A DNA stretch of 64,000 nt from Candidula unifasciata. Taxonomy: Eukaryota; Mollusca; Gastropoda; Stylommatophora; Geomitridae. The stretch's first letter is position 1; each line of letters starts with the position of its first letter. A program made the position numbers and the translations under genes. The stretch lies in NCBI GenBank assembly GCA_905116865.2, contig CAJHNH020001591.1:248001-312000 (forward strand), written 5' to 3'. A model generated the notes under the pieces. That model had not been told where the DNA came from and ran no database searches. It worked only from the letters and a program-made list of their open reading frames with translations. This document shows positions 1-64,000 of the stretch, in pieces.

Positions 1-3000
1 AGAGGAGAAGAAGTGGAGGACTGGCAGACATATGCCAGACTCCAGCTAATCAACAAACCAGATGACTCCCTATCTTTTTTTCTCCAGGAGATGGCTTTCA
101 ACCAGCCGCCCAGACTTAACATTTGCCACGTTAGACTTAGCAAGCAACATACATAAAATGGTGCTCAGCCAACTAGCAGGTAGTGACCACCGACCGATCC
201 TGATTTCTGTTCTAAATATGAGAGGCCTTCATTCGATGCCGCCCCCTCGTTGGAATTACAAGAAAGCTGACTGGAACAGTTTTGCTAACCTTGCTGATGT
301 ATACTCGATAAATGTAAACGGCAAATCAAGTCAGGTTTCTAAATCAGTAAAAGAGTTTACAGAAGCTATATTAAAAGCAGCCAAAGAAACCATACCTCGG
401 GGTTCAAGGAGAGATTACATCCCATTTTGGTCCCAACAAATTCAAGACCTCCACCAAACTTTCAGAAGCAAGAGATAGAGTAGAAAGCAACCCAACGGTA
501 GAAAACAACATTGCTTACAAAGCAGCAGAAGCTAAGCTAAAAAAAGAAACACTTCAAGCAACTAGGAAGAGCTGGCAAGACAAAACCAAGAGCCTAAGTT
601 TTGAAAAAGATGGGTCCAAACTCTGGAAACTAGTCAAGTGTCTAAATGGAGAAGCCCAACAAGCCAATCCAATAGTAATAAATGAGGGCAATGAGATCAG
701 ATCTGGAAACGATGCTGCAAATATAATTTTAAATCAGTTTAAATCTGTTAGTGATATTAATATAGAAAAGTCCAGAGAAGATGAGGTAGTACAAAGAATA
801 AAAGAACTCGAGGAGGCCAGCAAGAGTAAACCAGCAGAGAGCATCATGACAGATAAATTCTCAATGAGTGAACTTAACACAGGACTTAACCAGCTGAAAT
901 CCAACCAAGCCCCTGGCCCCGATAAAATCACGAATTATATGTTACTACACATGGGTCTAAGTGCCAAAAAGAAATTATTAAACATCTTTAATGCCAGCTG
1001 GATTTTTAGTATAGCCTGGAGGAAGTCTGAAATCTTCGTAATCCTGAAACAAGGAAAGCCGAAGAACAACGCAGACAGCTACAGACCCATCAGCCTCACT
1101 AGCTGTCTGTGCAAACTATTTGAAAGATTATTGAACAACCGACTGACCTGGTTCCTAGAGAAAAACGTCAAACTAATGGAGGAACAGGCAGGTTTTCGAC
1201 GTTGTAGATCAACAGAAGACCAAATTACATTTATTGCTCAACACATTGAAGATGCATTTCAGGAAAAAAAGCACACTATTGTAGTTTGGGTGGATATGGA
1301 AAAGGCCTTCGACAAAGTGTGGAAAAATGGGCTGAAACAAAAGCTACTTGAAAGTGCAATATCCCATCACATGCTTGGGTGGATCGTAAAATATCTTGAA
1401 AATCGATCTGCAAGAGTCAAGATACAGGGTTCAAGGAGCAGATCAGTCTCAATGACACATGGAGTTCCACAAGGCGGAGTTCTGTCCCCAATTCTTTTCC
1501 TAGTTTACATTAACGACATAAAATCAACCCTCTGTAATGGAGTTCAAGCCGTTATGTATGCCGATGATCTGGCGCTACTGAGTTCAGAGGAGGACACTGA
1601 AAAAGCACAGACAAGGCTTCAAGAATCCCTCGGAACTCTAGAGAGGTGGTCCAATAGCTGGTACATGTCTGTAAATGGGGCCAAAACCACACACACCATT
1701 TTCAGTCTCTCTACCAAACCGCAGAAAGTTTCACTTAGATATGGCAGCCAGGCACTGATACATGATGACTCACCGTCATATTTAGGAGTAACCTTTGACT
1801 CAAGACTCACATGGAGAAAACAGATAGAAAAGACACAGAGCAAGGGACTCAAGAGAACACAACTGATGAGGAAGTTAGCTGGAACAGACTGGGGGGCAAA
1901 CCTCAATGTCCTTAAGAGGACCTATACAGGCTATGTGAGGCCAACACTAGAATATGGAATAGCTGCTTGGGGCACAGCAGCTAAATCAAATTTTCAGAAA
2001 GTCTCAAAGATCCAAAATCATGCTCTCCGTATTATGACAGGGGCAATGCGCTCCACGCCCATATCAGATATGGAAACAATTACTGGTCTCCATAATCTGG
2101 AAGATAGGAGAGACACAAAGATCCTCACCCAGCTCTCCAAATACCACCACTTTCAAGAACAACCCATGTACAGCCGACTACAGAAACCCCAGAAGGCTAG
2201 ACTAAAGAGAACTTGCTTTATTAAGAACGCAAATGCCAAGCTCGCTGTCCTTAAACTCCCTCCCATAATACCAAATGTTCAACTTAAACCTTACAACGAC
2301 TGCCCCGCTTGGCTTAGGGATAGCCTACCAACAGTCAGAACCACTGTAACAGGGGTCTCCTCCAAATCATCAATGAGCAGCACTGATATGAAATCAACTA
2401 CAGAAGGAGAGATCAATAGACTTTACCCACACCAGAGTTGGATTCGAGTGTATACAGATGGTTCAGCCAAGAGAGCAGTAAGAGACGGAGGAGGAGGAAT
2501 ATACATAGAATGCCCAAATGGTTTAAAAATCAACCAGGCTGTATCAACAGGTTCATATTCCTCCAATTACAGAGCAGAGGCAGAAGCACTTCTAGCAGCA
2601 TGTTCTTTCCTGAATGGACAACAGCACAGCAAATATAGCAGAGTGGTCTTTCTGACTGATGCTATGTCAGTTCTACAAGCAATTGTTAACACAAAAGACA
2701 CTCAGTTTGTAGACTTGACGCAACAGCTGATTTACTTAGGCTCTTCAGTAGAACAATCTGTACTGCAGTGGATTCCAGGTCACTGTGGCTTGGAAGGCAA
2801 TGAAATAGCGGACAGATTGGCCAGAAGCGGCAGTGACATGGTACAACCAAATAGCGACTTAACCCACCAAGAGATGAAAACACTAATACAATCTAGTATC
2901 CAAGAAAGGTGGCTGGATACCCACACCAGATTTTCTCCCCAAGACTCACTTCATCGCCTCTCTAGAGAGGGACAGTCTATAATATTCAGACTAAGGACAG

Positions 3001-3275
3001 GGCACAACAGACTTCGTCAACATGTTCAAATTTTTCGGTGTAGGAAATACGGAGACGTGTCCCTGCAGCGTGGCACCCGAAAATGCTGAGCATGTGCTCC
3101 AACACTGTCAACTGTATGCTGACAACAGAGACGCAATCTGGCCTGTTCCAACCACAATGAAGACAAAACTGTATGGTACACAAGAGGATATGGATTGCAC
3201 GATAGCTTTCATAAAGGCTATCGGCCTCCTGATATAAGTTTTCTGACAGAAGGATCGAAGAAGAAGAAGAAGAAG
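1..3275 (+). mobile_element. Jockey-like non-LTR retrotransposon, 5' part outside the window, inactive
   Basis: From left to right this holds the end of an endonuclease domain (SDHRPI near 181-198), a reverse transcriptase (RPISLTS near 1084, VDMEKAFD near 1291, PQGGVLSP near 1470, YADDLALL near 1557), an RNase H (YTDGSAK near 2452, WIPGHCGLEGN near 2770) and a Cys-rich tail (CPC...HVLQHC near 3060-3105). It ends with a (GAA)n tail near 3256-3275. The frame breaks at about 75-85, 470 and 3021, so it cannot make one protein. Sequence right of 3300 matches intron 2 of paralogs 2 and 4, so this copy sits in intron 2 of paralog 1. Confidence 0.93.
471..3089 (+). pseudogene. Reverse transcriptase plus RNase H ORF of the Jockey-like element
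   Basis: This is the longest intact piece of the element. The frame is open from about 471, well upstream of the first ATG at 846, and lies in a different frame from the endonuclease end (62-475). The catalytic YADD is intact, and the RNase H keeps its TDGS and the spaced acidic residues (AEAEAL, LTDAMS). A frameshift at about 3021 separates it from the last 70 residues, read at 3022-3237. In life it would copy its own RNA into DNA at a nicked target; here it is a fossil. Confidence 0.9.
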
Positions 3276-3526
3276 TTTTAATCTTCTTGTTTGTTTAATT
3301 TTTTCTAATGTTATGCTGGCAGCACAAGATGCCTCATCTGTGTTATGAGTTTGCTCTCACTGGTTTCGGTAAGGGTCCATCTACGACACTGGTAGCATTA
3401 AGATACTTTTTATATACTGTGATCCCCCGTGTGGGTTAAAGCAATGAATAGGTATGCTGTAATCTAGAATCAACATCTTTAAGAATTTTTGAGAAGATTG
3501 ATGGGAAACAGGCTCAATTATTTTGG

Positions 3527-3710
3527 TAGCCGCCATGGTGTAGCGGCTCCGAAAGTTATATGTTTTCAAGTGACCTTGTCTCTCAGATCAGCCTAGCCTT
3601 GAATAGGTACTAGGTATAGTCGACTGGCATGACCTTGGCCACATCACCCACTACGTGTCGACGGTCTATAAAATACAGGTCTGGTCCTATCTGTTAAAAG
3701 TAAACTAAGG
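3527..3710 (+). mobile_element. tRNA-derived SINE, family B
   Basis: The body shares blocks with five other copies in the window: ctcagatcagcctagcctt, then gaccttggccacatcaccca, then a cggtctataaaatacaggtc end. The head (gccatggtgtagcggctc) resembles a tRNA-type A box. It lies in intron 2 of paralog 1. Confidence 0.65.
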
Positions 3711-3799
3711 CCTCGAAAAGTGTGCTTAACCTTTATTCAATTTATACAACAATTCTGAGGATCCTAAAACTAGATTTTGCCCTTGCTGAACTGTTAGTC

Positions 3800-3975
3800 T
3801 ACTCTTTTTTCGATTTTCAACTGCCAAGGGGTTTTTATGTGCATCTGATCTTATTTCCCAGAGACCAGGGGAAATTACCACGTGAAAAATCCCAAGCCTT
3901 CACAGGAGTTTAAACCTGGGACCTTCAGCACTTAGGAAGGATGCCATACCCCGAGACCACTCACCCCCCCCCCCC
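3800..3975 (-). mobile_element. tRNA-headed SINE-like element, minus strand
   Basis: Read on the minus strand, the right end has a tRNA-like head: ggtctcggggtatgg as A box and ggtttaaactcc as B box. The left end has an aactgccaagggg block that recurs near 5508, 17735, 57295 and 58165 in intron 3 of the gene family. A poly-C run follows at 3966-3975. Confidence 0.5.
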
Positions 3976-4133
3976 AGTAAATTATCATCAATTACAAAAT
4001 AATGAACAAACAACAAACTTTTTTTCAGAGAGCTTGAGAATGAGACACGGGGACCTATGTAACATTCTAACCCTTAATTAGAATGAAGTGAGACTTTTTC
4101 AATAACAATTGACGTGTTATCTCATTTCTGCAG

Positions 4134-4311
4134 TGCGATGTGATGGCGGAAACAAATGCTGTGGTGGCCAGAATAATGTACCGTGTCGAGAGAAATAAAA
4201 AGCTGAGAAAATACAGGGAGACTGGATCCTGGGATGGAGACGATGAAATCACAGATGAAGATTATTGTGTAATGCTCCTTTGGCAGGAGGAAGAAAAACA
4301 AGAACGCAAAA
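4134..4311 (+). CDS. Paralog 1 exon 3
   Basis: 178 nt, entered in phase 0 after ctgcag and left in phase 1 before gtaagtggtttg. It encodes 59 residues of the charged core. The intron start gtttgttttccag is shared almost unchanged with paralogs 2 and 4. Confidence 0.78.
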
Positions 4312-6858
4312 GTAAGTGGTTTGTTTTCCAGTTTTTTTTTTTCTTTTTCATGAAATATCCTGCTGCCTATTTGACGCTTGGTCATCCTAGGAGACCAAGA
4401 CTTTTGCCTATTGACACTGAACATCATTTATGTAAATGATCAAATCCTCTGAGCGCGCATTATCTTGAATTAATTGCTGAATTTGTATCTCCGTGGCAAT
4501 TGCTGGGCAAGTCTTTGCATTCCCAGGCTCAGTGTGATTATGACCCTACACAAGTCTGGCTGTTCAGGTGGCACTTTGACCCACTCCTCTCCTTGCCTAA
4601 TATTCTCAAGGATGCGAACCTGTCTTGATGTCTTCTGCCTTAGCCATCCATGACTTCCCTTTTATCAGCCGCTGACCCTTAACTGCACCCAGAGCTTCAT
4701 GCAGAGGGTGGTCTGCGTCTGCAGCTTCCCTGAGATATGACTTCATTCGCAGCACCTTGTGCCTAGCTGCAACAGTCGGCAAACCAAGAATCAAGGCCGA
4801 AAGGTAGCGATATCCATAATACCGAGCCTAGGGATAACAAATCGTAGCTTTTGGATACTAAAACAAACAAACACAACACTGGGGTGTCTTTGGTGCAACC
4901 CAGAATGACCCGCAAAGCTGTGTTCTGTAAGCACTCTAGTTTGTCCATCTGACTCTTTGAGACAGTAAGCAGTCCCAGGCATTAATCAACCACTGACAGG
5001 ATCAGGTGCTGATATAGTGTAAAAGGTATTCAAATTCAAATTCTCTTTCTTTGACCACTTTCAGCTAGGTCCGTTCACATTTCTGCTCACTTTCCTTTCA
5101 GCTATATTTGTGGTGACGTTTTCTGGTCGCGATCTTATTTGATTCTGGATTGTGTTTAATGTTGTCACTTTCTGTTTGTTGTGGTTTCCGCTCTTGCTGT
5201 TGTTTTTGTAATCTGGCTGGCCCTGTGCTGCGCTCAAGATGATTGGATGTTGGATCGATTTATTGTCGTATTCCTTGGCTGTTTGTTGTTTCCGGTGAAA
5301 GTAGATTGCCTATCCTAATAAGGACCGGCGGTCGATTGACTTGGGCAGGTACTGATGGCTATACTGCTGAGGTCTGGTATTATATTATTGGGTATTTAAA
5401 GCTTACCTCTTTATCTAGAGGCCGTTCCACAATCCTCCATTGGTGGACTCGCCGGGTTGGGAATAACCGCCCTAGCGTACCCATTTTTTCCTTCAAATTT
5501 TAAACTGCCAAGGGATTTTTTAATGTGCATGCATAGCCCAAGTCTGTGAATTCTTAGCTCTTTAACCCTTTTATTATATGTAAATTCATTATACAATGTT
5601 GTTAAAAAAAAGTAACAAGTAAAGGACCCTTGTCATACAAGTAGTTCATTAGGTATATGATGCTAGACTTATTTTTGCATAGACCAGTCAAGTCAACACT
5701 GGATGGGTGATATTCAGTAACTTTCACCTTTATCCTCTTAATGCTTCAGTCTGTTCTTAAATAGAACAATTCATATTACAAGCAGATGCTATGATATTTT
5801 TCTGCAACAAGGCAAAACAATTTGTTTCTATTGATATCATTTTTGTTCTGTCAATTCAGGATTGGTTACAGTTTTATGTGCACTTTTAAAGAAAAACTGG
5901 TGTGCAGTTTGAAAATATACTTTGTGAACTGCAAAATGCTAACACTGCCCTGACAACTATATATTATTGGAATTCCGTATTTTTCATTACAGAACGCGCA
6001 CAACGTGTGGCATTGATGCACAGAATAGCAGATGATATGGAAAAGTGGTAAGCATACATTCTAATAATACTGTACCATATATGAAATTAAAACAAGTTAT
6101 GACCAAAGCAGGAACAGTACAACCAGCCAAGCTATGCATGGATAAACTAACTCTGGGAGGGCATTTACTGACTGGAATGGTGTTGTTTTCTAATATAAAG
6201 ATTTTATTGTTTAGTGTACGGAGTGGAAAATCTCAACCCGCCAGCACAATCTCTGGCATGTACAGGTATAGGTAGACGTATTAGGGATCAGATTCTTCAC
6301 TAAGGGTTTGTGTAAAATCTTTGTGATTTTGGTAATAAAGTTATTTAAACAACGTGGACACACACAATACATCGCACAATTTGTTGTCTGGCATGTCTTG
6401 TTAGATATAGTTGTGGGATGCAATTTTTTGTTGTTTAGAAGCTTCTGCTGGGGGCCCTAAGTTTAGCCGGGGCATAGACATGGCTGAAATGGGTTTCTGG
6501 GACCTCTCTGCGGGTGATCTTCATCCGAACAGTTAGTGGGGGGGGGTGGGGGGGGGGGTCAGGGTTAGCCTAGGGGTGACATATGTGCTAGGATGTCAAT
6601 ACTGACATGTAACAAGTTGTAAGCATGTTGTAACAATTTACGTAGGTGAATTTTCTCTCCTTGTCATCTGTAATGTGTGTTGTGAAAATTCTATTTTGTG
6701 AGAAGGTTAAAGGATGCTCAAAATTTTCACCTCAGAATACCTTAACTCGATCAGATGGGCCTTATGGCAGAAGAGCAGCACTGACACTCTCTACAGGGTG
6801 TGTTCATTATTTTCATTCCAGGGCCCCGGCGCCGTTAAGACCCAGAGGATCCTCCTAG
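4134..6858 (+). CDS. Paralog 1 of the tandem gene family, 3' part (exons 3-5)
   Basis: Exons are 4134-4311, 5993-6047 and 6822-6858 (stop TAG 6856-6858), giving 89 C-terminal residues. Each junction has a clean acceptor (ttctgcag, tcattacag, tcattccag) and donor (gtaagt, gtaagc), with phases 0, 1 and 2 as in paralogs 2-4. The core holds VARIMYRVERNKKLRKY, then GSWDGDDEITDEDY and a Lys/Glu-rich helix, and ends RPRGSS. Exon 2 with the start codon is not visible; it should lie left of position 1, beyond the retrotransposon in intron 2. I do not recognise the protein. No signal peptide, transmembrane segment or catalytic motif is visible in this part. Family membership is certain from the shared structure; function is unknown. 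Confidence 0.75.
4440..5035 (-). mobile_element. Jockey-like LINE C-terminal fragment with a nested SINE
   Basis: On the minus strand about 4880-5035 reads QMDKLECLQNTALRVILG and GCTKDTPV; the frame resumes at 4790 with LGLPTVAARHKVLRMK and continues through HPLHEALGAVKGQRL and SWMAKAED. This is the region after the reverse transcriptase in molluscan Jockey-like LINEs. The gap is filled by a SINE (4790-4880). Confidence 0.7.
4790..4880 (+). mobile_element. SINE, family C, 3' part
   Basis: It shares nearly the whole aatcaaggccgaaagg...ggatactaaaa stretch with 41550-41630, including gcgatatccataataccgag. It interrupts the LINE reading frame around it, so it landed later. Confidence 0.65.
5993..6047 (+). 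CDS. Paralog 1 exon 4
   Basis: 55-nt micro-exon, entered in phase 1 and left in phase 2 before gtaagcatac. It encodes RAQRVALMHRIADDMEK plus the split codons. The other two frames hit stops, which fixes the reading frame. Confidence 0.75.
6440..6535 (+). mobile_element. SINE-like repeat, family D fragment
   Basis: gggtttctgggacctctctgcgggtgatcttcat matches the middle of the family D copies at 22300-22545, 49205-49445 and 55869-56090. A poly-G tract follows. Confidence 0.4.
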
Positions 6859-6992
6859 AGGTGTTTGTGGAAAGTAGACATGGCCGAGCCAAGGAACCAG
6901 AACGGCAGCTATACACTGGTCCACTCAGTTAGTTAGGACCGGCTCTAGAACGAAAGTGACATGTCAAAATTGTGAAATTTTGTTACATTAAA
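6822..6992 (+). CDS. Paralog 1 exon 5: last coding residues, 3' UTR and poly(A) signal
   Basis: The coding part is 6822-6858 and gives APAPLRPRGSS after the Trp split across the intron. An ATTAAA signal is at 6987-6992, matching the AATAAA position in paralogs 2 and 3. The UTR block gatgtttgtgaagtagacatgg that expands in paralogs 3 and 4 is present once here. Confidence 0.7.
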
Positions 6993-7129
6993 CTTTATTG
7001 TTTTAAACCTGATGTATTGTGAGTTTAATTTTACACATACGGTTTTGTGTGTGTGTGTGTGTCTATGACAGCATTCATTTATTAAATATACTGAAATGTA
7101 TGCACAGCAGAACTAGTCAGCTTAATGAA

Positions 7130-7640
7130 GGCACTAGAGATGGTAATAAATAAACCTCCAACAAAACTCACCATACTGACAATTTTTCTGTCCTCGTGCA
7201 AACGTTCAAAACTCGTAAAATAAGCAGCAGACCAGATATAAAAGAACAGATTCTAAAATGCCAAGTCATTATTGCATGGGTACCAGCTTACAGAGGTGTA
7301 ATAGGCAACTAGAAAGCTGACCAAGTAGCAAAAACAAAAAGAGCTAAATGTGATGCTGTATCAGAAAACTGAAAGGAAAAGCATAATCAAAAGACACATC
7401 TAAAAGGCGTGGAAACTCTAATGGCAGATAAGCACTAATGGCAGAGATTCAGCGAATCTGGCCTTTAGAAAAAAAGCCACACGATAGATTATTGAAAACC
7501 TCGCAATGTGTGGTATGGTATTCTTGGCTGCACTATGGAAAACTGCTGGTCAGTGCGACAATACATCTTGACTTTTTCACAGTAAACAACAGTTTATGTC
7601 AAGGTGGAATCAAACCAGCGACACATACTTCACGATGAAC
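7130..7640 (+). mobile_element. Decayed LINE RNase H fragment
   Basis: One + frame gives CQVIIAWVPAYRGVIGN near 7260-7310 followed by KADQVAKTKRAK, the usual end of a LINE RNase H (WxPxHxGxxGN). Stops and shifts are frequent. No other feature is seen in 7010-7800. Confidence 0.4.
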
Positions 7641-7827
7641 TATTCAAGCCAAAATTGGGCAGACTTAAAATGGACAAATCTTAAATGGATCGTGCTGGGG
7701 ATCATATCCAGCAGATTTGTCGCTTTCCAGAAATTAATCTAGGACATGAATGAGTACATCTGCCCACTGCTCTAAACACCAGTACCACTATCTGTATACA
7801 CACATGCGTGCAAAACTGAGCTTCTTC

Positions 7828-8003
7828 TTTTGTCGTCTCACTGATACTAGACTGTAACCCAGTGTCGTGGTTTTGTCGTCTCACTGATACTAGACTGTAG
7901 CCCAGTGTCGTGGTTTTGTCGTCTCACTGATACTAGACTGTAGCCCAGTGTCGTGGTTTTGACGTCTCACTGATACTAGACTGTAGCCCAGCGTCGTGGT
8001 TTT
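7828..8003. repeat. 43-bp tandem repeat, four copies
   Basis: The unit starts ttttgtcgtctcactgatac and ends agtgtcgtgg. Four near-identical copies lie in the spacer between paralogs 1 and 2. Confidence 0.85.
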
Positions 8004-8389
8004 CTGTATCTGTCTTGTGCTTCTCGGGTGGCTTGAGTGATGGACTTGTTGATCTTTTTTGCAGGTTTCAGTTACACCATTTATCCACGTTTTTTCTTGG
8101 TCTTCCTCCTTGATGTTCTACTGTAAAAGGTCTCATAAGCAGTCTCATCTGGCTGCATTCACACTAGATGGCCTTTTCATTCTTTGTTTTTTGTCAGTAT
8201 AATCCATACATGGTCTTATTTCAGCACTCTCAATAATGCTGGTATTCGTAACGCTGTCTCTTCTTGTGTTGTTAGTGATCTCGAGGATAGAACGCATTTA
8301 ACATGTAGTTATTTTCTGTTCTAGTGCCCTATTTATTGTCCATGTTTGGCACTGATCCCATGAAGTAGGGATTGATTTGATTCAAGAAC

Positions 8390-8850
8390 TGACATCACAG
8401 CACTCGTGGCGTTTTCATAAGTGCTCCGTCCCCATCTTCAGCAACCAGTGAAGAGTTTCGATACTGATGGGGCCAGTAACATTCTGATTAAACGTCTGTC
8501 TTGCCTTTCCTCTGAGCCTCGAACATCTTCCAGAACCTCTCGTCACTCCAAACTGCATCAATCTCACCAGACTGTGGTGATTAATCTGCTCCTCCGAACT
8601 GTACAAGCTCTTCCACAAGGCACTAACCCCGTCTGCCTTATGCATCAGTATTCCACAAAGCTGTGAAGAGCCAACCAGTCTGTCCACCTGTTCAGTTCCC
8701 AAACACACCGGCATGTCCTTGTGGGAAAAAAAACCCAGACAATACTCCTCACCCGTGTCCTCCGCAGCGAGGCATGCCACTCTGCACGAAGCATACCTGT
8801 CCTGATCTTCTTCAGCATGCTTTCTGAGTCAGTTATAATCACGATGTCTC
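8390..8850 (-). mobile_element. 3' end of an RNase H-bearing LINE (family R)
   Basis: The minus strand reads ITDSESMLKKIRTGMLRAEW, then GNEQVDRLVG, HKADGVSALWKSLYSSEEQ, RGSGRCSRLRGKARQTFNQN and IETLHWLLKMGTEHLW. This is an RNase H followed by a conserved tail. It is the best preserved of about ten 3'-terminal fragments here, and has at least one frameshift near 8730. Confidence 0.75.
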
Positions 8851-9359
8851 TAGCCTATGTATACTTAGTATAAAAAAAAATATACATAGGAAGTAGGCAT
8901 AAAGATGCTATCAATCATTTGCTGTAAGGGAGACATTTGGGTTCTCTTTGCAATTGCAATGCGGCCAGGGGACTCAACTCCGGCGTACTCCCCCAATATG
9001 TGGCCGTAATTGCAAGGAGAGCAGACATTTGGGTGTCTAAGCGGTTGACTGAACATACTCACGAAAATCTACATCATAACAGGTATTTAAGGAGAGCTGG
9101 TATAGGTCCCGGAAACGGGCTTGTGTCCCTTGATCCATCTTCGTTATCTTTAAGGTCTAAAGGTCCAAGTTTCCACCACCCCAATTTTTCGCCGGGGTGG
9201 CTGTGAAGGTGTAGTGGGGACCGGGTAATCTCATCTAACCCACCCCTTTTTGGCAAGAAGAGAGCCCACCCCTTCCCCCAAGATGTTTGCCTAGAAAGTG
9301 AGGGGGTGTGGGTACTAGCTCCCCAAAAAATTGATTTAAAAAACAAAACATTGTCTACT

Positions 9360-9590
9360 CAGCATTGAGCGGTTGGCCCAACGGTTGGAACCCTGGGCTC
9401 TCAAACAGGTGAACCATGTACGAATTCTCGGTAAGGCTGGGAGTATTTCTTTTTCTGTCAGGGGCAAAAAAAAATCCCTACCTGCACAGTAAACTACTGG
9501 ACGTAAATTTGCCTAGAAAAACCACAACAACCAAACTATGCTGGGGTGGGTTCTGCAACGTCCTGTAAAAGATAAGCAACTAACTTAACA
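9360..9590 (+). mobile_element. tRNA-derived SINE, family E
   Basis: The head is ggttggcccaacggttgg with a degenerate B box. The middle is gtaaatttgcctagaaaaac, and the end is ggttctgcaacgtcctgtaaaagataagcaac. The same end occurs inverted at 20095 and 22840. Confidence 0.6.
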
Positions 9591-9959
9591 TGCACTTTTG
9601 AAGACAATTCCTGTACATAGTTAAAGGAGCTCCTTAGAATCTTTACATAATTATCGGGGTTCCCTCAGCCCCCCCCCCCCCCTTAAAAATTGGGGGCGCA
9701 AAGATTGCTTTCGTCTTTGTCACAAACTGTGTGGTAAAGTTCGCACTCATGTATGTGATTTAGATTTCAAGAACGTAAATATTACATATAATAATTGTCA
9801 GTCATGCTCGAATGAATTTGACTAAAGATAAAAAAGACGATAAAATGTGTCCATGGTAGGCAAATATAGATTGTTTTGAGTCTACACATTCAGAGTGACT
9901 TTCGCTTTCTTACAAAAACTATATTGGATAGTTTGCTAAGTAACCAAAAATTCCTGCGA

Positions 9960-10310
9960 AATGAGATGCCTGAGAAAGGCCGCCAACTCACACATCCGAG
10001 ACCAAGTTAGAAATTATACTGTCAGACAGACTGCAGGAACAATACCATGCAGCTAATTCGTTGAGAAATATAAGATCAGATGGTTTGGTCAATTAGCAGG
10101 GATGCAGCCAGAACTACCAACGCAGGTGCTACACATAATAGGATCCGAAGTGAAAGCAAGAGGCCGCCCTAGGTGAATATGGATTTATGACATTAAAGAG
10201 CTTCTACATAGACACGGAATGACAATAGTCAATGCTGCTCATAAAGCATCGGATCGCAAACTGTTCCTCCCCACAACGCTTAACAGCAAAAGTGGAAATT
10301 ATGATGAGTT
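9960..10310 (+). mobile_element. LINE reverse-transcriptase C-terminal fragment
   Basis: The frame gives IRWFGQLAGMQPELPTQVL, KARGRPR, then DIKELLHRHGMTIVNAAHKASDRKLFLPTTL, the maturase-like end of a non-LTR reverse transcriptase. Its right part is repeated at 24590-24725. Confidence 0.6.
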
Positions 10311-10429
10311 TGCTAAGTAACTATATAGAAATCAACAGAAGCCACGTCCGTACATGTGCAGTATTCCGGATGCAACCGTTGAAGTCGAATTTCAACATCC
10401 GTTAGTTAGTTGGTAAATAGAGTGATTAG

Positions 10430-10775
10430 GATATTTTCTACTGGTGTGCCAGTGTACTGGGATACAAGCATGCAGATAGACTGGCTGGTTTTGCACCATT
10501 TAGTGGTGAATTAGTGTACGATAAGCTAGATCTTGTAATGGCCATTTGGGAACGAATGAACAGTGCGAAGGCACAAATAGATCATTAAGGTTTAAAGAGA
10601 ATGGCGCTACGGGAAGTTACCAAGGGATCTGGCCTACGCTCAACACTCGGTAGAGTCGCATGTACAATCATACAGTTACTTGTGCTATCGGAATTGCAAC
10701 TCCTCGCCTGTTGCTGCAGATGGGGACGGAGCGTTTATGGTAGTGTCCCGAGTGCTGTGATGTAATTCAACATTC
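10430..10775 (+). mobile_element. Family R LINE 3' fragment
   Basis: Degraded copy of the RNase H tail: tagactggctggttttgcac, then gatggggacggagcg, ending ccgagtgctgtgatg. It is duplicated at 24840-25155. Confidence 0.55.
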
Positions 10776-10799
10776 GAATTACTTATTTGCTGGTGACTA

Positions 10800-11300
10800 G
10801 GCCTTAATAGCGATTGCATTAAAAAAAAAAATCAATAGAAGCATCAACACTGACAAGACATCATTATTATCAATAGGAACAAAGAAGCGTACACAAATTA
10901 TTGCAGTCGAGTGCAAAGGCATTAAACAAACATCTGAGTTTAAATATCTGGGTATAACTTTCACCAAACATGGCAAAATGGATGAAGAAATTAACTTGAG
11001 ATGCAGTAAAGCGCATGAGATGCAGTAAAATATCCTCACATACAATTCTAATTACACACAAAGACAGCAGATATAATAGTCCGCCCATTTAGAGAGAATG
11101 CGTTGCGACGCTATTCCATACATGGCATACACCAAAAGAGGAGATGGCCGCAGAGCGCAATGTAGGCCAAGAACAATATGGAAAGACTCTACAACTGCAC
11201 GATGGTGGTCAAAGGAGGTAGAAGCAGAATCTGATATCCCCCTCGATATCAGCGATACAAAAGGAAGCGAAGAAAACAATAGCGACTTTCTCTTTCTTAA
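10800..11300 (+). mobile_element. LINE reverse-transcriptase fragment
   Basis: Pieces read INTDKTSLLSI..., KYLGITFTKHGKMDEEINLR and later AYTKRGDGRRAQCRPRTIW. These are the end of the palm/thumb and the KRG...R.PRxTW segment of a non-LTR element. The duplicate is at 25195-25870. Confidence 0.55.
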
Positions 11301-11319
11301 AACTGTATCCGACAGTTTG

Positions 11320-11559
11320 CTAAAAAAATCAGTACAAGCCATTGCTTGCTCATGCGCAGTATTCAGGACGCACCCTTTAAAGTCGATTTTAACATCCGTT
11401 GCAAACGATACGTATTCGTTTTCCGGTACACGCTGCTGTAAAGTTTATATCGAAATCAAGTACTTGGACTCATTTCGTAGATATCTGTCTGTGAAAAAAA
11501 CAAGTGCCTGCGGTTTTGAGTTGTGTTAGCATTTAGAAATACAGAGAATTTAGCAGAAG
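11320..11559 (+). promoter_or_regulatory. Paralog 2 promoter region and non-coding exon 1
   Basis: This block is kept in front of paralogs 2, 3 and 4 and ends at a splice donor (cagaag|gtaagt, intron from 11560). The core gatacgtattcgttttccgg (11407-11426) is nearly invariant. No TATA box is evident. Spliced to exon 2, the frame of the ATG meets an upstream TAG in the exon, as it does in all three copies, so exon 1 is not coding. The transcription start is not resolved. Confidence 0.6.
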
Positions 11560-12257
11560 GTAAGTGAATTTATTTCAATTAAAAATGTTAATGTTTAGCA
11601 GTGATAACGCATGTTAAAATGATCCGTAAATTTCAGATAAAAATAAATGTTTCAACTACGCGAATTATCACGTTTCATGTCTTTTAGTCTACTATACCAG
11701 ATACCTTACCTAGCGTTTATTATTATTATTGTTATTAAATTTAATAACTTGCTATCGGAACTGTTAAAGTTGAAATTTAATAATTTAAATCTCCATATAT
11801 GTATTATTATCTCATGGCTTTCCCTTATTAATTGAAACAACTAAATTTAAAGGATATTTTTGTAATTTTTCTGTCTTTTGAGACTTACCATCACTTTATG
11901 TCGAAAAATTATAGTTTATTTTGTAGAAGTGTAAAATTTTGTTTGATTTTTGCTTTGTTTTAATTTTGCGAATATTTGTACATACATTATGTCTATAGAG
12001 TTTCAAGATTCAAGATACTTTAATTTTGAAGAATTGTTTCAATTGGTAAATCAGGTTGTGCGCGGTGAAGTGATGTTTCCATTAAAAATTTTTTGACGCA
12101 ATTAGCGACACGTGAGATAAATAAGAGTTGCTAATTTTTTTTTTACAGTGAATAAATAAACAGCCATTACACACGTTTGAACTATTTTAAAAAAAAAACC
12201 TACACTTTTGAAATTAAAAATTTATTTTCAATGACCCCATCTTTAAATACAATTTCT

Positions 12258-12553
12258 CCTTGCGGGGTTCCGTGGCCTGATTGATTGTAGTTGTGGAAAG
12301 CAAGAATAGACTCACTATCCCCCACGACAAACATGTCGTATGAGTCAATTAATTGGCGGCTTTCTTGAAGTCGGAGTGTATCGGCCTGAGAGACAAGGAA
12401 CCAACAATCTGCATACATTGGAGAAATCAGCTCTTCAGTAAGACTGTACATCCAACACTAAGGTTCTGGAACAAGACTAGAGTACAGAGGAGGACAAACA
12501 ACCAGAACTTTCCACCAGAGATTACAGCTGGTGAAAGCCAAGAAGAAGAAGAA
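12258..12553 (+). mobile_element. (GAA)n-tailed SINE, family A
   Basis: Begins ccttgcggggttccgtgg, contains caagaatagactcac and gagagacaaggaaccaac, and ends agctggtgaaagccaagaagaagaag. About eight copies occur in the window. The (GAA)n tail type is shared with the Jockey-like LINE at 1-3275. Confidence 0.75.
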
Positions 12554-13599
12554 ATGCAATCTCTGACCTAATGGCTACAGAGGAGATGCTAAAGTATAAT
12601 TTTATAGGCCAGTTAGTATTAGCACTCGATCGGTGATGCAGTCAGCATCATACACCTTTATTTCCCCCCAAATATTGATCATATTAGGCCTTAAATCCGC
12701 CTGAGTGGATTCGAACCCTAGACATTTTTTTTTAGTTTAAAACACGCAGGTATGTGTGGTGGGTTGCATAATTTTGCCCGTCAAAAGTGAAACTGAATGT
12801 TCGATGTCGATTTTTACATTTAGGTTTATGTTGTAATCTATATGTTTTTAGTTTTTTTAACATTACATTGGTGCAGAAATCTGTCTTTTAGTAATTAATT
12901 ACAGAATATAAGCATCATAAGATCGTTGGCTGATATTTTGTGGTCATTTCACACACCGAAATATTTCAGTACCAGATTTTACTAGCGCGGCATGCCACTC
13001 TCAATTTCCTGTTATTGTCCATTAGAATGTTCATATGCAAGTTTCTGTCACTAAAATGTGAATATCTTCGCTTAGTAGTATCGACGCCCAGGCTTCCTTT
13101 ATGTTCTGTTCGATTTGCTGTTTCAACTCCTGCTCAGCTGTGATGGATTTATAAGTAAAAATCAAATGTATAAAATTTGACTATGGTACTTTAAAACTTA
13201 CAAAACTTTGGGGCAGATAAAGTAAAGGAGTTGGTGACTAATACTATTCGGTGTCGAACCTAAATGCTTCAGTACGGTTCTGAAATCCGTAATAATATTA
13301 GAGCAGGTTTTTTTTTTTCCCCAATGATATTTGTTACAAATTATAATTATAGCTGTTCTGGGAAATACATTACCAAAAGCTGAATAATGTGTGTAATAAA
13401 TTGATGATTGTATTCTTCTTTTAACAATCAATTTTTACAATTCTTTGTTTTGTACATTAATAATGTACTGATTATACCAAACTATTATTATGATGTCTTC
13501 AAGATTAAGACTGGATGTAAGTACCTTTGCCCAAAAACACCTGATTGTGAAGATTATCATATCGGACAATTAGCTTGATGAATCAATAAACCATATAAC

Positions 13600-13945
13600 T
13601 AAATTATTGTTGAGAAGAATAAGGTGCAAAAATAAAACCAGAAACTGGAGAAGAGAATCTCCTTCGAAAATCATCAGAGATCTGAATTTGCATGTTACTG
13701 TTTATACTAAAGTATTTGATATGAAGAAATTGTTAGGATTTCGGAAACCTTAAACATTGATTGTAAATATCTGAGATTAATAATTAATTAATTAATTTAA
13801 AAAAAACATACTGTCAACAACAAGCAGACATAAGATTTGACAACCAAGTGGGGCTTTTCAAAACATTAAACAAGAAGTTAGACAAGGATGTGTACTATTA
13901 CTATCAACTGAATTATTTAATCTGTACAGTAAAATAATAATTAAT
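13600..13945 (+). mobile_element. LINE reverse-transcriptase fragment (same family as 46-47.7 kb)
   Basis: The frames give DCKYLRLI, then QADIRFDNQVG, FQNIKQEVRQGCVL and ELFNLYSKI, matching VRQGCVLSPDLFSIYSEYI of the LINE ORF at 46366-47649. It lies in intron 1 of paralog 2 and abuts the 21-bp satellite. Confidence 0.6.
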
Positions 13946-13949
13946 TCAG

Positions 13950-14565
13950 TGGCTCTCAGATGTCTTTGGGTAACACAGTGGTGTCTTTAGGTAACACAGA
14001 GATGTCTTTGGGTAACACAGTGGTGTCTTAAGGTAACACAGAGATGTCTTTGGGTAACACAATGATGTCTTTAGGTAACACAGTGGTGTCTTTAGGTAAC
14101 ACAGTGATGTCTTTAGGTAACACAGTGATGTCTTTGGGTAACACAGAGATGTTGTCTTTGGGTAGCACAGTGATGTCTTTAGGTAACACAGAGATGTCTT
14201 TAGGTAACACAATGGTGTCTTTGGGTAACACAATGTTGTCTTTGGGTAGCACAGTGATGTCTTTGGGTAACACAGTGATGTCTTTGGGTAACACAGAGAT
14301 GTCTTTGGGTAACACAGAGATGTCTTTGGGTAACACAGAGATGTCTTTGGGTAACACAGAGATGTCTTTGGGTAACACAGAGATGTCTTTGGGTAACACA
14401 GAGATGTCTTTGGGTAACACAGAGATGTCTTTGGGTAACACAGAGATGTCTTTGGGTAACACAATGATGTCTTTGGGTAGCACAGTGATGTCTTTGGGTA
14501 GCACAGTGATGTCTTTGGGTAGCACAGTGATGTCTTTGGGTAACACAGTGATGTCTTTGGGTAAC
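13950..14565. repeat. 21-bp minisatellite upstream of paralog 2 exon 2
   Basis: Unit atgtctttgggtaacacaga(g), about 29 copies. The core is highly homogeneous (14270-14460) and the edges are variable. Because 21 is divisible by three and the unit lacks stops, several frames stay open on both strands; these are not genes. Paralog 4 has a single unit at the equivalent site (tgtctttgggtaaac near 52298). Confidence 0.93.
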
Positions 14566-14640
14566 CAAAGAAGAAGAAGCAAACAGATAAGATTTTCTCA
14601 GTTATAATTGTAGCCATGTAAGAATCTCTTATTGTTTCAG

Positions 14641-14905
14641 ACTCAGCATGGCATCAACGTCTGATGACTCTGCCAGCATGGCATCAACACCTGATGACTC
14701 TGTCAGCCTGGCATCAACACCTGATGACTCTGTCAGCATGGCATCAACTTCTGTTGACTTTGCCGGCATGGCATCAACTTCTGATGGCTCAGACATGGCG
14801 TCAACTTCTGATGGCTCAGACATGGCGTCACCTTTTGATGAATCAGCCATGGGAACTGGTTCTTGTAGTACCTCTCAGAAGGCCAAGAGAAAGAAAGATG
14901 GCAAA
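14641..14905 (+). CDS. Paralog 2 exon 2 with start codon and acidic repeats
   Basis: The acceptor tattgtttcag is followed by actcagcATG. The donor is AAA|gtaggt. The coding part (258 nt) is a whole number of codons, so the junction is phase 0. Without splicing the frame would run 13 codons to a TAA at 14942. Confidence 0.78.
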
Positions 14906-17900
14906 GTAGGTCATGCAACTTTGTCCTTGCATTCTGGCATGTAAACAAATAAAGTAGGATTAAAGGTTATCTTCTTCTTTCTTTCTGTAGTCCTGCTCTT
15001 CCCTTCAGTGTCAGCTTTGAATAGGGATCTGGTGCCAGCAATGGTGTGCTGCCTAGATGATAGTATTATTGGCCTCTGATGCTCCATCTGTCAGTCACCT
15101 TTAAATGTTTAAATCTGTTTTTAAATCTCTCCACTTACTTTATTTTAGTGTGCTTTTTCCATTGCACTGTATAGGTTGATCATTATTTCTTTAAAGCTAT
15201 TCTTAATGCTGTCATTCCATATTTTGCATGGTCTTTCCCTTGCTCTGTTTCCATTATATTTTTTCAGCATGGCTCTGTGTAGCAGTTGTTACCGTTACGT
15301 TCCTGTCAGATGACCAAACCATTTCTTCTGTTGGTCTTTGGTGAACTGAATGGCTGGTTTTAGTCCTAATCTTCTAGTTTGTTTTTTATGTTTTCCTGTT
15401 ACTCTGACAGCTCTTCTAAGACATTTTATCTACATTGTGATTTTGCACTCATTGGTGTCTGTAAGGGTTCATGTACGACACTGGTAGCATAAAGTTACTA
15501 ATTTTTCAGGGCTGGAGTAGTGGCTAGTTTGATTAAAATATTAAGAATTAAGCAAATTCCGCAAGGACATGTCAAATGAAAACATTTTTTTAGTTACCTC
15601 TTTGATTGACTAAAGTTACCTCTGCCTTAAGAGTTATCTGCATTTGATGTATTCATAAGTTACCACTGTCTGATGGACTGATGTGTTATCTCTGATTTAC
15701 CAAGTTACCTCTGTCTGTTTAATATAATTACCTTAAGAGTTACCTCTGTCAAAACAAATGGTTACAAGAACTAGACAGGACTAGCAACGCCGCACGGCAT
15801 AAAGAGACATGACTATTATTGTCGCACGACATGATTAGACAGGACTAGCAACGACATGAACTATAAGTTGAAGAAACGACTGATGGGACCTTCCCCGCCC
15901 TCATTGTAATATATTTTTAAGCTTTTGTATAATGACTCAACCATGACTGTACTCAAACACTTACAGCTAATTAATCATTTTCAAAAACTGACATTAAACC
16001 TGCTAAAATCTGGTAGGCGAGCCCTTAGATTCAGCAGATGTTCCCAGGATCAGTGAGTGAAGCAAAGAATGGTTATATTGTAAGCTTCAATCTGCATCTT
16101 AAGAGAGAATTAAGAAGAGAATGTGGGGGATTGCATAATTCACTCATAAAAAAACAGGAGCATTGGACCAAACATTCCCTGTGGGGGGGGGGGGGGGCAT
16201 GGCTCCATTTTTGAGGGACATATAAAAGGTGCAGTCTTTTGAATGAGATGAAAAAGGGGTTTGGCTGTACATCTAACACATCTTTTCTTTGATATTAATT
16301 GTGCCTACATATTATTTAAACTAAAACCTAATCTTTTATTAGATCTTTATCTGTCATTTCCTGAAGTTCTTATTAATTGTAACATTTTATAATAATAAAA
16401 TAAGATCATAATAAGTCAGGATGTAATTATGGTATAATGAACAAAGTTGGAAATAAACTTTATCTTAAAAACATTCAGAATTAGGCACACAGATCTGTCT
16501 AATATTCTAAACATGTGATCTATAATTCAAATAGAATAAGACTTGAGTTTTTTTTTATAAGTGACCATGAGTTTTTTTAAATTTCTGCAGGCGGCAGAAA
16601 TAATAGAAGCTGAAGCCATAGTAGCCAGAATAATGTGGCGCGTGGAGAGAAACAAAAAACTAATGAAATACGTACAGACCGGTGAATGGGATGGAGGCAT
16701 AATCACATATGAAGACCATCTTGAAATGAAAGAGGAGATAGAGTATAGAAAACGTCAAAAAGTTGAAAGTGAGTGGTTTGTTTTCCAGTTTACTTGTGGG
16801 TTTTTTTTTTTTTTAAAACATTGCTGGTACCTGTTTAAAACTGGGTCAGTCCAGGAGCCTTGGTCATACAATTTGCCTGCTTCAAAGGGAGATCAAGTAT
16901 AAGCCTACTGGCCTTACAGGCACGTATGCTATCTAGAGCTTTTTTATCCGCTGGTACACAGTACCTGCTCAACGTCAATATTTTAATAAATGATGATTAC
17001 ATCTTTTATGGTGAGTCCTGACCCCTTCTCCCCTTAGCCCCAACATTTTCTTGTTCTTCTTCCTCTTTGCATTTGATTGTGTATGCTCAGATCAGACCAT
17101 CAGGTGGGTTGTCTTTATGAACTCGCATGTCAGTAGCAGGTCTTTTAAGGTTCCCCATAGCTTGCTCTGCACACTTTGCTCTTGAGACCAGGTGTCTTTT
17201 CAAAGTTGAAGGTAGAGCATGTGCAGGTCTGCAGAATGTGTTCAGATGTTTGTGGTCCTGTTTGACAGGCACACTGTGGGGACTGTACAGTCTTTATTTT
17301 ATACATATGGTAGCTGAGCCTGCAGTGCCCTGTACATAGACAGATACTGTTGCATGTTGCTTTCTGTTGAGTCTGCTGAGGAAGTTTTGTGGCTGTTTAC
17401 TTTAATTTGTTCTCTCTGTTATTTCCCTTGATAGGTGTTCAGAATATCCGGGTTAACAACAATAGATGGGTGCGTTGTTTCTTCTTAGTTCCATTTTAAC
17501 TCATTTCCTGGTATGCCGCAATGAGCCGGAATCCACAGAAGTATAACACCAACAAGGGCAATCACCATTAGAGTCACTTAGAATCAGGTGGCTCTTTCAG
17601 CTACTGGCACGCCCTCTAGTTCCAAATTTCTTGTTCTTGTGACAGTAAAAGTTAGTAACGCACAGCGGCCCTTGAATGATCTGTAGTTTTGCTGTCATGT
17701 GCTCAGTTTTACTTATGGAGTAATAATAATGTGCCAAGGGATTGATAATGTGCGCACAGTCTATTTCTTCTTACCTTTCTCACTCTTTCAGTTTATACAT
17801 TCCTTCTTTGTCAATCGGGGATAGCCTACAGTTTTGTGTGCATGTTTGAGAATTTAAGGGAAACTATACTCTCAATGTTTATAAATGAAAAATGTCCATG

Positions 17901-19304
17901 ATGAAATATGAAATGTCAGAACTGCACTAACTGTCATACTGTATTGTATAGTTTCACATTTCTTGTTGCAGGACATTGGAGACATTTGGCCTTGAAGAGG
18001 AGAGTAGTGGACAGTTTAATAAAATGGTAAGCATAAATTTTACTAGTAATGTACGACATGAAAATTGTTTAAAAAACATAGTTTAATATTATTGCTAGAA
18101 GAAAACAACCAACCAAGATCTCAGTCAAGAAAACTTAAACTTCAAGTATTTATAGAGGATCCCATCGTCAAACAGAAAAATGAAAGCAGAGATAGAATAT
18201 ACAGGGTGTTCTTACACTCTGGTAACTCTTTATGACAAATAGTCTTTCCTTCAACCAATAATTCTGAATTTGGCATTCTGGAATACTATTTTGATCTGTA
18301 ACAAAAACAAAAAGTATTGACATCCTGTAGATGTAATCAAATTGTTGAGCAGATTTCTGTAAAAACATGCAACAGTTGACACAAATAAGAGAACTAGTTA
18401 ATACAGTATTTATATCAACATTGAATTACTTGTGCCAAACATGGACAGTAACAGCAAACACTAGATCAAGAGACAACAGAGCAAATAGTTTATGATTGTT
18501 ATACAAATGTTAAAGATCTACCAAGTACCTCATACTTTTTATAGTCATCTTACTACTTACTGACTTACTTAGTCGTTCTATCTTGGGGTGTAGAGGTTTA
18601 CCAGAGAGATCGCCAGGCATCTCTATCAGCAGTTTTTTTTCTTTCTTGCTTTGTTCCATTCTAGTCCTGTGTCAGTTAGGGACTCTATAATCTTATTATC
18701 ATTTATAAATATAAGCATTACAAAAGGATTGTATAAAGGGGCGGATGAGGTTGTTGTTTTCTTTGTGAACAGTATCAAATTAATTCCCCTTAAACAGACT
18801 ACCAAATGGGAAAGACTGCCTTAAATTATAAGAATGGTGTATGTGCACAAATAGACAATCATAGTCTTGAGAATGAGGAAGTGGACAGTGACATGGGGGT
18901 CGTGCTAACATTTAACACTCACAGGACAAGATGAACACATGTTTGAACTGATAACTTGCACCATCGAAAATATACCTTTGTGCTAGCAGTTAAAGATTGG
19001 GGTAAGTGGAATGTCCTTGGTGCCGTGGTGTAAAATCGAAAATGGGTTATTCATGAGAAAGTTTCAGGAAACTTGGAATTTCTAAATCAGAATACACAAC
19101 CACAGTGATTTCCATTCTCAGTTACAGACATTTGGAACTTTGTTACCCCCCTCCAAGACGCGTGTGTGTAGATGTGGATGTTTATACTGACTAAGCGCCG
19201 TGTGGCTCTTGGTCAGAACTACAATACTGACATTATCGACAGGGATTGTCTAATATTTGTATTTCAGGATCCCACTGCGAGGGAGATTCAGAGGAGCTGT
19301 CTAG
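14648..19304 (+). CDS. Paralog 2 of the tandem gene family (complete, about 175 aa)
   Basis: Coding exons are 14648-14905, 16591-16768, 17972-18026 and 19268-19304 (TAG 19302-19304). The ATG has a strong context (cagcATGg) and an in-frame upstream TAG in exon 1. Residues 1-67 are seven 9-10-residue acidic Ser/Thr/Asp repeats (MASTSDDSAS type). KAKRKK near residue 80 looks like a nuclear localisation signal. The core has AIVARIMWRVERNKKL, TGEWDGG and a basic helix RHLALKRRVVDSLIK, and the end is RFRGAV. No signal peptide or membrane segment is seen, so a soluble, perhaps nuclear, protein is inferred. Family and function are not recognised. AATAAA follows at 19468. Confidence 0.78.
14985..15430 (-). 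mobile_element. Old LINE fragment in intron 2
   Basis: The minus strand gives NGNRARERPCKIWNDSIKN and similar, the linker after a LINE reverse transcriptase. The same fragment is at 53040-53395 in paralog 4 and partly at 29800-29890 in paralog 3, so it predates the duplications. Confidence 0.45.
16591..16768 (+). CDS. Paralog 2 exon 3
   Basis: 178 nt, phase 0 to phase 1, acceptor tttctgcag and donor gtgagtggtttg. It encodes the charged core with RVERNKKL and YEDHLEMKEEIEYRKRQK. Confidence 0.8.
17020..17410 (-). mobile_element. LINE C-terminal fragment in intron 3
   Basis: The minus strand reads LNRKQHATVSVYVQG, then CACQTGPQTSEHILQTC across a frameshift. This is the Cys-rich tail that follows RNase H in Jockey-like elements (compare CPCSVAPENAEHVLQHC in the element at 1-3275). 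Confidence 0.6.
17972..18026 (+). CDS. Paralog 2 exon 4
   Basis: 55 nt, phase 1 to 2, encoding a basic helix HWRHLALKRRVVDSLIK. The donor gtaagcat is shared with paralogs 1 and 4. Confidence 0.78.
18545..18680 (-). mobile_element. LINE D 3'-end fragment in intron 4
   Basis: cttacttagtcgttctatct followed by ggggtgtagaggtttaccag matches the 3' end of the LINE at 44700-45997; another copy is at 54710-54840. Confidence 0.6.
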
Positions 19305-19473
19305 AAGTGTGAATCCCTGAACCAGATGTCAAGAAACAAGAGCAGTGCCTATATGAATATGTCAGTCTGCTCGGACAGTCAAAATCTTTAGACTCTTTCC
19401 AAGATATATAGTTTGAATGGAAGTGTAGAACTGTGAAGTTACAGTTTCCTGTATCAGATTTTGTTGCAATAAA
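19268..19473 (+). CDS. Paralog 2 exon 5: coding end, 3' UTR and AATAAA
   Basis: Coding to the TAG at 19302-19304 (IPLRGRFRGAV). AATAAA is at 19468-19473. The UTR is single-copy here, unlike the expanded UTR of paralogs 3 and 4. Confidence 0.75.
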
Positions 19474-19527
19474 TTATTTCTTTAAAATTTACTTGCAGTG
19501 TTGTGACTTTGAATAATAAGTTTTGTT

Positions 19528-19810
19528 CCTCGTGTGCGTTCCAGGGCCCTATTATAGAGAAAACAAGAATAGACCCACTGCCTACCCAAAAGCATGTTTA
19601 AGTGTCAACTAATTGGGAGCTTCCTTCAAAGTCAGAGTGCATCTGCCTGAGAGGCAAGGAAACAACAGTCTGTACGCAAATAAGTAAGATCTGTCAAACC
19701 TATGCACACGCAGCACTTAGGTTCTGAAACAGGACTGCAGTAGAGAAGTAGATGAACAACCAGAACTTTCCACCAGAGTTTGCAGCTGGTGAACGCGCAG
19801 AAGAAGAACA
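19528..19810 (+). mobile_element. (GAA)n-tailed SINE, family A
   Basis: Nearly full copy from tgtgcgttccagggccc to agctggtgaacgcgcagaagaagaac, just downstream of paralog 2. Confidence 0.75.
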
Positions 19811-20094
19811 AGTTCTGTGTCATTTGATAACAGTTTATTTGTTAAATGTGTGATCTTAAAATGAGAACTACTTATAACTTGATGCCAGTCTGAGGGTTTG
19901 AATCTGTCCAAAGTGATTTTTAAAATAAAGTTGACCTTGGCTGATAGCAACAACTAGGGTTTATAATGGTGCATGAAGCAATTCCAGATAAACAAACCAG
20001 GGCTACTAACTAAAAATTTAGACAATGGAAAAAAACATTGGCTAGATAAAAAGAGTGATGCAACAACTGCAAATTCCTACTTGTATCATAAGAA

Positions 20095-20282
20095 AGGTTA
20101 GTTGCGTATCCTTTACAGGACGTTGCAGAACCAACCCCAGCAGCCCATGACAGTAGTTTGCTATTGCCTCTGGACGGTCGGACCCCTGATACCACTGTCG
20201 AAAACAAAGCAAGGCGCATGGCTCGGAATCGAACCCGGCATTACGAAGTGTTTGCATCGACTTAGCCACAGAACCGACTGTA
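20095..20282 (-). mobile_element. tRNA-derived SINE, family E
   Basis: The minus strand starts with gtcggttctgtggctaagtc as A-box region and has a perfect B box ggttcgattcc. It ends with the family E 3' block ctgtaaaggatacgcaac. Confidence 0.7.
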
Positions 20283-20950
20283 TCATAAAAAAAACTCAAA
20301 ATTAAGCTCATGGCTGTTATCTTCACTGTATCTAGTACCATACACTTTATCAGATAGCAGCTCTTGAACATTTTAGATGCAGTAAAGTATCAACCCTGTT
20401 AGATACACCACCCGATGCATAAACTATTGCAGTTCCCAAGAAACTACTGAACTGAAGCTAGAAATCCAGATGAAAAGTTGGTTGTCCTTTCATTTAAAAA
20501 TCAAAACAAAATACAAAAGAGCTTTTTTGTTGAAATGTCAATAGCTTCATTTATAATGAAAGCATTTTTCTATTCTTTCGTCGAAAAGATCATCTTTCCG
20601 AGACGAGAAACTGGTTTTTATGTTTAAATATCAAACTGGAAAATTTTGTTACGTGTTTAACTTCTCTTAGGCAAACTGGTACTGTGGCATAAATAACAAT
20701 AAACGTTTTCTAATCGCTTAGAAAATTGTGTGACCCATACAAAAAGTCTTTTCCCAGTTGCTATTGTATTTAGAGCTACTACCATATGATTGTTTCCATG
20801 TTTTTGTTGCCTAATTAAAGATTGCGCACGAAGTTCCACATAAAAAAAATATTTCGGTTGATTTTCTCAATTTTGAGTTGGAAACTGCTTCAAAAGATAG
20901 CTTGAGGCAGGAAAGGAGAGGAAGAAATGTTACTTTTCATAAGCTTTAGC

Positions 20951-21118
20951 TTCGCGTGTGGGTTCCAGGGCACATCAAAGTAAACTATGTAGGTGCTTCT
21001 TTCAGAGTCGGGTGACATCTGCCTGAGAGGCAAGGAACCAACAATCTGCCTACAATTAAGTCACAACTGTAAAATAGATGTGTATGCAGCACTCAAAGTT
21101 TTGGAACAAGAACAAGCA
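20951..21118 (+). mobile_element. SINE family A, partial
   Basis: Left part of the family (gcgtgtgggttccagggc, gcctgagaggcaaggaacc); it stops at ggaacaagaacaagcag before the usual tail. Confidence 0.65.
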
Positions 21119-21639
21119 GATTATTTTTAACACTACCAACCAACTATTACAAATTTGCACTGGGGGAAAAGGGGGGAGGGGGGGGGGAAAGCAAACACAA
21201 TTTAGGTTATCCACTTTTTACTTTTCTAAGTTCAAATTTACTGGGTTCTCCTTTAAACTACGGCCGATTAGTCGGAGTTCAGTCCCTTGTCTGCAGTGCA
21301 AATACGGAGTGGAGAAGGCACGAATTACAAAATAAAAGTGAGGTCGACATGGTCTTCGAGAGACTCACGTCCTGGGCCACCAGTGTAAACTACACCAAAT
21401 GTTTCCGACAGGAATGCTATACTTGGAGACACACGGTGGAGTTGGGACGACTCGATGCGACCGGCAGATCTGTCGTGGTTGAAGTAGACGAGAGCTACCT
21501 CGTCCGATGAAAATTTCACTGCGGTCACCCTAACCCTAGCCGTATGATGACAGCAGGGCACTGCACGCTGTCTATCGCCAACACACACTAATTATGTCAT
21601 TTGTTTCGTTCCCTCTTCTTCACTCCGTAATTGCACTGC

Positions 21640-21890
21640 CGTAGTTTAAAGGAGGGCCGCTTGTACAGTTCGGAGGAGCAGATGGATCCCCACAGTGTGG
21701 TAAGATTGATGCAGTTGGGGATGAGGAGAGGTTCTGGCAGATGCTCGAGGCTCAGAGGAAAGGCCAGACGGACGCTTAATCAGAATGCTACTGGCACCAT
21801 TAGTATGGAAACTCTTCGCTGGCTGCTGAAGACGGGGACGAAGCACTTATGGAAATGCCATGAGTGCTGTGATGTCGGTTCTTGAATCAA
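21640..21890 (+). mobile_element. Family R LINE 3' fragment
   Basis: Open frame 21631-21885: LYSSEEQMDPHSVVRLMQLG, RGSGRCSRLRGKARRTLNQN, MLRW-type motif ETLRWLLKTGTKHLW and CHECCDV. This matches the minus-strand copy at 8390-8850 closely. Confidence 0.7.
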
Positions 21891-22294
21891 ATCAAAATTA
21901 GCCCAGATTCAATTAATTAAAAAAAATTCGTTGTCCTAAAAAAGTGTTTAGCATTTTTGTGTGAATCTGAATTAATTCAAATTTGGCTCTCAATTACGGA
22001 GTGGAAAACAGGGAACGAAACAAATGATATAGTTACCTGTCATCCTAGGGCTTGGGGTAGGGTTATGGTAACACATCCCGGAAACGACGCAAGCTTATCG
22101 CTCATTACGGCACACAGATCCGCAGGTCGGAAGACCGCGATCGCTACTGTCAGTCGCAGCGCGTGGTCTAGCTCTAACAGTCATGTCGACCACACTTTGT
22201 TTTTTTATTCGTGACTTGTCCGCTGCGTAGTTGCACTGTAGCCAACGTAGCGACCGTTATTTAAAGGAGAACCAAATTTTTCGTTATTTGAAGC

Positions 22295-22545
22295 TCTAAT
22301 CTGGCTTTGCCAGGAGTCGCAATATAGCCTGGCCATCAATATGGCCTAAAGGCTGAACGCGGTTTCTGGGACCTCTCCACAGTGATCTTCACCCACATGG
22401 TGGCACATTGTGTCATCGGGTGTTTATTGCTTGTGTGATGTCCTGGTGGGGTAGAAAGTCAGTCTAGACTTTCAGAAGCCTCAAAGAACCATCACTCAAA
22501 ATGCTTGGCCCGGAAACGGGCTTATGTCCCTTGAGCCAACTCGCA
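22295..22545 (+). mobile_element. SINE-like repeat, family D
   Basis: Contains gccaggagtcgcaatatagc, gtttctgggacctctccac, catcgggtgtttattgcttg and cccggaaacgggcttatgtc. It matches 49205-49445 and 55869-56090 on the other strand; the last block recurs at 9108-9140. Confidence 0.65.
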
Positions 22546-22649
22546 TATTTTTTTCTTTATTCAGAAAGCTTCTGAACTCCCACCTACCCATTTGTCGCCT
22601 ATGTGGCTAGTTGCGATACCGGCCCAATTTTTTTGGCGAACAGACAATC

Positions 22650-22651
22650 CC

Positions 22652-22682
<31 letters not shown>
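22650..22682. repeat. Poly-C tract
   Basis: About 30 consecutive C residues. Similar poly-C/G tracts are at 6538-6560, 16180-16196, 21169-21188, 35079-35098 and 38528-38544. Confidence 0.9.
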
Positions 22683-22683
<1 letters not shown>

Positions 22684-22837
22684 CCTGAAAATATGGGAAA
22701 AGGTGAGGACTACAAGCAAAAAAAAAAACGTAAAAAAAAATTTACTCTGTATTGTCTCTGTGACGGCGAGCCTACTTGGTACAAAAGAGTTAAACGTTTT
22801 TTAACTCTATTTACTAGTTAAATCTAACGATCCTATA

Positions 22838-22990
22838 AGTTAGTTGCGTATCCTTTACAAGACGTTGCAGAACCATCTCCAGCATTTTTTTGGTTGTTGT
22901 GGGTTTTCTAGGCAAATTTTACATTCAGTAGTTTGCCACTGTTGGCTAAACGGTCGGCTCTCGGTACCGCTGACAAAACGAAAGCAAGAC
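22838..22990 (-). mobile_element. SINE family E, partial
   Basis: Inverted family E 3' block (gttgcgtatcctttacaaga) followed by ttgttgtgggttttctaggc. Confidence 0.6.
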
Positions 22991-23031
22991 AAACTGTTCC
23001 TAGCATTACCAACGATCATATATATATAGAG

Positions 23032-23126
23032 TAGTTTGTCCTTAAATACGTATTCGGCTGAATGGTGAAAATCACAATTCGGCACAGCCCTACTATTCAG
23101 CCGGATACGTATTTAAGGACAAACTA
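23032..23126. repeat. 32-bp inverted repeat (hairpin), possible DNA-transposon remnant
   Basis: The arms 23032-23063 and 23095-23126 are complementary with one mismatch, around a 31-nt loop holding cggcacagccct. ttcggccgaatac motifs follow. Related cggtacagccctaat and cggccgaatac pieces occur at 24095-24210, resembling termini of hAT-type elements. Confidence 0.55.
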
Positions 23127-23234
23127 TTCGGCCGAATACGAATAGTGTATGAAATATATCTAAAAACACACATACACACACATTCATAATGTCAAATGTA
23201 CGCTGAACTTTTACTTCTCATAAATAGCACAGAA

Positions 23235-23880
23235 TAGTCATCTTCTTCTTTAGCATTCTAAGCAGGTTTACTGCTGCAGATATCACTCGTCTCCCCATTC
23301 ATCTCTCTGGCTAGCCTTATCTTCACAATTTGTGACACCAGTTGTTTGCAGGTCTGGCTGGATCTTCTTTTTTGTCTGCCTCGTGGTCTACGCCCATTCC
23401 TCTATCAGGTGTATACAGTTTCTACTTCTCTTGTCATCTGACATTCTTTCAGTATGCCCCAACCATTTTAGACTGTTAGCTCTCATGATGACAGTGATTT
23501 AAACAGATTATGTGTTACTTTGTTGCTTCTCACTCTCCATTCCCCGCTGTTAGTATCTTTGATGGATCCAAAGATTTTTTGTAAGACTGTTTTTGAAAAC
23601 CTGTACTAAGATCTCATCTTTTTCATTTCTGCTTTAAGTTTCAGAGCCATATAAAACGACTGGTCCTATCAAAGTTTCATTTATTTTGATCTTGGTGTTG
23701 CGAGACAGACACTTTGACTTTAGCAGATGTTGAAGCGCTTAGTATACTTTATTTCTAAATTGTATTTCTTCTCTCAGCATGTTGAAGTTTGCACCCAAGT
23801 ACTTATTTGTTTCGATTTGTTTGATTTTTTATATTATCCACTTGCATGATTATATTCTTTCCATGTCTAGTATTCGTACA
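23235..23880 (-). mobile_element. LINE 3' region fragment
   Basis: The minus strand gives MRANSLKWLGHTERMSDD, then RGRQKR-like residues, VTNCEDKASQRDEWGD and a stop, with a (GAA) tail at the left edge. This is the usual end of a non-LTR reverse transcriptase ORF; frames are broken. Confidence 0.6.
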
Positions 23881-24221
23881 GAATAGTGAACATTAAAAAA
23901 TATTTTATGTTTTGCATCCTTCAATCAGTCTGTGGTAACTAATAACTAGGAATGAAAAAATCCTAAGTATTATAACAAGTAACTAAACTTGGAAATTGTC
24001 ACTGACAGCTTAGTTAATGCGTGAAAGCGGCAATAGCTTTCAACAAAACCAATCGTTCCATGTTGTCAGCATTTAGGCCGTGTATGAAGAAGCGGGTGTA
24101 AGATAACTACTATTCGTATTTGGCCCGACCGCAACTATTCGGCCGAATACCGAATAGTCAATAAGTCCACTATTCGGCACCGAAGTGAATGTTCGGTACA
24201 GCCCTAATATATGTGTGTGTG

Positions 24222-24460
24222 TCCCTTTGTGGGTTCCGGGGCCCCATTGTGAAGAAAACAAGAATAGAACCACTGCCTTCCCAACAAGTATGTCGTTAAA
24301 GTCGGCTAATTAGGGCTTCCTTCGAAGTCCCAGTACATCTGATTAAGAGGCGTGGAACCAACTATCCGCATACAATTAAGTCAAATCTGTTAAGTCCCGA
24401 AGTGTACGAACAACCAAAACTTTCCGCCGAAGTTTACAGCAGGTGAACAAGAAGAAGATA
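24222..24460 (+). mobile_element. (GAA)n-tailed SINE, family A
   Basis: From ctttgtgggttccggggccc to gcaggtgaacaagaagaaga. Confidence 0.7.
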
Positions 24461-24839
24461 TAAATGTAAATAAACGGGAACGATAAGCCGACATCTTTTT
24501 TAGGGAACAATGGGGGGTGGGGGGGGGGGCCTCCAATTTTAGAATCTTAGTTTACATGCATAATAAAAATGTTCTGAATGGTAAATCGAGATAATGGATT
24601 GATGACATTAAAGAGCTTCGACATCGACACAGAATGACAATAGTCATTGCTGCCCATCAAGCAGTGGATCGCAAACTGTTTCTCCCCACAACGCTCAATA
24701 GCAGAAGTAGAAACTATGATGATGATGTTGTTAACTAGCCATAGAAATCAACAGAAGCCACGTCCGTACATGCGCAGTATTCGGGACGCACCCATTGAAG
24801 TCGAATTTCAACATCCATTAGTTAATAAGTGCTTTGGAT

Positions 24840-25155
24840 ATTTTCTCCAGGTAACGCCGGTGTGTTGGAAAACAAGCAGGCAGACAGACTGGCTGGTTGT
24901 GCACCACTCGGTGGCGAACTGATGGATGACAAGCTAGATGTTGTGCAGAGGCACAGATAGGTCATTACCGTTTGAGATGAATGGCGCTGCGGGGAGTTAC
25001 CGGGGGATCTAGCCGACGCTCAACACTCAAGGCGACACGGATGTTCGGTCAGACAGTAGCTGGTGCTACCGCAATCGGAACTTATCGCTTGCTACTAAAG
25101 ATGGGGGACGGGGCGTTTATGGGAGTGTTCCGAGTGCTGTCGATTATTAATTTTA
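24840..25155 (+). mobile_element. Family R LINE 3' fragment
   Basis: cagactggctggttgtgcac, then MALRGVTGGSSRRSTLKA and ending ccgagtgctgtcg; duplicate of 10430-10775. Confidence 0.55.
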
Positions 25156-25194
25156 CATTCAAAACTCGAATTTCTTTTTGCTGGTGACTAGGCC

Positions 25195-25870
25195 TTGATA
25201 GCGACAGACTGTAAAAATATTAACATGAAAATCAACACTGACAAGACAGAATTATTATCAATAAGAAGAAAGAAGCATAAACTAAATATAGCAGTAAACT
25301 GTAAAGGCATTAAATATCGAGGTACAACATTCATCGAACATGTCAAAGTAGATGAAGAAATTAATATATGATGCAGTAAAGCAAACAAATTACTGGGATA
25401 GCGGGGCGTTTCTCATCCACGCTTCCCTCCACCCAGCACAATAAAACTCTCATAGGAAGCATTTTCATCCCACTCTACTATCAGTATCAATTATGGTCAC
25501 TCACAACAAACCATTTACAAAATTGTTATTTGTAGTCGTATAAATGAGATGTCTGAGAAGGGTTGCAGGAGTGCCTAGAAGAGATACAATCCGAAATGAG
25601 GTCATAAATGTCGGCACGTAAACAGTTCTAATTACATGCAAAGACAGCAGATCACATGGTTCACTGACTTGGAGAGAATGTCTTGAGAGTTATCCCATAC
25701 AAGGCATACACCAAAAGAGGAGATGGCCGCAGAGCACAACGTAGACTCAGAAGAACATGGACAGATGACATCAGAGAAACTCTACAACAACACGATGTGT
25801 CTGTAGTCAAGGCGGTCAGAAAAGCTAGGAGCAAAACCTTATATGTCCCTCGACACCCAGAGCGATAAAA
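25195..25870 (+). mobile_element. LINE reverse-transcriptase C-terminal fragment
   Basis: Pieces of KINTDKTELLSIRRKKHKL, a frame with AYTKRGDGRRAQRRLRRTWT and DDIRETLQQHDVSVVKAVRK. Duplicate of 10800-11300, slightly better preserved. Confidence 0.6.
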
Positions 25871-25904
25871 GAGGAAGCTTAACAAAACAGCGACTTTCTC
25901 TTTC

Positions 25905-26159
25905 AAAACTGTCCTCGACGGTTTGCTAAGAAATCAGTAAAAGCCACGTTCCTACACGCGCAGTATCCGGCCGCACCTTAAAGTCGATTTAAACATCCGA
26001 TACAGACGATACGTATTCGTTTTCCGGTACACGCTGCTGTGAGGTTTATATCGAAATCAAGTACTTGGACTCATTTCTTAGATATCCATCTGTGAGAAAG
26101 CAAGTGCCTGCGGTTCTGAGTTGTGTTAGAATTTAGAAATAGAATACATTTAGCAGAAG
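25905..26159 (+). promoter_or_regulatory. Paralog 3 promoter region and non-coding exon 1
   Basis: Close match to 11300-11559. The invariant core is at 26008-26040, and the donor is cagaag|gtgagt with the intron from 26160. An in-frame TAG precedes the exon 2 ATG after splicing. Confidence 0.6.
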
Positions 26160-26904
26160 GTGAGTTCATTAATTGTAATTACATATTTTTAGCAGTGATA
26201 ATACGTGCCGAAATTATCCTTAAATCTCGGATGAAAATGAATTTTTAAACTACAAGAATTATCACTTTTCATGACTAAAATGGTACATTGCGGCTCTACC
26301 ACATCTTGTCTAGCGTTTATTGTGTTTATTATTGAATTTAAAAACCGGAACTGCTAAAGTTAATATTTAATACTTTAATTCTCTATATATGTATTGTTAT
26401 CCCATGGCTTTCCATTATTCACGGCCTTCTATATAAAGCCGGACCTGCTCTTATTAATTGAAACAACTAGATAAATTTTGAGGATATTTTTATAATTTTT
26501 GGCCGTCTCATCATAGGAAACAAGGGGGTGCATTTCTCTGTCGTTTAAGACTCAGCCACCGCTTTTTATGTCACAAAATTATAGTTTATTTTGTAGAAGT
26601 GTAAAATTATGTTTGATATTTTTTGTTTTGATTTTGCGAATATGCGTTCGTATATTATGTCTATAGAGTTTCAAGATACTTGAATCTTGAGATTGTTTTA
26701 TTTCAATTGCTCGATCACATTGTGCTCAGCGAAGTTTCTATTGATTACTTTTTGACGAAACTAGCAACTCGTGGGATAATTAAGGGTTGCTGATTTTCCT
26801 TTCACGAATAGCCAGTACATACGTTTTATTTTATTTTTTTAACGAACACCTTTGGAATTACAAATTTATTTTCAATGTTTTCATGTTTAAATACAATTTC
26901 TGCT

Positions 26905-27098
26905 TGTGGGTTCCGTCGCCTCGTTGATTGTATTACAGGGGAAGACGAGAATAGACCCACTATCTCTCCAGCAAGCATGTCGTAAGTAATTAATGGCTAC
27001 CTTAAAGTCGAAGTGTATTATGCACTGTATCTGCCTGAGAGACAAGGAACCAACAATCTGCATACAGTGGAGTAATCAAATCTGTAATACGGCTGTGC
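26905..27098 (+). mobile_element. SINE family A, truncated
   Basis: Paralogous to 12258-12553, interrupted on its right by the LINE insertion at 27121. Confidence 0.6.
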
Positions 27099-27362
27099 CA
27101 CTCGCCACTCTACCGTATATGTTGTTGTTGTTATCGATCCAGCGGCGCATGAGCTTTCGCCCTTTGGCCCAATGCCATGTAGTGGAATTTGCATGTTTTC
27201 ACAAGCTGTTCTTTTCCTCCGTACAAGGTGTTCCACTTGTCTGGTCTCGGAGGGAGTAGCCTTCTTCTAGTCTCGGTTCTAGTTTTGGGCACTCAAAGAG
27301 ATGATGGTCAACAGTTTCGTAGGGGTAGTTACATAGCTGGCACTCGCCACTCTACCGTATAT
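27099..27362 (-). mobile_element. 5'-truncated LINE insertion with a 22-bp target-site duplication
   Basis: Identical 22-bp repeats, starting cactcgcc and ending ccgtatat, flank the insert (27099-27120 and 27341-27362). The minus strand of the 220-bp insert reads YPYETVDHHLFECPKLEPRL, then KTCKFHYMALGQRAKAHAPL after a frameshift, and ends in an (AAC)n tail next to the left repeat. This is the signature of target-primed reverse transcription. Confidence 0.8.
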
Positions 27363-27649
27363 CTTTTACAATATAGATTTTTAAAAAATTACCTTTCAGG
27401 CAGGTACATGTGGGCTGCATAATTTTGAACTTTAAAAATGCAACTAAATGTGGGTTTTTTCTTCTTCAATTCCAATTATATTTCTCAATGTTTGCTGTCG
27501 ATTTTTACATTTAGGAATATAAGCATCATAAGATCGTTGGATGGTATATTGTGGTTTAAGTCATTTCAAACACTTAGATATTTCAGCCCCAGATTGTCAC
27601 TTACAATGTTCATGTGGTAGTTTCTGTCACTAAATGTTGAAATAAGAAG

Positions 27650-27710
27650 CGTCATCACAGCACGCGGGACACTCCCATAAGCACTTCGTCCCCATCTTCA
27701 GCAGCATGCA
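27650..27710 (-). mobile_element. Family R LINE extreme 3' end
   Basis: gcgtcatcacagcacgcggg followed by ataagcacttcgtccccatc; same 3' end as 8390. Confidence 0.55.
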
Positions 27711-27719
27711 AGGAGGTCA

Positions 27720-29330
27720 AGCCCAATTTATTTATTGTAGAAGTATTCTAATATTAATATTATTCATCAATAATCCATGGTCAGTCTAATGTGTATTATT
27801 AGCAGCTGAATCAATATGGTCTTTTTTATTGTGTTACATTTGTGAAATCTATTTTTTTTTTTTAAATTGTTACCCCTTTTTTCTCTGATGCTAAGCCCTA
27901 TAACTGAAAGAGTTAAGCAACATTATGAACCCAAGAGAAAATAGCTCTAGTTATTGACAAATCATCGAATAAGAGCAAGAGAAATAACCTTGATGATTAA
28001 TGTTCGTGTAGTTATTTCCGGACTTTTAGCCCCAGAAAATTATCCCTAGATGTGTTACAAAATGCAACAGCGAGGGGAATCTTCAACTCTCTAATAATTC
28101 ATCACAAGTACCCAGGAATGTCCGAGTAGTAATTGAAGGAATGGTTATTGTTTGTGACTTGTGACGATGTTGCAGATTTTTAACGTAAAAGAGAATTTTC
28201 TCAAATAAACCTCAAACTGTCTAGATCATCTCCCCTTGTATAAGCAGTTTCTGATGCCGATTCCTCTTGAGAAAAAAATTAAAAGGTCGACCACTTTCAG
28301 ACTACTGCTAGCTAGCCGAGGCTGCTAACAGTCTCCACCTATATTTGTAGTCTGGGTTATTTGCGTCACTTTCGTGACTAAAAATTTTTTTTTTTTTTTT
28401 TTTTTGCGCCGTTTCTGGGCTTGATGCTTCCTTTCCAGTTATGCTGCTCGTCCTCCACCCCGTTGTTAGCCGCGCGTTTCTTTCCTTTTCTTACTTAGTG
28501 TTTTCTCTTGGTTTCCTCTCCCTCTGATTTGGTCAGGCGTATTTCGTAGAAGAGTGAGCTTTTATACATAGCGTTTTATGGACCACCATTAATAGTTTTT
28601 AGAAATTTTGAGTATTTTACTTTGCCAAAAAGTGCTGAAAACAGGTTTTTTTTAAAATTTTGGATAGTTCCGAAATGTGAAAATATTCCGCGTGTGACCA
28701 TAATGGTCGTATAGTTGTCTTCCTGTTAACATAAAGCAACGCGCTGTAAATATACTGCACAAATACACGTACCCGCAGACGCTTGTATATATAACACGTA
28801 CAATACAGTTTACACACAAATTTTGTATACAGACTATTTACAGACAAATAAACTTTCCACAAAAAAAATTTGTCTTCCTGCAATAAGAACAGGTTAGTCA
28901 TGTCGTGGATATGTGTGTGAAATGTTAGGTGAAGCCTCAAAGTGGTTCTATTCCTCATTATGTGCAGTTCTGCACCGCTGTTTATCGCGATGGTAGGACA
29001 CCTTTTTCAACCAAACAAAATACATGACTTCATAGCTGGTAATAGGAATTCATTCAGCTGTACATTTTAAAAAAAAGTGGAAGCTCACTTGAGTAGATGA
29101 GTGTTCATCCGATGTTATATCAAATGTGTGGCTGTAATACTTACCCTGTCGTGAGTACCTGTACTGTTTTGGCCTTGAAAAAGAAGCCCTGGTTATAGCA
29201 CACTAAGATAATCTAACCAGGATGGCTAATTCGGGCAACAAATGCCTTAAGAATTTTTGTGTGTCCGCCAAGAGGTACAAATATTTTAGCCTAGCTGTAA
29301 GTGGACATACATCTTTTCCTCTTCTCTTAT
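27720..29330 (+). other. Remainder of paralog 3 intron 1
   Basis: AT-rich, with a long T run at 28388-28404. No gene or recognised element seen. Confidence 0.5.
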
Positions 29331-29338
29331 TAATTCAG

Positions 29339-29723
29339 ACTCAGCATGGCATCAACTCCGGATGACTCGGTCAGCATTTCACTACCTCCGGATGACTTGT
29401 CCAGCAATTCAATAGCTCCGGATGACCTGGCCAGCAATTCAGTAGCTCCGGATGACCCGGCAAGCATTTCACTAGCTCCGGATGACTCGGCCAGTATTTC
29501 ACTAGCTCCGGGTGACTCGGCCAGTATTTCACTAGCTCCTTATGACTCGGCCAGTATTTCACTAGCTCTGGATGACTCGGCCAGTATTTCACTAGCTCTG
29601 GATGACTCAGCCAGTATTTCACTAGCTCCTTATGACTCGGCCAGCATTTCACCAACTCCTGATGATGCAGCCATTTGCGATTGCTCTTGTAGCACCTGTA
29701 TGAAGGTAAGAAAAGATGACAAA
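29339..29723 (+). CDS. Paralog 3 exon 2 with start codon and eleven acidic repeats
   Basis: Acceptor taattcag, then actcagcATGG; donor AAA|gtaggt. The 30-bp unit diverges from that of paralogs 2 and 4 mainly after the first repeat, which is still MASTPDDSVS. The array has therefore been re-homogenised within this copy. Confidence 0.75.
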
Positions 29724-32700
29724 GTAGGTCATACCACTTTCTCCTTATAATGATTACATTTGTAAACCAAGAATTAAATAGGGTCTACCATAGACTATTG
29801 TTTTCTATAGTCACTTTGTGCCAAAACGTCAGTGGCTGAAGAGGCGTCTGGTTTGATCCTCGTGTGCTGTGTAGATGATTGTAAAGTATTCACAACCTAA
29901 GTTCAATTTATCAGTCGCATTTCCACTGTAAAGATTTTAAATCACCGTTACAATAGTGGCCATATTTTAATACATTATAAAAATCACATAAACGACACAG
30001 GGACGTGCCATGGGGTAAAAAAAAAGCCTGGGTCGTCTCCTTTTGACTGATGGGATCCCTTTGTCTGATTGACTGATGGGATCCCTTTGTCTGATTGACT
30101 GATGGGATCCCTCTGTCTGATTGACTGATGGGATCCCTTTGTCTGATTGGCTGATGGGATCCCTCTGTCTGATTGACTGATGGGATCCCTTTGTCTGATT
30201 GACTGATGGGATCCCTTTGTCTGATTGACTGATGGGATCCCTCTGTCTGATTGACTGATGGGATCCCTTTGTCTGATTGGCTGATGGGATCCCTCTGTCT
30301 GATTGACTGATGGGATCCCTTTGTCTGATTGACTGATGGGATCCCTCTGTCTGATTGACTGATGGGATCCCTTTGTCTGATTGGCTGATGGGATCCCTCT
30401 GTCTGATTGGCTGATGGGATCCCTCTGTCTGATTGACTGATGGGATCCCTCTGTCTGATTGACTGATGGGATCCCTCTGTCTGATTGGCTGATGGGATCC
30501 CTCTGTCTGATTGGCTGATGGGATCCCTCTGTCTGATTGACTGATGGGATCCCTCTGTCTGATTGGCTGATGGGATCCCTCTGTCTGATTGGCTGATGGG
30601 ATCCCTCTGTCTGATTGGCTGATGGGATCCCTCTGTCTGATTGGCTGATGAGACCCGTCTGTCTAATTGAGATTCATTTGCGATCGTTGTAACATGTTCT
30701 AGAAATCTAATATAAGCGGTAGCTGCTGTAGTATATCCGCTGGACTCAGCCTGTGGATTCAAAAGCCGTGTGTTCAAATCCAAATAGAGTTGGCCTTTTG
30801 AAAAATAAATTTGGCTCCCAGGTCGACCCAGTCTTGGGTACCAGTTAAAAACCTGTGAAGTAAAGGCGGCTAGCGTGAGGTTGACCGCATCAGCAATCGA
30901 GTGCTGATCGGTCTATAAAATATAGGTCTAACAATATAGTAAACTTAAATGTTTGGAAAGGGGCCATTTACTTAATTAGTCTAACTACCCAACTGCAAAC
31001 CCACTTTAAGATATTCTATTACATTAATCAACGAATTTTCGAAGTTATTTGAATAAGAATTTGTGATTGTTTTCTAAGGCTAGTTTAGGATTTGATGAAA
31101 TTCACCAACTGGCTCTGAGTTTTGATTTTAATGATAAATTTTCATTACAGTAATAAACAAAATGTCTGCCTGTTTAATTACTTGAGGTGACCAGGCAGTC
31201 TTTCTACTATAGCATTGTAAAAATTGTGATCACATACTTAGTTGATACTTCTAAACAAAAAGTGATTGGAAAAAAAATATATTTAAAGTTCACGTAGAAT
31301 GTTTTTAGAAAAGGCACAGTTGTAACCAGTTCAGTCACTGTTCAACCCATGAGACAAGCAAAGAATAGTAAATGTTAATCAATATTGTATAAGAAACAAG
31401 GAGAGTTGGTGGGAGACTAATTAAGTCTCTCCATGGGAATCAGCAAGATTAAACCAAACAATGGGAGACTAATTAAGTCTCTCCATGAGAATCAGCAAGA
31501 TTAGATCAAACAGTAGGAGACCAGCTGTCTCTCAATAGGAATCAGCAAGATTAGACCAAACAGTGGGAGACTGGCTAAGTCTTTGTATAGGAATCAGCAA
31601 GATTAGACCAAACAGTGGGAGACTGGCTAAGTCTCTCCACATAGGAATCAGCAAGATTAGACCAAACAGTGGGAGACTGGCTAAGTCTCTTCATACGAAT
31701 CAGCAAGATTAGACCAAACATCCCTGTGTGGGAAACATGACTAAATTTTAGAATTGAAAAAAAAAAAAAACAACCAAGACCTCCTAAAGGAAATAAGTTC
31801 GACTTCTGTCCTTCTGTTACTGACGCTGAGGTCTGTTCTGTTACTTTCTCCAATTAATTTATATGCCAGTTCACATAGTTCCTATACGTTGTGACTGTTT
31901 ATTATAAATTAAACGGCAATAGTGTAACAATTATATAATGAACATTCAAGCGAAGTCTTTTTTTAAAGGTTAAGAATTGAGACATACAGACTCATCTAAC
32001 ACCCCGCCTTTAAGTTTTTAATAATTGACATGCTGTCTCATTTCCACAGCTAGATGACAGGGTTGATGAAGCCCTAATGGCCTATATATTATGGCGCGTC
32101 GAGAGAAATAAAAAACTCTACCTATTTGCATACTATAACACTTATCGTGCGTATATTGTTAATGTTTGCCCAAGATCAGCGGGCAACATGGATATGTGGT
32201 TGGTAGTAGGCTGGCTGAGAGCCGCTATGGATCCGGAAGGTATGGGTTCATGTCCTGACAAAACAATTGACCTCGGCTCCCAGGTCAGCCCAGCCTTGAA
32301 AGGGTATCAGGACATCATCACCAACCGATTACAGTCTGGTCTATAAACTATGGATCTAATCCTCAATGCCAATTACGCCTGAATGTGGGGAAGAGGTTTC
32401 ACTGGGAACAATCTACAAAATTAAGCACTATTTCACTGGCATTAATACTCAAAGATTATGCACTAGTTTGCCGAGATTAATACTGAAGATTATTCACTTG
32501 TTTGCTAAGATTAATACCAGAATTACGCACTCTTTTTTCATTGGGATTAACATCCAAACTGCTGTGTTCTTTCATTGGGATTAACATCCAAACTGCTGTG
32601 TTCTTTCACTGGGATTAACATCCAAACTGCTGTGTTCTTTCACTGGAATTAACATCCAAACTGCTGTGTTCTTTCACTGGAATTAACATCCAAACTGCTG

Positions 32701-35597
32701 TGCTCTTTTACTGGGATTAACATCCATATTTCTGTGTTCTTTCACTGGGATTAACATCCAAACTGCTGTGTTCTTTCACTGGGATTAACATCCAAACTGT
32801 TGTGTTCTTTTACTGGGATTAACATCCAACCTGCTGTGTTCTTTCACTGGGATTAACATCCAAACTGCTGTGTTCTTTCACTGGAATTAACATCCAAACT
32901 GCTGTGCTCTTTTACTGGGATTAACATCCATATTTCTGTGTTCTTTCACTGGGATTAACATCCAAACTGTTGTGTTCTTTCACTGGGATTAACATCCAAA
33001 CTGTTGTGTTCTTTTACTGGGATTAATATCCATATTTCTGTGTTCTTTCACTGGGATTAACATCCAAACTGTTGTGTTCTTTCACTGGGATTAACATCCA
33101 AACTGTTGTGTTCTTTCACTGGGATTAACATCCAACCTGCTGTGTTCTTTTACTGGGATTAACATCCAAACTGTTGTGTTCTTTCACTGGGATTAACATC
33201 CAAACTGCTGTGCTCTTTTACTGGGATTAACATCCAAACTGCTGTGTTTTTTTTTACTGGGATTAACATCCAAACTGCTGTGCTCTTTTACTGGGATTAA
33301 CATCCAAACTGCTGTGTTTTTTTTTACTGGGATTAACATCCAAACTGCTGTGTTTTTTTTTACTGGGATTAACATCCAAACTGCTGTGTTTTTTTTACTG
33401 GGATTAACATCCAAACTGCTGTGTACTTTCACTAGAATTAACATACAAACTGCTGTGTTCTTTCACTGGGATTAACATACAAACTGCTGTGTTCTTTCAC
33501 TAGAATTAACATACAAACTGCTGTGTTCTTTCACTAGAATTAACATACAAACTGCTGTGTTCTTTCACTGGGATTAACATCCAAACTGTTGTGTTCTTTC
33601 ACTAGAATTAACATACAAACTGCTGTGTTCTTTCACTGGGATTAACATACAAACTGCTGTGTTCTTTCACTGGGATTAACATCCAAACTGCTGTGTACTT
33701 TCACTAGAATTAACATACAAACTGCTGTGTTCTTTCACTGGGATTAACATACAAACTGCTGTGTTCTTTCACTAGAATTAACATACAAACTGCTGTGTTC
33801 TTTCACTAGAATTAACATACAAACTGCTGTGTTCTTTCACTGGGATTAACATACAAACTGCTGTGTTCTTTCACTAGAATTAACATACAAACTGCTGTGT
33901 ACTTTCACTAGAATTAACATACAAACTGCTGTGTACTTTCACTGGGATTAACATACAAACTGCTGTGTACTTTCACTAGAATTAACATCCAAACTGCTGT
34001 GTACTTTCACTAGAATTAACATCCAAACTGTTGTGTTCTTTCACTGGGATTAACATACAAACTGCTGTGTACTTTCACTAGAATTAACATCCAAACTGCT
34101 GTGTTCTTTCACTAGAATTAACATACAAACTGTTGTGTTCTTTCACTGGGATTAACATACAAACTGCTGTGTACTTTCACTAGAATTAACATCCAAACTG
34201 CTGTGTACTTTCACTAGAATTAACATCCAAACTGCTGTGTTCTTTCACTAGAATTAACATACAAACTGTTGTGTTCTTTCACTAGAATTAACATCCAAAC
34301 TGCTGTGTACTTTCACTAGAATTAACATCCAAACTGTTGTGTTCTTTCACTGGGATTAACATCCAAACTGCTGTGTTCTTTCACTGGGATTAACATCCAA
34401 ACTGTTGTGTTCTTTCACTGGGATTAACATCCAAACTGCTGTGTTCTTTCACTGGGATTAACATCCAAACTGTTGTGTTCTTTCACTGGGATTAACATCC
34501 AAACTGCTGTGTTCTTTCACTGGGATTAACATCCAAACTGCTGTGTTCTTTCACTGGTATTATTACACAAAACAATGGATTTATTGCTGTACTGTATTGT
34601 ATAATTCTCACACTTTCTGTTTGTTACAGGTCGCATAAGACAGACATTAAGAAGGAAATTGGAAGATGATATTTCGAATTGGTAAGCAGACTTTTGAAAA
34701 ATAGAAATGTACCCTTTCTCATATCTTCTAACATATAACTGACAGTAAAAATTTGTCACGTCTCATATCTTCCAACACATAATTCTCAACATCCCCGTGT
34801 GGGTTCCGGGGCCCCATTGTGGGGAAAACAAGAATAGACCCACTGCCTCCCCAAAAGCATGTCGTAAGAGTCGACTAGTTGGGGAGTTTCCTTTGAAGTC
34901 GGAGTGCATCTGCCGGAGAGGCAAGGAACCAGCAAGTGAGAGCAAACAATACAATCTGTTTTCAACTCACAGATAATGCTACGGAACAAGTTGAATTGAT
35001 GAGTTTACAGCTGGTGAATGCGAAGAAGAAGAAGAATTCTCAACAATAATGTGTCACGTCTCATATATGGCTAGCGGTGCCCCCCCCCCCCCCCCCCAAC
35101 ACTTACACCAGAAGACAGTCTCAATCACCAAGCACCAAAGAAAAACATCTCGTACAAAGCAACCTCCCCAGGTACCAATCTTGGTCACTCCCAACAAATC
35201 AGAAAAGGAAACTATGAGCCGTGGAAACTAGTGACTAGAAGAGATGGACTTCTGAGGTGACAAACTGCAACCTGGTATGTGGTATATGCGTGTAATATGA
35301 GCAAACCAGTAATTACAAGTGATTGTTTTCCCTCTATAATTTGAAGCATCTCATAAGTGTTTAATGCTTTACATTTCTACCTGTGAATAACTGAGCATGG
35401 TCAGTGATCATTACCTTGCTTTACAATATAAGTTTGGAACTTAAATACCGTTCTTCTCCATGACATTTGTGCGCTGAGGTGAACGTGTACAAGTGAAAGG
35501 TGCCCTTAGGCAAAAGTACAACCTTGACTGCCTCTACAGGATTGTCTATTTTCGTTACAGGGACCTAATGCCAGGAAGACCTCATGGATCCGCCTAG
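29346..35597 (+). CDS. Paralog 3 of the tandem gene family (complete, about 187 aa, short exon 3)
   Basis: Coding exons are 29346-29723, 32050-32146, 34630-34681 and 35561-35597 (TAG 35595-35597). Exon 2 encodes eleven acidic repeats of about ten residues, most of the form ISLAPDDSAS, then a Cys-containing CDCSCSTC and VRKDDK. Exon 3 keeps LMAYILWRVERNKKL but then changes to YLFAYYNTY and lacks about 27 residues present in the other copies. Its donor GTGCGTATATTGTT still aligns with that of paralog 4 and keeps phase 1. Exon 4 gives RIRQTLRRKLEDDISN and exon 5 ends RPHGSA. If the weak donor is used the protein is intact; otherwise this copy is a pseudogene. AATAAA is at 35940. Confidence 0.68.
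30040..30670. repeat. 26-bp minisatellite in paralog 3 intron 2
   Basis: Unit ctgattgactgatgggatcc plus ctctgt, about 24 copies with gact/ggct and cttt/ctct variants. The 290-residue open frame on the minus strand is a by-product of a stop-free unit. Confidence 0.93.
30727..30935 (+). mobile_element. tRNA-derived SINE, family B
   Basis: tRNA-like head (tatatccgctggactcagcc) with B box gttcaaatcc. Body cccaggtcgacccagtcttg, then gcggctagcgtgaggttgac and gatcggtctataaaatatag. Confidence 0.75.
31390..31725. repeat. About 55-bp tandem repeat in paralog 3 intron 2
   Basis: Six units with gggagactggctaagtctct, then aatcagcaagattagaccaa. The first two carry taattaagtctctcc instead. Paralog 2 shows a single degenerate relative near 16025-16075. 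Confidence 0.85.
32050..32146 (+). CDS. Paralog 3 exon 3 (shortened)
   Basis: Acceptor tttccacag. 97 nt leaves one extra base, so phase 1 is kept. The donor region gtgcgtatattgtt aligns with gtaagtatattgtt of paralog 4 in 12 of 14 positions. Read through unspliced, the frame continues into a SINE to TAA at 32344. Confidence 0.6.
32170..32375 (+). mobile_element. tRNA-derived SINE, family B
   Basis: Head gtaggctggctgagagccgc, body ctcggctcccaggtcagccc, end cagtctggtctataaactat. It lies directly after the exon 3 donor of paralog 3 and fills the start of intron 3. Confidence 0.7.
32390..34555. repeat. 34-bp minisatellite in paralog 3 intron 3
   Basis: About 60 units of ctgggattaacatccaaact plus gctgtgttctttca. 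Left and right thirds are mostly the gggatt/catcc type; the middle (about 33430-34330) is rich in the agaatt/catac type; units with T8-T9 runs cluster at 33240-33400. The array stops about 75 nt before exon 4. A degenerate left edge (32390-32540) resembles the single-copy sequence at 55440-55520 in paralog 4. Confidence 0.95.
34630..34681 (+). CDS. Paralog 3 exon 4
   Basis: 52 nt (one codon shorter than the others), phase 1 to 2, acceptor tttgttacag and donor gtaagcag. Encodes RIRQTLRRKLEDDISN. Confidence 0.75.
34793..35036 (+). mobile_element. SINE family A carrying a 69-bp foreign stretch
   Basis: From cccgtgtgggttccggggcc to agctggtgaatgcgaagaag. Its normal middle is replaced at 34935-35003 by sequence identical to 37224-37292. 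Confidence 0.75.
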
Positions 35598-35945
35598 AGA
35601 TGTTTGTGAAGTAGACATAGCCTGGAAGACCTAGCGGATCCGCCTAGAATGTTTGTGAAGTAGGTATGGCCTGGAAGACCTAGAGGATCCGCCTAGAGAT
35701 GTTTGTGAAGTAGACATAGCCTGGAAGACCTAGAGGATCCGCCTAGAATGTTTGTGAAGTAGGTATGGCCTGGAAGACCTAGAGGATCCGCCTAGAGATG
35801 TTTGTGAAGTAGACTTGGCTCAACCAAGGAACAAGAACACCAGCTTTACATCCATCGACTCCGTCAGTTTAGAATGATTCCAGAATCTACGACTAAAGTA
35901 AAATGTGGAGTGATAATCTCACACATCAAGTTCTGTTACAATAAA
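35561..35945 (+). CDS. Paralog 3 exon 5: coding end, repeated 3' UTR and AATAAA
   Basis: Coding to TAG 35595-35597 (DLMPGRPHGSA). Five copies of a roughly 50-bp unit (cctggaagacctagaggatc, then gatgtttgtgaagtagacat) follow to about 35820, starting inside the coding end. AATAAA at 35940-35945. Confidence 0.72.
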
Positions 35946-36500
35946 TTTTCTAGTTTTAAATTTACAGTTTTGTTAGTTTAATTTTACACATAAGTTTTAT
36001 ATATTTGTAGACAGCGTTCATTTATTAAATATACATCTAATGGTGAGAGCCACCAAAGTGTGGTGACTAGATGCTCCCTCCCATCTTGAAGGTTCTGAAT
36101 CTGAACCAACAATACATGAATTCTGAAGAAGATGAATTGACCTTGGTTCCTGGGTTAGCCTATCTATAACGGGAAATGGTATGAAAAGTGATAGCAGCGT
36201 TCATAATATTGACCACGTTACCCACAGAGTGATAGAAATATAAATCTAGAAGTAAACAAACTACTAGGGTATTAATGACTGACAGCCACAGAACCTTCTC
36301 CTTCAACCAGCCTTCCTGGGTTTTGCTGTTTGTCTGAGATTTTTCTTCATTACTTTATTTTCACAATTAATTTCTTTGGCTACATATTGAAGTTTTCTTT
36401 ATAACGGCAGTTTCCCACATCTGATAATTTCTCTTGTACTGAACATTCGTTTTTGTTTTTTTCCAACTTGTGTAGACATGACATTTGTTCCCCGCCCCCT
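35940..36500 (+). repeat. 3' flank shared by paralogs 3 and 4
   Basis: Blocks such as ctgacagccacagaaccttc and ctgtttgtctgagatttttc have close counterparts at 60520-60600, so the duplicated unit extended past the genes. A SINE B piece (36140-36270) is inserted only here. Confidence 0.6.
36140..36270 (+). mobile_element. SINE family B, decayed
   Basis: gaccttggttcctgggttag, then gcagcgttcataatattgac and agtgatagaaatataaatct follow the family B body in order. Confidence 0.45.
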
Positions 36501-37223
36501 TAACACACCCAGAGCATCTCCTCACTCACTGTTGAACCAGTCTCACTAGGTATGAGTATCTTGTCTGTTCTACGTGCAGTTTATTACATAGAGCTCCGAA
36601 TATGTCTTTGGCATAACATAGACTGCATCACAGAGAAGCCGCCGCAGCCAGTCTGTCATTCTGTAAATTTCCCTAACCTCTTGCACCAGGCAATTTTGAG
36701 TTATGTCAGATGATGCAAATTTCTCCATACAAAGGGGTTTCCATTTCTTAAAGCGCGCTTTTATTAGTCTGTTACAAATTCTTCTTTCTCTTCTTCACTC
36801 ACCCTAGAAACAGTGATTATATTGTGGTTTACAGTAAGGCTGCAATATTTTGCTATGTATGCTTATTAGAGGCTAGTAGGTGTGTTCTCTTCACCCCCCC
36901 CCCCCTTTCACCACAATTAAGGGCACAGAACACTCAAACAAAGACCTTACAAATTCAAAATTCCAATCTGTATGCTTTTGTAAAAGAAAGCTGCTTCTAT
37001 TTTTACCTGAATGTTGTGCCATTAAATGCAAAGCTCTTTCTTTTGTGTGTGTGAGAGCAATATCCAGTATTTTTGTTGCTTGACAGTCATCTGTATACAT
37101 ACCCTCTGACCATTAACTAATGAGACAAAATGTATCGCATTAAAAAAAGCACGTCATCTAGACTGTAATCTCGCAACACTGCTTGGGCAGACGGTAATAA
37201 GTAACCAGCTATTTTGTTTAGCT

Positions 37224-37292
37224 AGTGAGAGCAAACAATACAATCTGTTTTCAACTCACAGATAATGCTACGGAACAAGTTGAATTGATGAG
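37224..37292. repeat. 69-bp sequence identical to part of the SINE at 34935-35003
   Basis: Starts agtgagagcaaacaatacaa and ends caagttgaattgatgag. No SINE sequence flanks it here. Confidence 0.85.
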
Positions 37293-37674
37293 CCAGATTT
37301 TTTTTTGAGAATCAACGTTAATCTCATGCATGGATATTTAGGTGGTATTCATAGTTCAAATGGTGGAGAAGTGGCTGAAGATGAAGCCAGACAAAAACAC
37401 ATTAGCACCCCGCCAAAAGACCAGATAACCGATCCCTTAAGTATAGGTCCTAAAGTAACAGATACTAGGGACGGAGATACAATTAGACCAGAATTGGACT
37501 TTTGATCGTCTATTTTATAGGAGAAGTGAGTGACGGGAAATTTTTAACATTGAAGAGAGTGTTGGAAGCATTTTCAGAGATTATTGACATTGTAGCGGCG
37601 TCGGATGAAAATTGTAGATAAGAAGAAACTGACTACAACAGAGGTTCTCAGCCTTCCTTTTTTACACTTCCTCG

Positions 37675-37935
37675 TGTTGTGGCTTAGGCGTTGCGAGTGC
37701 GACACGTAATCCAACGTACCGCGATCGAAACCCACTGCTGGCTGCGTGGATTTTTATCGTGGTATGGGACGTCGCAGGTCGACCCAGCCTCACATGGGTA
37801 CCAGGCTGGCTGTCATGGGGAAGTAAAGACGGCCGGCGTAATGCTGACCACACTACCCATCCAGTGCCGATTGGTCTTTAAAAATATGGGACACTCTGTC
37901 CATATACCCGATGCGCCTTAGGCCTAATAAGGGAT
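37675..37935 (+). mobile_element. tRNA-derived SINE, family B
   Basis: Head cgtgttgtggcttaggcgtt, body gcaggtcgacccagcctcac, then ctgaccacactacccatcca and attggtctttaaaaatatgg, ending near a ctttactttttt tail. Confidence 0.7.
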
Positions 37936-38364
37936 CTTTACTTTTTTTGAAACATGTTGTGGTGACCCCAAACACACAATTATTTTCAATGCTCCTTCAT
38001 AACATGACAGCAACGATAAGGACTCCAGTTGCTGTAAATATTGTGGAGTGACTCAGAAATACAAATTAATCCATGCTATTAAAACATATAGATTCAGTTA
38101 AACATGTAAGATATTTCTAGTCTGCTAAAGACAGTGGAAATACAATTCAATTTGGAAAAAAAAAAAAAATAAGCGAAAAGATAGCAAAGTGTAAGATAAT
38201 GATTGCATCAAAAACAGAATGGGGCGGTGACAACTGAAACTCCCAAAGAGGAAGAGCTGTTAGCGAAACAGAAAGGTGTGTAAATATTAAGTTTAATGCT
38301 ATAAAATACTATTTTACATTTCTGGATATTTTTTCATATCTTGGGTTTTGTCAGCCACATCTTG

Positions 38365-38595
38365 GGTTTTGACAAAAATCACATCGGCAGCCCTGCGAGA
38401 CAGTGATTCAGCGGGGGTGGAGTGAGCAGACAGGCTGGAGGCTTTTCAACGTGCAGGGGAAAAGACAAGCTGAACATTTATTAGGTTACAACTGGCACCA
38501 TCGGTATTGGAACTCTTCGCTGGCTAGTGGGGGGGGGGGGGGGGAAAGAATACTTGTGGGGATATTCTCAGTGCAGTGATGATAATTTCACATTT
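38365..38595 (+). mobile_element. Family R LINE 3' fragment with a poly-G insertion
   Basis: acatcggcagccctgcgaga, caccatcggtattggaactc, ttcgctggct, then poly-G and tcagtgcagtgatg. Confidence 0.5.
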
Positions 38596-39049
38596 CCTTC
38601 TTTTATTCATTCCCAGTCAGAAACCCATCACTGGGACGAACAGGTGCTAACAGATTGTAAACAGCGCTGTGTGCTTCATCCTGTCATTAACTTCACCCCA
38701 TAAAGTCTCTTTTGGTATTTTGCTGCAGCTGACTCCACATTGCCCGTGGAGAACAGGTTTCTATCTGAAATTATATCAGGGACCTATGTATGCTTTCTAT
38801 TGTTATATTTCTGCTGTGAAGACTGAAACATCCTAGCAAACAGACCTATTGTCTAAAGAGTGCCATAAAACGCCATCTTTGTATTGCTATAGGGCCGTCT
38901 TAACAGCATCGTGAGCACCCGGGCAAACCAATGTGCTGGGGGTCTAAACAACTCACAGGAATTAAATGTAAATGGTCGATCAAATTAAACGCATACTGAT
39001 TCTACTGACACTTCAACCAAACTGGTATTAAAATATATACACAGAAGAG

Positions 39050-39470
39050 ATGCATGCTTCGAGCAGTGTGGCGAGTTTCACAGGGAAGGTCACGAGTAGT
39101 GATCATATTTAGGATCTTGTCTCTAGACAATGCCTGCGTGGTGGGGAATGAACAGTCCAACAGACTGGCTGGATCTGCGCCATTGCGTGGTAAATTGAGA
39201 CATAACAAGGCAGATGTGGTCAATGCCCTTTGCGAACAAGCAACACAATCAGAAGAGGAACGAAATATTATGGCCTGGAGAGAATGAGGTACCCAAGGGT
39301 AACCAGAGTGCCTGGTCGGCTCGCTATACTCAGAGGAAAGGCAAGACGGATACACATCCAGATTATGCCCGGTACCATTAATATTGATAGTCTGCGCTGG
39401 CTGCTGAAGATGAGGACGGAGCATGAATGGGAATGCTCCGAGTGCTGTGATGTCAATTCCTGACTCAGCT
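39050..39470 (+). mobile_element. Family R LINE 3' fragment
   Basis: The frames read MLRAVWRVSQGRSRVVII, GNEQSNRLAGSAPLRG, HNKADVVNALCEQATQSEEE, VPGRLAILRGKARRIHIQ, IDSLRWLLKMRTEHEWECSE. RNase H end plus tail with one frameshift. Confidence 0.7.
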
Positions 39471-39479
39471 CAACTCTGG

Positions 39480-40786
39480 GTGCACGATATGAAATTACTA
39501 CAAACTTTGTACTATAATATACATTTGCAGTAGTCCGCCAGATCAATACGCCGAGGAGTGAATCGTCTCCTCGGATAAAGAATAATAATCCAGAGAATCT
39601 GTACCCTGCAACTGTGAGTTTGAAAATGTAGACTTTTCAAGACACCCAAAACATATAGAAATGTCTATTCCTTCAGATAAAGGTATAAATAGACAACATG
39701 GACTATATACCCACCGGACGGATCTACATTTGAATGTGACCTGCCAGCTAGAGGCGCCAGCGTCACGAATAGTCTAAAGTGTAGGGATGGTTTTGGTCAT
39801 TCCACGACATTAGGCTGGTTTCATTGATCTTGCTGTATTCTTTTCTTTATATTTTTACATGTGTCGCACTGATTACTTGATGTTTTGTTATTTTACGTTC
39901 TGTGGTTAGTGTCCATCCTTCATAGTTCTTAAGTTGTCTGGAGTATCTTTTGTATTGTTATACTTCATGTTATACTGTCTTACTTTGACTAGCATAGGAT
40001 TTCTGTCTAGTGTTCGGGCTTAAAAGTAGTGGGGAGGTCATTCCAAGTTGCACCTAGAAATATTTATGAATTCTGTAGTGTCATAATTTGAGTCGCCTCA
40101 CCCCTTAAGTACATCGGATGTTCTTTGGAGCTTCGGGATACCGCCTAGACTATTGCGAGCCAACATCTCAATACTAAAACTACTCCAGAGTGTCTTTTGG
40201 TTCATTAGGGGAACCCCTAACAAAGACACGTGACGCCAGCATTATGTGACAGAATTATGTATTTGAAGTAATCGGGAACGTATTGTGGTGCATGGAACAG
40301 TTTTGGCCAAACGGGTAACATTGCTTAACCCCTGCCCAGCGTAAGAAAGTGGACATCACGGGCGTGGATGATAGAGAACACGTGTGTGAACAATATTATT
40401 TAACGGCTGGAATTAGCAGTCTTGGTTTTAGTCTAGTTCGAGTCTGGCGTCGACTCTGGTACAGTATGGATGTGGAATGAATCTACGTTTTAGTGAACTC
40501 TTGGACTCAAGTTTGACTGTGGGTCTCCCTGGAACTCAGCAACCCTCTCGAGCTGAGTTCCTGTCGAGCTTAATGTAGTCGGCTGCTGTCGGACTAAGTG
40601 ATTAGTGATTGTCAAAGCGTCTGCACGGATCTTTCTGACATGTATAATCAAAGGTAACGTTTGTTAAAGGCGTTTGAGAGATGCTGTGTCAAGTAGCTCA
40701 ACGTTTTACCATAGACTGTGTTCCTCTAAGTGCACTGGCCAACTAGTCAGCTGAGATTGAATGAATTAAAACATTGTCGGTGATCA
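39480..40786. other. Intergenic sequence without recognised feature
   Basis: No open frame, known repeat body or RNA gene seen. Confidence 0.4.
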
Positions 40787-40794
40787 CCTAGGTG

Positions 40795-41308
40795 CAGTGT
40801 TGCCACTTTTCTTTGACAAAAAACATCCAACACGGAGTAAAAAATATCTAAAAACATCTAAATTTGCGTAGAAAGCCTCTAGAAAAAAAACCATCCAAAT
40901 GGGAAGAGTCATAAATTTCATAGCAATTGATATGACTTACCCTATAGAATCATGTCCTCATCTTTACTGAAGTCTGCCTTAGAAGACCCACAGGATAAAC
41001 TTAGCTTGGATGATGAAGTTGAAGCTTCAGATCCAAAATGACTCGGTATGCCTCCAGTTTCTTTTAATATCCAGTCAGGGAGATGATAAGTGAAACAGCC
41101 TTTTCCTATTCTTATCAGGCCGAATTTTATTGTCAAGATAGTATTTAGAAGATCAAATTTCATCCTGTTTCTTGGGTTAGATTTGATAAATTCACTCCAA
41201 GTGAAAAAAATTCTAGAAAGACATCTACCATCTAAACGTCAAAAACGCCATCTAAATGCAAGGCAAATATTTAAATCTGGATGTAAAACATCCAAAGTGG
41301 CAACACTG
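40795..41308 (-). mobile_element. hAT-type DNA transposon remnant
   Basis: Terminal inverted repeats cagtgttgccacttt at both ends, then related catcc pieces inside. The 8-bp flanks cctaggtg (40787-40794) and ccttggtg (41309-41316) agree at 7 of 8 positions, the duplication length of hAT elements. A minus-strand frame (41163-40942) has LNTILTIKFGLIRIGKGCFT, like the end of a hAT transposase. The rest of the transposase is deleted. Confidence 0.75.
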
Positions 41309-41424
41309 CCTTGGTGGCGTTCGCATCGTTCGTTGTTCACCTTTTGAATAACATTACATCAGAGTACGTTTGAGAAATCCGCAACTGACTAGAGCCAGAG
41401 AGTGAGTGTAAAGAGAGTCATGCC

Positions 41425-41640
41425 CGGCTCTCTAGCGTAGTTGGCTAAACCAGATTGCGCGGCGAGCGGGTGACGAACTCCTTGTGGTCCGGGTTCACTC
41501 CCGGGGGTGGGAGGAAAGCCACATTTCTCCCAGATTTACGGTATTTAAAATGGAATCAAGGCCGAAAGGTTGCGATATCCATAATACCGAGCCTAAGGGT
41601 TAACAACTCATGGCTTCTGGATACTAAAATAACAAACAAA
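41425..41640 (+). mobile_element. tRNA-derived SINE, family C
   Basis: Head cggctctctagcgtagttgg (A box) and B box ggttcactccc. Body aatcaaggccgaaaggttgc, end ggatactaaaataacaaaca. A second fragment is near 41905-41955. Confidence 0.75.
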
Positions 41641-42064
41641 GATGAGTCATCGCCTTTACTTGAAACAAAAACAGACCTATGGAGAGAACAGACCTCAGAA
41701 GGGAACCACTGATCATAGACGCTATTGAATTAGAAGCGAAGATGAGGCCTAAGAACATGTGAAAAAATATCGACATTGAGAGCTTGATAAAGAAAGTCTG
41801 CGTCCTAAAAGTCCTGTTTATCTATACACTTATCTATGAAATCATAATAAAACTAACACTCTAATCTTGGCACACTGGTAGACGAAGTAACCTATCTGCA
41901 GAAGTATTTACAATGGAATCAATAGGTTTGCGATATCCATTACAGTGTTGATAACAATCGTTTTGCCTACGTAACTTCCCACTAAAGTTCATCGTGGTAA
42001 TGTCAATAGTTTGAGGTCTACAGAAGAATGTTCCCAGTCCCGACTGTGAGATGCAATGTATTGT

Positions 42065-42170
42065 TATTTTGAAGCCCCGCCCTGGCTGTTGCCAGAGGTT
42101 GCAATATAACCTAACGGTTATGTCACCGGGTGTTTATCCCTCATTGAGCGGTCCTGGTGGGATTTTCTTC
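42065..42170 (+). mobile_element. SINE-like repeat, family D fragment
   Basis: ccctggctgttgccagaggt, then tcaccgggtgtttatccctc and ggtcctggtggg, with an internal deletion. Confidence 0.5.
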
Positions 42171-42552
42171 CCATTCAACTTCTTCTTCGTCCTCCTCCTC
42201 TGCTTATTTGTACATTTTAAGATGTTAGCCTGAATATATTAGAAGAAGAAAAACAGTAGTCAAAGCGACCGAGGTTCAGATATTCAGTAAGATTCCTGTG
42301 GTATGTTTTTGTTGTTGATGTGTCTTGGAAAAAAATCCTAGCATGTACAGTTTGTAGCGACTACACCGGCAGAGTGGTCGTAACTCTTCAGGCTCCAAGA
42401 CAAGTCTACACCGCAACAGCAGTAACAACAGAGCGTAATGGCAGTAATCGATTTCAGCTTTGTGAAAACTATAAACTTTGTACGGGAAACAAAACATATG
42501 CATGTTTGCTATAAATTAATTCTCTCTGTTTTGCGCATGTTGGACATTGCTT

Positions 42553-42658
42553 TGGGGCCGCGTTAGCGCAGTCGATAGGAGACTCGTTTTCAAATCCAGT
42601 TCGACTCGCTGCAGCCCACGGCCGGTGTTCGAAACCGACTGCCCTAACGCGGCCCCAA
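42553..42658. repeat. tRNA-like hairpin with 22-bp inverted arms
   Basis: The arms 42553-42574 and 42637-42658 (tggggccgcgttagcg...) pair with one mismatch. The left arm contains an A-box-like tagcgcagtcg, and gttcgaaacc before the right arm is a B-box-like motif. It looks like a tRNA-derived or MITE-like fragment, not a functional tRNA: no clear anticodon arm. Confidence 0.5.
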
Positions 42659-42899
42659 CCTATAAAAAAATGGGTACCAAAGTTGACACTCTTTGATAAA
42701 TGGAGGGACGTCGCTGTAGCTACGGAGCTGCATGCAGACGGCGACACAGTCGGAAAGTTTCTTATCAGCTGTCCGTACTGGTGGCAGAGCACTTGTGGTG
42801 TATAACAGTGTGCAATGACGCTGGTTCACATCTCCTGAATTTAACTTTGGATATTGATTGCTGCAAATATTTAACATTTAACTTACCAACTCCACAGCC

Positions 42900-44690
42900 A
42901 CATTAATTAATATATCCGAGTCCTCCGTGAGAAAATAAATACAGTCTACCGTGGCATATCCTATCTTTAAGTTTGGTTTAGTCATCTGATGAGAAAATGC
43001 CCTGGTCACAATTGTAAGAACAGAACAATGGAAGAACGGGGGAGAAACAACCATTTAAAAAAAAAATGAAGATTTTATTTACCAAGTCATTACTAAGACG
43101 AATATTCTAAGACGAAAAAGGGATCAATATTCAACACAGCTTAATTTAAATTATTTACTTGTTCATTTATTTAACTTATTCACATTCCTTCCCCTTTTTT
43201 CATATTGCCTTCTTACTTATTTCGTTTCGTATTATAGCCTGGATATTTATAAATTTTTTTTTCATTATGTACTTCTTGGTTTCATGTTGACCTTGGTTTT
43301 TTATTGGCCCTGCTGTTTTGCCTCTTGAGTTTTCCAGTCACAGTTTATCTTGTATTTAGTACTCCGTTGAAAAAGACCTTGGTCGAAACGTTCGGTTGTG
43401 TTTATGGGCGTCTTCTCCATTCCCTCTGTTGAGCTTTCTAGTCATATGTTGTGTCATATTCAACATTCATTACTAAGAGTTCACTTAGAATCTATATTTC
43501 TCTCCCATGCCCCGCACCACACTCTGACGAGGTAACTGAAGAAACAAAGAAGAAGGAATGAATTGTTTTTAAAGAGTTACAAATTGGGCACGCAGGCCCA
43601 TCTCACATTCGGTCCTTCCAAGCAGTCATCTTTCATATCGCAATTGCATGTTATCAATAATCCATGATATGTTTATATAAAAATATACATAATGAATCAA
43701 TGCATGCAAATATCATGTATACACAACCATACACACATTATGTTTACACAATCGTACACACATAATGTATACACAGTCACACACACACATCAGGTATACA
43801 CACATCATGTTTATACTATCATTCACACCCTGAAGAGGGAAAAGAAGAAGTCATTCACGTAACTTTCCCACTGGTATCGAGGATTCTTCTAACTTGTTAT
43901 CGTTGATAAAGACTTCGCTTAAAACGTTGTATGGTTTTATATGCCAGTTCCCCGTTGAGTTTTTTTTTTTTTTTTTTCATTCTAGTTCCCGCTGAGCTTC
44001 CTATCAGAAATAAATCTTCTTCTAGGATTTTCCGCCCGCCACATCCGACTTCAGCAAACTTCGAAATAGTCGCCTTTTATTAAATGCTTGTTGGGTTAGA
44101 CTGTAAATTTAACCCCCCCCCCTCCCCCTTCCTTTTCCCCCTAATCAAAGTTCATCTTCTTAGCTTGGCGGACTTGAGCTCGGGCAGAAAGTTTTGGCTT
44201 TCGTCCATTTCTGACTTTGGTCGTGTTCCAGAACTCAAACGTTGTGAGTACATCCTCCTTATATATCAGGCTCATCTATGTGCAGACTATTGGGTCTTTG
44301 ACCCTCAGACTGATGCTCTATGACATAACAGCGTCGTCACAACAAAATTTATTACAATTTTCATAAAGGGACCCTTTGGGGCTCTTTTATAAGTGCACGA
44401 TAACAATTATTATGATTATTTTTGCTAACTCGCACATGGGAAAAATTATATTTGAAATTATAAACGAATACTAAAACAGAGAAAGACTATAAATGGGAGT
44501 TTTTTGTTTGTGGAAAAAGGGAAGGGGTCAACCCATTGTAACATTTCTAAGTTGGGGGAGGGAGAACCATGGATTATTTTCTTGACTGAATAAGTGGATT
44601 GTTTTTATTTGTACCACAAACTGTGTGATTTAGTTCACAATTCTATCTTTATTCAACAACAGTGGTTGTTTTGTTTTAAATGTCATTAAC
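42900..44690. other. Intergenic AT-rich sequence with microsatellites
   Basis: A (CA)-rich imperfect repeat with tatacacac motifs at 43690-43830, poly-T at 43959-43977 and poly-C at 44112-44126. Two loose copies of an agttccc...gttgag...cattctagtt motif (43310-43440, 43920-44000). No gene seen. Confidence 0.5.
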
Positions 44691-46008
44691 ATTTTTTACT
44701 TAGTCGCTCCTCTTCTACCTTGGGGTGTAGAGGTTTGCCAGAGAGATCGCCAGACGTCTCTGTCAGTAGTTTTCTTTTTGGCTTTGTTTCATTCCAATCC
44801 TCTGTCTGGGACAATCGGATGTTGTCTTTCCAGTAGACACTGGGTCGCCCTGAAGTTTTGGTTCCCTGGTTCTTAGCCTCTTATGCCTGCCATGGTGGTC
44901 GATTCTTTCCAATGCTTTAAACATGTCCCCCCAAAAATGTAACTGTGACTGATCCACTCAGGTTTGTAAGGACTGGGTATCAAGATCTTGACGTATTGTT
45001 TGCCGACTTTGTCCCTTTTTGTCACTTGTGCCACCTTTCTGAAATATCTCATTTCTGAGGTCTTGAGCTGACTTCTGTGAGCTGTTGTCATTGCTCATGA
45101 CTCACTCCCATAGGTCAGGACTGGTACATAGGTAGAGCGGTAAACAGCCATTTCCAGTTTATAGTTTGCTAAGAAACCCTCGGTTTATGGCCTGGAAGAG
45201 TCTCCCAACAGCTAATTGTCGTGTAGCCAGCTCTGTCTTGATGCCCCCTGTGTCGGTCTATTACAACTTCAAGGTAATTAAACTGGTTGACCTGCTAAAG
45301 TGCATACTGTCCCATCATGATCTGATGTTTCTTCTCCTCCCTTGAGATCACCATGGGTTTGAGTCTTGGAGATACTGATGGTCATCCCTCTCTTCTCAAG
45401 CTCTTCCTTCCAGACAAGTAAATTGGACTGACGGTGCGCCTCTGATTTAGCAATCAGGGCCACATCGTCTGCAAATGCCAGCTCTGATATACAGATTGGT
45501 CTCATCTTCCAGTACCCTACTGAGTATTTCTTTGTCTTCGCCTTATTGGTCGTGATGGCATCCTCCATCATAAGGAAAAAGTAAGGTGAGAGAATATCAC
45601 CTTGTCTAACACCGCTTTATCTTAAATTCTTCTGACTCTTGCTCTGCTGTTCTTACATATTGTCTGCAGCTTTTGTAGAAACTCTGTTTTGCACTGAACA
45701 GGGGTGCTGGGATGTTTTTCCCTGCCAAGCAGTTCCGGAGCTTGCTCCAAGGTACCTTATCAAATACCTTTTATAGGTCCAAAAAACATAGGTGCATCTC
45801 ACTCTTATATTCAAGGGCTTTTTCACTCATCTGTTGCAGTGTAAAGACAAGGTCTTCAGTACTTCTGTTTGCTCTGAAGCTGCATTGGGCCTATTCCAGC
45901 TGTGGCTCTGTCAGACTTCTAAATCTCTGCTCGAGAATTATAGAGTAACTTTCACTAGGAATGCTATGGAGCGTTATGCCTCTGTGGTTTTCACATTGTC
46001 TGTTATCA

Positions 46009-47666
46009 TCATCATCATCAGGTTTCTTGCCGACTGGCGTGGGCGATTATGCCTCTCCATAATCTGCGATCTCCTGCAGCATGTATCAGTTCGTGTGCCG
46101 ACACACCTCCATGCCATGCAGCAAGACTGTCAAGCATCTTCTCTCGTTGTCTTCCTCTATCCCTCCTTCCACAGATCTTTCCAGTGGTCACAACATGTTC
46201 TATTTTCCCTCTTCTGATAACATGGCCGAAAAATGATGACTGTCTCTTTCTGATGTCTGTGATAAGTTATCTTTGGGCTCCCGCCTCTTTCAAAACCTCC
46301 TGGTTGCTCTTTTTGGCTGTCCGATGTATTCTAAGCATTCTTCTGTAAAACCACATCTCTGAGGCCTAAAGAAATTGTTTGGCCTGCCTACCGATTGTCC
46401 AGGATTCACATCCATATGGTAAAACTGGATGTATGTAGCAAGCAAGAATTCTTTTTCTAACTCTCAATGACAAGGATATATTGCACAAGACATTTTTCAT
46501 TTTATAAAATGCTGTTTTTGCCTGTCCAATTCTGTTTCTTATTTCAGTTATGCATCTTCCATCTGATGTTATCCATGTGCCCAGATACTTAAATTTCTGT
46601 ACTTGTCCTAAAATAACACCATCAACCTTTATTACAAACTTAGGAATAATTAGTTTCTTTGATACCACCATTACTTCTGTCTTCCCATTATTCAAACTGA
46701 GGCCCATTCTTCCACTTTCTAACACCACAATGTCTATCATTTCCTGTAATTCTTTCTGACTTGTTGCTATCAAGACTGTGTCATCAGCATAACGTAAATT
46801 GTTTATATTGTGCCCACCAACCACAATTCCGGGCATATCAATTAAAGATCTCATTATATATTCACTGTATATTGAAAACAAATCAGGTGAAAGTACACAT
46901 CCTTGTCGTACAACCCTCTTTATGCTTTGAAATGTACCTAAACAGTTGTTTATTCTTACAGCTGCTGTTTGCTGCCAATACATATTCTTTATTACTCTTA
47001 GATCTTTCCCATCAATGTTTAATTTTTCCAACAGTTTGATTACTTCTTCATGCTTCATACAGTCAAATGCTTTTGTATAGTCTATGAAGCATAAGTACAA
47101 ATCAGTCTTTACTTCTATAGCTCTTTCTGACAATGTCCTTAGGATGTATATGGCATTGTTTGTACCTTTTCCTTCTACAAATCCACATTGTTCATCGCCA
47201 ATTTCTGGTTTAATTTTGTTTCTTATTCTTCTCATAATAATTCTCAGTAAAATCTTAGTCATGTGACTCATAAGACTTATTGTGCGATGGTCTTCACATT
47301 TTAAGGTGCCTGGTTTCTTTGGCAGAGCTATAAATATGGATTTTAAAAGGTCATTTGGAATATACCCACTGTTATAAATATCATTTAAAAGTTTAGTTAT
47401 TATTTCAATTCCAAAATTTCCCAGTGCTTCGATTTCTTCCAGTGAGATGTTGTCTGGCCCGGGTGCTTTTCCTTTCTTCATATGATGTATTGCATCCTCA
47501 ACTTCTGCAGTCATTATTGGTGGACCATCATTGTTGTTCTGCAGTTCTACGTCTGGTCTATTATCATCATATAATTCCCCTATATACTCTGTCCATCTGT
47601 TAATTATATTACTATGTCCCATTAATAATTCACCATCTTTTGATTTCAAACATCCAGTGCTGTTAC
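46009..47666 (-). mobile_element. LINE C: 5'-truncated non-LTR element nested in LINE D
   Basis: Flanked by the 11-bp direct repeat gtctgttatca (45998-46008 and 47667-47677). On the minus strand it runs from CLKSKDGELLMG through the reverse transcriptase to SAHELIHAAGDRRLW and ASRQET, then a stop and a (TGA)n tail at its 3' end. A frameshift near 46340 separates the last part. Another copy of the extreme 3' end is at 59475-59520. Confidence 0.85.
46366..47649 (-). CDS. Reverse transcriptase ORF of LINE C (427 aa)
   Basis: The longest intact ORF in the window after the element at 471-3089. Motifs in order: GKAPGPDNIS, HRTISLMSHMTKIL, FIDYTKAFD, VRQGCVLSPDLFSIYSE, LRYADDTVLIA, and FKYLGTWI of the thumb. 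The catalytic Asp pair is present. Endonuclease and N-terminus are missing because of 5' truncation, so it is not autonomous. It is the youngest-looking LINE here. Confidence 0.85.
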   Translation of the reverse strand: MKSKDGELLMGHSNIINRWTEYIGELYDDNRPDVELQNNNDGPPIMTAEVEDAIHHMKKGKAPGPDNISLEEIEALGNFGIEIITKLLNDIYNSGYIPNDLLKSIFIALPKKPGTLKCEDHRTISLMSHMTKILLRIIMRRIRNKIKPEIGDEQCGFVEGKGTNNAIYILRTLSERAIEVKTDLYLCFIDYTKAFDCMKHEEVIKLLEKLNIDGKDLRVIKNMYWQQTAAVRINNCLGTFQSIKRVVRQGCVLSPDLFSIYSEYIMRSLIDMPGIVVGGHNINNLRYADDTVLIATSQKELQEMIDIVVLESGRMGLSLNNGKTEVMVVSKKLIIPKFVIKVDGVILGQVQKFKYLGTWITSDGRCITEIRNRIGQAKTAFYKMKNVLCNISLSLRVRKRILACYIHPVLPYGCESWTIGRQAKQFL

Positions 47667-47939
47667 GTCTGTTATCAGCCTCTTTAAATATAGGTATAAT
47701 GATGACAATCTCCCAATCTTTTGGTATAGTTTTGCTACACTAGGCTGCCTGGAGAACCTTCAGTAAAAGTCGCACGCCTGCGATTCCCCTATATTGATAG
47801 TTTCTCCATTAACATTGCATATTGTAAATGACATGTATGTATATTAACGTATAAATTAAATATGAATAGTTTTGACTGAAGAAGGCAGAAAAATTAATAT
47901 TTCTCAATAATTTGTAACTTTAGACACGGTTTCAACTTT

Positions 47940-48210
47940 TCACTTTCTGAGCGACATGCACTTTCTTAAATCGGTAATTGTGTTTTACTTGGAAGTAGGA
48001 AGCTACGGTTTTTGAATGCGCAGTGGATCGGTGGCACCCCTGAATATTAACATCCGGTCCAGGCGATACCTATTCATTTTCCGGTGCACGTTGCTCGAAT
48101 ATGCGTATCGAATTCAAGAACAAGGGAGTGATTTCTTAGATATACGTCTGTGAGAAAAGACGTTAGGGTGGTTTTAAGTTGTGCTAGAGCTAGGAATTAA
48201 ACATCAGACG
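47940..48210 (+). promoter_or_regulatory. Paralog 4 promoter region and non-coding exon 1
   Basis: More diverged copy of the exon 1 block: gatacctattcattttccgg at 48065-48084, donor cagacg|gtaaga with the intron from 48211. An in-frame TAG again precedes the ATG of exon 2 after splicing. Confidence 0.55.
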
Positions 48211-49204
48211 GTAAGAGAATTATTTTAGTTACTTATTTTACCATTTAGCATTGATAATACATACTGAAATTAGTATTACTATTTTGTGCATTAACATGTT
48301 TAAATATTTATGTCAACAAGATCCTTGAAATATTTTGATGTTGTTAAACTAGCGATCATATAGTAATTGTTCACTAACATTTTTTAAATGGAAATGACAA
48401 CATGGCGGTCTACCGCATTTTATTTAGGGTGTATTACGATTAATATTTGCTAAAGTAAAAATGTAATTAGTATACTTTAAATGTCTACATATATTTTATC
48501 TTACCTTGACACTTCACCCCCCTTTTCCCCATATTTAAAGTTAAAGGTAATTTTTCTGACCACCTTAAAGAAACTCAGAAGTAATCGATTTTCCGGTCGC
48601 GTGGGACATAAGCGTCGCATTATTTAAAAAAAAATAAAAAATTATGTTCTAGGGGTTTTAAAATTTTGATTGATATTTTTCGTTTCAATTCTTTGCCCAT
48701 TTGTACATATCGTATATTATAGTTATAGTTTAAATAGTTATAGAGTTTCAAGATCCTCGAATCTTAAAAACAAGTTTTTAATTTAGGCCAAATTGCTGTT
48801 TTGCGCGGCAAAGAGACTTCTTTTTTTTCCATTTTTAGTTGGCATTCTCAACTAATTATTTTTCATCATTTCAAATGGCTGAAAATAAAGTGTAGATTTT
48901 TTTCCCCAGTCCGTCTGTCTCAAGAAAAAAATAATTTTTGCCGATTTTCTATTCACAATGACTCAGTGACAATGAAAAAATAGTCAGTACATGTGTTATC
49001 CAAAAACGATCAACTATTAAAACAACTTGGATGTTAAAATGTGAAATACTTACTTATGCAAAATTTCTAAAGCGTACCAAAATACCAGGCGTGATATCAA
49101 AAGTACAGTTTTGCTTGGCAAAGATCAAATACTGCCAAATCTGTACGAAAGTTACAAACTTCGGCAGCCCTGGCTGTGACATTCCAGCTCCAGAATTTTA
49201 GTGT

Positions 49205-49445
49205 ACTGCAAGCTATCCTCCAATATTGAGTGAGTTTCTACCCCACTAGGACATCACACAAGCGATAAACACCCGATGACACAAAGTGCCACCATGTGGA
49301 TGATGATCACCGTGTAAGGGTCCCAGAAACCGCGTTCAGACAATTGGCCATATTTATGGCCTGCCCATGTTGCGGCCCCTGGCAAAAGCCAGAGTAGGGC
49401 TTCAAATTACAAAAAAATTACGCCCTAAAAAGGACGTATATGGGA
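49205..49445 (-). mobile_element. SINE-like repeat, family D
   Basis: tttctaccccactaggacat, gataaacacccgatgacaca, cccagaaaccgcgttcagac, ccctggcaaaagccagag. Inverted relative to 22295. Confidence 0.7.
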
Positions 49446-50309
49446 TGATAATCCTCCAATATTTCCTCATTTCCTCTCATTGCCTATTAAAATCTTTACA
49501 TGGTAGTTTCCTTCACTAAAAATAAAATCTGAATATCTCCAGGATTGCCCCGCAGGCTGCTTTAGTGTACTGCTGGATTTGCCATTTCAATCTCTACTCG
49601 GCTGTGGGTGTAGTTTTCATAAGTAAAACTACTAATAAGTAGTAATACAGCTAACAATGTTTTCCCGAAAAACGAATTTAAATAATGCGGACACAAACAA
49701 TACAATTTATTGATATAATTTTGCTGTATCTCGTCAGATGCATTCATACTTATAGGTTGCGGTGGCGTCCATAGTTACGGGTAAAAATGTAAAGCAATAA
49801 ACGAAACAAAACGATGCATAACTGTAGCTATTAATACTAAAACAATACGGTTAACAAAAATCCGCGTTACCAGGCTGTGTGTGTTTTTCCCTTAACAACT
49901 ACATTGTGGTTTAACTGTTCTGAGTTAGCATTGTGCCACAAATCAAATGTCCAAATGGCTCTAAATATATTTTGTCACTTAAGACGCTGCTATTTTATAT
50001 GTGTTTACTTTAGTAGTAAGTAACAGTAGACTCAGTAAGATACTAACTCAGCCAACTGGTGTAAATTACAGAAGGGGTTGGATGTGGCAGTCCACCATCT
50101 TACTTCGTTAAGGAAACCTGAGATTGGTATAAATAGAATGCTTTTGCTGGAAACCCACAGGGGCATAGAAATAAAGGTAAACATACAATGATACATGAAG
50201 TATGAAGCGTGAGAATTATAGAGTAAAGTTGATCAGATATAAGGACATGGGAGGGAGCTGAATGTCATAGAAAAGGACAGGGCCACTAGCTAGGCTGGTT
50301 GAGGACCTG

Positions 50310-50580
50310 TGCTCCAGTGGGGGATAAAGAGAAGAAAAAGAAAAGGCACAGCCTTACTGATAGGCGTATCAGCCATGTGCACCTGTGGAAAGGTGCCCCA
50401 GACAGCAGAGCATGTACTCCAGGACTGCACCGAATTTGACAGATTAAGCAAACCTTTTTGCCAGAAAGAACAACAGTGGAACGTAAACTCTATGGACCAC
50501 TGAATGAATTAACAACAGTGAAATGTATACAAGATAAAAAATTGCTGATATAGACAACTTATTTCACGTGAATGAAAAAA
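50310..50580 (+). mobile_element. LINE C-terminal fragment
   Basis: GVSAMCTCGKVPQTAEHVLQ and DCTEFD, then a frameshift to RTTVERKLYGPLNELTTVKC and a stop, followed by a (GAA)-rich end. Equivalent to the tail of the element at 3022-3237. Confidence 0.65.
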
Positions 50581-50584
50581 GAAG

Positions 50585-50652
50585 AAAAAAGACTGCGGAT
50601 CAAACCCAGGTCCCTCACACGAGAGTCTAACATTCCAACCACTCGGCCAGTC
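50585..50652 (-). mobile_element. tRNA-like SINE head
   Basis: The minus strand reads tggccgagtggttggaatgt (A box, Leu/Ser-tRNA-like) and gggtttgatcc (B box). Confidence 0.6.
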
Positions 50653-50803
50653 ATTCCTTAGTAAAGACTAGTAAATAATTCAAGAAGTTAATTAATTTGT
50701 TGGTATTTTACTTTAGAATTTTCCACACCATATAAGTAAATATAAATATAGTTACTGAATGAACTCATTAAGTTGTAGAAATAATGTGAGAAATAAATAC
50801 AGT

Positions 50804-51078
50804 ACATCCCCGTGTGGGCTCCGGGAAAACAAGAATCGACCCACTGCCTACTTAAAAGCATGGCGTAAGAGTTGACTAATTGGGGCGCTTCCTATCATGT
50901 CGGAGTGCCTCTACCTGAGAGGCAAGGAACTAACAGCCTGCACTCAAGTGAATCAGATCTGTAAAACTGATGCACATACAACAGTCAGGTTCTGGAGCAG
51001 GACTGCAGTTCACAAGTGAACGAACAACCAGAACTTTCCGCCAGAGTGTACAGCTGGTGAAAACGAAGAAGAAGATTT
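50804..51078 (+). mobile_element. (GAA)n-tailed SINE, family A
   Basis: From cccgtgtgggctccgggaaa to agctggtgaaaacgaagaag; near full length. Confidence 0.75.
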
Positions 51079-51399
51079 AAGAATACAATACATAGATGTT
51101 CTGTTGATCATAATACATAGAAGAAAATAAACATCAACCCCCTTACCCTTCCCTCCCCTAATTTAAAAAGAATGACCTCTAGATGCTCAGATTCAAACCT
51201 GTGGGATAAGGACCAGAACAGCAAAACAATCACATTATCGATAGTATCACACTGATACATTCTTTCAGTATGTTAAGTAACATACTTTCATTCAGTCAGT
51301 ACAGAAATATACTGTCAGTCAGTAAAGTCAAGGACCTTTTTTAACAATAGTGGCATCATGAGTTGGTTTCACTAATTACATCATTTGTTTTACCGACTA

Positions 51400-52090
51400 C
51401 ATTAATTGGTTAATGGACTGCATCATTTGTTTCACTGACTGAATTATTTGGTTTATGGACTGCATCATTTGTTTCACTGACTGAATCATTTGGTTCATGG
51501 ACTGCATCATTTGTTTCACTGACTGAATCATTTGGTTCATGGACTGCATCATTTGTTTCACTGACTGAATTATTTGGTTTATGGACTGCATCATTTGTTT
51601 CACTGACTGAATTATTTGGTTTATGGACTGCATCATTTGTTTCACTGACCGAATCATTTGGTTCATGGAATGTATCATTTGTTTCACAGAGTGAATCATT
51701 TGGTTCATGGACTGCATAATTTGGTTCACTGACTGAATCATTTGTTTCATGGACTGCATCATTTGTTTCACTGACTGAATCATTTGTTTCATGGACTGAA
51801 TCATTTGGTTCATGGACTGCATCATTTGGTTCATGGACTGCATCATTTGGTTCATGGACTGAATCATTTGGTTCATGGACTGTATCATTTGTTTCACTGA
51901 GTGAATCATTTGGTTCATGGACTGCAGCATTTGTTTCACTGAGTGAATCATTTGGTTCATGGACTGCAGCATTTGTTTCACTGAGGGAATCATTTGGTTC
52001 ATGGACTGCACAATTTGTTTCACTGACTGAATCATTTGTTTCATGGACTATCATTTGTTTCACTTACTGAATCATTTGTTTCCCTGACTG
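51400..52090. repeat. 42-bp (2 x 21) minisatellite upstream of paralog 4 exon 2
   Basis: About 16 units of tttgtttcactgactgaatc alternating with atttggttcatggactgcat. Long frames open on the minus strand are a by-product of the unit length. Confidence 0.93.
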
Positions 52091-52463
52091 CATTACTAAT
52101 TTTATGGACTGCATAGTTTTTTTCACCGACTGCAATGCATGTTTTTACTAAATGCATTGGTTTTTTTTTGTCCTAGACAAAAGTCCTGGTTATAACATCC
52201 TGATATTATCTAACAAGGAATGCTAACCCAGGTAACAAATGCCTGAAGAAGTACGCACAAATGTCGCAGCCCTGTTGTAAATGGACACAACACAGTTGTC
52301 TTTGGGTAAACAAAAAAGGGCAAGCAAACGGAGATAAGATATGAACTGTACCTCAGTTTGTGTCCAATTTTACACCAGAGTCTTCCCCTCTTCTCTTGAT
52401 TCCTAGTAGTATACTTAGTTATATTTGTAGATATGCATGTCATTGAATCTCTTATTGTTTCAG

Positions 52464-52977
52464 ACACAGCATGGCATCAGCTTCTGATGAGCCACTTGGC
52501 ATGATGCCTACTTCTGATGAGCCAGTTGGCATGGAGTCTACTTCTGATGAGCCAGTTGGCATGGGGTCTACTTCTGATGAGCCAGTTGGCATGGCATCAG
52601 CTTCTGATGATCCAGTTGGCATGATGCCTACTTCTGATGATCCAGTTGGCATGGAGTCTACTTCTGATGAGCCAGTTGGCATGGGGTCTACTTCTGATGA
52701 TCCAGTTGGCATGGCATCAGCTTCTGATGATCCAGTTGGCATGGCATCTACTTCTGATGACCCAGTTGGCATGGGGTCTACTTCTGATAACCTTGTTGGC
52801 ATGGGGTCTACTTCGGATGACCCAGTTTGCATAGCGACTACTTCGGATGACCCAGTTTGCATAGCGACTACTTCGGATGACTCAGACAGCATGGTTTCAT
52901 CTTCTGATGAGTTAGTCATGGCATCAAGCTGCACCAGTGGGAAATCTAAGAAGGCCAAGAGAAGGAAGAAAGACAAA
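52464..52977 (+). CDS. Paralog 4 exon 2 with start codon and fifteen acidic repeats
   Basis: Acceptor tattgtttcag, then acacagcATGG; donor AAA|gtaggt. The first eight repeats form a 120-bp tandem duplication (52471-52590 and 52591-52710) with four differences by hand count, three of them gag/gat (Glu/Asp). Confidence 0.8.
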
Positions 52978-55900
52978 GTAGGTCATACAACTTTTTCTAT
53001 ACACTCTGACGTGTAAACAAAACATAAAATGTATCAGTCTTCCTATTTCTTTCTTTAGTCCTGTTCTTTTCTTCAGTGGCACTTTTGAATAGACAACTGG
53101 TGCGAGCCTTGGTGTGCTTTGTAGATCAACGGCCTCAAGTGTTCCATATGTTAACTGCTTTTTTATCTTCTTCTTTCTTCCTCCAGTTTCTTTATTTCTT
53201 TAAATCTGTTCTTGATGCTGTCATTCCATATTCTACATGGTCTTCCTGTTGCATTAGATCCATGAAATGTATGGGCTGTCTGTGGCAGTTGAACGTCAGG
53301 TGACCAAACCATCCTATATGTTGTTCTTTTAAGGAGCTGTATGACTGGTTTCAGTCCAATTCTCCTGATAATTTTGGTTTGTTGTTGTTGTAAATCTAAG
53401 ACATCTCATCTATGTTATGATTTTGCACTAATTAGTCTTTAAAAGAGTGTATATGAAATTTTTAAGTTACCTCTTTCTGATTGACTGAAGTGTTACCTCT
53501 GATTAACTTCTTCTTTCATTAGCTTTGTTCTACTGATGAGTTACCTCTGTCTTAAGGACTGATGAGTTACCGCTGTCTCAAGGACTGATGAGTACCTCTG
53601 TCTCAAGGACTGATGAGTACCTCTGTCTCAAGGACTGATGAGTACCTCTGTCTCAAGGACTGATAAGTACTTCTGTCTAATCAGTTGACTGCAAGAAATG
53701 ATGGAGATCATTGTAACAAAACCAAAACATGTTATGTGCAAGTGGCTGAGACGGGGTTTTACAGATGAATGATAAGAATACCCTGGACAGATTTAAAAGA
53801 GTAATGAAGATGTCTTGAAAGAAACTGACTTATAAAGACAACTGGTGGCCCACATCAGGAGACATTCTTTGGTCATGTCATGAGAAGGAGAAAACTGGAG
53901 TACATCGTGATGTAGCACATCTGTCTTCTTTGTTTAGGTTGATGTCGCACCCATGTTCACCTTTTGTTTGCCACAGGAGTCTATTGGAAGAGATTAGACG
54001 AGGAGAATGTCGTGGTGATAATGCCTTGCTTGCTGCATGCTTCTCACGTGACTCTGATGCTTGTATAATAAAATGTCTGGAAGCAACTGTTCTTTTCTGT
54101 ACTGTCTTTATTGTGATACTTCAGCAATGTCAAAAACAACATCAATGATATTCTGAATGGCTGCTTTTTTAGCTGTATGGTTACATACTCTTGTGGTCGC
54201 GTTGTGTTCTTCATCTCTAGTTACTTTGTTAACTGGTTCTGGTGTCTGATTTTCTGCTTAGATCTTGATTGCATCAGATTGCATCATCTGATTCTGCGCC
54301 TGAATATACTAATTTGTTGCAGATGGCCTTATGGAGACTCCCAGAAAGCCAGTACTACTGCGTTCTCTTTGACAGGGCTCATCAACAATTACATCATATA
54401 CCACCGATAGACTGTTCATTTGCAAAAAAAAACTCACTGCTAATAAACAAACAAATGAATCCAGAAAGGAATATCAAAATTGCGAAGACCTGTTGACTTT
54501 TGTCACTTCAACTAATCCGCAATATCCTAACTCCTGAAAAACAAGTGATGACGTCTCCTTGTTACAGTAAAAGCAGGAAAGTTTGAGGGGGGAAGAGGCA
54601 TAGAGAGACCAAGAGAGAAGATGCTGTGCAGTCTGATTATCTGTCAATTAAAATGTGATAAATAGCACATAATAAAGTTAGATGTTCATAGTACAAGATG
54701 TAATTATACTTACTTAGTCGCTCCTCTTCTACCTTGGGGTGTAGAGGTTTGTCAGAGAGATCGCCAGACGTCTCTATCAGCAGTTCTCTTTCTGGCTTTG
54801 TTCCATTCCAGTCCTCTGTCAGTTAGGGACTGTCGGAAGAGGTAATTATGATAAAAAGAACAAAGAAAGGTTTACATTTTAATTTTAAAAGATTCAGAGT
54901 TAGACGTACAAACCTGCCTAACATTCTGAACTTTTGACCTACAATTAAAATGAAATCGGACTTCCAAGTTTTTAATAACAGTTGACATGTTGTTGCATTT
55001 CTGCAGGCATGCGTAAAAGAAGAAGACATAGACGCCTGGGTAGCAAGATGGATGGTGTATATCGAGAGAAGTAAAATACTCGAGAAATACATGCAGGATG
55101 GGGTGTGGGATGAAGCTAATGGAAAAATAACAAATGCAGACTATCGGGAAATGAAAGAGCTAAAGGATTTTGAAATAAAACAACTGAATAGTAAGTATAT
55201 TGTTTTCCAGTTTCCTTGTTACTTCCGGTTTTTTTTTTCTAAAAAGAAAAAAGCACTGGTACTAACCAACCCAAACCACTATGGTTTCTGGTAGAAGTGT
55301 AGATGGAGAGTTAAAACTGAGTATGTGTACATACAACTAGACCTACTGACATATTAATGTTTACCATGATCAAGTGGCACTTGAGATAAATGTGCCTTTA
55401 CTTTAATAAAACTAGCTTCCACTGGCAACTATAATCATATTTACTGTGCTCTTTCACTAGAATTTGTACCTATAATTAGGACTCTTTAGCTGGATTCATA
55501 ACAATAATTGCAGTGCTTTTCTGTTGGACATAATAACAGCTATTAACCATGTGGATAACAGAGCTCTGTGCGGATGGGGGAGATGAGGGGCTTACTGCCC
55601 CTTAACTTAGCATGTCATTTGCTCAACTAATTAAGGGGGTTTTCTTTGAAGTTGGAGTGCATCTGCTTTAGAGGTGAGGAACCAACAGTCTGCATTGCTG
55701 GCAAATAAACCAGATCTGTAAAAAGTGTTTGTGTTGAGTTGTCAATAACTGACGTCACAGCACCCATGACATTTCCATACATGCTCCACCCTCGTCTTCA
55801 GCAGCTAGCACAGAGTTCCAATGCAAATAGTACCGGTCGTAATCTGGTTATAGGTCCGTCTGACTGACTGACTTTCTACCCCAACAGGACATCACACGAG

Positions 55901-58900
55901 CGATAAACACCCGATGACACAAAGTGCCACCATGTGGATGAGGATTGCCGTGGAGAGGTCCCAGAAACTGCGTTCAAGCAATAGGCCATATTGATGGCCC
56001 GCCTATATTGCGGCCCCTGGCTAAAGCCAGGGTAGGGTAGGCTTCAAATAACAAAAAATTTTGTCCTTAAAAAGTACGAAATTGGATAAATCCAGATCCG
56101 TCTTACCTTTCCTCTGAAGTGTGTATGTATGCAAACTCAAATTTTTGGAACAAAACTGAAGTCTAGATGTGAATAAACAGCCACAGCTTTCTCTGCTGGA
56201 GTTTACAGCTGATGGACACAAAGAAGAAGAAAAAATGGATAATAATACTTACAGTGCTTTTCTAGAAATGATATGCATCATCACTGTGCTTACTGGCAAG
56301 GGCACTAACCACTGTGCTTAGTTTTTGCTTGTAAAGGATTGCCTCCCCTGTGCACAGATACTTTTACCAGGTGCTCTGACTCCCTTGGTAATCTTAGTTT
56401 GAGCTCCTTAATTGCCGTCCTCTTATGTCAATGAAAAACACACAGAGTGTCCATCTTGCCTTTCTGCTGAGCTTTGATTGTTAGTGATGTACCAGAATAA
56501 TCTCTAGCATCTGCTGCTAGTGGATATATGTATCAGAATTATACTATCATACATAGCATCTGTCTCTAGTGGATATATGTATCAGAATTATACTATCATA
56601 CATAGCATCTGTCTCTAGTGGATATATGTATCAGAATTATACTATCATACATAGCATCTGTCTCTAGTGGATATATGTATCAGAATTATACTATCATACA
56701 TAGCATCTGTCTCTAGTGGATATATGTATCAGAATTATACTATCATACATAGCATCTGTCTCTAGTGGATATATGTATCAGAATTATACTATCATACATA
56801 GCATCTGTCTCTAGTGGATATATGTATCAGAATTATACTATCATACATAGCATCTGTCTTTAGTGGATATATGTATCAGAATTATACTATCATACATAGC
56901 ATCTGTCTCAAGTGGATATATATATATATACCAGAATTATACTATCATATGTAACATCTGTCTCAAGTGGATATATATATATATACCAGAATTATACTAT
57001 CATATGTAACATCTGTCTCAAGTGGATATATATATATATATATACCAGAATTATACTATCATACGTAGCATCTGTCTCTAGTGGATATATACCAGAATTT
57101 GACTATCATACGTAGCATCTGTCTCTAGTGGATATATACCAGAATTTGACTATCATACGTAGCTTCTGTCCCTAGTGGATATATACCAGAATTATACTAT
57201 AATACATAGCATCAGTTCCTAGTGGATGTATCATTTTGAAACGGTCGAGACGCCACGGATTACAAATTATTAAATGTATTCTTTTTTTCCCCAACTACCA
57301 AGGGATTGTTTATATGCACACTGTCTATTTCTTCTTAGCTGTTCAACTCTTTCAGATGATGCATTCTTACTCTGTCAGTGCAGAACAGCTAACAGTGGAT
57401 ATATGTATCAGAATTATACTATCATACATAGCATCTGTCTCTAGTGGATATATGTATCAGAATTATACTATCATACATAGCATCTGTCTCTAGTGGATAT
57501 ATGTATCAGAATTATACTATCATACATAGCATCTGTCTCTAGTGGATATATGTATCAGAATTATACTATCATACATAGCATCTGTCTCTAGTGGATATAT
57601 ATACCAGAATTATACTATCATACGTAACATCTGTCTCAAGTGGATATATATATATATATACCAGAATTATACTATCATATGTAACATCTGTCTCAAGTGG
57701 ATATATATATATATATACCAGAATTATACTATCATACGTAGCATCTGTCTCTAGTGGATATATACCAGAATTTGACCATCATACGTAGCATCTGTCTCTA
57801 GTGGATATATGTATCAGAATTATACTATCATACATAGCATCTGTCTCTAGTGGATATATGTATCAGAATTATACTATCATATGTAGCATCTGTCTCTAGT
57901 GGATATATGTATCAGAATTATACTATCATACGTAGCATCTGTCTCTAGTGGATATATGTATCAGAATTATACTATCATACGTAGCATCTGCCTCTAGTGG
58001 ATATATACCAGAATTTGACTATCATACGTAGCTTCTGTCCCTAGTGGATATATACCAGAATTATACTATAATACATAGCATCAGTTCCTAGTGGATGTAT
58101 CATTTTGAAACGGTCGAGACGCCACGGATTACAGATTATTAAATGTATTCTTTTTTTCCCCAACTACCAAGGGATTGTTTATATGCACACTGTCTATTTC
58201 TTCTTAGCTGTTCAACTCTTTCAGATGATGCATTCTTACTCTGTCAGTGCAGAACAGCTAACAGTATTTTTGTGCACACAGCTGTACTGTAAATATTGGG
58301 AGTCCCCGCGGTGGAGCGGCTAAATGCTCACCGCATATCGGTAGGTCATGGATTCGTTCTCTGGAGGAGCCAGGCTTTTTTTTTTAAAAATGACCTTGGC
58401 TCCCAGGTCGACCCAGCCCTGAGTGGGTACCGGATGCAGTCCCGGGAAGTAAAGACAGCTGGCGTGATGCTGACCACATCACCCATCTTGTGCCGATTGG
58501 GCTATAAAAATTTAGGTCTAGCCCTATATGCCCAAAGGCTGGAAAAAGGTCCTTTACTTACTTTACTTACTGTAAATTTTTGCAAATGCATCATTTTCTA
58601 TGACTAAATGCAACATGTCATATACTGCACTGAATGCCATTCTTAATTATAGTTTCATATTTTTTATGTTTCAGCCCTTAGGGAACGTCTGGATTTAAAG
58701 GAGAGAGTAGTGGATGAGATGTTAACTTGGTAAGCATACTTTCTATTAATAATGTTCCATATGAAAATTGCTATTCAAAACCTAGCTATGACCAAACAAG
58801 GACAGAACAACCAAATCAAGATATGCATAGAAAAACCAATTCCGAAAAAAAAGCAAAAGATTTCATTATCTAGTGAACAAGTCAATGGGGAAAAAATGGA

Positions 58901-59790
58901 AACAGATTAAATATAGAGTTAAGTAAATCAGTATCATGAGCATTAAAAAACAAGCAATCAACAATTGTAAAAAATAGCATTAATTAATACAGTATTTTTA
59001 ACAACGTTGTATTTCCATTGCTAAACTTGGAAATTAACAGAATAAAATATTGAAAATGTGGGGACAGAACTGGTGCTCAACTACAAGAGGCAACAGATTT
59101 AAAAAGTTTAAAGTCACAGTTTCTAGTATAAATTTATTAGGAAACACTACATGATACTAATGGCTTTATGTATGGTCTTTGTGCACAAAGTGATAATCAC
59201 CATCTAGAGATAATGGTGCAGATCGGAGTAACCAGGAGATGTCACCACTACTCAAAAACTCAGCGTAAAGACAAGATGGAAATGTAATCAGACTATCTCT
59301 GGTACCATGGGAAATGGAACTTTGTGCTTGCTGCTGAATATAGGGACTGAGCACTTACTGGAATGTCCTGCATGCTGTCATGATGGTTTTTGACTGCTGA
59401 ACTTCATATGAGATGTAAAACTCATGTCATGAAAGTTTGTGACTTTTTGAGAACATTATAAGGTAGAGCGGCATGATCACACATGCCAGTCGGCAAGCGC
59501 CTGATGATGATGATGATAAATCGCAAGCCTCTTATCAGTGTCTGATGCTTGAAATTTCTAACTTAATAACTAAACATGGCCAGTGATCATTATTCTTTAC
59601 AATAGAAATTTGGAGGTTTAATAACTTTAATACCATTTTTCTCCAAGACATGTGTGTTGAGGTGAATGTATATGTGTACAACTGAAGAGTGTGGCCCTTG
59701 GGCAAAAGTAAAACCATGACTACCTCTACATGGATTGTCCTTTTTCATTCCAGGACCCCGATGCCTGGAAGATCTAGAGGATCCACCTAG
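52471..59790 (+). CDS. Paralog 4 of the tandem gene family (complete, about 260 aa)
   Basis: Coding exons are 52471-52977, 55007-55190, 58675-58729 and 59754-59790 (TAG 59788-59790). The ATG lies in cagcATGg with an in-frame upstream TAG in exon 1. Residues 1-149 are fifteen acidic repeats of about ten residues such as MESTSDEPVG. KSKKAKRRKKDK at the end of exon 2 looks like a nuclear localisation signal. The core has WVARWMVYIERSKILEKY, DGVWDEANGKITNADYREMK and a helix RERLDLKERVVDEMLT; the end is RSRGST. It is the largest copy because of the repeats. No AATAAA is found at the position used in paralogs 2 and 3. Confidence 0.77.
53040..53395 (-). mobile_element. Old LINE fragment in intron 2
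   Basis: Counterpart of 14985-15430 (tgatgctgtcattccatatt, catggtcttcc...), inherited through duplication. Confidence 0.45.
53500..53690. repeat. 25-27-bp tandem repeat in paralog 4 intron 2
   Basis: Five units of aaggactgatgagt(t)acct plus ctgtctc. It lies at the same intron site as the 26-bp satellite of paralog 3 and loose gttacctctgtctg copies in paralog 2 (15590-15760). Confidence 0.8.
54710..54840 (-). mobile_element. LINE D 3'-end fragment in intron 2
   Basis: cttacttagtcgctcctctt, then ggggtgtagaggtttgtcag and tgttccattccagtcctctg; nearly identical to 44700-44815. Confidence 0.65.
55007..55190 (+). CDS. Paralog 4 exon 3
   Basis: 184 nt, phase 0 to 1, acceptor tttctgcag, donor gtaagtatattg. 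Two codons longer than in paralogs 1 and 2, in the WDEANGKIT loop. Confidence 0.8.
55600..56235 (+). mobile_element. SINE family A split by nested insertions
   Basis: Left half 55600-55740 (ggagtgcatctgctttagag), right half 56118-56235 (ggaacaaaactgaagtc to gatggacacaaagaagaaga). Between them lie a family R LINE fragment (55745-55868 and 56090-56117, minus) and, inside that, a family D element (55869-56090, minus). Confidence 0.65.
55869..56090 (-). mobile_element. SINE-like repeat, family D
   Basis: tttctaccccaacaggacat, gataaacacccgatgacaca, ccctggctaaagccagggta. Same orientation as 49205. Confidence 0.7.
56500..57215. repeat. 49-bp minisatellite, first block (paralog 4 intron 3)
   Basis: About 14 units of tctagtggatatatgtatca plus gaattatactatcatacatagcatctgtc. 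The right part has variants with longer (TA)n runs. Confidence 0.93.
57196..58275. repeat. 49-bp minisatellite, second block, with a duplicated unique segment
   Basis: The unique segment 57191-57396 (gatgtatcattttgaaacgg ... cagaacagctaacagt) recurs at 58075-58263. It is intron 3 sequence (compare 17735-17860), so about 880 bp of array plus unique intron was duplicated in tandem. Confidence 0.85.
58297..58570 (+). mobile_element. tRNA-derived SINE, family B, well preserved
   Basis: Head gtccccgcggtggagcggct, body ctcccaggtcgacccagccc, then gctgaccacatcacccatct, gccgattgggctataaaaat and a ctttacttactttactta tail. About 100 nt upstream of exon 4 of paralog 4. Confidence 0.8.
58675..58729 (+). 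CDS. Paralog 4 exon 4
   Basis: 55 nt, phase 1 to 2, acceptor tatgtttcag, donor gtaagcatac. Encodes LRERLDLKERVVDEMLT. Confidence 0.78.
59190..59395 (+). mobile_element. Family R LINE 3' fragment, decayed
   Basis: gtcaccactactcaaaaact, ggtaccatgggaaatggaac, tgcttgctgctgaatatagg and tcctgcatgctgtcatg follow the family R tail in order. Confidence 0.5.
59470..59522 (+). mobile_element. LINE C extreme 3' end
   Basis: catgccagtcggcaagcgcc followed by (TGA)n matches the 3' end of LINE C (46009-46060). Confidence 0.55.
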
Positions 59791-60360
59791 AGATGTTTGT
59801 GAAGTAGGCCAGGCCTGGAAGACCTAGAGATGTTTGTGAAGTAGGCATGGCCTGGAAGACCTAGAGATATTTGTGAAGTAGGCATGGCCTGGAAGACCTA
59901 GAGATGTTTGTGAAGTAGGCATGACCTGGAAGACCTAGAGGATCCACCTAGAGATGTTTGTGAAGTAGGCATGGCCTGGAAGACCTAGAGATGTTTGTGA
60001 AGTAGGCATGGCCTGGAAGACCTAGAGATGTTTGTGAAGTAGGCATGGCCTGGAAGACCTAGAGGATCCGCCTAGAAATGTTTGTGAAGTAGGCATGGCC
60101 TGGAAGACCTAGAGATGTTTGTGAAGTAGGCATGGCCTGGAAGACCTAGAGATGTTTGTGAAGTAGGCATGGCCTGGAAGACCTAGAGGATCCGCCTAGA
60201 AATGTTTGTGAAGTAGGCATGGCCTGGAAGACCAAAGAACGAGAACAGCAGCTATTCATCTGTCCATTTAGTCAGTTTGGACTGATTCCAGAATCTACGA
60301 CTAAAGTAAAATGTGGAGTGATGCTCTCAAACATCAATTTTTTTTTACAAAAATTTTTTC
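59754..60360 (+). CDS. Paralog 4 exon 5: coding end and expanded 3' UTR
   Basis: Coding to TAG 59788-59790 (TPMPGRSRGST). About 11 units of a 37- or 50-bp repeat (atggcctggaagacctagag, atgtttgtgaagtaggc) fill 59760-60235. At the expected poly(A) site the sequence is acaaaaatttt instead of acaataaattt. Confidence 0.72.
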
Positions 60361-61067
60361 TTTTTTTAAATTTGCAGTGTTGTGAATTTTACACGTTTTT
60401 TTTTATCTGTGGACAGCGTTAATTTATCTAAAAGTGAGAGCCGCCAAAGTGTTGTAGCTAGATGCTACCCTTCCAGGGTCCTTTTACATCTCAAAGTAAA
60501 CAACCTTCTAGGTAATCAAATAACTGACAGCCACTGAACCTTCTCCTTTAACCAGCCTGGCTGGGATTTTCTGAGTTTGCTGTCTATCTGAGATTTGTCT
60601 TTATTACGTTACTATCATAATTAACTTTTTTTTTACTATATTGAAGTCTTCTATTATACTGAACAGAAAGCTTGTATTTTTTTGCTACTTGTGTAGACAT
60701 GAAACCCCACCTTTCAGAAGCGAATGATGTGAGCTGTTATTTTTGTCTTGTCGTGAACAATAGGTCATTCTTTTCTCTTATAATGAAAGCTAGGAGCCAC
60801 AAGGGCCCAAAAAAACGTAACAAGCAAAGAAACGGATCTGTCAGGAAACATAGACTCCGAATATTCATCCTTGCTGAAAAGGCATTTCCTAAAGGGATGT
60901 GGTGTAAGGGTTATAACTTACTTAGTCGCTCCTACTGCAATGCAGTTACCACCATCCAAATGCTTCTTTGTTTTTGTGCCTTGGCTTCCTCGACACTGCC
61001 AGTCATTTTACAGCTGTTCTGCTGACTGCCATGTTAATTTTCTGTGATTTTTCCTTTTTTTAAGGGC

Positions 61068-61152
61068 TGTCAGTACCGTTAACCTTATGTGAGTACCGTT
61101 AACCTTATGTGAGTACCGTTAACCTTATGTGAGTACCGTTAACCTTATGTGA
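61068..61152. repeat. 20-bp tandem repeat, four copies
   Basis: Unit gtaccgttaaccttatgtga, four near-identical copies downstream of paralog 4. Confidence 0.9.
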
Positions 61153-61199
61153 ATGACATTCATATTTTAACTTTGCTTTTTAATTATGTCCAGTTGTGT

Positions 61200-63480
61200 A
61201 ACTACTTTGCTTTTTCTTCTTTTTCTTTTATCTTTGTCTCATTAAAAAAAACACAGGTCCTTATCCAGCTCAGGTCGACTGTTTTCTTCTGAAACAGGTA
61301 GCTAGTTCTCTTTTGGGAGTTAATCTGTTTCCAGATAACTTCATTACGCTTTTTAGTTGTCCATTGCAACATCAGTTTGGTTCCACAAACTGAATATAAC
61401 ATCAACTGTAACTAGACAGCTCGAATGGGAGAACGTGTACACTTTTAACTATTCTCACCATTTGAGTTTTCGGGTCACAGTTTGTTACCTTTAGTTTTCT
61501 TTACATTATCTTGGCTGTAGCCAAGACAATAATTTACCCCTTGTTGTCAACACCCTGTTTGATAGCCACTGGCTCAAAGAGTCACAAATTGATTGGCTTC
61601 ACTGAGTGACTGATTGGGGGGAACTGGTCACTTAATGGATTCATTGATAAAAATTTGTGAACAAATTTGAAAGTTTTTGTGACATTTTGCTTAATCTTTT
61701 AGACTAGTTTATATATATATATATATATCCCTACCCCACACTGGACAGCAGATTGTGGTTGAGCGGGATTTTCCAGACTTTCTCCTCTTAGATCCTTCAG
61801 ACTGCAATCTTGCAGAGGATAAATTTAAAAAAAAAAATTTTCTTTATTGCAGACTTATTTTTCACTTTAAAAATTTAACTTAGGTAGCTTTTCACACTGG
61901 TGAGGCTCTGAAGACAGTGGGCTTATAGACCTTTTTGTATTTGATAAGTGATATTTCCAGTATGGGGCTGTCATATTCTTATAAAGCTTTTTCTTTCTTT
62001 ATATTATCTTGGCTGTTGCTATTTATGCTGAGGGAGAGTCTTTGTCTCTCTCTTGCTCTGTTTGCCTGTGTAGTTCTCTGTGTGTCATGTATAAATGTAA
62101 ATGTATTTTTTAACTATGTTTTTCATTAATATTTTAACGTTTGGGGTGCTCAGGCACTTGGCACTGCAGCCATAGTGTTGAGGTTGGCTAGCTTTTCTTC
62201 TGGGAGGTGAAAGGTGAAATTTAAGTAATCTGTCAATGATCTGTAGAGCACCCAGGCCAACCCCACCTCCTTGTGGTGCATGCCGGAGAACTGAAGCCAT
62301 AAGGCTTCAGGCCAACGGGGCTCTGGCTCACCTGGGTTGAGAGAGGCACCAACCAGGTCAGATTTTTCCTGCCTAGCTTTTTTTTAATGTTTGCCTATAG
62401 GCTGATTTTTTGCCTTTGAATTTTATACTATTTCCCAATAAGCTATAATGCTTTTGAACACACACATGCTTTGTGGAAAAATATGACAACTGCATCACTG
62501 TCACCACTCTTACCGTTTTCTTTTACTTTTTATTCTGATGTGTAAATATAAAATATATTAAGGATGTCACAGTTATCATCATCATCATCAGTAGCTAAAA
62601 TTGTCAGGATACCGACACCACCAGCGAAATTACAAATAGCTCTTCCTTTCCTCGCCCTCTGAACTTTACTGCCTCCCCCCTTTTTTTTTACTCGCTTCCA
62701 ACAGTTGGTGAAATGAAGGTACAGTCATTATTTTTACCATATTATTCTTTTTTTGCTGTTGTTAATGTGTATCAGAATCATTATTTCACACAATAAACGT
62801 TTATTTTAAAAAAAGCAGCACACTGGCTGTTGACAGGGGCTCTAGTATAACTTTCTTTCTTTCTACTGCTCTTAGCTGCAGAATCTCATTCAAGACTATT
62901 AGATTCTCCCATCTCTCCATCTGCTTTCTTCTGGCAGGCAGCTGTTCTGGCTACAATTTTCAGATCAGTCTTAACAATCCTCTCTTCAGTTTTCCCCTAC
63001 TTCCCACCTTTCTTCACAGTGAGCAACTTTCTCTATTGTATCTTTTTAGAATGTTTCTTATATAATTCACCTCAGATGAAAAACACAGATGAACAAAGCA
63101 GGTACCTCCACCAAGCATGCACAAAAACCTGCCAACAGTGGGTAGCATGTGTAATAATACTGTAATTGCCATTATCATCCTCGTTTTACCCTCATCATCG
63201 CCATCCTCATAATTTCACCATCATCATTTATGGTCATCACTATTATCTTTGTCACTCCTGTCCTTTTTTAGATAGTGCAAAAGAGAATTATGATTGAAAT
63301 AATGATGTGTCAAATAATTGTTATAAATTATTATTGATGCCACCAGTGATGGAATGCTTGGGGCTTGCCTTTCTCTTTAGTGTTGAGCGACGGCTAGATC
63401 TCCTTGTCACTTCATTCTCCTCAAATCCTGATGATTAACTTGTCTCTGACTGTTCACTCACTCTCATCTAACCCTTACAG
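61200..63480. other. Right flank without recognised gene
   Basis: AT-rich, with short (TA)n at 61711-61728, (CAT)n at 62577-62591 and 63175-63240. No fifth copy of the family exons is seen. Confidence 0.5.
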
Positions 63481-63489
63481 TAATCTTGA

Positions 63490-63640
63490 ATGTTTGCCAC
63501 GATCACTCTGCACTCAGAGGAAAGGCAAAACGCAACACACAATCAGACTGTAACGGTACCATCAGAATCATAACTCTGCGCTGATGGGTACAGGGTTCTT
63601 ATGAGAAAGTCCTGAGTGCGATGTTGTCCATTTTGCTTTC
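63490..63640 (+). mobile_element. Family R LINE 3' fragment, decayed
   Basis: ctctgcactcagaggaaagg, aacggtaccatcagaatcat, ctctgcgctgatgg and tcctgagtgcgatgttg follow the family R tail. Confidence 0.5.
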
Positions 63641-64000
63641 CCTGTTGTGTTTGAAGTGTCAGCCACATACCCTGGTCACTTCCATATTTATGAATATTTT
63701 TTTTTGGAGAGAACGAATGAATAGAGAGAAAGAGTAATGTAGAATGTATGTAGATAACTGGAATGTTTTCAGTATTTCACCTTCATATTTTTCCCCAACC
63801 TTTTACTTGAATTTGTAATAAGATTGAAGTGCTTTTATAATAGTGAAGCAGGGCGCAAGTGACAAAAGAGAAAAACGAGAGCTGGAAAGAGAGAGAGAGT
63901 GGGGGTGGAGCAATTGTGTCATTTGATGTACCAGTTTATGATGAAAATAAAAGTTTAAGGAAAAAGATATTTAGGATACTTGATGTCATTGACTATTTAT

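Follow-up and report, generated by a model that had tools for sequence, protein, structure and literature searches.

A candidate family of tandem genes in the land snail Candidula unifasciata, with a repeat exon that varies among copies

Four related copies of a gene-like unit lie in one direction within the window, by which we mean the whole stretch of Candidula unifasciata DNA analyzed here (64,000 bases). Are they members of a protein-coding gene family, and if so, of what kind? A first-pass annotation made from the letters of the sequence had put them forward as the best candidate for an undescribed system. Our working explanation as a whole, held with moderate confidence, is a tandem protein-coding gene family that is undescribed in the databases searched and apparently lineage-restricted. 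The unrecognized tandem family is supported, and "system" appears too strong a word for what looks like a gene family of one lineage.

Array layout and gene models

By comparing the window with itself and building gene models from the sequence, we found four related copies, all on the + strand, with three core exons (3–5) common to all. In copies 2, 3, and 4 a repeat exon (exon 2) precedes the three core exons; within the window, copy 1 consists of exons 3–5 only, and its exon 2 presumably lies left of the window end. No further copy of the family above chance was found by tblastn in the 64-kb window. The modeled exons are given below; P0001 is an annotated protein that matches copy 1.

4134..4311, + strand: copy 1 exon 3 (59 codons + 1 nt; gene model, matches P0001)
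5993..6047, + strand: copy 1 exon 4 (55 nt; gene model, P0001 tblastn)
6822..6858, + strand: copy 1 exon 5, coding part to stop (gene model, P0001 tblastn)
14641..14905, + strand: copy 2 exon 2 (ATG at 14648; seven units of 27–30 nt, then basic stretch)
16591..16768, + strand: copy 2 exon 3 (gene model)
17972..18026, + strand: copy 2 exon 4 (55 nt; gene model)
19268..19304, + strand: copy 2 exon 5, coding part to stop (gene model; AATAAA at 19468)
29339..29723, + strand: copy 3 exon 2 (ATG at 29346; 11 repeat units)
32050..32239, + strand: copy 3 exon 3 (homologous to 32118, remainder unrelated; donor edges SINE-like repeat)
34630..34681, + strand: copy 3 exon 4 (52 nt; gene model)
35561..35597, + strand: copy 3 exon 5, coding part to stop (gene model; AATAAA at 35940)
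52464..52977, + strand: copy 4 exon 2 (ATG at 52471; 15 repeat units, then KKAKRRKKDK)
55007..55190, + strand: copy 4 exon 3 (gene model)
58675..58729, + strand: copy 4 exon 4 (55 nt; gene model)
59754..59790, + strand: copy 4 exon 5, coding part to stop (gene model)

The modeled splice sites have GT at 11 of 11 donors and AG at 15 of 15 acceptors, the intron phases are 0, 1, and 2, and the introns (n = 11) measure 774–3484 bases. Exon lengths are equal modulo 3 among copies: Exon 4 has 55, 55, 52, and 55 nt in copies 1–4, and the coding part of exon 5 has 37 nt in all four, with stop codons ending at 6858, 19304, 35597, and 59790. The single direction, the common exon order and phases, the micro-exon sizes, and the common stop position described in the first-pass annotation are all recovered in these models. 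So are the frames said there to be open across the junctions: The core frames are open in the four copies, and all eight other forward frames of exon 3 are interrupted by stops. The cores of copies 1–4 come to 89, 89, 92, and 91 residues, and the spliced proteins of copies 2, 3, and 4 to 175, 218, and 260 residues. Judged by the sequence, the copies are paralogous by DNA-level duplication, because introns and intron flanks are common to them.

A non-coding exon 1, also proposed, could not be established. A block of 85–87 bases upstream of exon 2 is common to copies 3 and 4 (77% identity); no donor could be fixed for such an exon, and one candidate donor leads to an intron of 42 bases in copy 3. 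Poly(A) hexamers, counted without a chance control, occur downstream of the stops in copies 1, 2, and 3 (AATAAA at 19468 in copy 2 and 35940 in copy 3), and none was found within 1200 bases of the copy 4 stop.

Several further elements were seen around the copies. A LINE open frame lies left of copy 1 exon 3 (375–3086, + strand; Pfam RVT_1, E = 7e-40, and RNase_H, E = 1e-13), and two further reverse-transcriptase fragments lie between copies 3 and 4 (46369–47739 and 45281–45616, both on the − strand). A block of ~2.3 kb between copies 1 and 2 (10179–12447) recurs between copies 2 and 3 (24594–27096), 72–75% alike in two pieces; this block is possibly a large element, or else belongs to the tandem unit. 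Immediately downstream of exon 3, copies 1, 2, and 4 show strong conservation over the first 20 bases of the intron (gtaagtggtttgttttccag-like; 4312–4331, 16769–16788, and 55191–55210), and this stretch ends in a possible alternative acceptor.

An annotated protein for copy 1, and searches with the core

P0001 is an unnamed protein product of C. unifasciata with 139 residues. Its residues 51–139 are identical to the spliced core of copy 1 (89 of 89 residues), and tblastn maps them to the three copy 1 exons, so that the splice junctions of this copy are independently supported. The first 50 residues of P0001 have one MASTSD-like start and no repeat array, with RQKKEDEE standing where the basic stretch is expected; among the tblastn matches listed for them, no window position was above chance. 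The part available to us of the published description of the C. unifasciata genome annotation states that ab initio, homology, and RNA-seq evidence were merged by EVM (PMC8496239). Because no relative was found, the P0001 gene model most likely rests on transcripts or on ab initio prediction. The existence of this annotation supports, indirectly, transcription and splicing of copy 1.

An HMM search with the core had been suggested as a check. Our profile search (E up to 1) matched P0001, that is, copy 1 itself, and nothing else among 6092 candidates; in a second protein search (E up to 10), P0001 was again the sole match, among 27 candidates. A third search, with the copy 2 core as query, accepted none of 16 candidates and missed P0001 although it was in the length range. 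Since P0001 is ~45% identical to the copy 2 core, the word filter of the third search evidently misses such relatives, and the absence of relatives elsewhere is weakly tested. Copies 2–4 were not among the database proteins found in the three protein searches.

Family libraries gave chance matches only. Pfam recognized no family in three of the four cores and gave one chance match for copy 1 (E = 0.24); P0001 drew nothing from NCBIfam and a single match, again at the level of chance, from PHROGs (E = 0.59). A known transposon protein, which had been named as a refuting outcome, was not among these matches. The earlier description as an unrecognized family with a variable repeat exon is borne out in these searches, the one relative found being copy 1 itself. 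Sequence searches of the PDB gave matches at E of at least 0.17, among them a sarcoplasmic calcium-binding protein to which we return below, and the search with copy 4 in addition listed a designed helical bundle (E = 0.01), its single stretches not being significant.

Structure prediction, likewise suggested beforehand, gave a two-helix hairpin in both AlphaFold models. For P0001 the helices span residues 38–80 and 91–127 (mean pLDDT 75.4, with block values of 79–97 from residue 51 on), and for copy 4 exon 3 they span residues 5–31 and 43–60 (mean pLDDT 68.5). Foldseek returned nothing at E up to 0.001 and no supported PDB match; together with VIA-align it listed two chains only, neither supported, which does not by itself demonstrate a new fold. 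No N-terminal hydrophobic stretch was seen in copies 2–4 by eye.

Repeat arrays and the rearranged copy 3

The repeat domain had been described as varying from seven to 15 units between copies. This holds for copies 2, 3, and 4, whose exon 2 has seven, 11, and 15 units; P0001, the annotated protein of copy 1, is without an array. By a hand-made list of 17 arrays, tandem repeats occupy 8339 of the 64,000 bases of the window. The arrays and the interspersed repeat mapped in or beside the gene models are as follows.

15590..15770, + strand: copy 2 degenerate intron-2 repeat (homologous to arrays of copies 3 and 4)
30043..30670, + strand: copy 3 intron-2 array (26-bp unit)
32229..32312, + strand: SINE-like interspersed repeat at the exon 3 donor of copy 3 (match secure from 32264)
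35570..35814, + strand: copy 3 minisatellite, exon 5 end and stop amplified
53532..53678, + strand: copy 4 intron-2 array (25-bp unit)
59764..60233, + strand: copy 4 minisatellite, exon 5 end amplified

Copies 2, 3, and 4 have homologous arrays in intron 2 (none of 300 shuffles scored as high in each of three comparisons), and these arrays are therefore probably older than the duplications. In copies 3 and 4 the end of exon 5, stop included, has been amplified as a minisatellite in the 3′ untranslated part. Long minisatellites also stand in intron 3, upstream of exon 4, in copy 3 (32441–34562) and copy 4 (56505–58100); the intron-3 arrays of these two copies are unrelated (of 300 shuffles, 291 score as high), as are the upstream arrays of copies 2 and 4 (81 of 300). 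Before copy 2 exon 2, a 21-bp unit is repeated ~29 times (13959–14565); the end of this array and its flank match the region before copy 4 exon 2 (52289–52340), where the unit does not form an array.

Two readings of repeat sequence were tried and rejected. As a CK2 phosphorylation array, the protein repeats would carry an excess of [ST]xx[DE] sites, and this excess is not family-wide: There are 24 sites in copy 4 against a shuffle mean of 9.1 and 10 in copy 2 against 4.9 (shuffle maximum 12), with no excess in copy 3 (three against 5.8) and four against 2.7 in the first 50 residues of P0001. A Lysostaphin_N match of a reverse-strand minisatellite frame fell below the curated cut-off and was taken as composition.

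Among the four genes described beforehand, copy 3 does not rank equal with the others: The homology of its exon 3 to the other copies ends after RVERNKKL (32118). Positions 32119–32200 score no better against the three other copies than shuffles do (280, 368, and 319 of 500 as high). The donor chosen for copy 3 (32240) falls at the edge of a repeat that we call SINE-like from its look only; the ARAGORN tRNA scan and Rfam at gathering threshold reported nothing. The region around and downstream of this donor matches four interspersed copies in the window (0, 1, 0, and 0 of 500 shuffles as high), the match being secure from 32264 and one copy extending to ~32229, across the donor. Beyond the repeat, the lost half of exon 3 matches copies 1 and 2 at shuffle level (128 and 276 of 300) and copy 4 at a borderline score (seven of 300), so that a remnant may persist there. 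The frames of copy 3 exons 2, 4, and 5 are still open. Copy 3 appears to have lost half an exon, and it may either use the repeat-derived donor or be a dead copy; the other copies, three of four, look intact.

Selection on the frames, rival explanations, and known systems

Exon 3 of copies 1, 2, and 4 match one another (tblastn, E = 6e-13 to 4e-6). We simulated neutral decay at 0.32 substitutions per site, half the pairwise distance under an assumed star tree (pairwise difference set to 0.43; observed, 0.41–0.44), and 4.7% of runs per lineage kept the core open; at shorter distances the share was 9.3% (0.2) and 29% (0.1). If lineages are treated as independent, the chance of open cores without selection comes to ~1e-4 when copies 1, 2, and 4 are counted and to 5e-6 with all four. 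We estimated dN/dS among copies 1, 2, and 4, leaving copy 3 out: NG86 ratios, which are rough with dS near or above 1, are 0.43 (1–2), 0.53 (1–4), and 0.43 (2–4), LWL85 ratios ~0.59 (1–4) and 0.38 (2–4), and maximum likelihood gave 0.23, 0.38, and one saturated value.

Over the core, codon position 3 varies just a little more than positions 1 and 2 do, and in exons 4–5 of copies 1 and 2 it is not more variable (14, 16, and 12 of 30). Exons are less alike than intron flanks in six of six pairs (identity 0.59–0.66 vs. 0.69–0.76), with the bootstrap intervals of exons and flanks overlapping or touching in every pair, more gaps in the flanks, and the three pairs involving copy 3 resting on exons 4–5 only. 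Random pairs put through the identical aligner have an identity of 0.59 on average (maximum 0.74), so the exon DNA identity of 0.59–0.66 is weak evidence alone. The frames of copies 1, 2, and 4 appear to be kept under selection, with weak constraint, and copy 3 is doubtful. Weak constraint would also account for a dN/dS close to 0.5 and for exons that are not better conserved than introns. Combined, the evidence reads as a fast-evolving coding family in which constraint is probably weak or uneven. We base the coding reading on the gene models, the 89-residue identity with P0001, the lengths equal modulo 3, the simulation, and the NG86 ratios. The lower likeness of exons than of flanks, the helix-loop-helix in both models, and the poly(A) hexamers of copies 1–3 also count in favor of our working explanation; the lack of a hexamer near the copy 4 stop and of copies 2–4 among the database proteins found counts against it.

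It is possible, if rather unlikely, that copy 1 is the one working gene and copies 2–4 are pseudogenes without stops yet, the repeat exon being a minisatellite open by chance. The annotated proteins found do include copy 1 only, half an exon is lost in copy 3, and constraint on the core is low; moreover, since the exon 2 arrays copy one open unit, their openness may come cheaply. Against such decay, copies 2 and 4 retain all modeled splice sites, phases, and frames despite differing at 110 of 264 core sites, their NG86 ratio is the 0.43 given above, and exon length differences are multiples of 3. That the array is no snail gene family and instead derives from a mobile element or virus, whether domesticated or actively spreading, we regard as highly improbable: LINE reverse-transcriptase frames and interspersed repeats do surround it, but Pfam, NCBIfam, and PHROGs gave nothing beyond chance, the copies share introns with homologous flanks as in DNA-level duplication, and no further copy rises above chance within the window.

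The core might also be a degenerate EF-hand, one helix-loop-helix from an invertebrate calcium-binding protein (e.g., sarcoplasmic calcium-binding protein) now used for protein contact and not for calcium, a derivation that we consider improbable. A three-copy profile aligns in register with the EF-hand of a sarcoplasmic calcium-binding protein (1q80), and both models are helix-loop-helix with the loop at the matching place. However, the E-value of that alignment, 1.0, is no better than chance, EF-hand proteins were absent from the lists obtained with the four-copy profile and in three single-sequence searches, no Pfam EF-hand model matched any of the four cores (with filters that drop most weak matches), and Foldseek gave just a calmodulin complex at E = 9.8 and probability 0.02. 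The EF-hand motif has a 12-residue loop with D at position 1 and E or D at position 12. In the alignment, copies 1, 2, and 4 have S, G, or W at position 1, never D, and loop length differs among copies.

If the array is a coding family, as we favor, the protein would begin with a predicted disordered tail, acidic in copies 2–4 and made there of ~10-residue repeats around [SP]D[DE]. A basic stretch would follow, then the predicted hairpin of two helices, whose WD...IT..D loop copy 3 has lost, the second predicted helix ending near a fixed W with a short tail like W.P.PGRPRGS after it. Such a protein would most likely be an intracellular helical adaptor with a length-variable tail; it may perhaps be nuclear, although P0001 offers just RQKKEDEE where the basic stretch would stand, the hairpin may pack against a partner, and tail length may drift via gain and loss of minisatellite units. 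The fast divergence of the exons suggests a quickly changing partner or target, as in reproduction or immunity, and copy 3 would be either a rearranged member or on its way to becoming a pseudogene. Still more is conceivable, though we think it unlikely: a new protein family confined to a single lineage of land snails, its two-helix hairpin novel as well. Coding repeat number and amino-acid sequence would then diversify together across the array under a partner-driven arms race, and the locus would be making minisatellites out of its own exons and introns.

Should the copies be transcribed, copies 2–4 would be genes that our protein searches failed to find in the annotation, in a family without a supported fold match. 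The locus would then offer a compact case for the origin of orphan families and for coding minisatellites that alter protein length, and for asking why divergence might run faster in exons than in the adjoining introns.

Among known systems, P0001 is like copy 1 in the 89-residue core and its phase-0 start, and unlike copies 2–4 it has a 50-residue start without a repeat array; it carries no name or domain. With EF-hand proteins such as sarcoplasmic calcium-binding protein, the core shares a helix-loop-helix with an IT..D[YF]..M exit, and it differs in the missing D at loop position 1, the variable loop, and the lack of a significant score. Snake venom families are lineage-restricted tandem gene families with fast exons. 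The snail array resembles them in its tandem copies, in exons less alike than their flanks, and in having no outside relative found; in contrast, copies 2–4 give no sign of secretion by eye at the N terminus, and the pairwise dN/dS of the snail family is <1.
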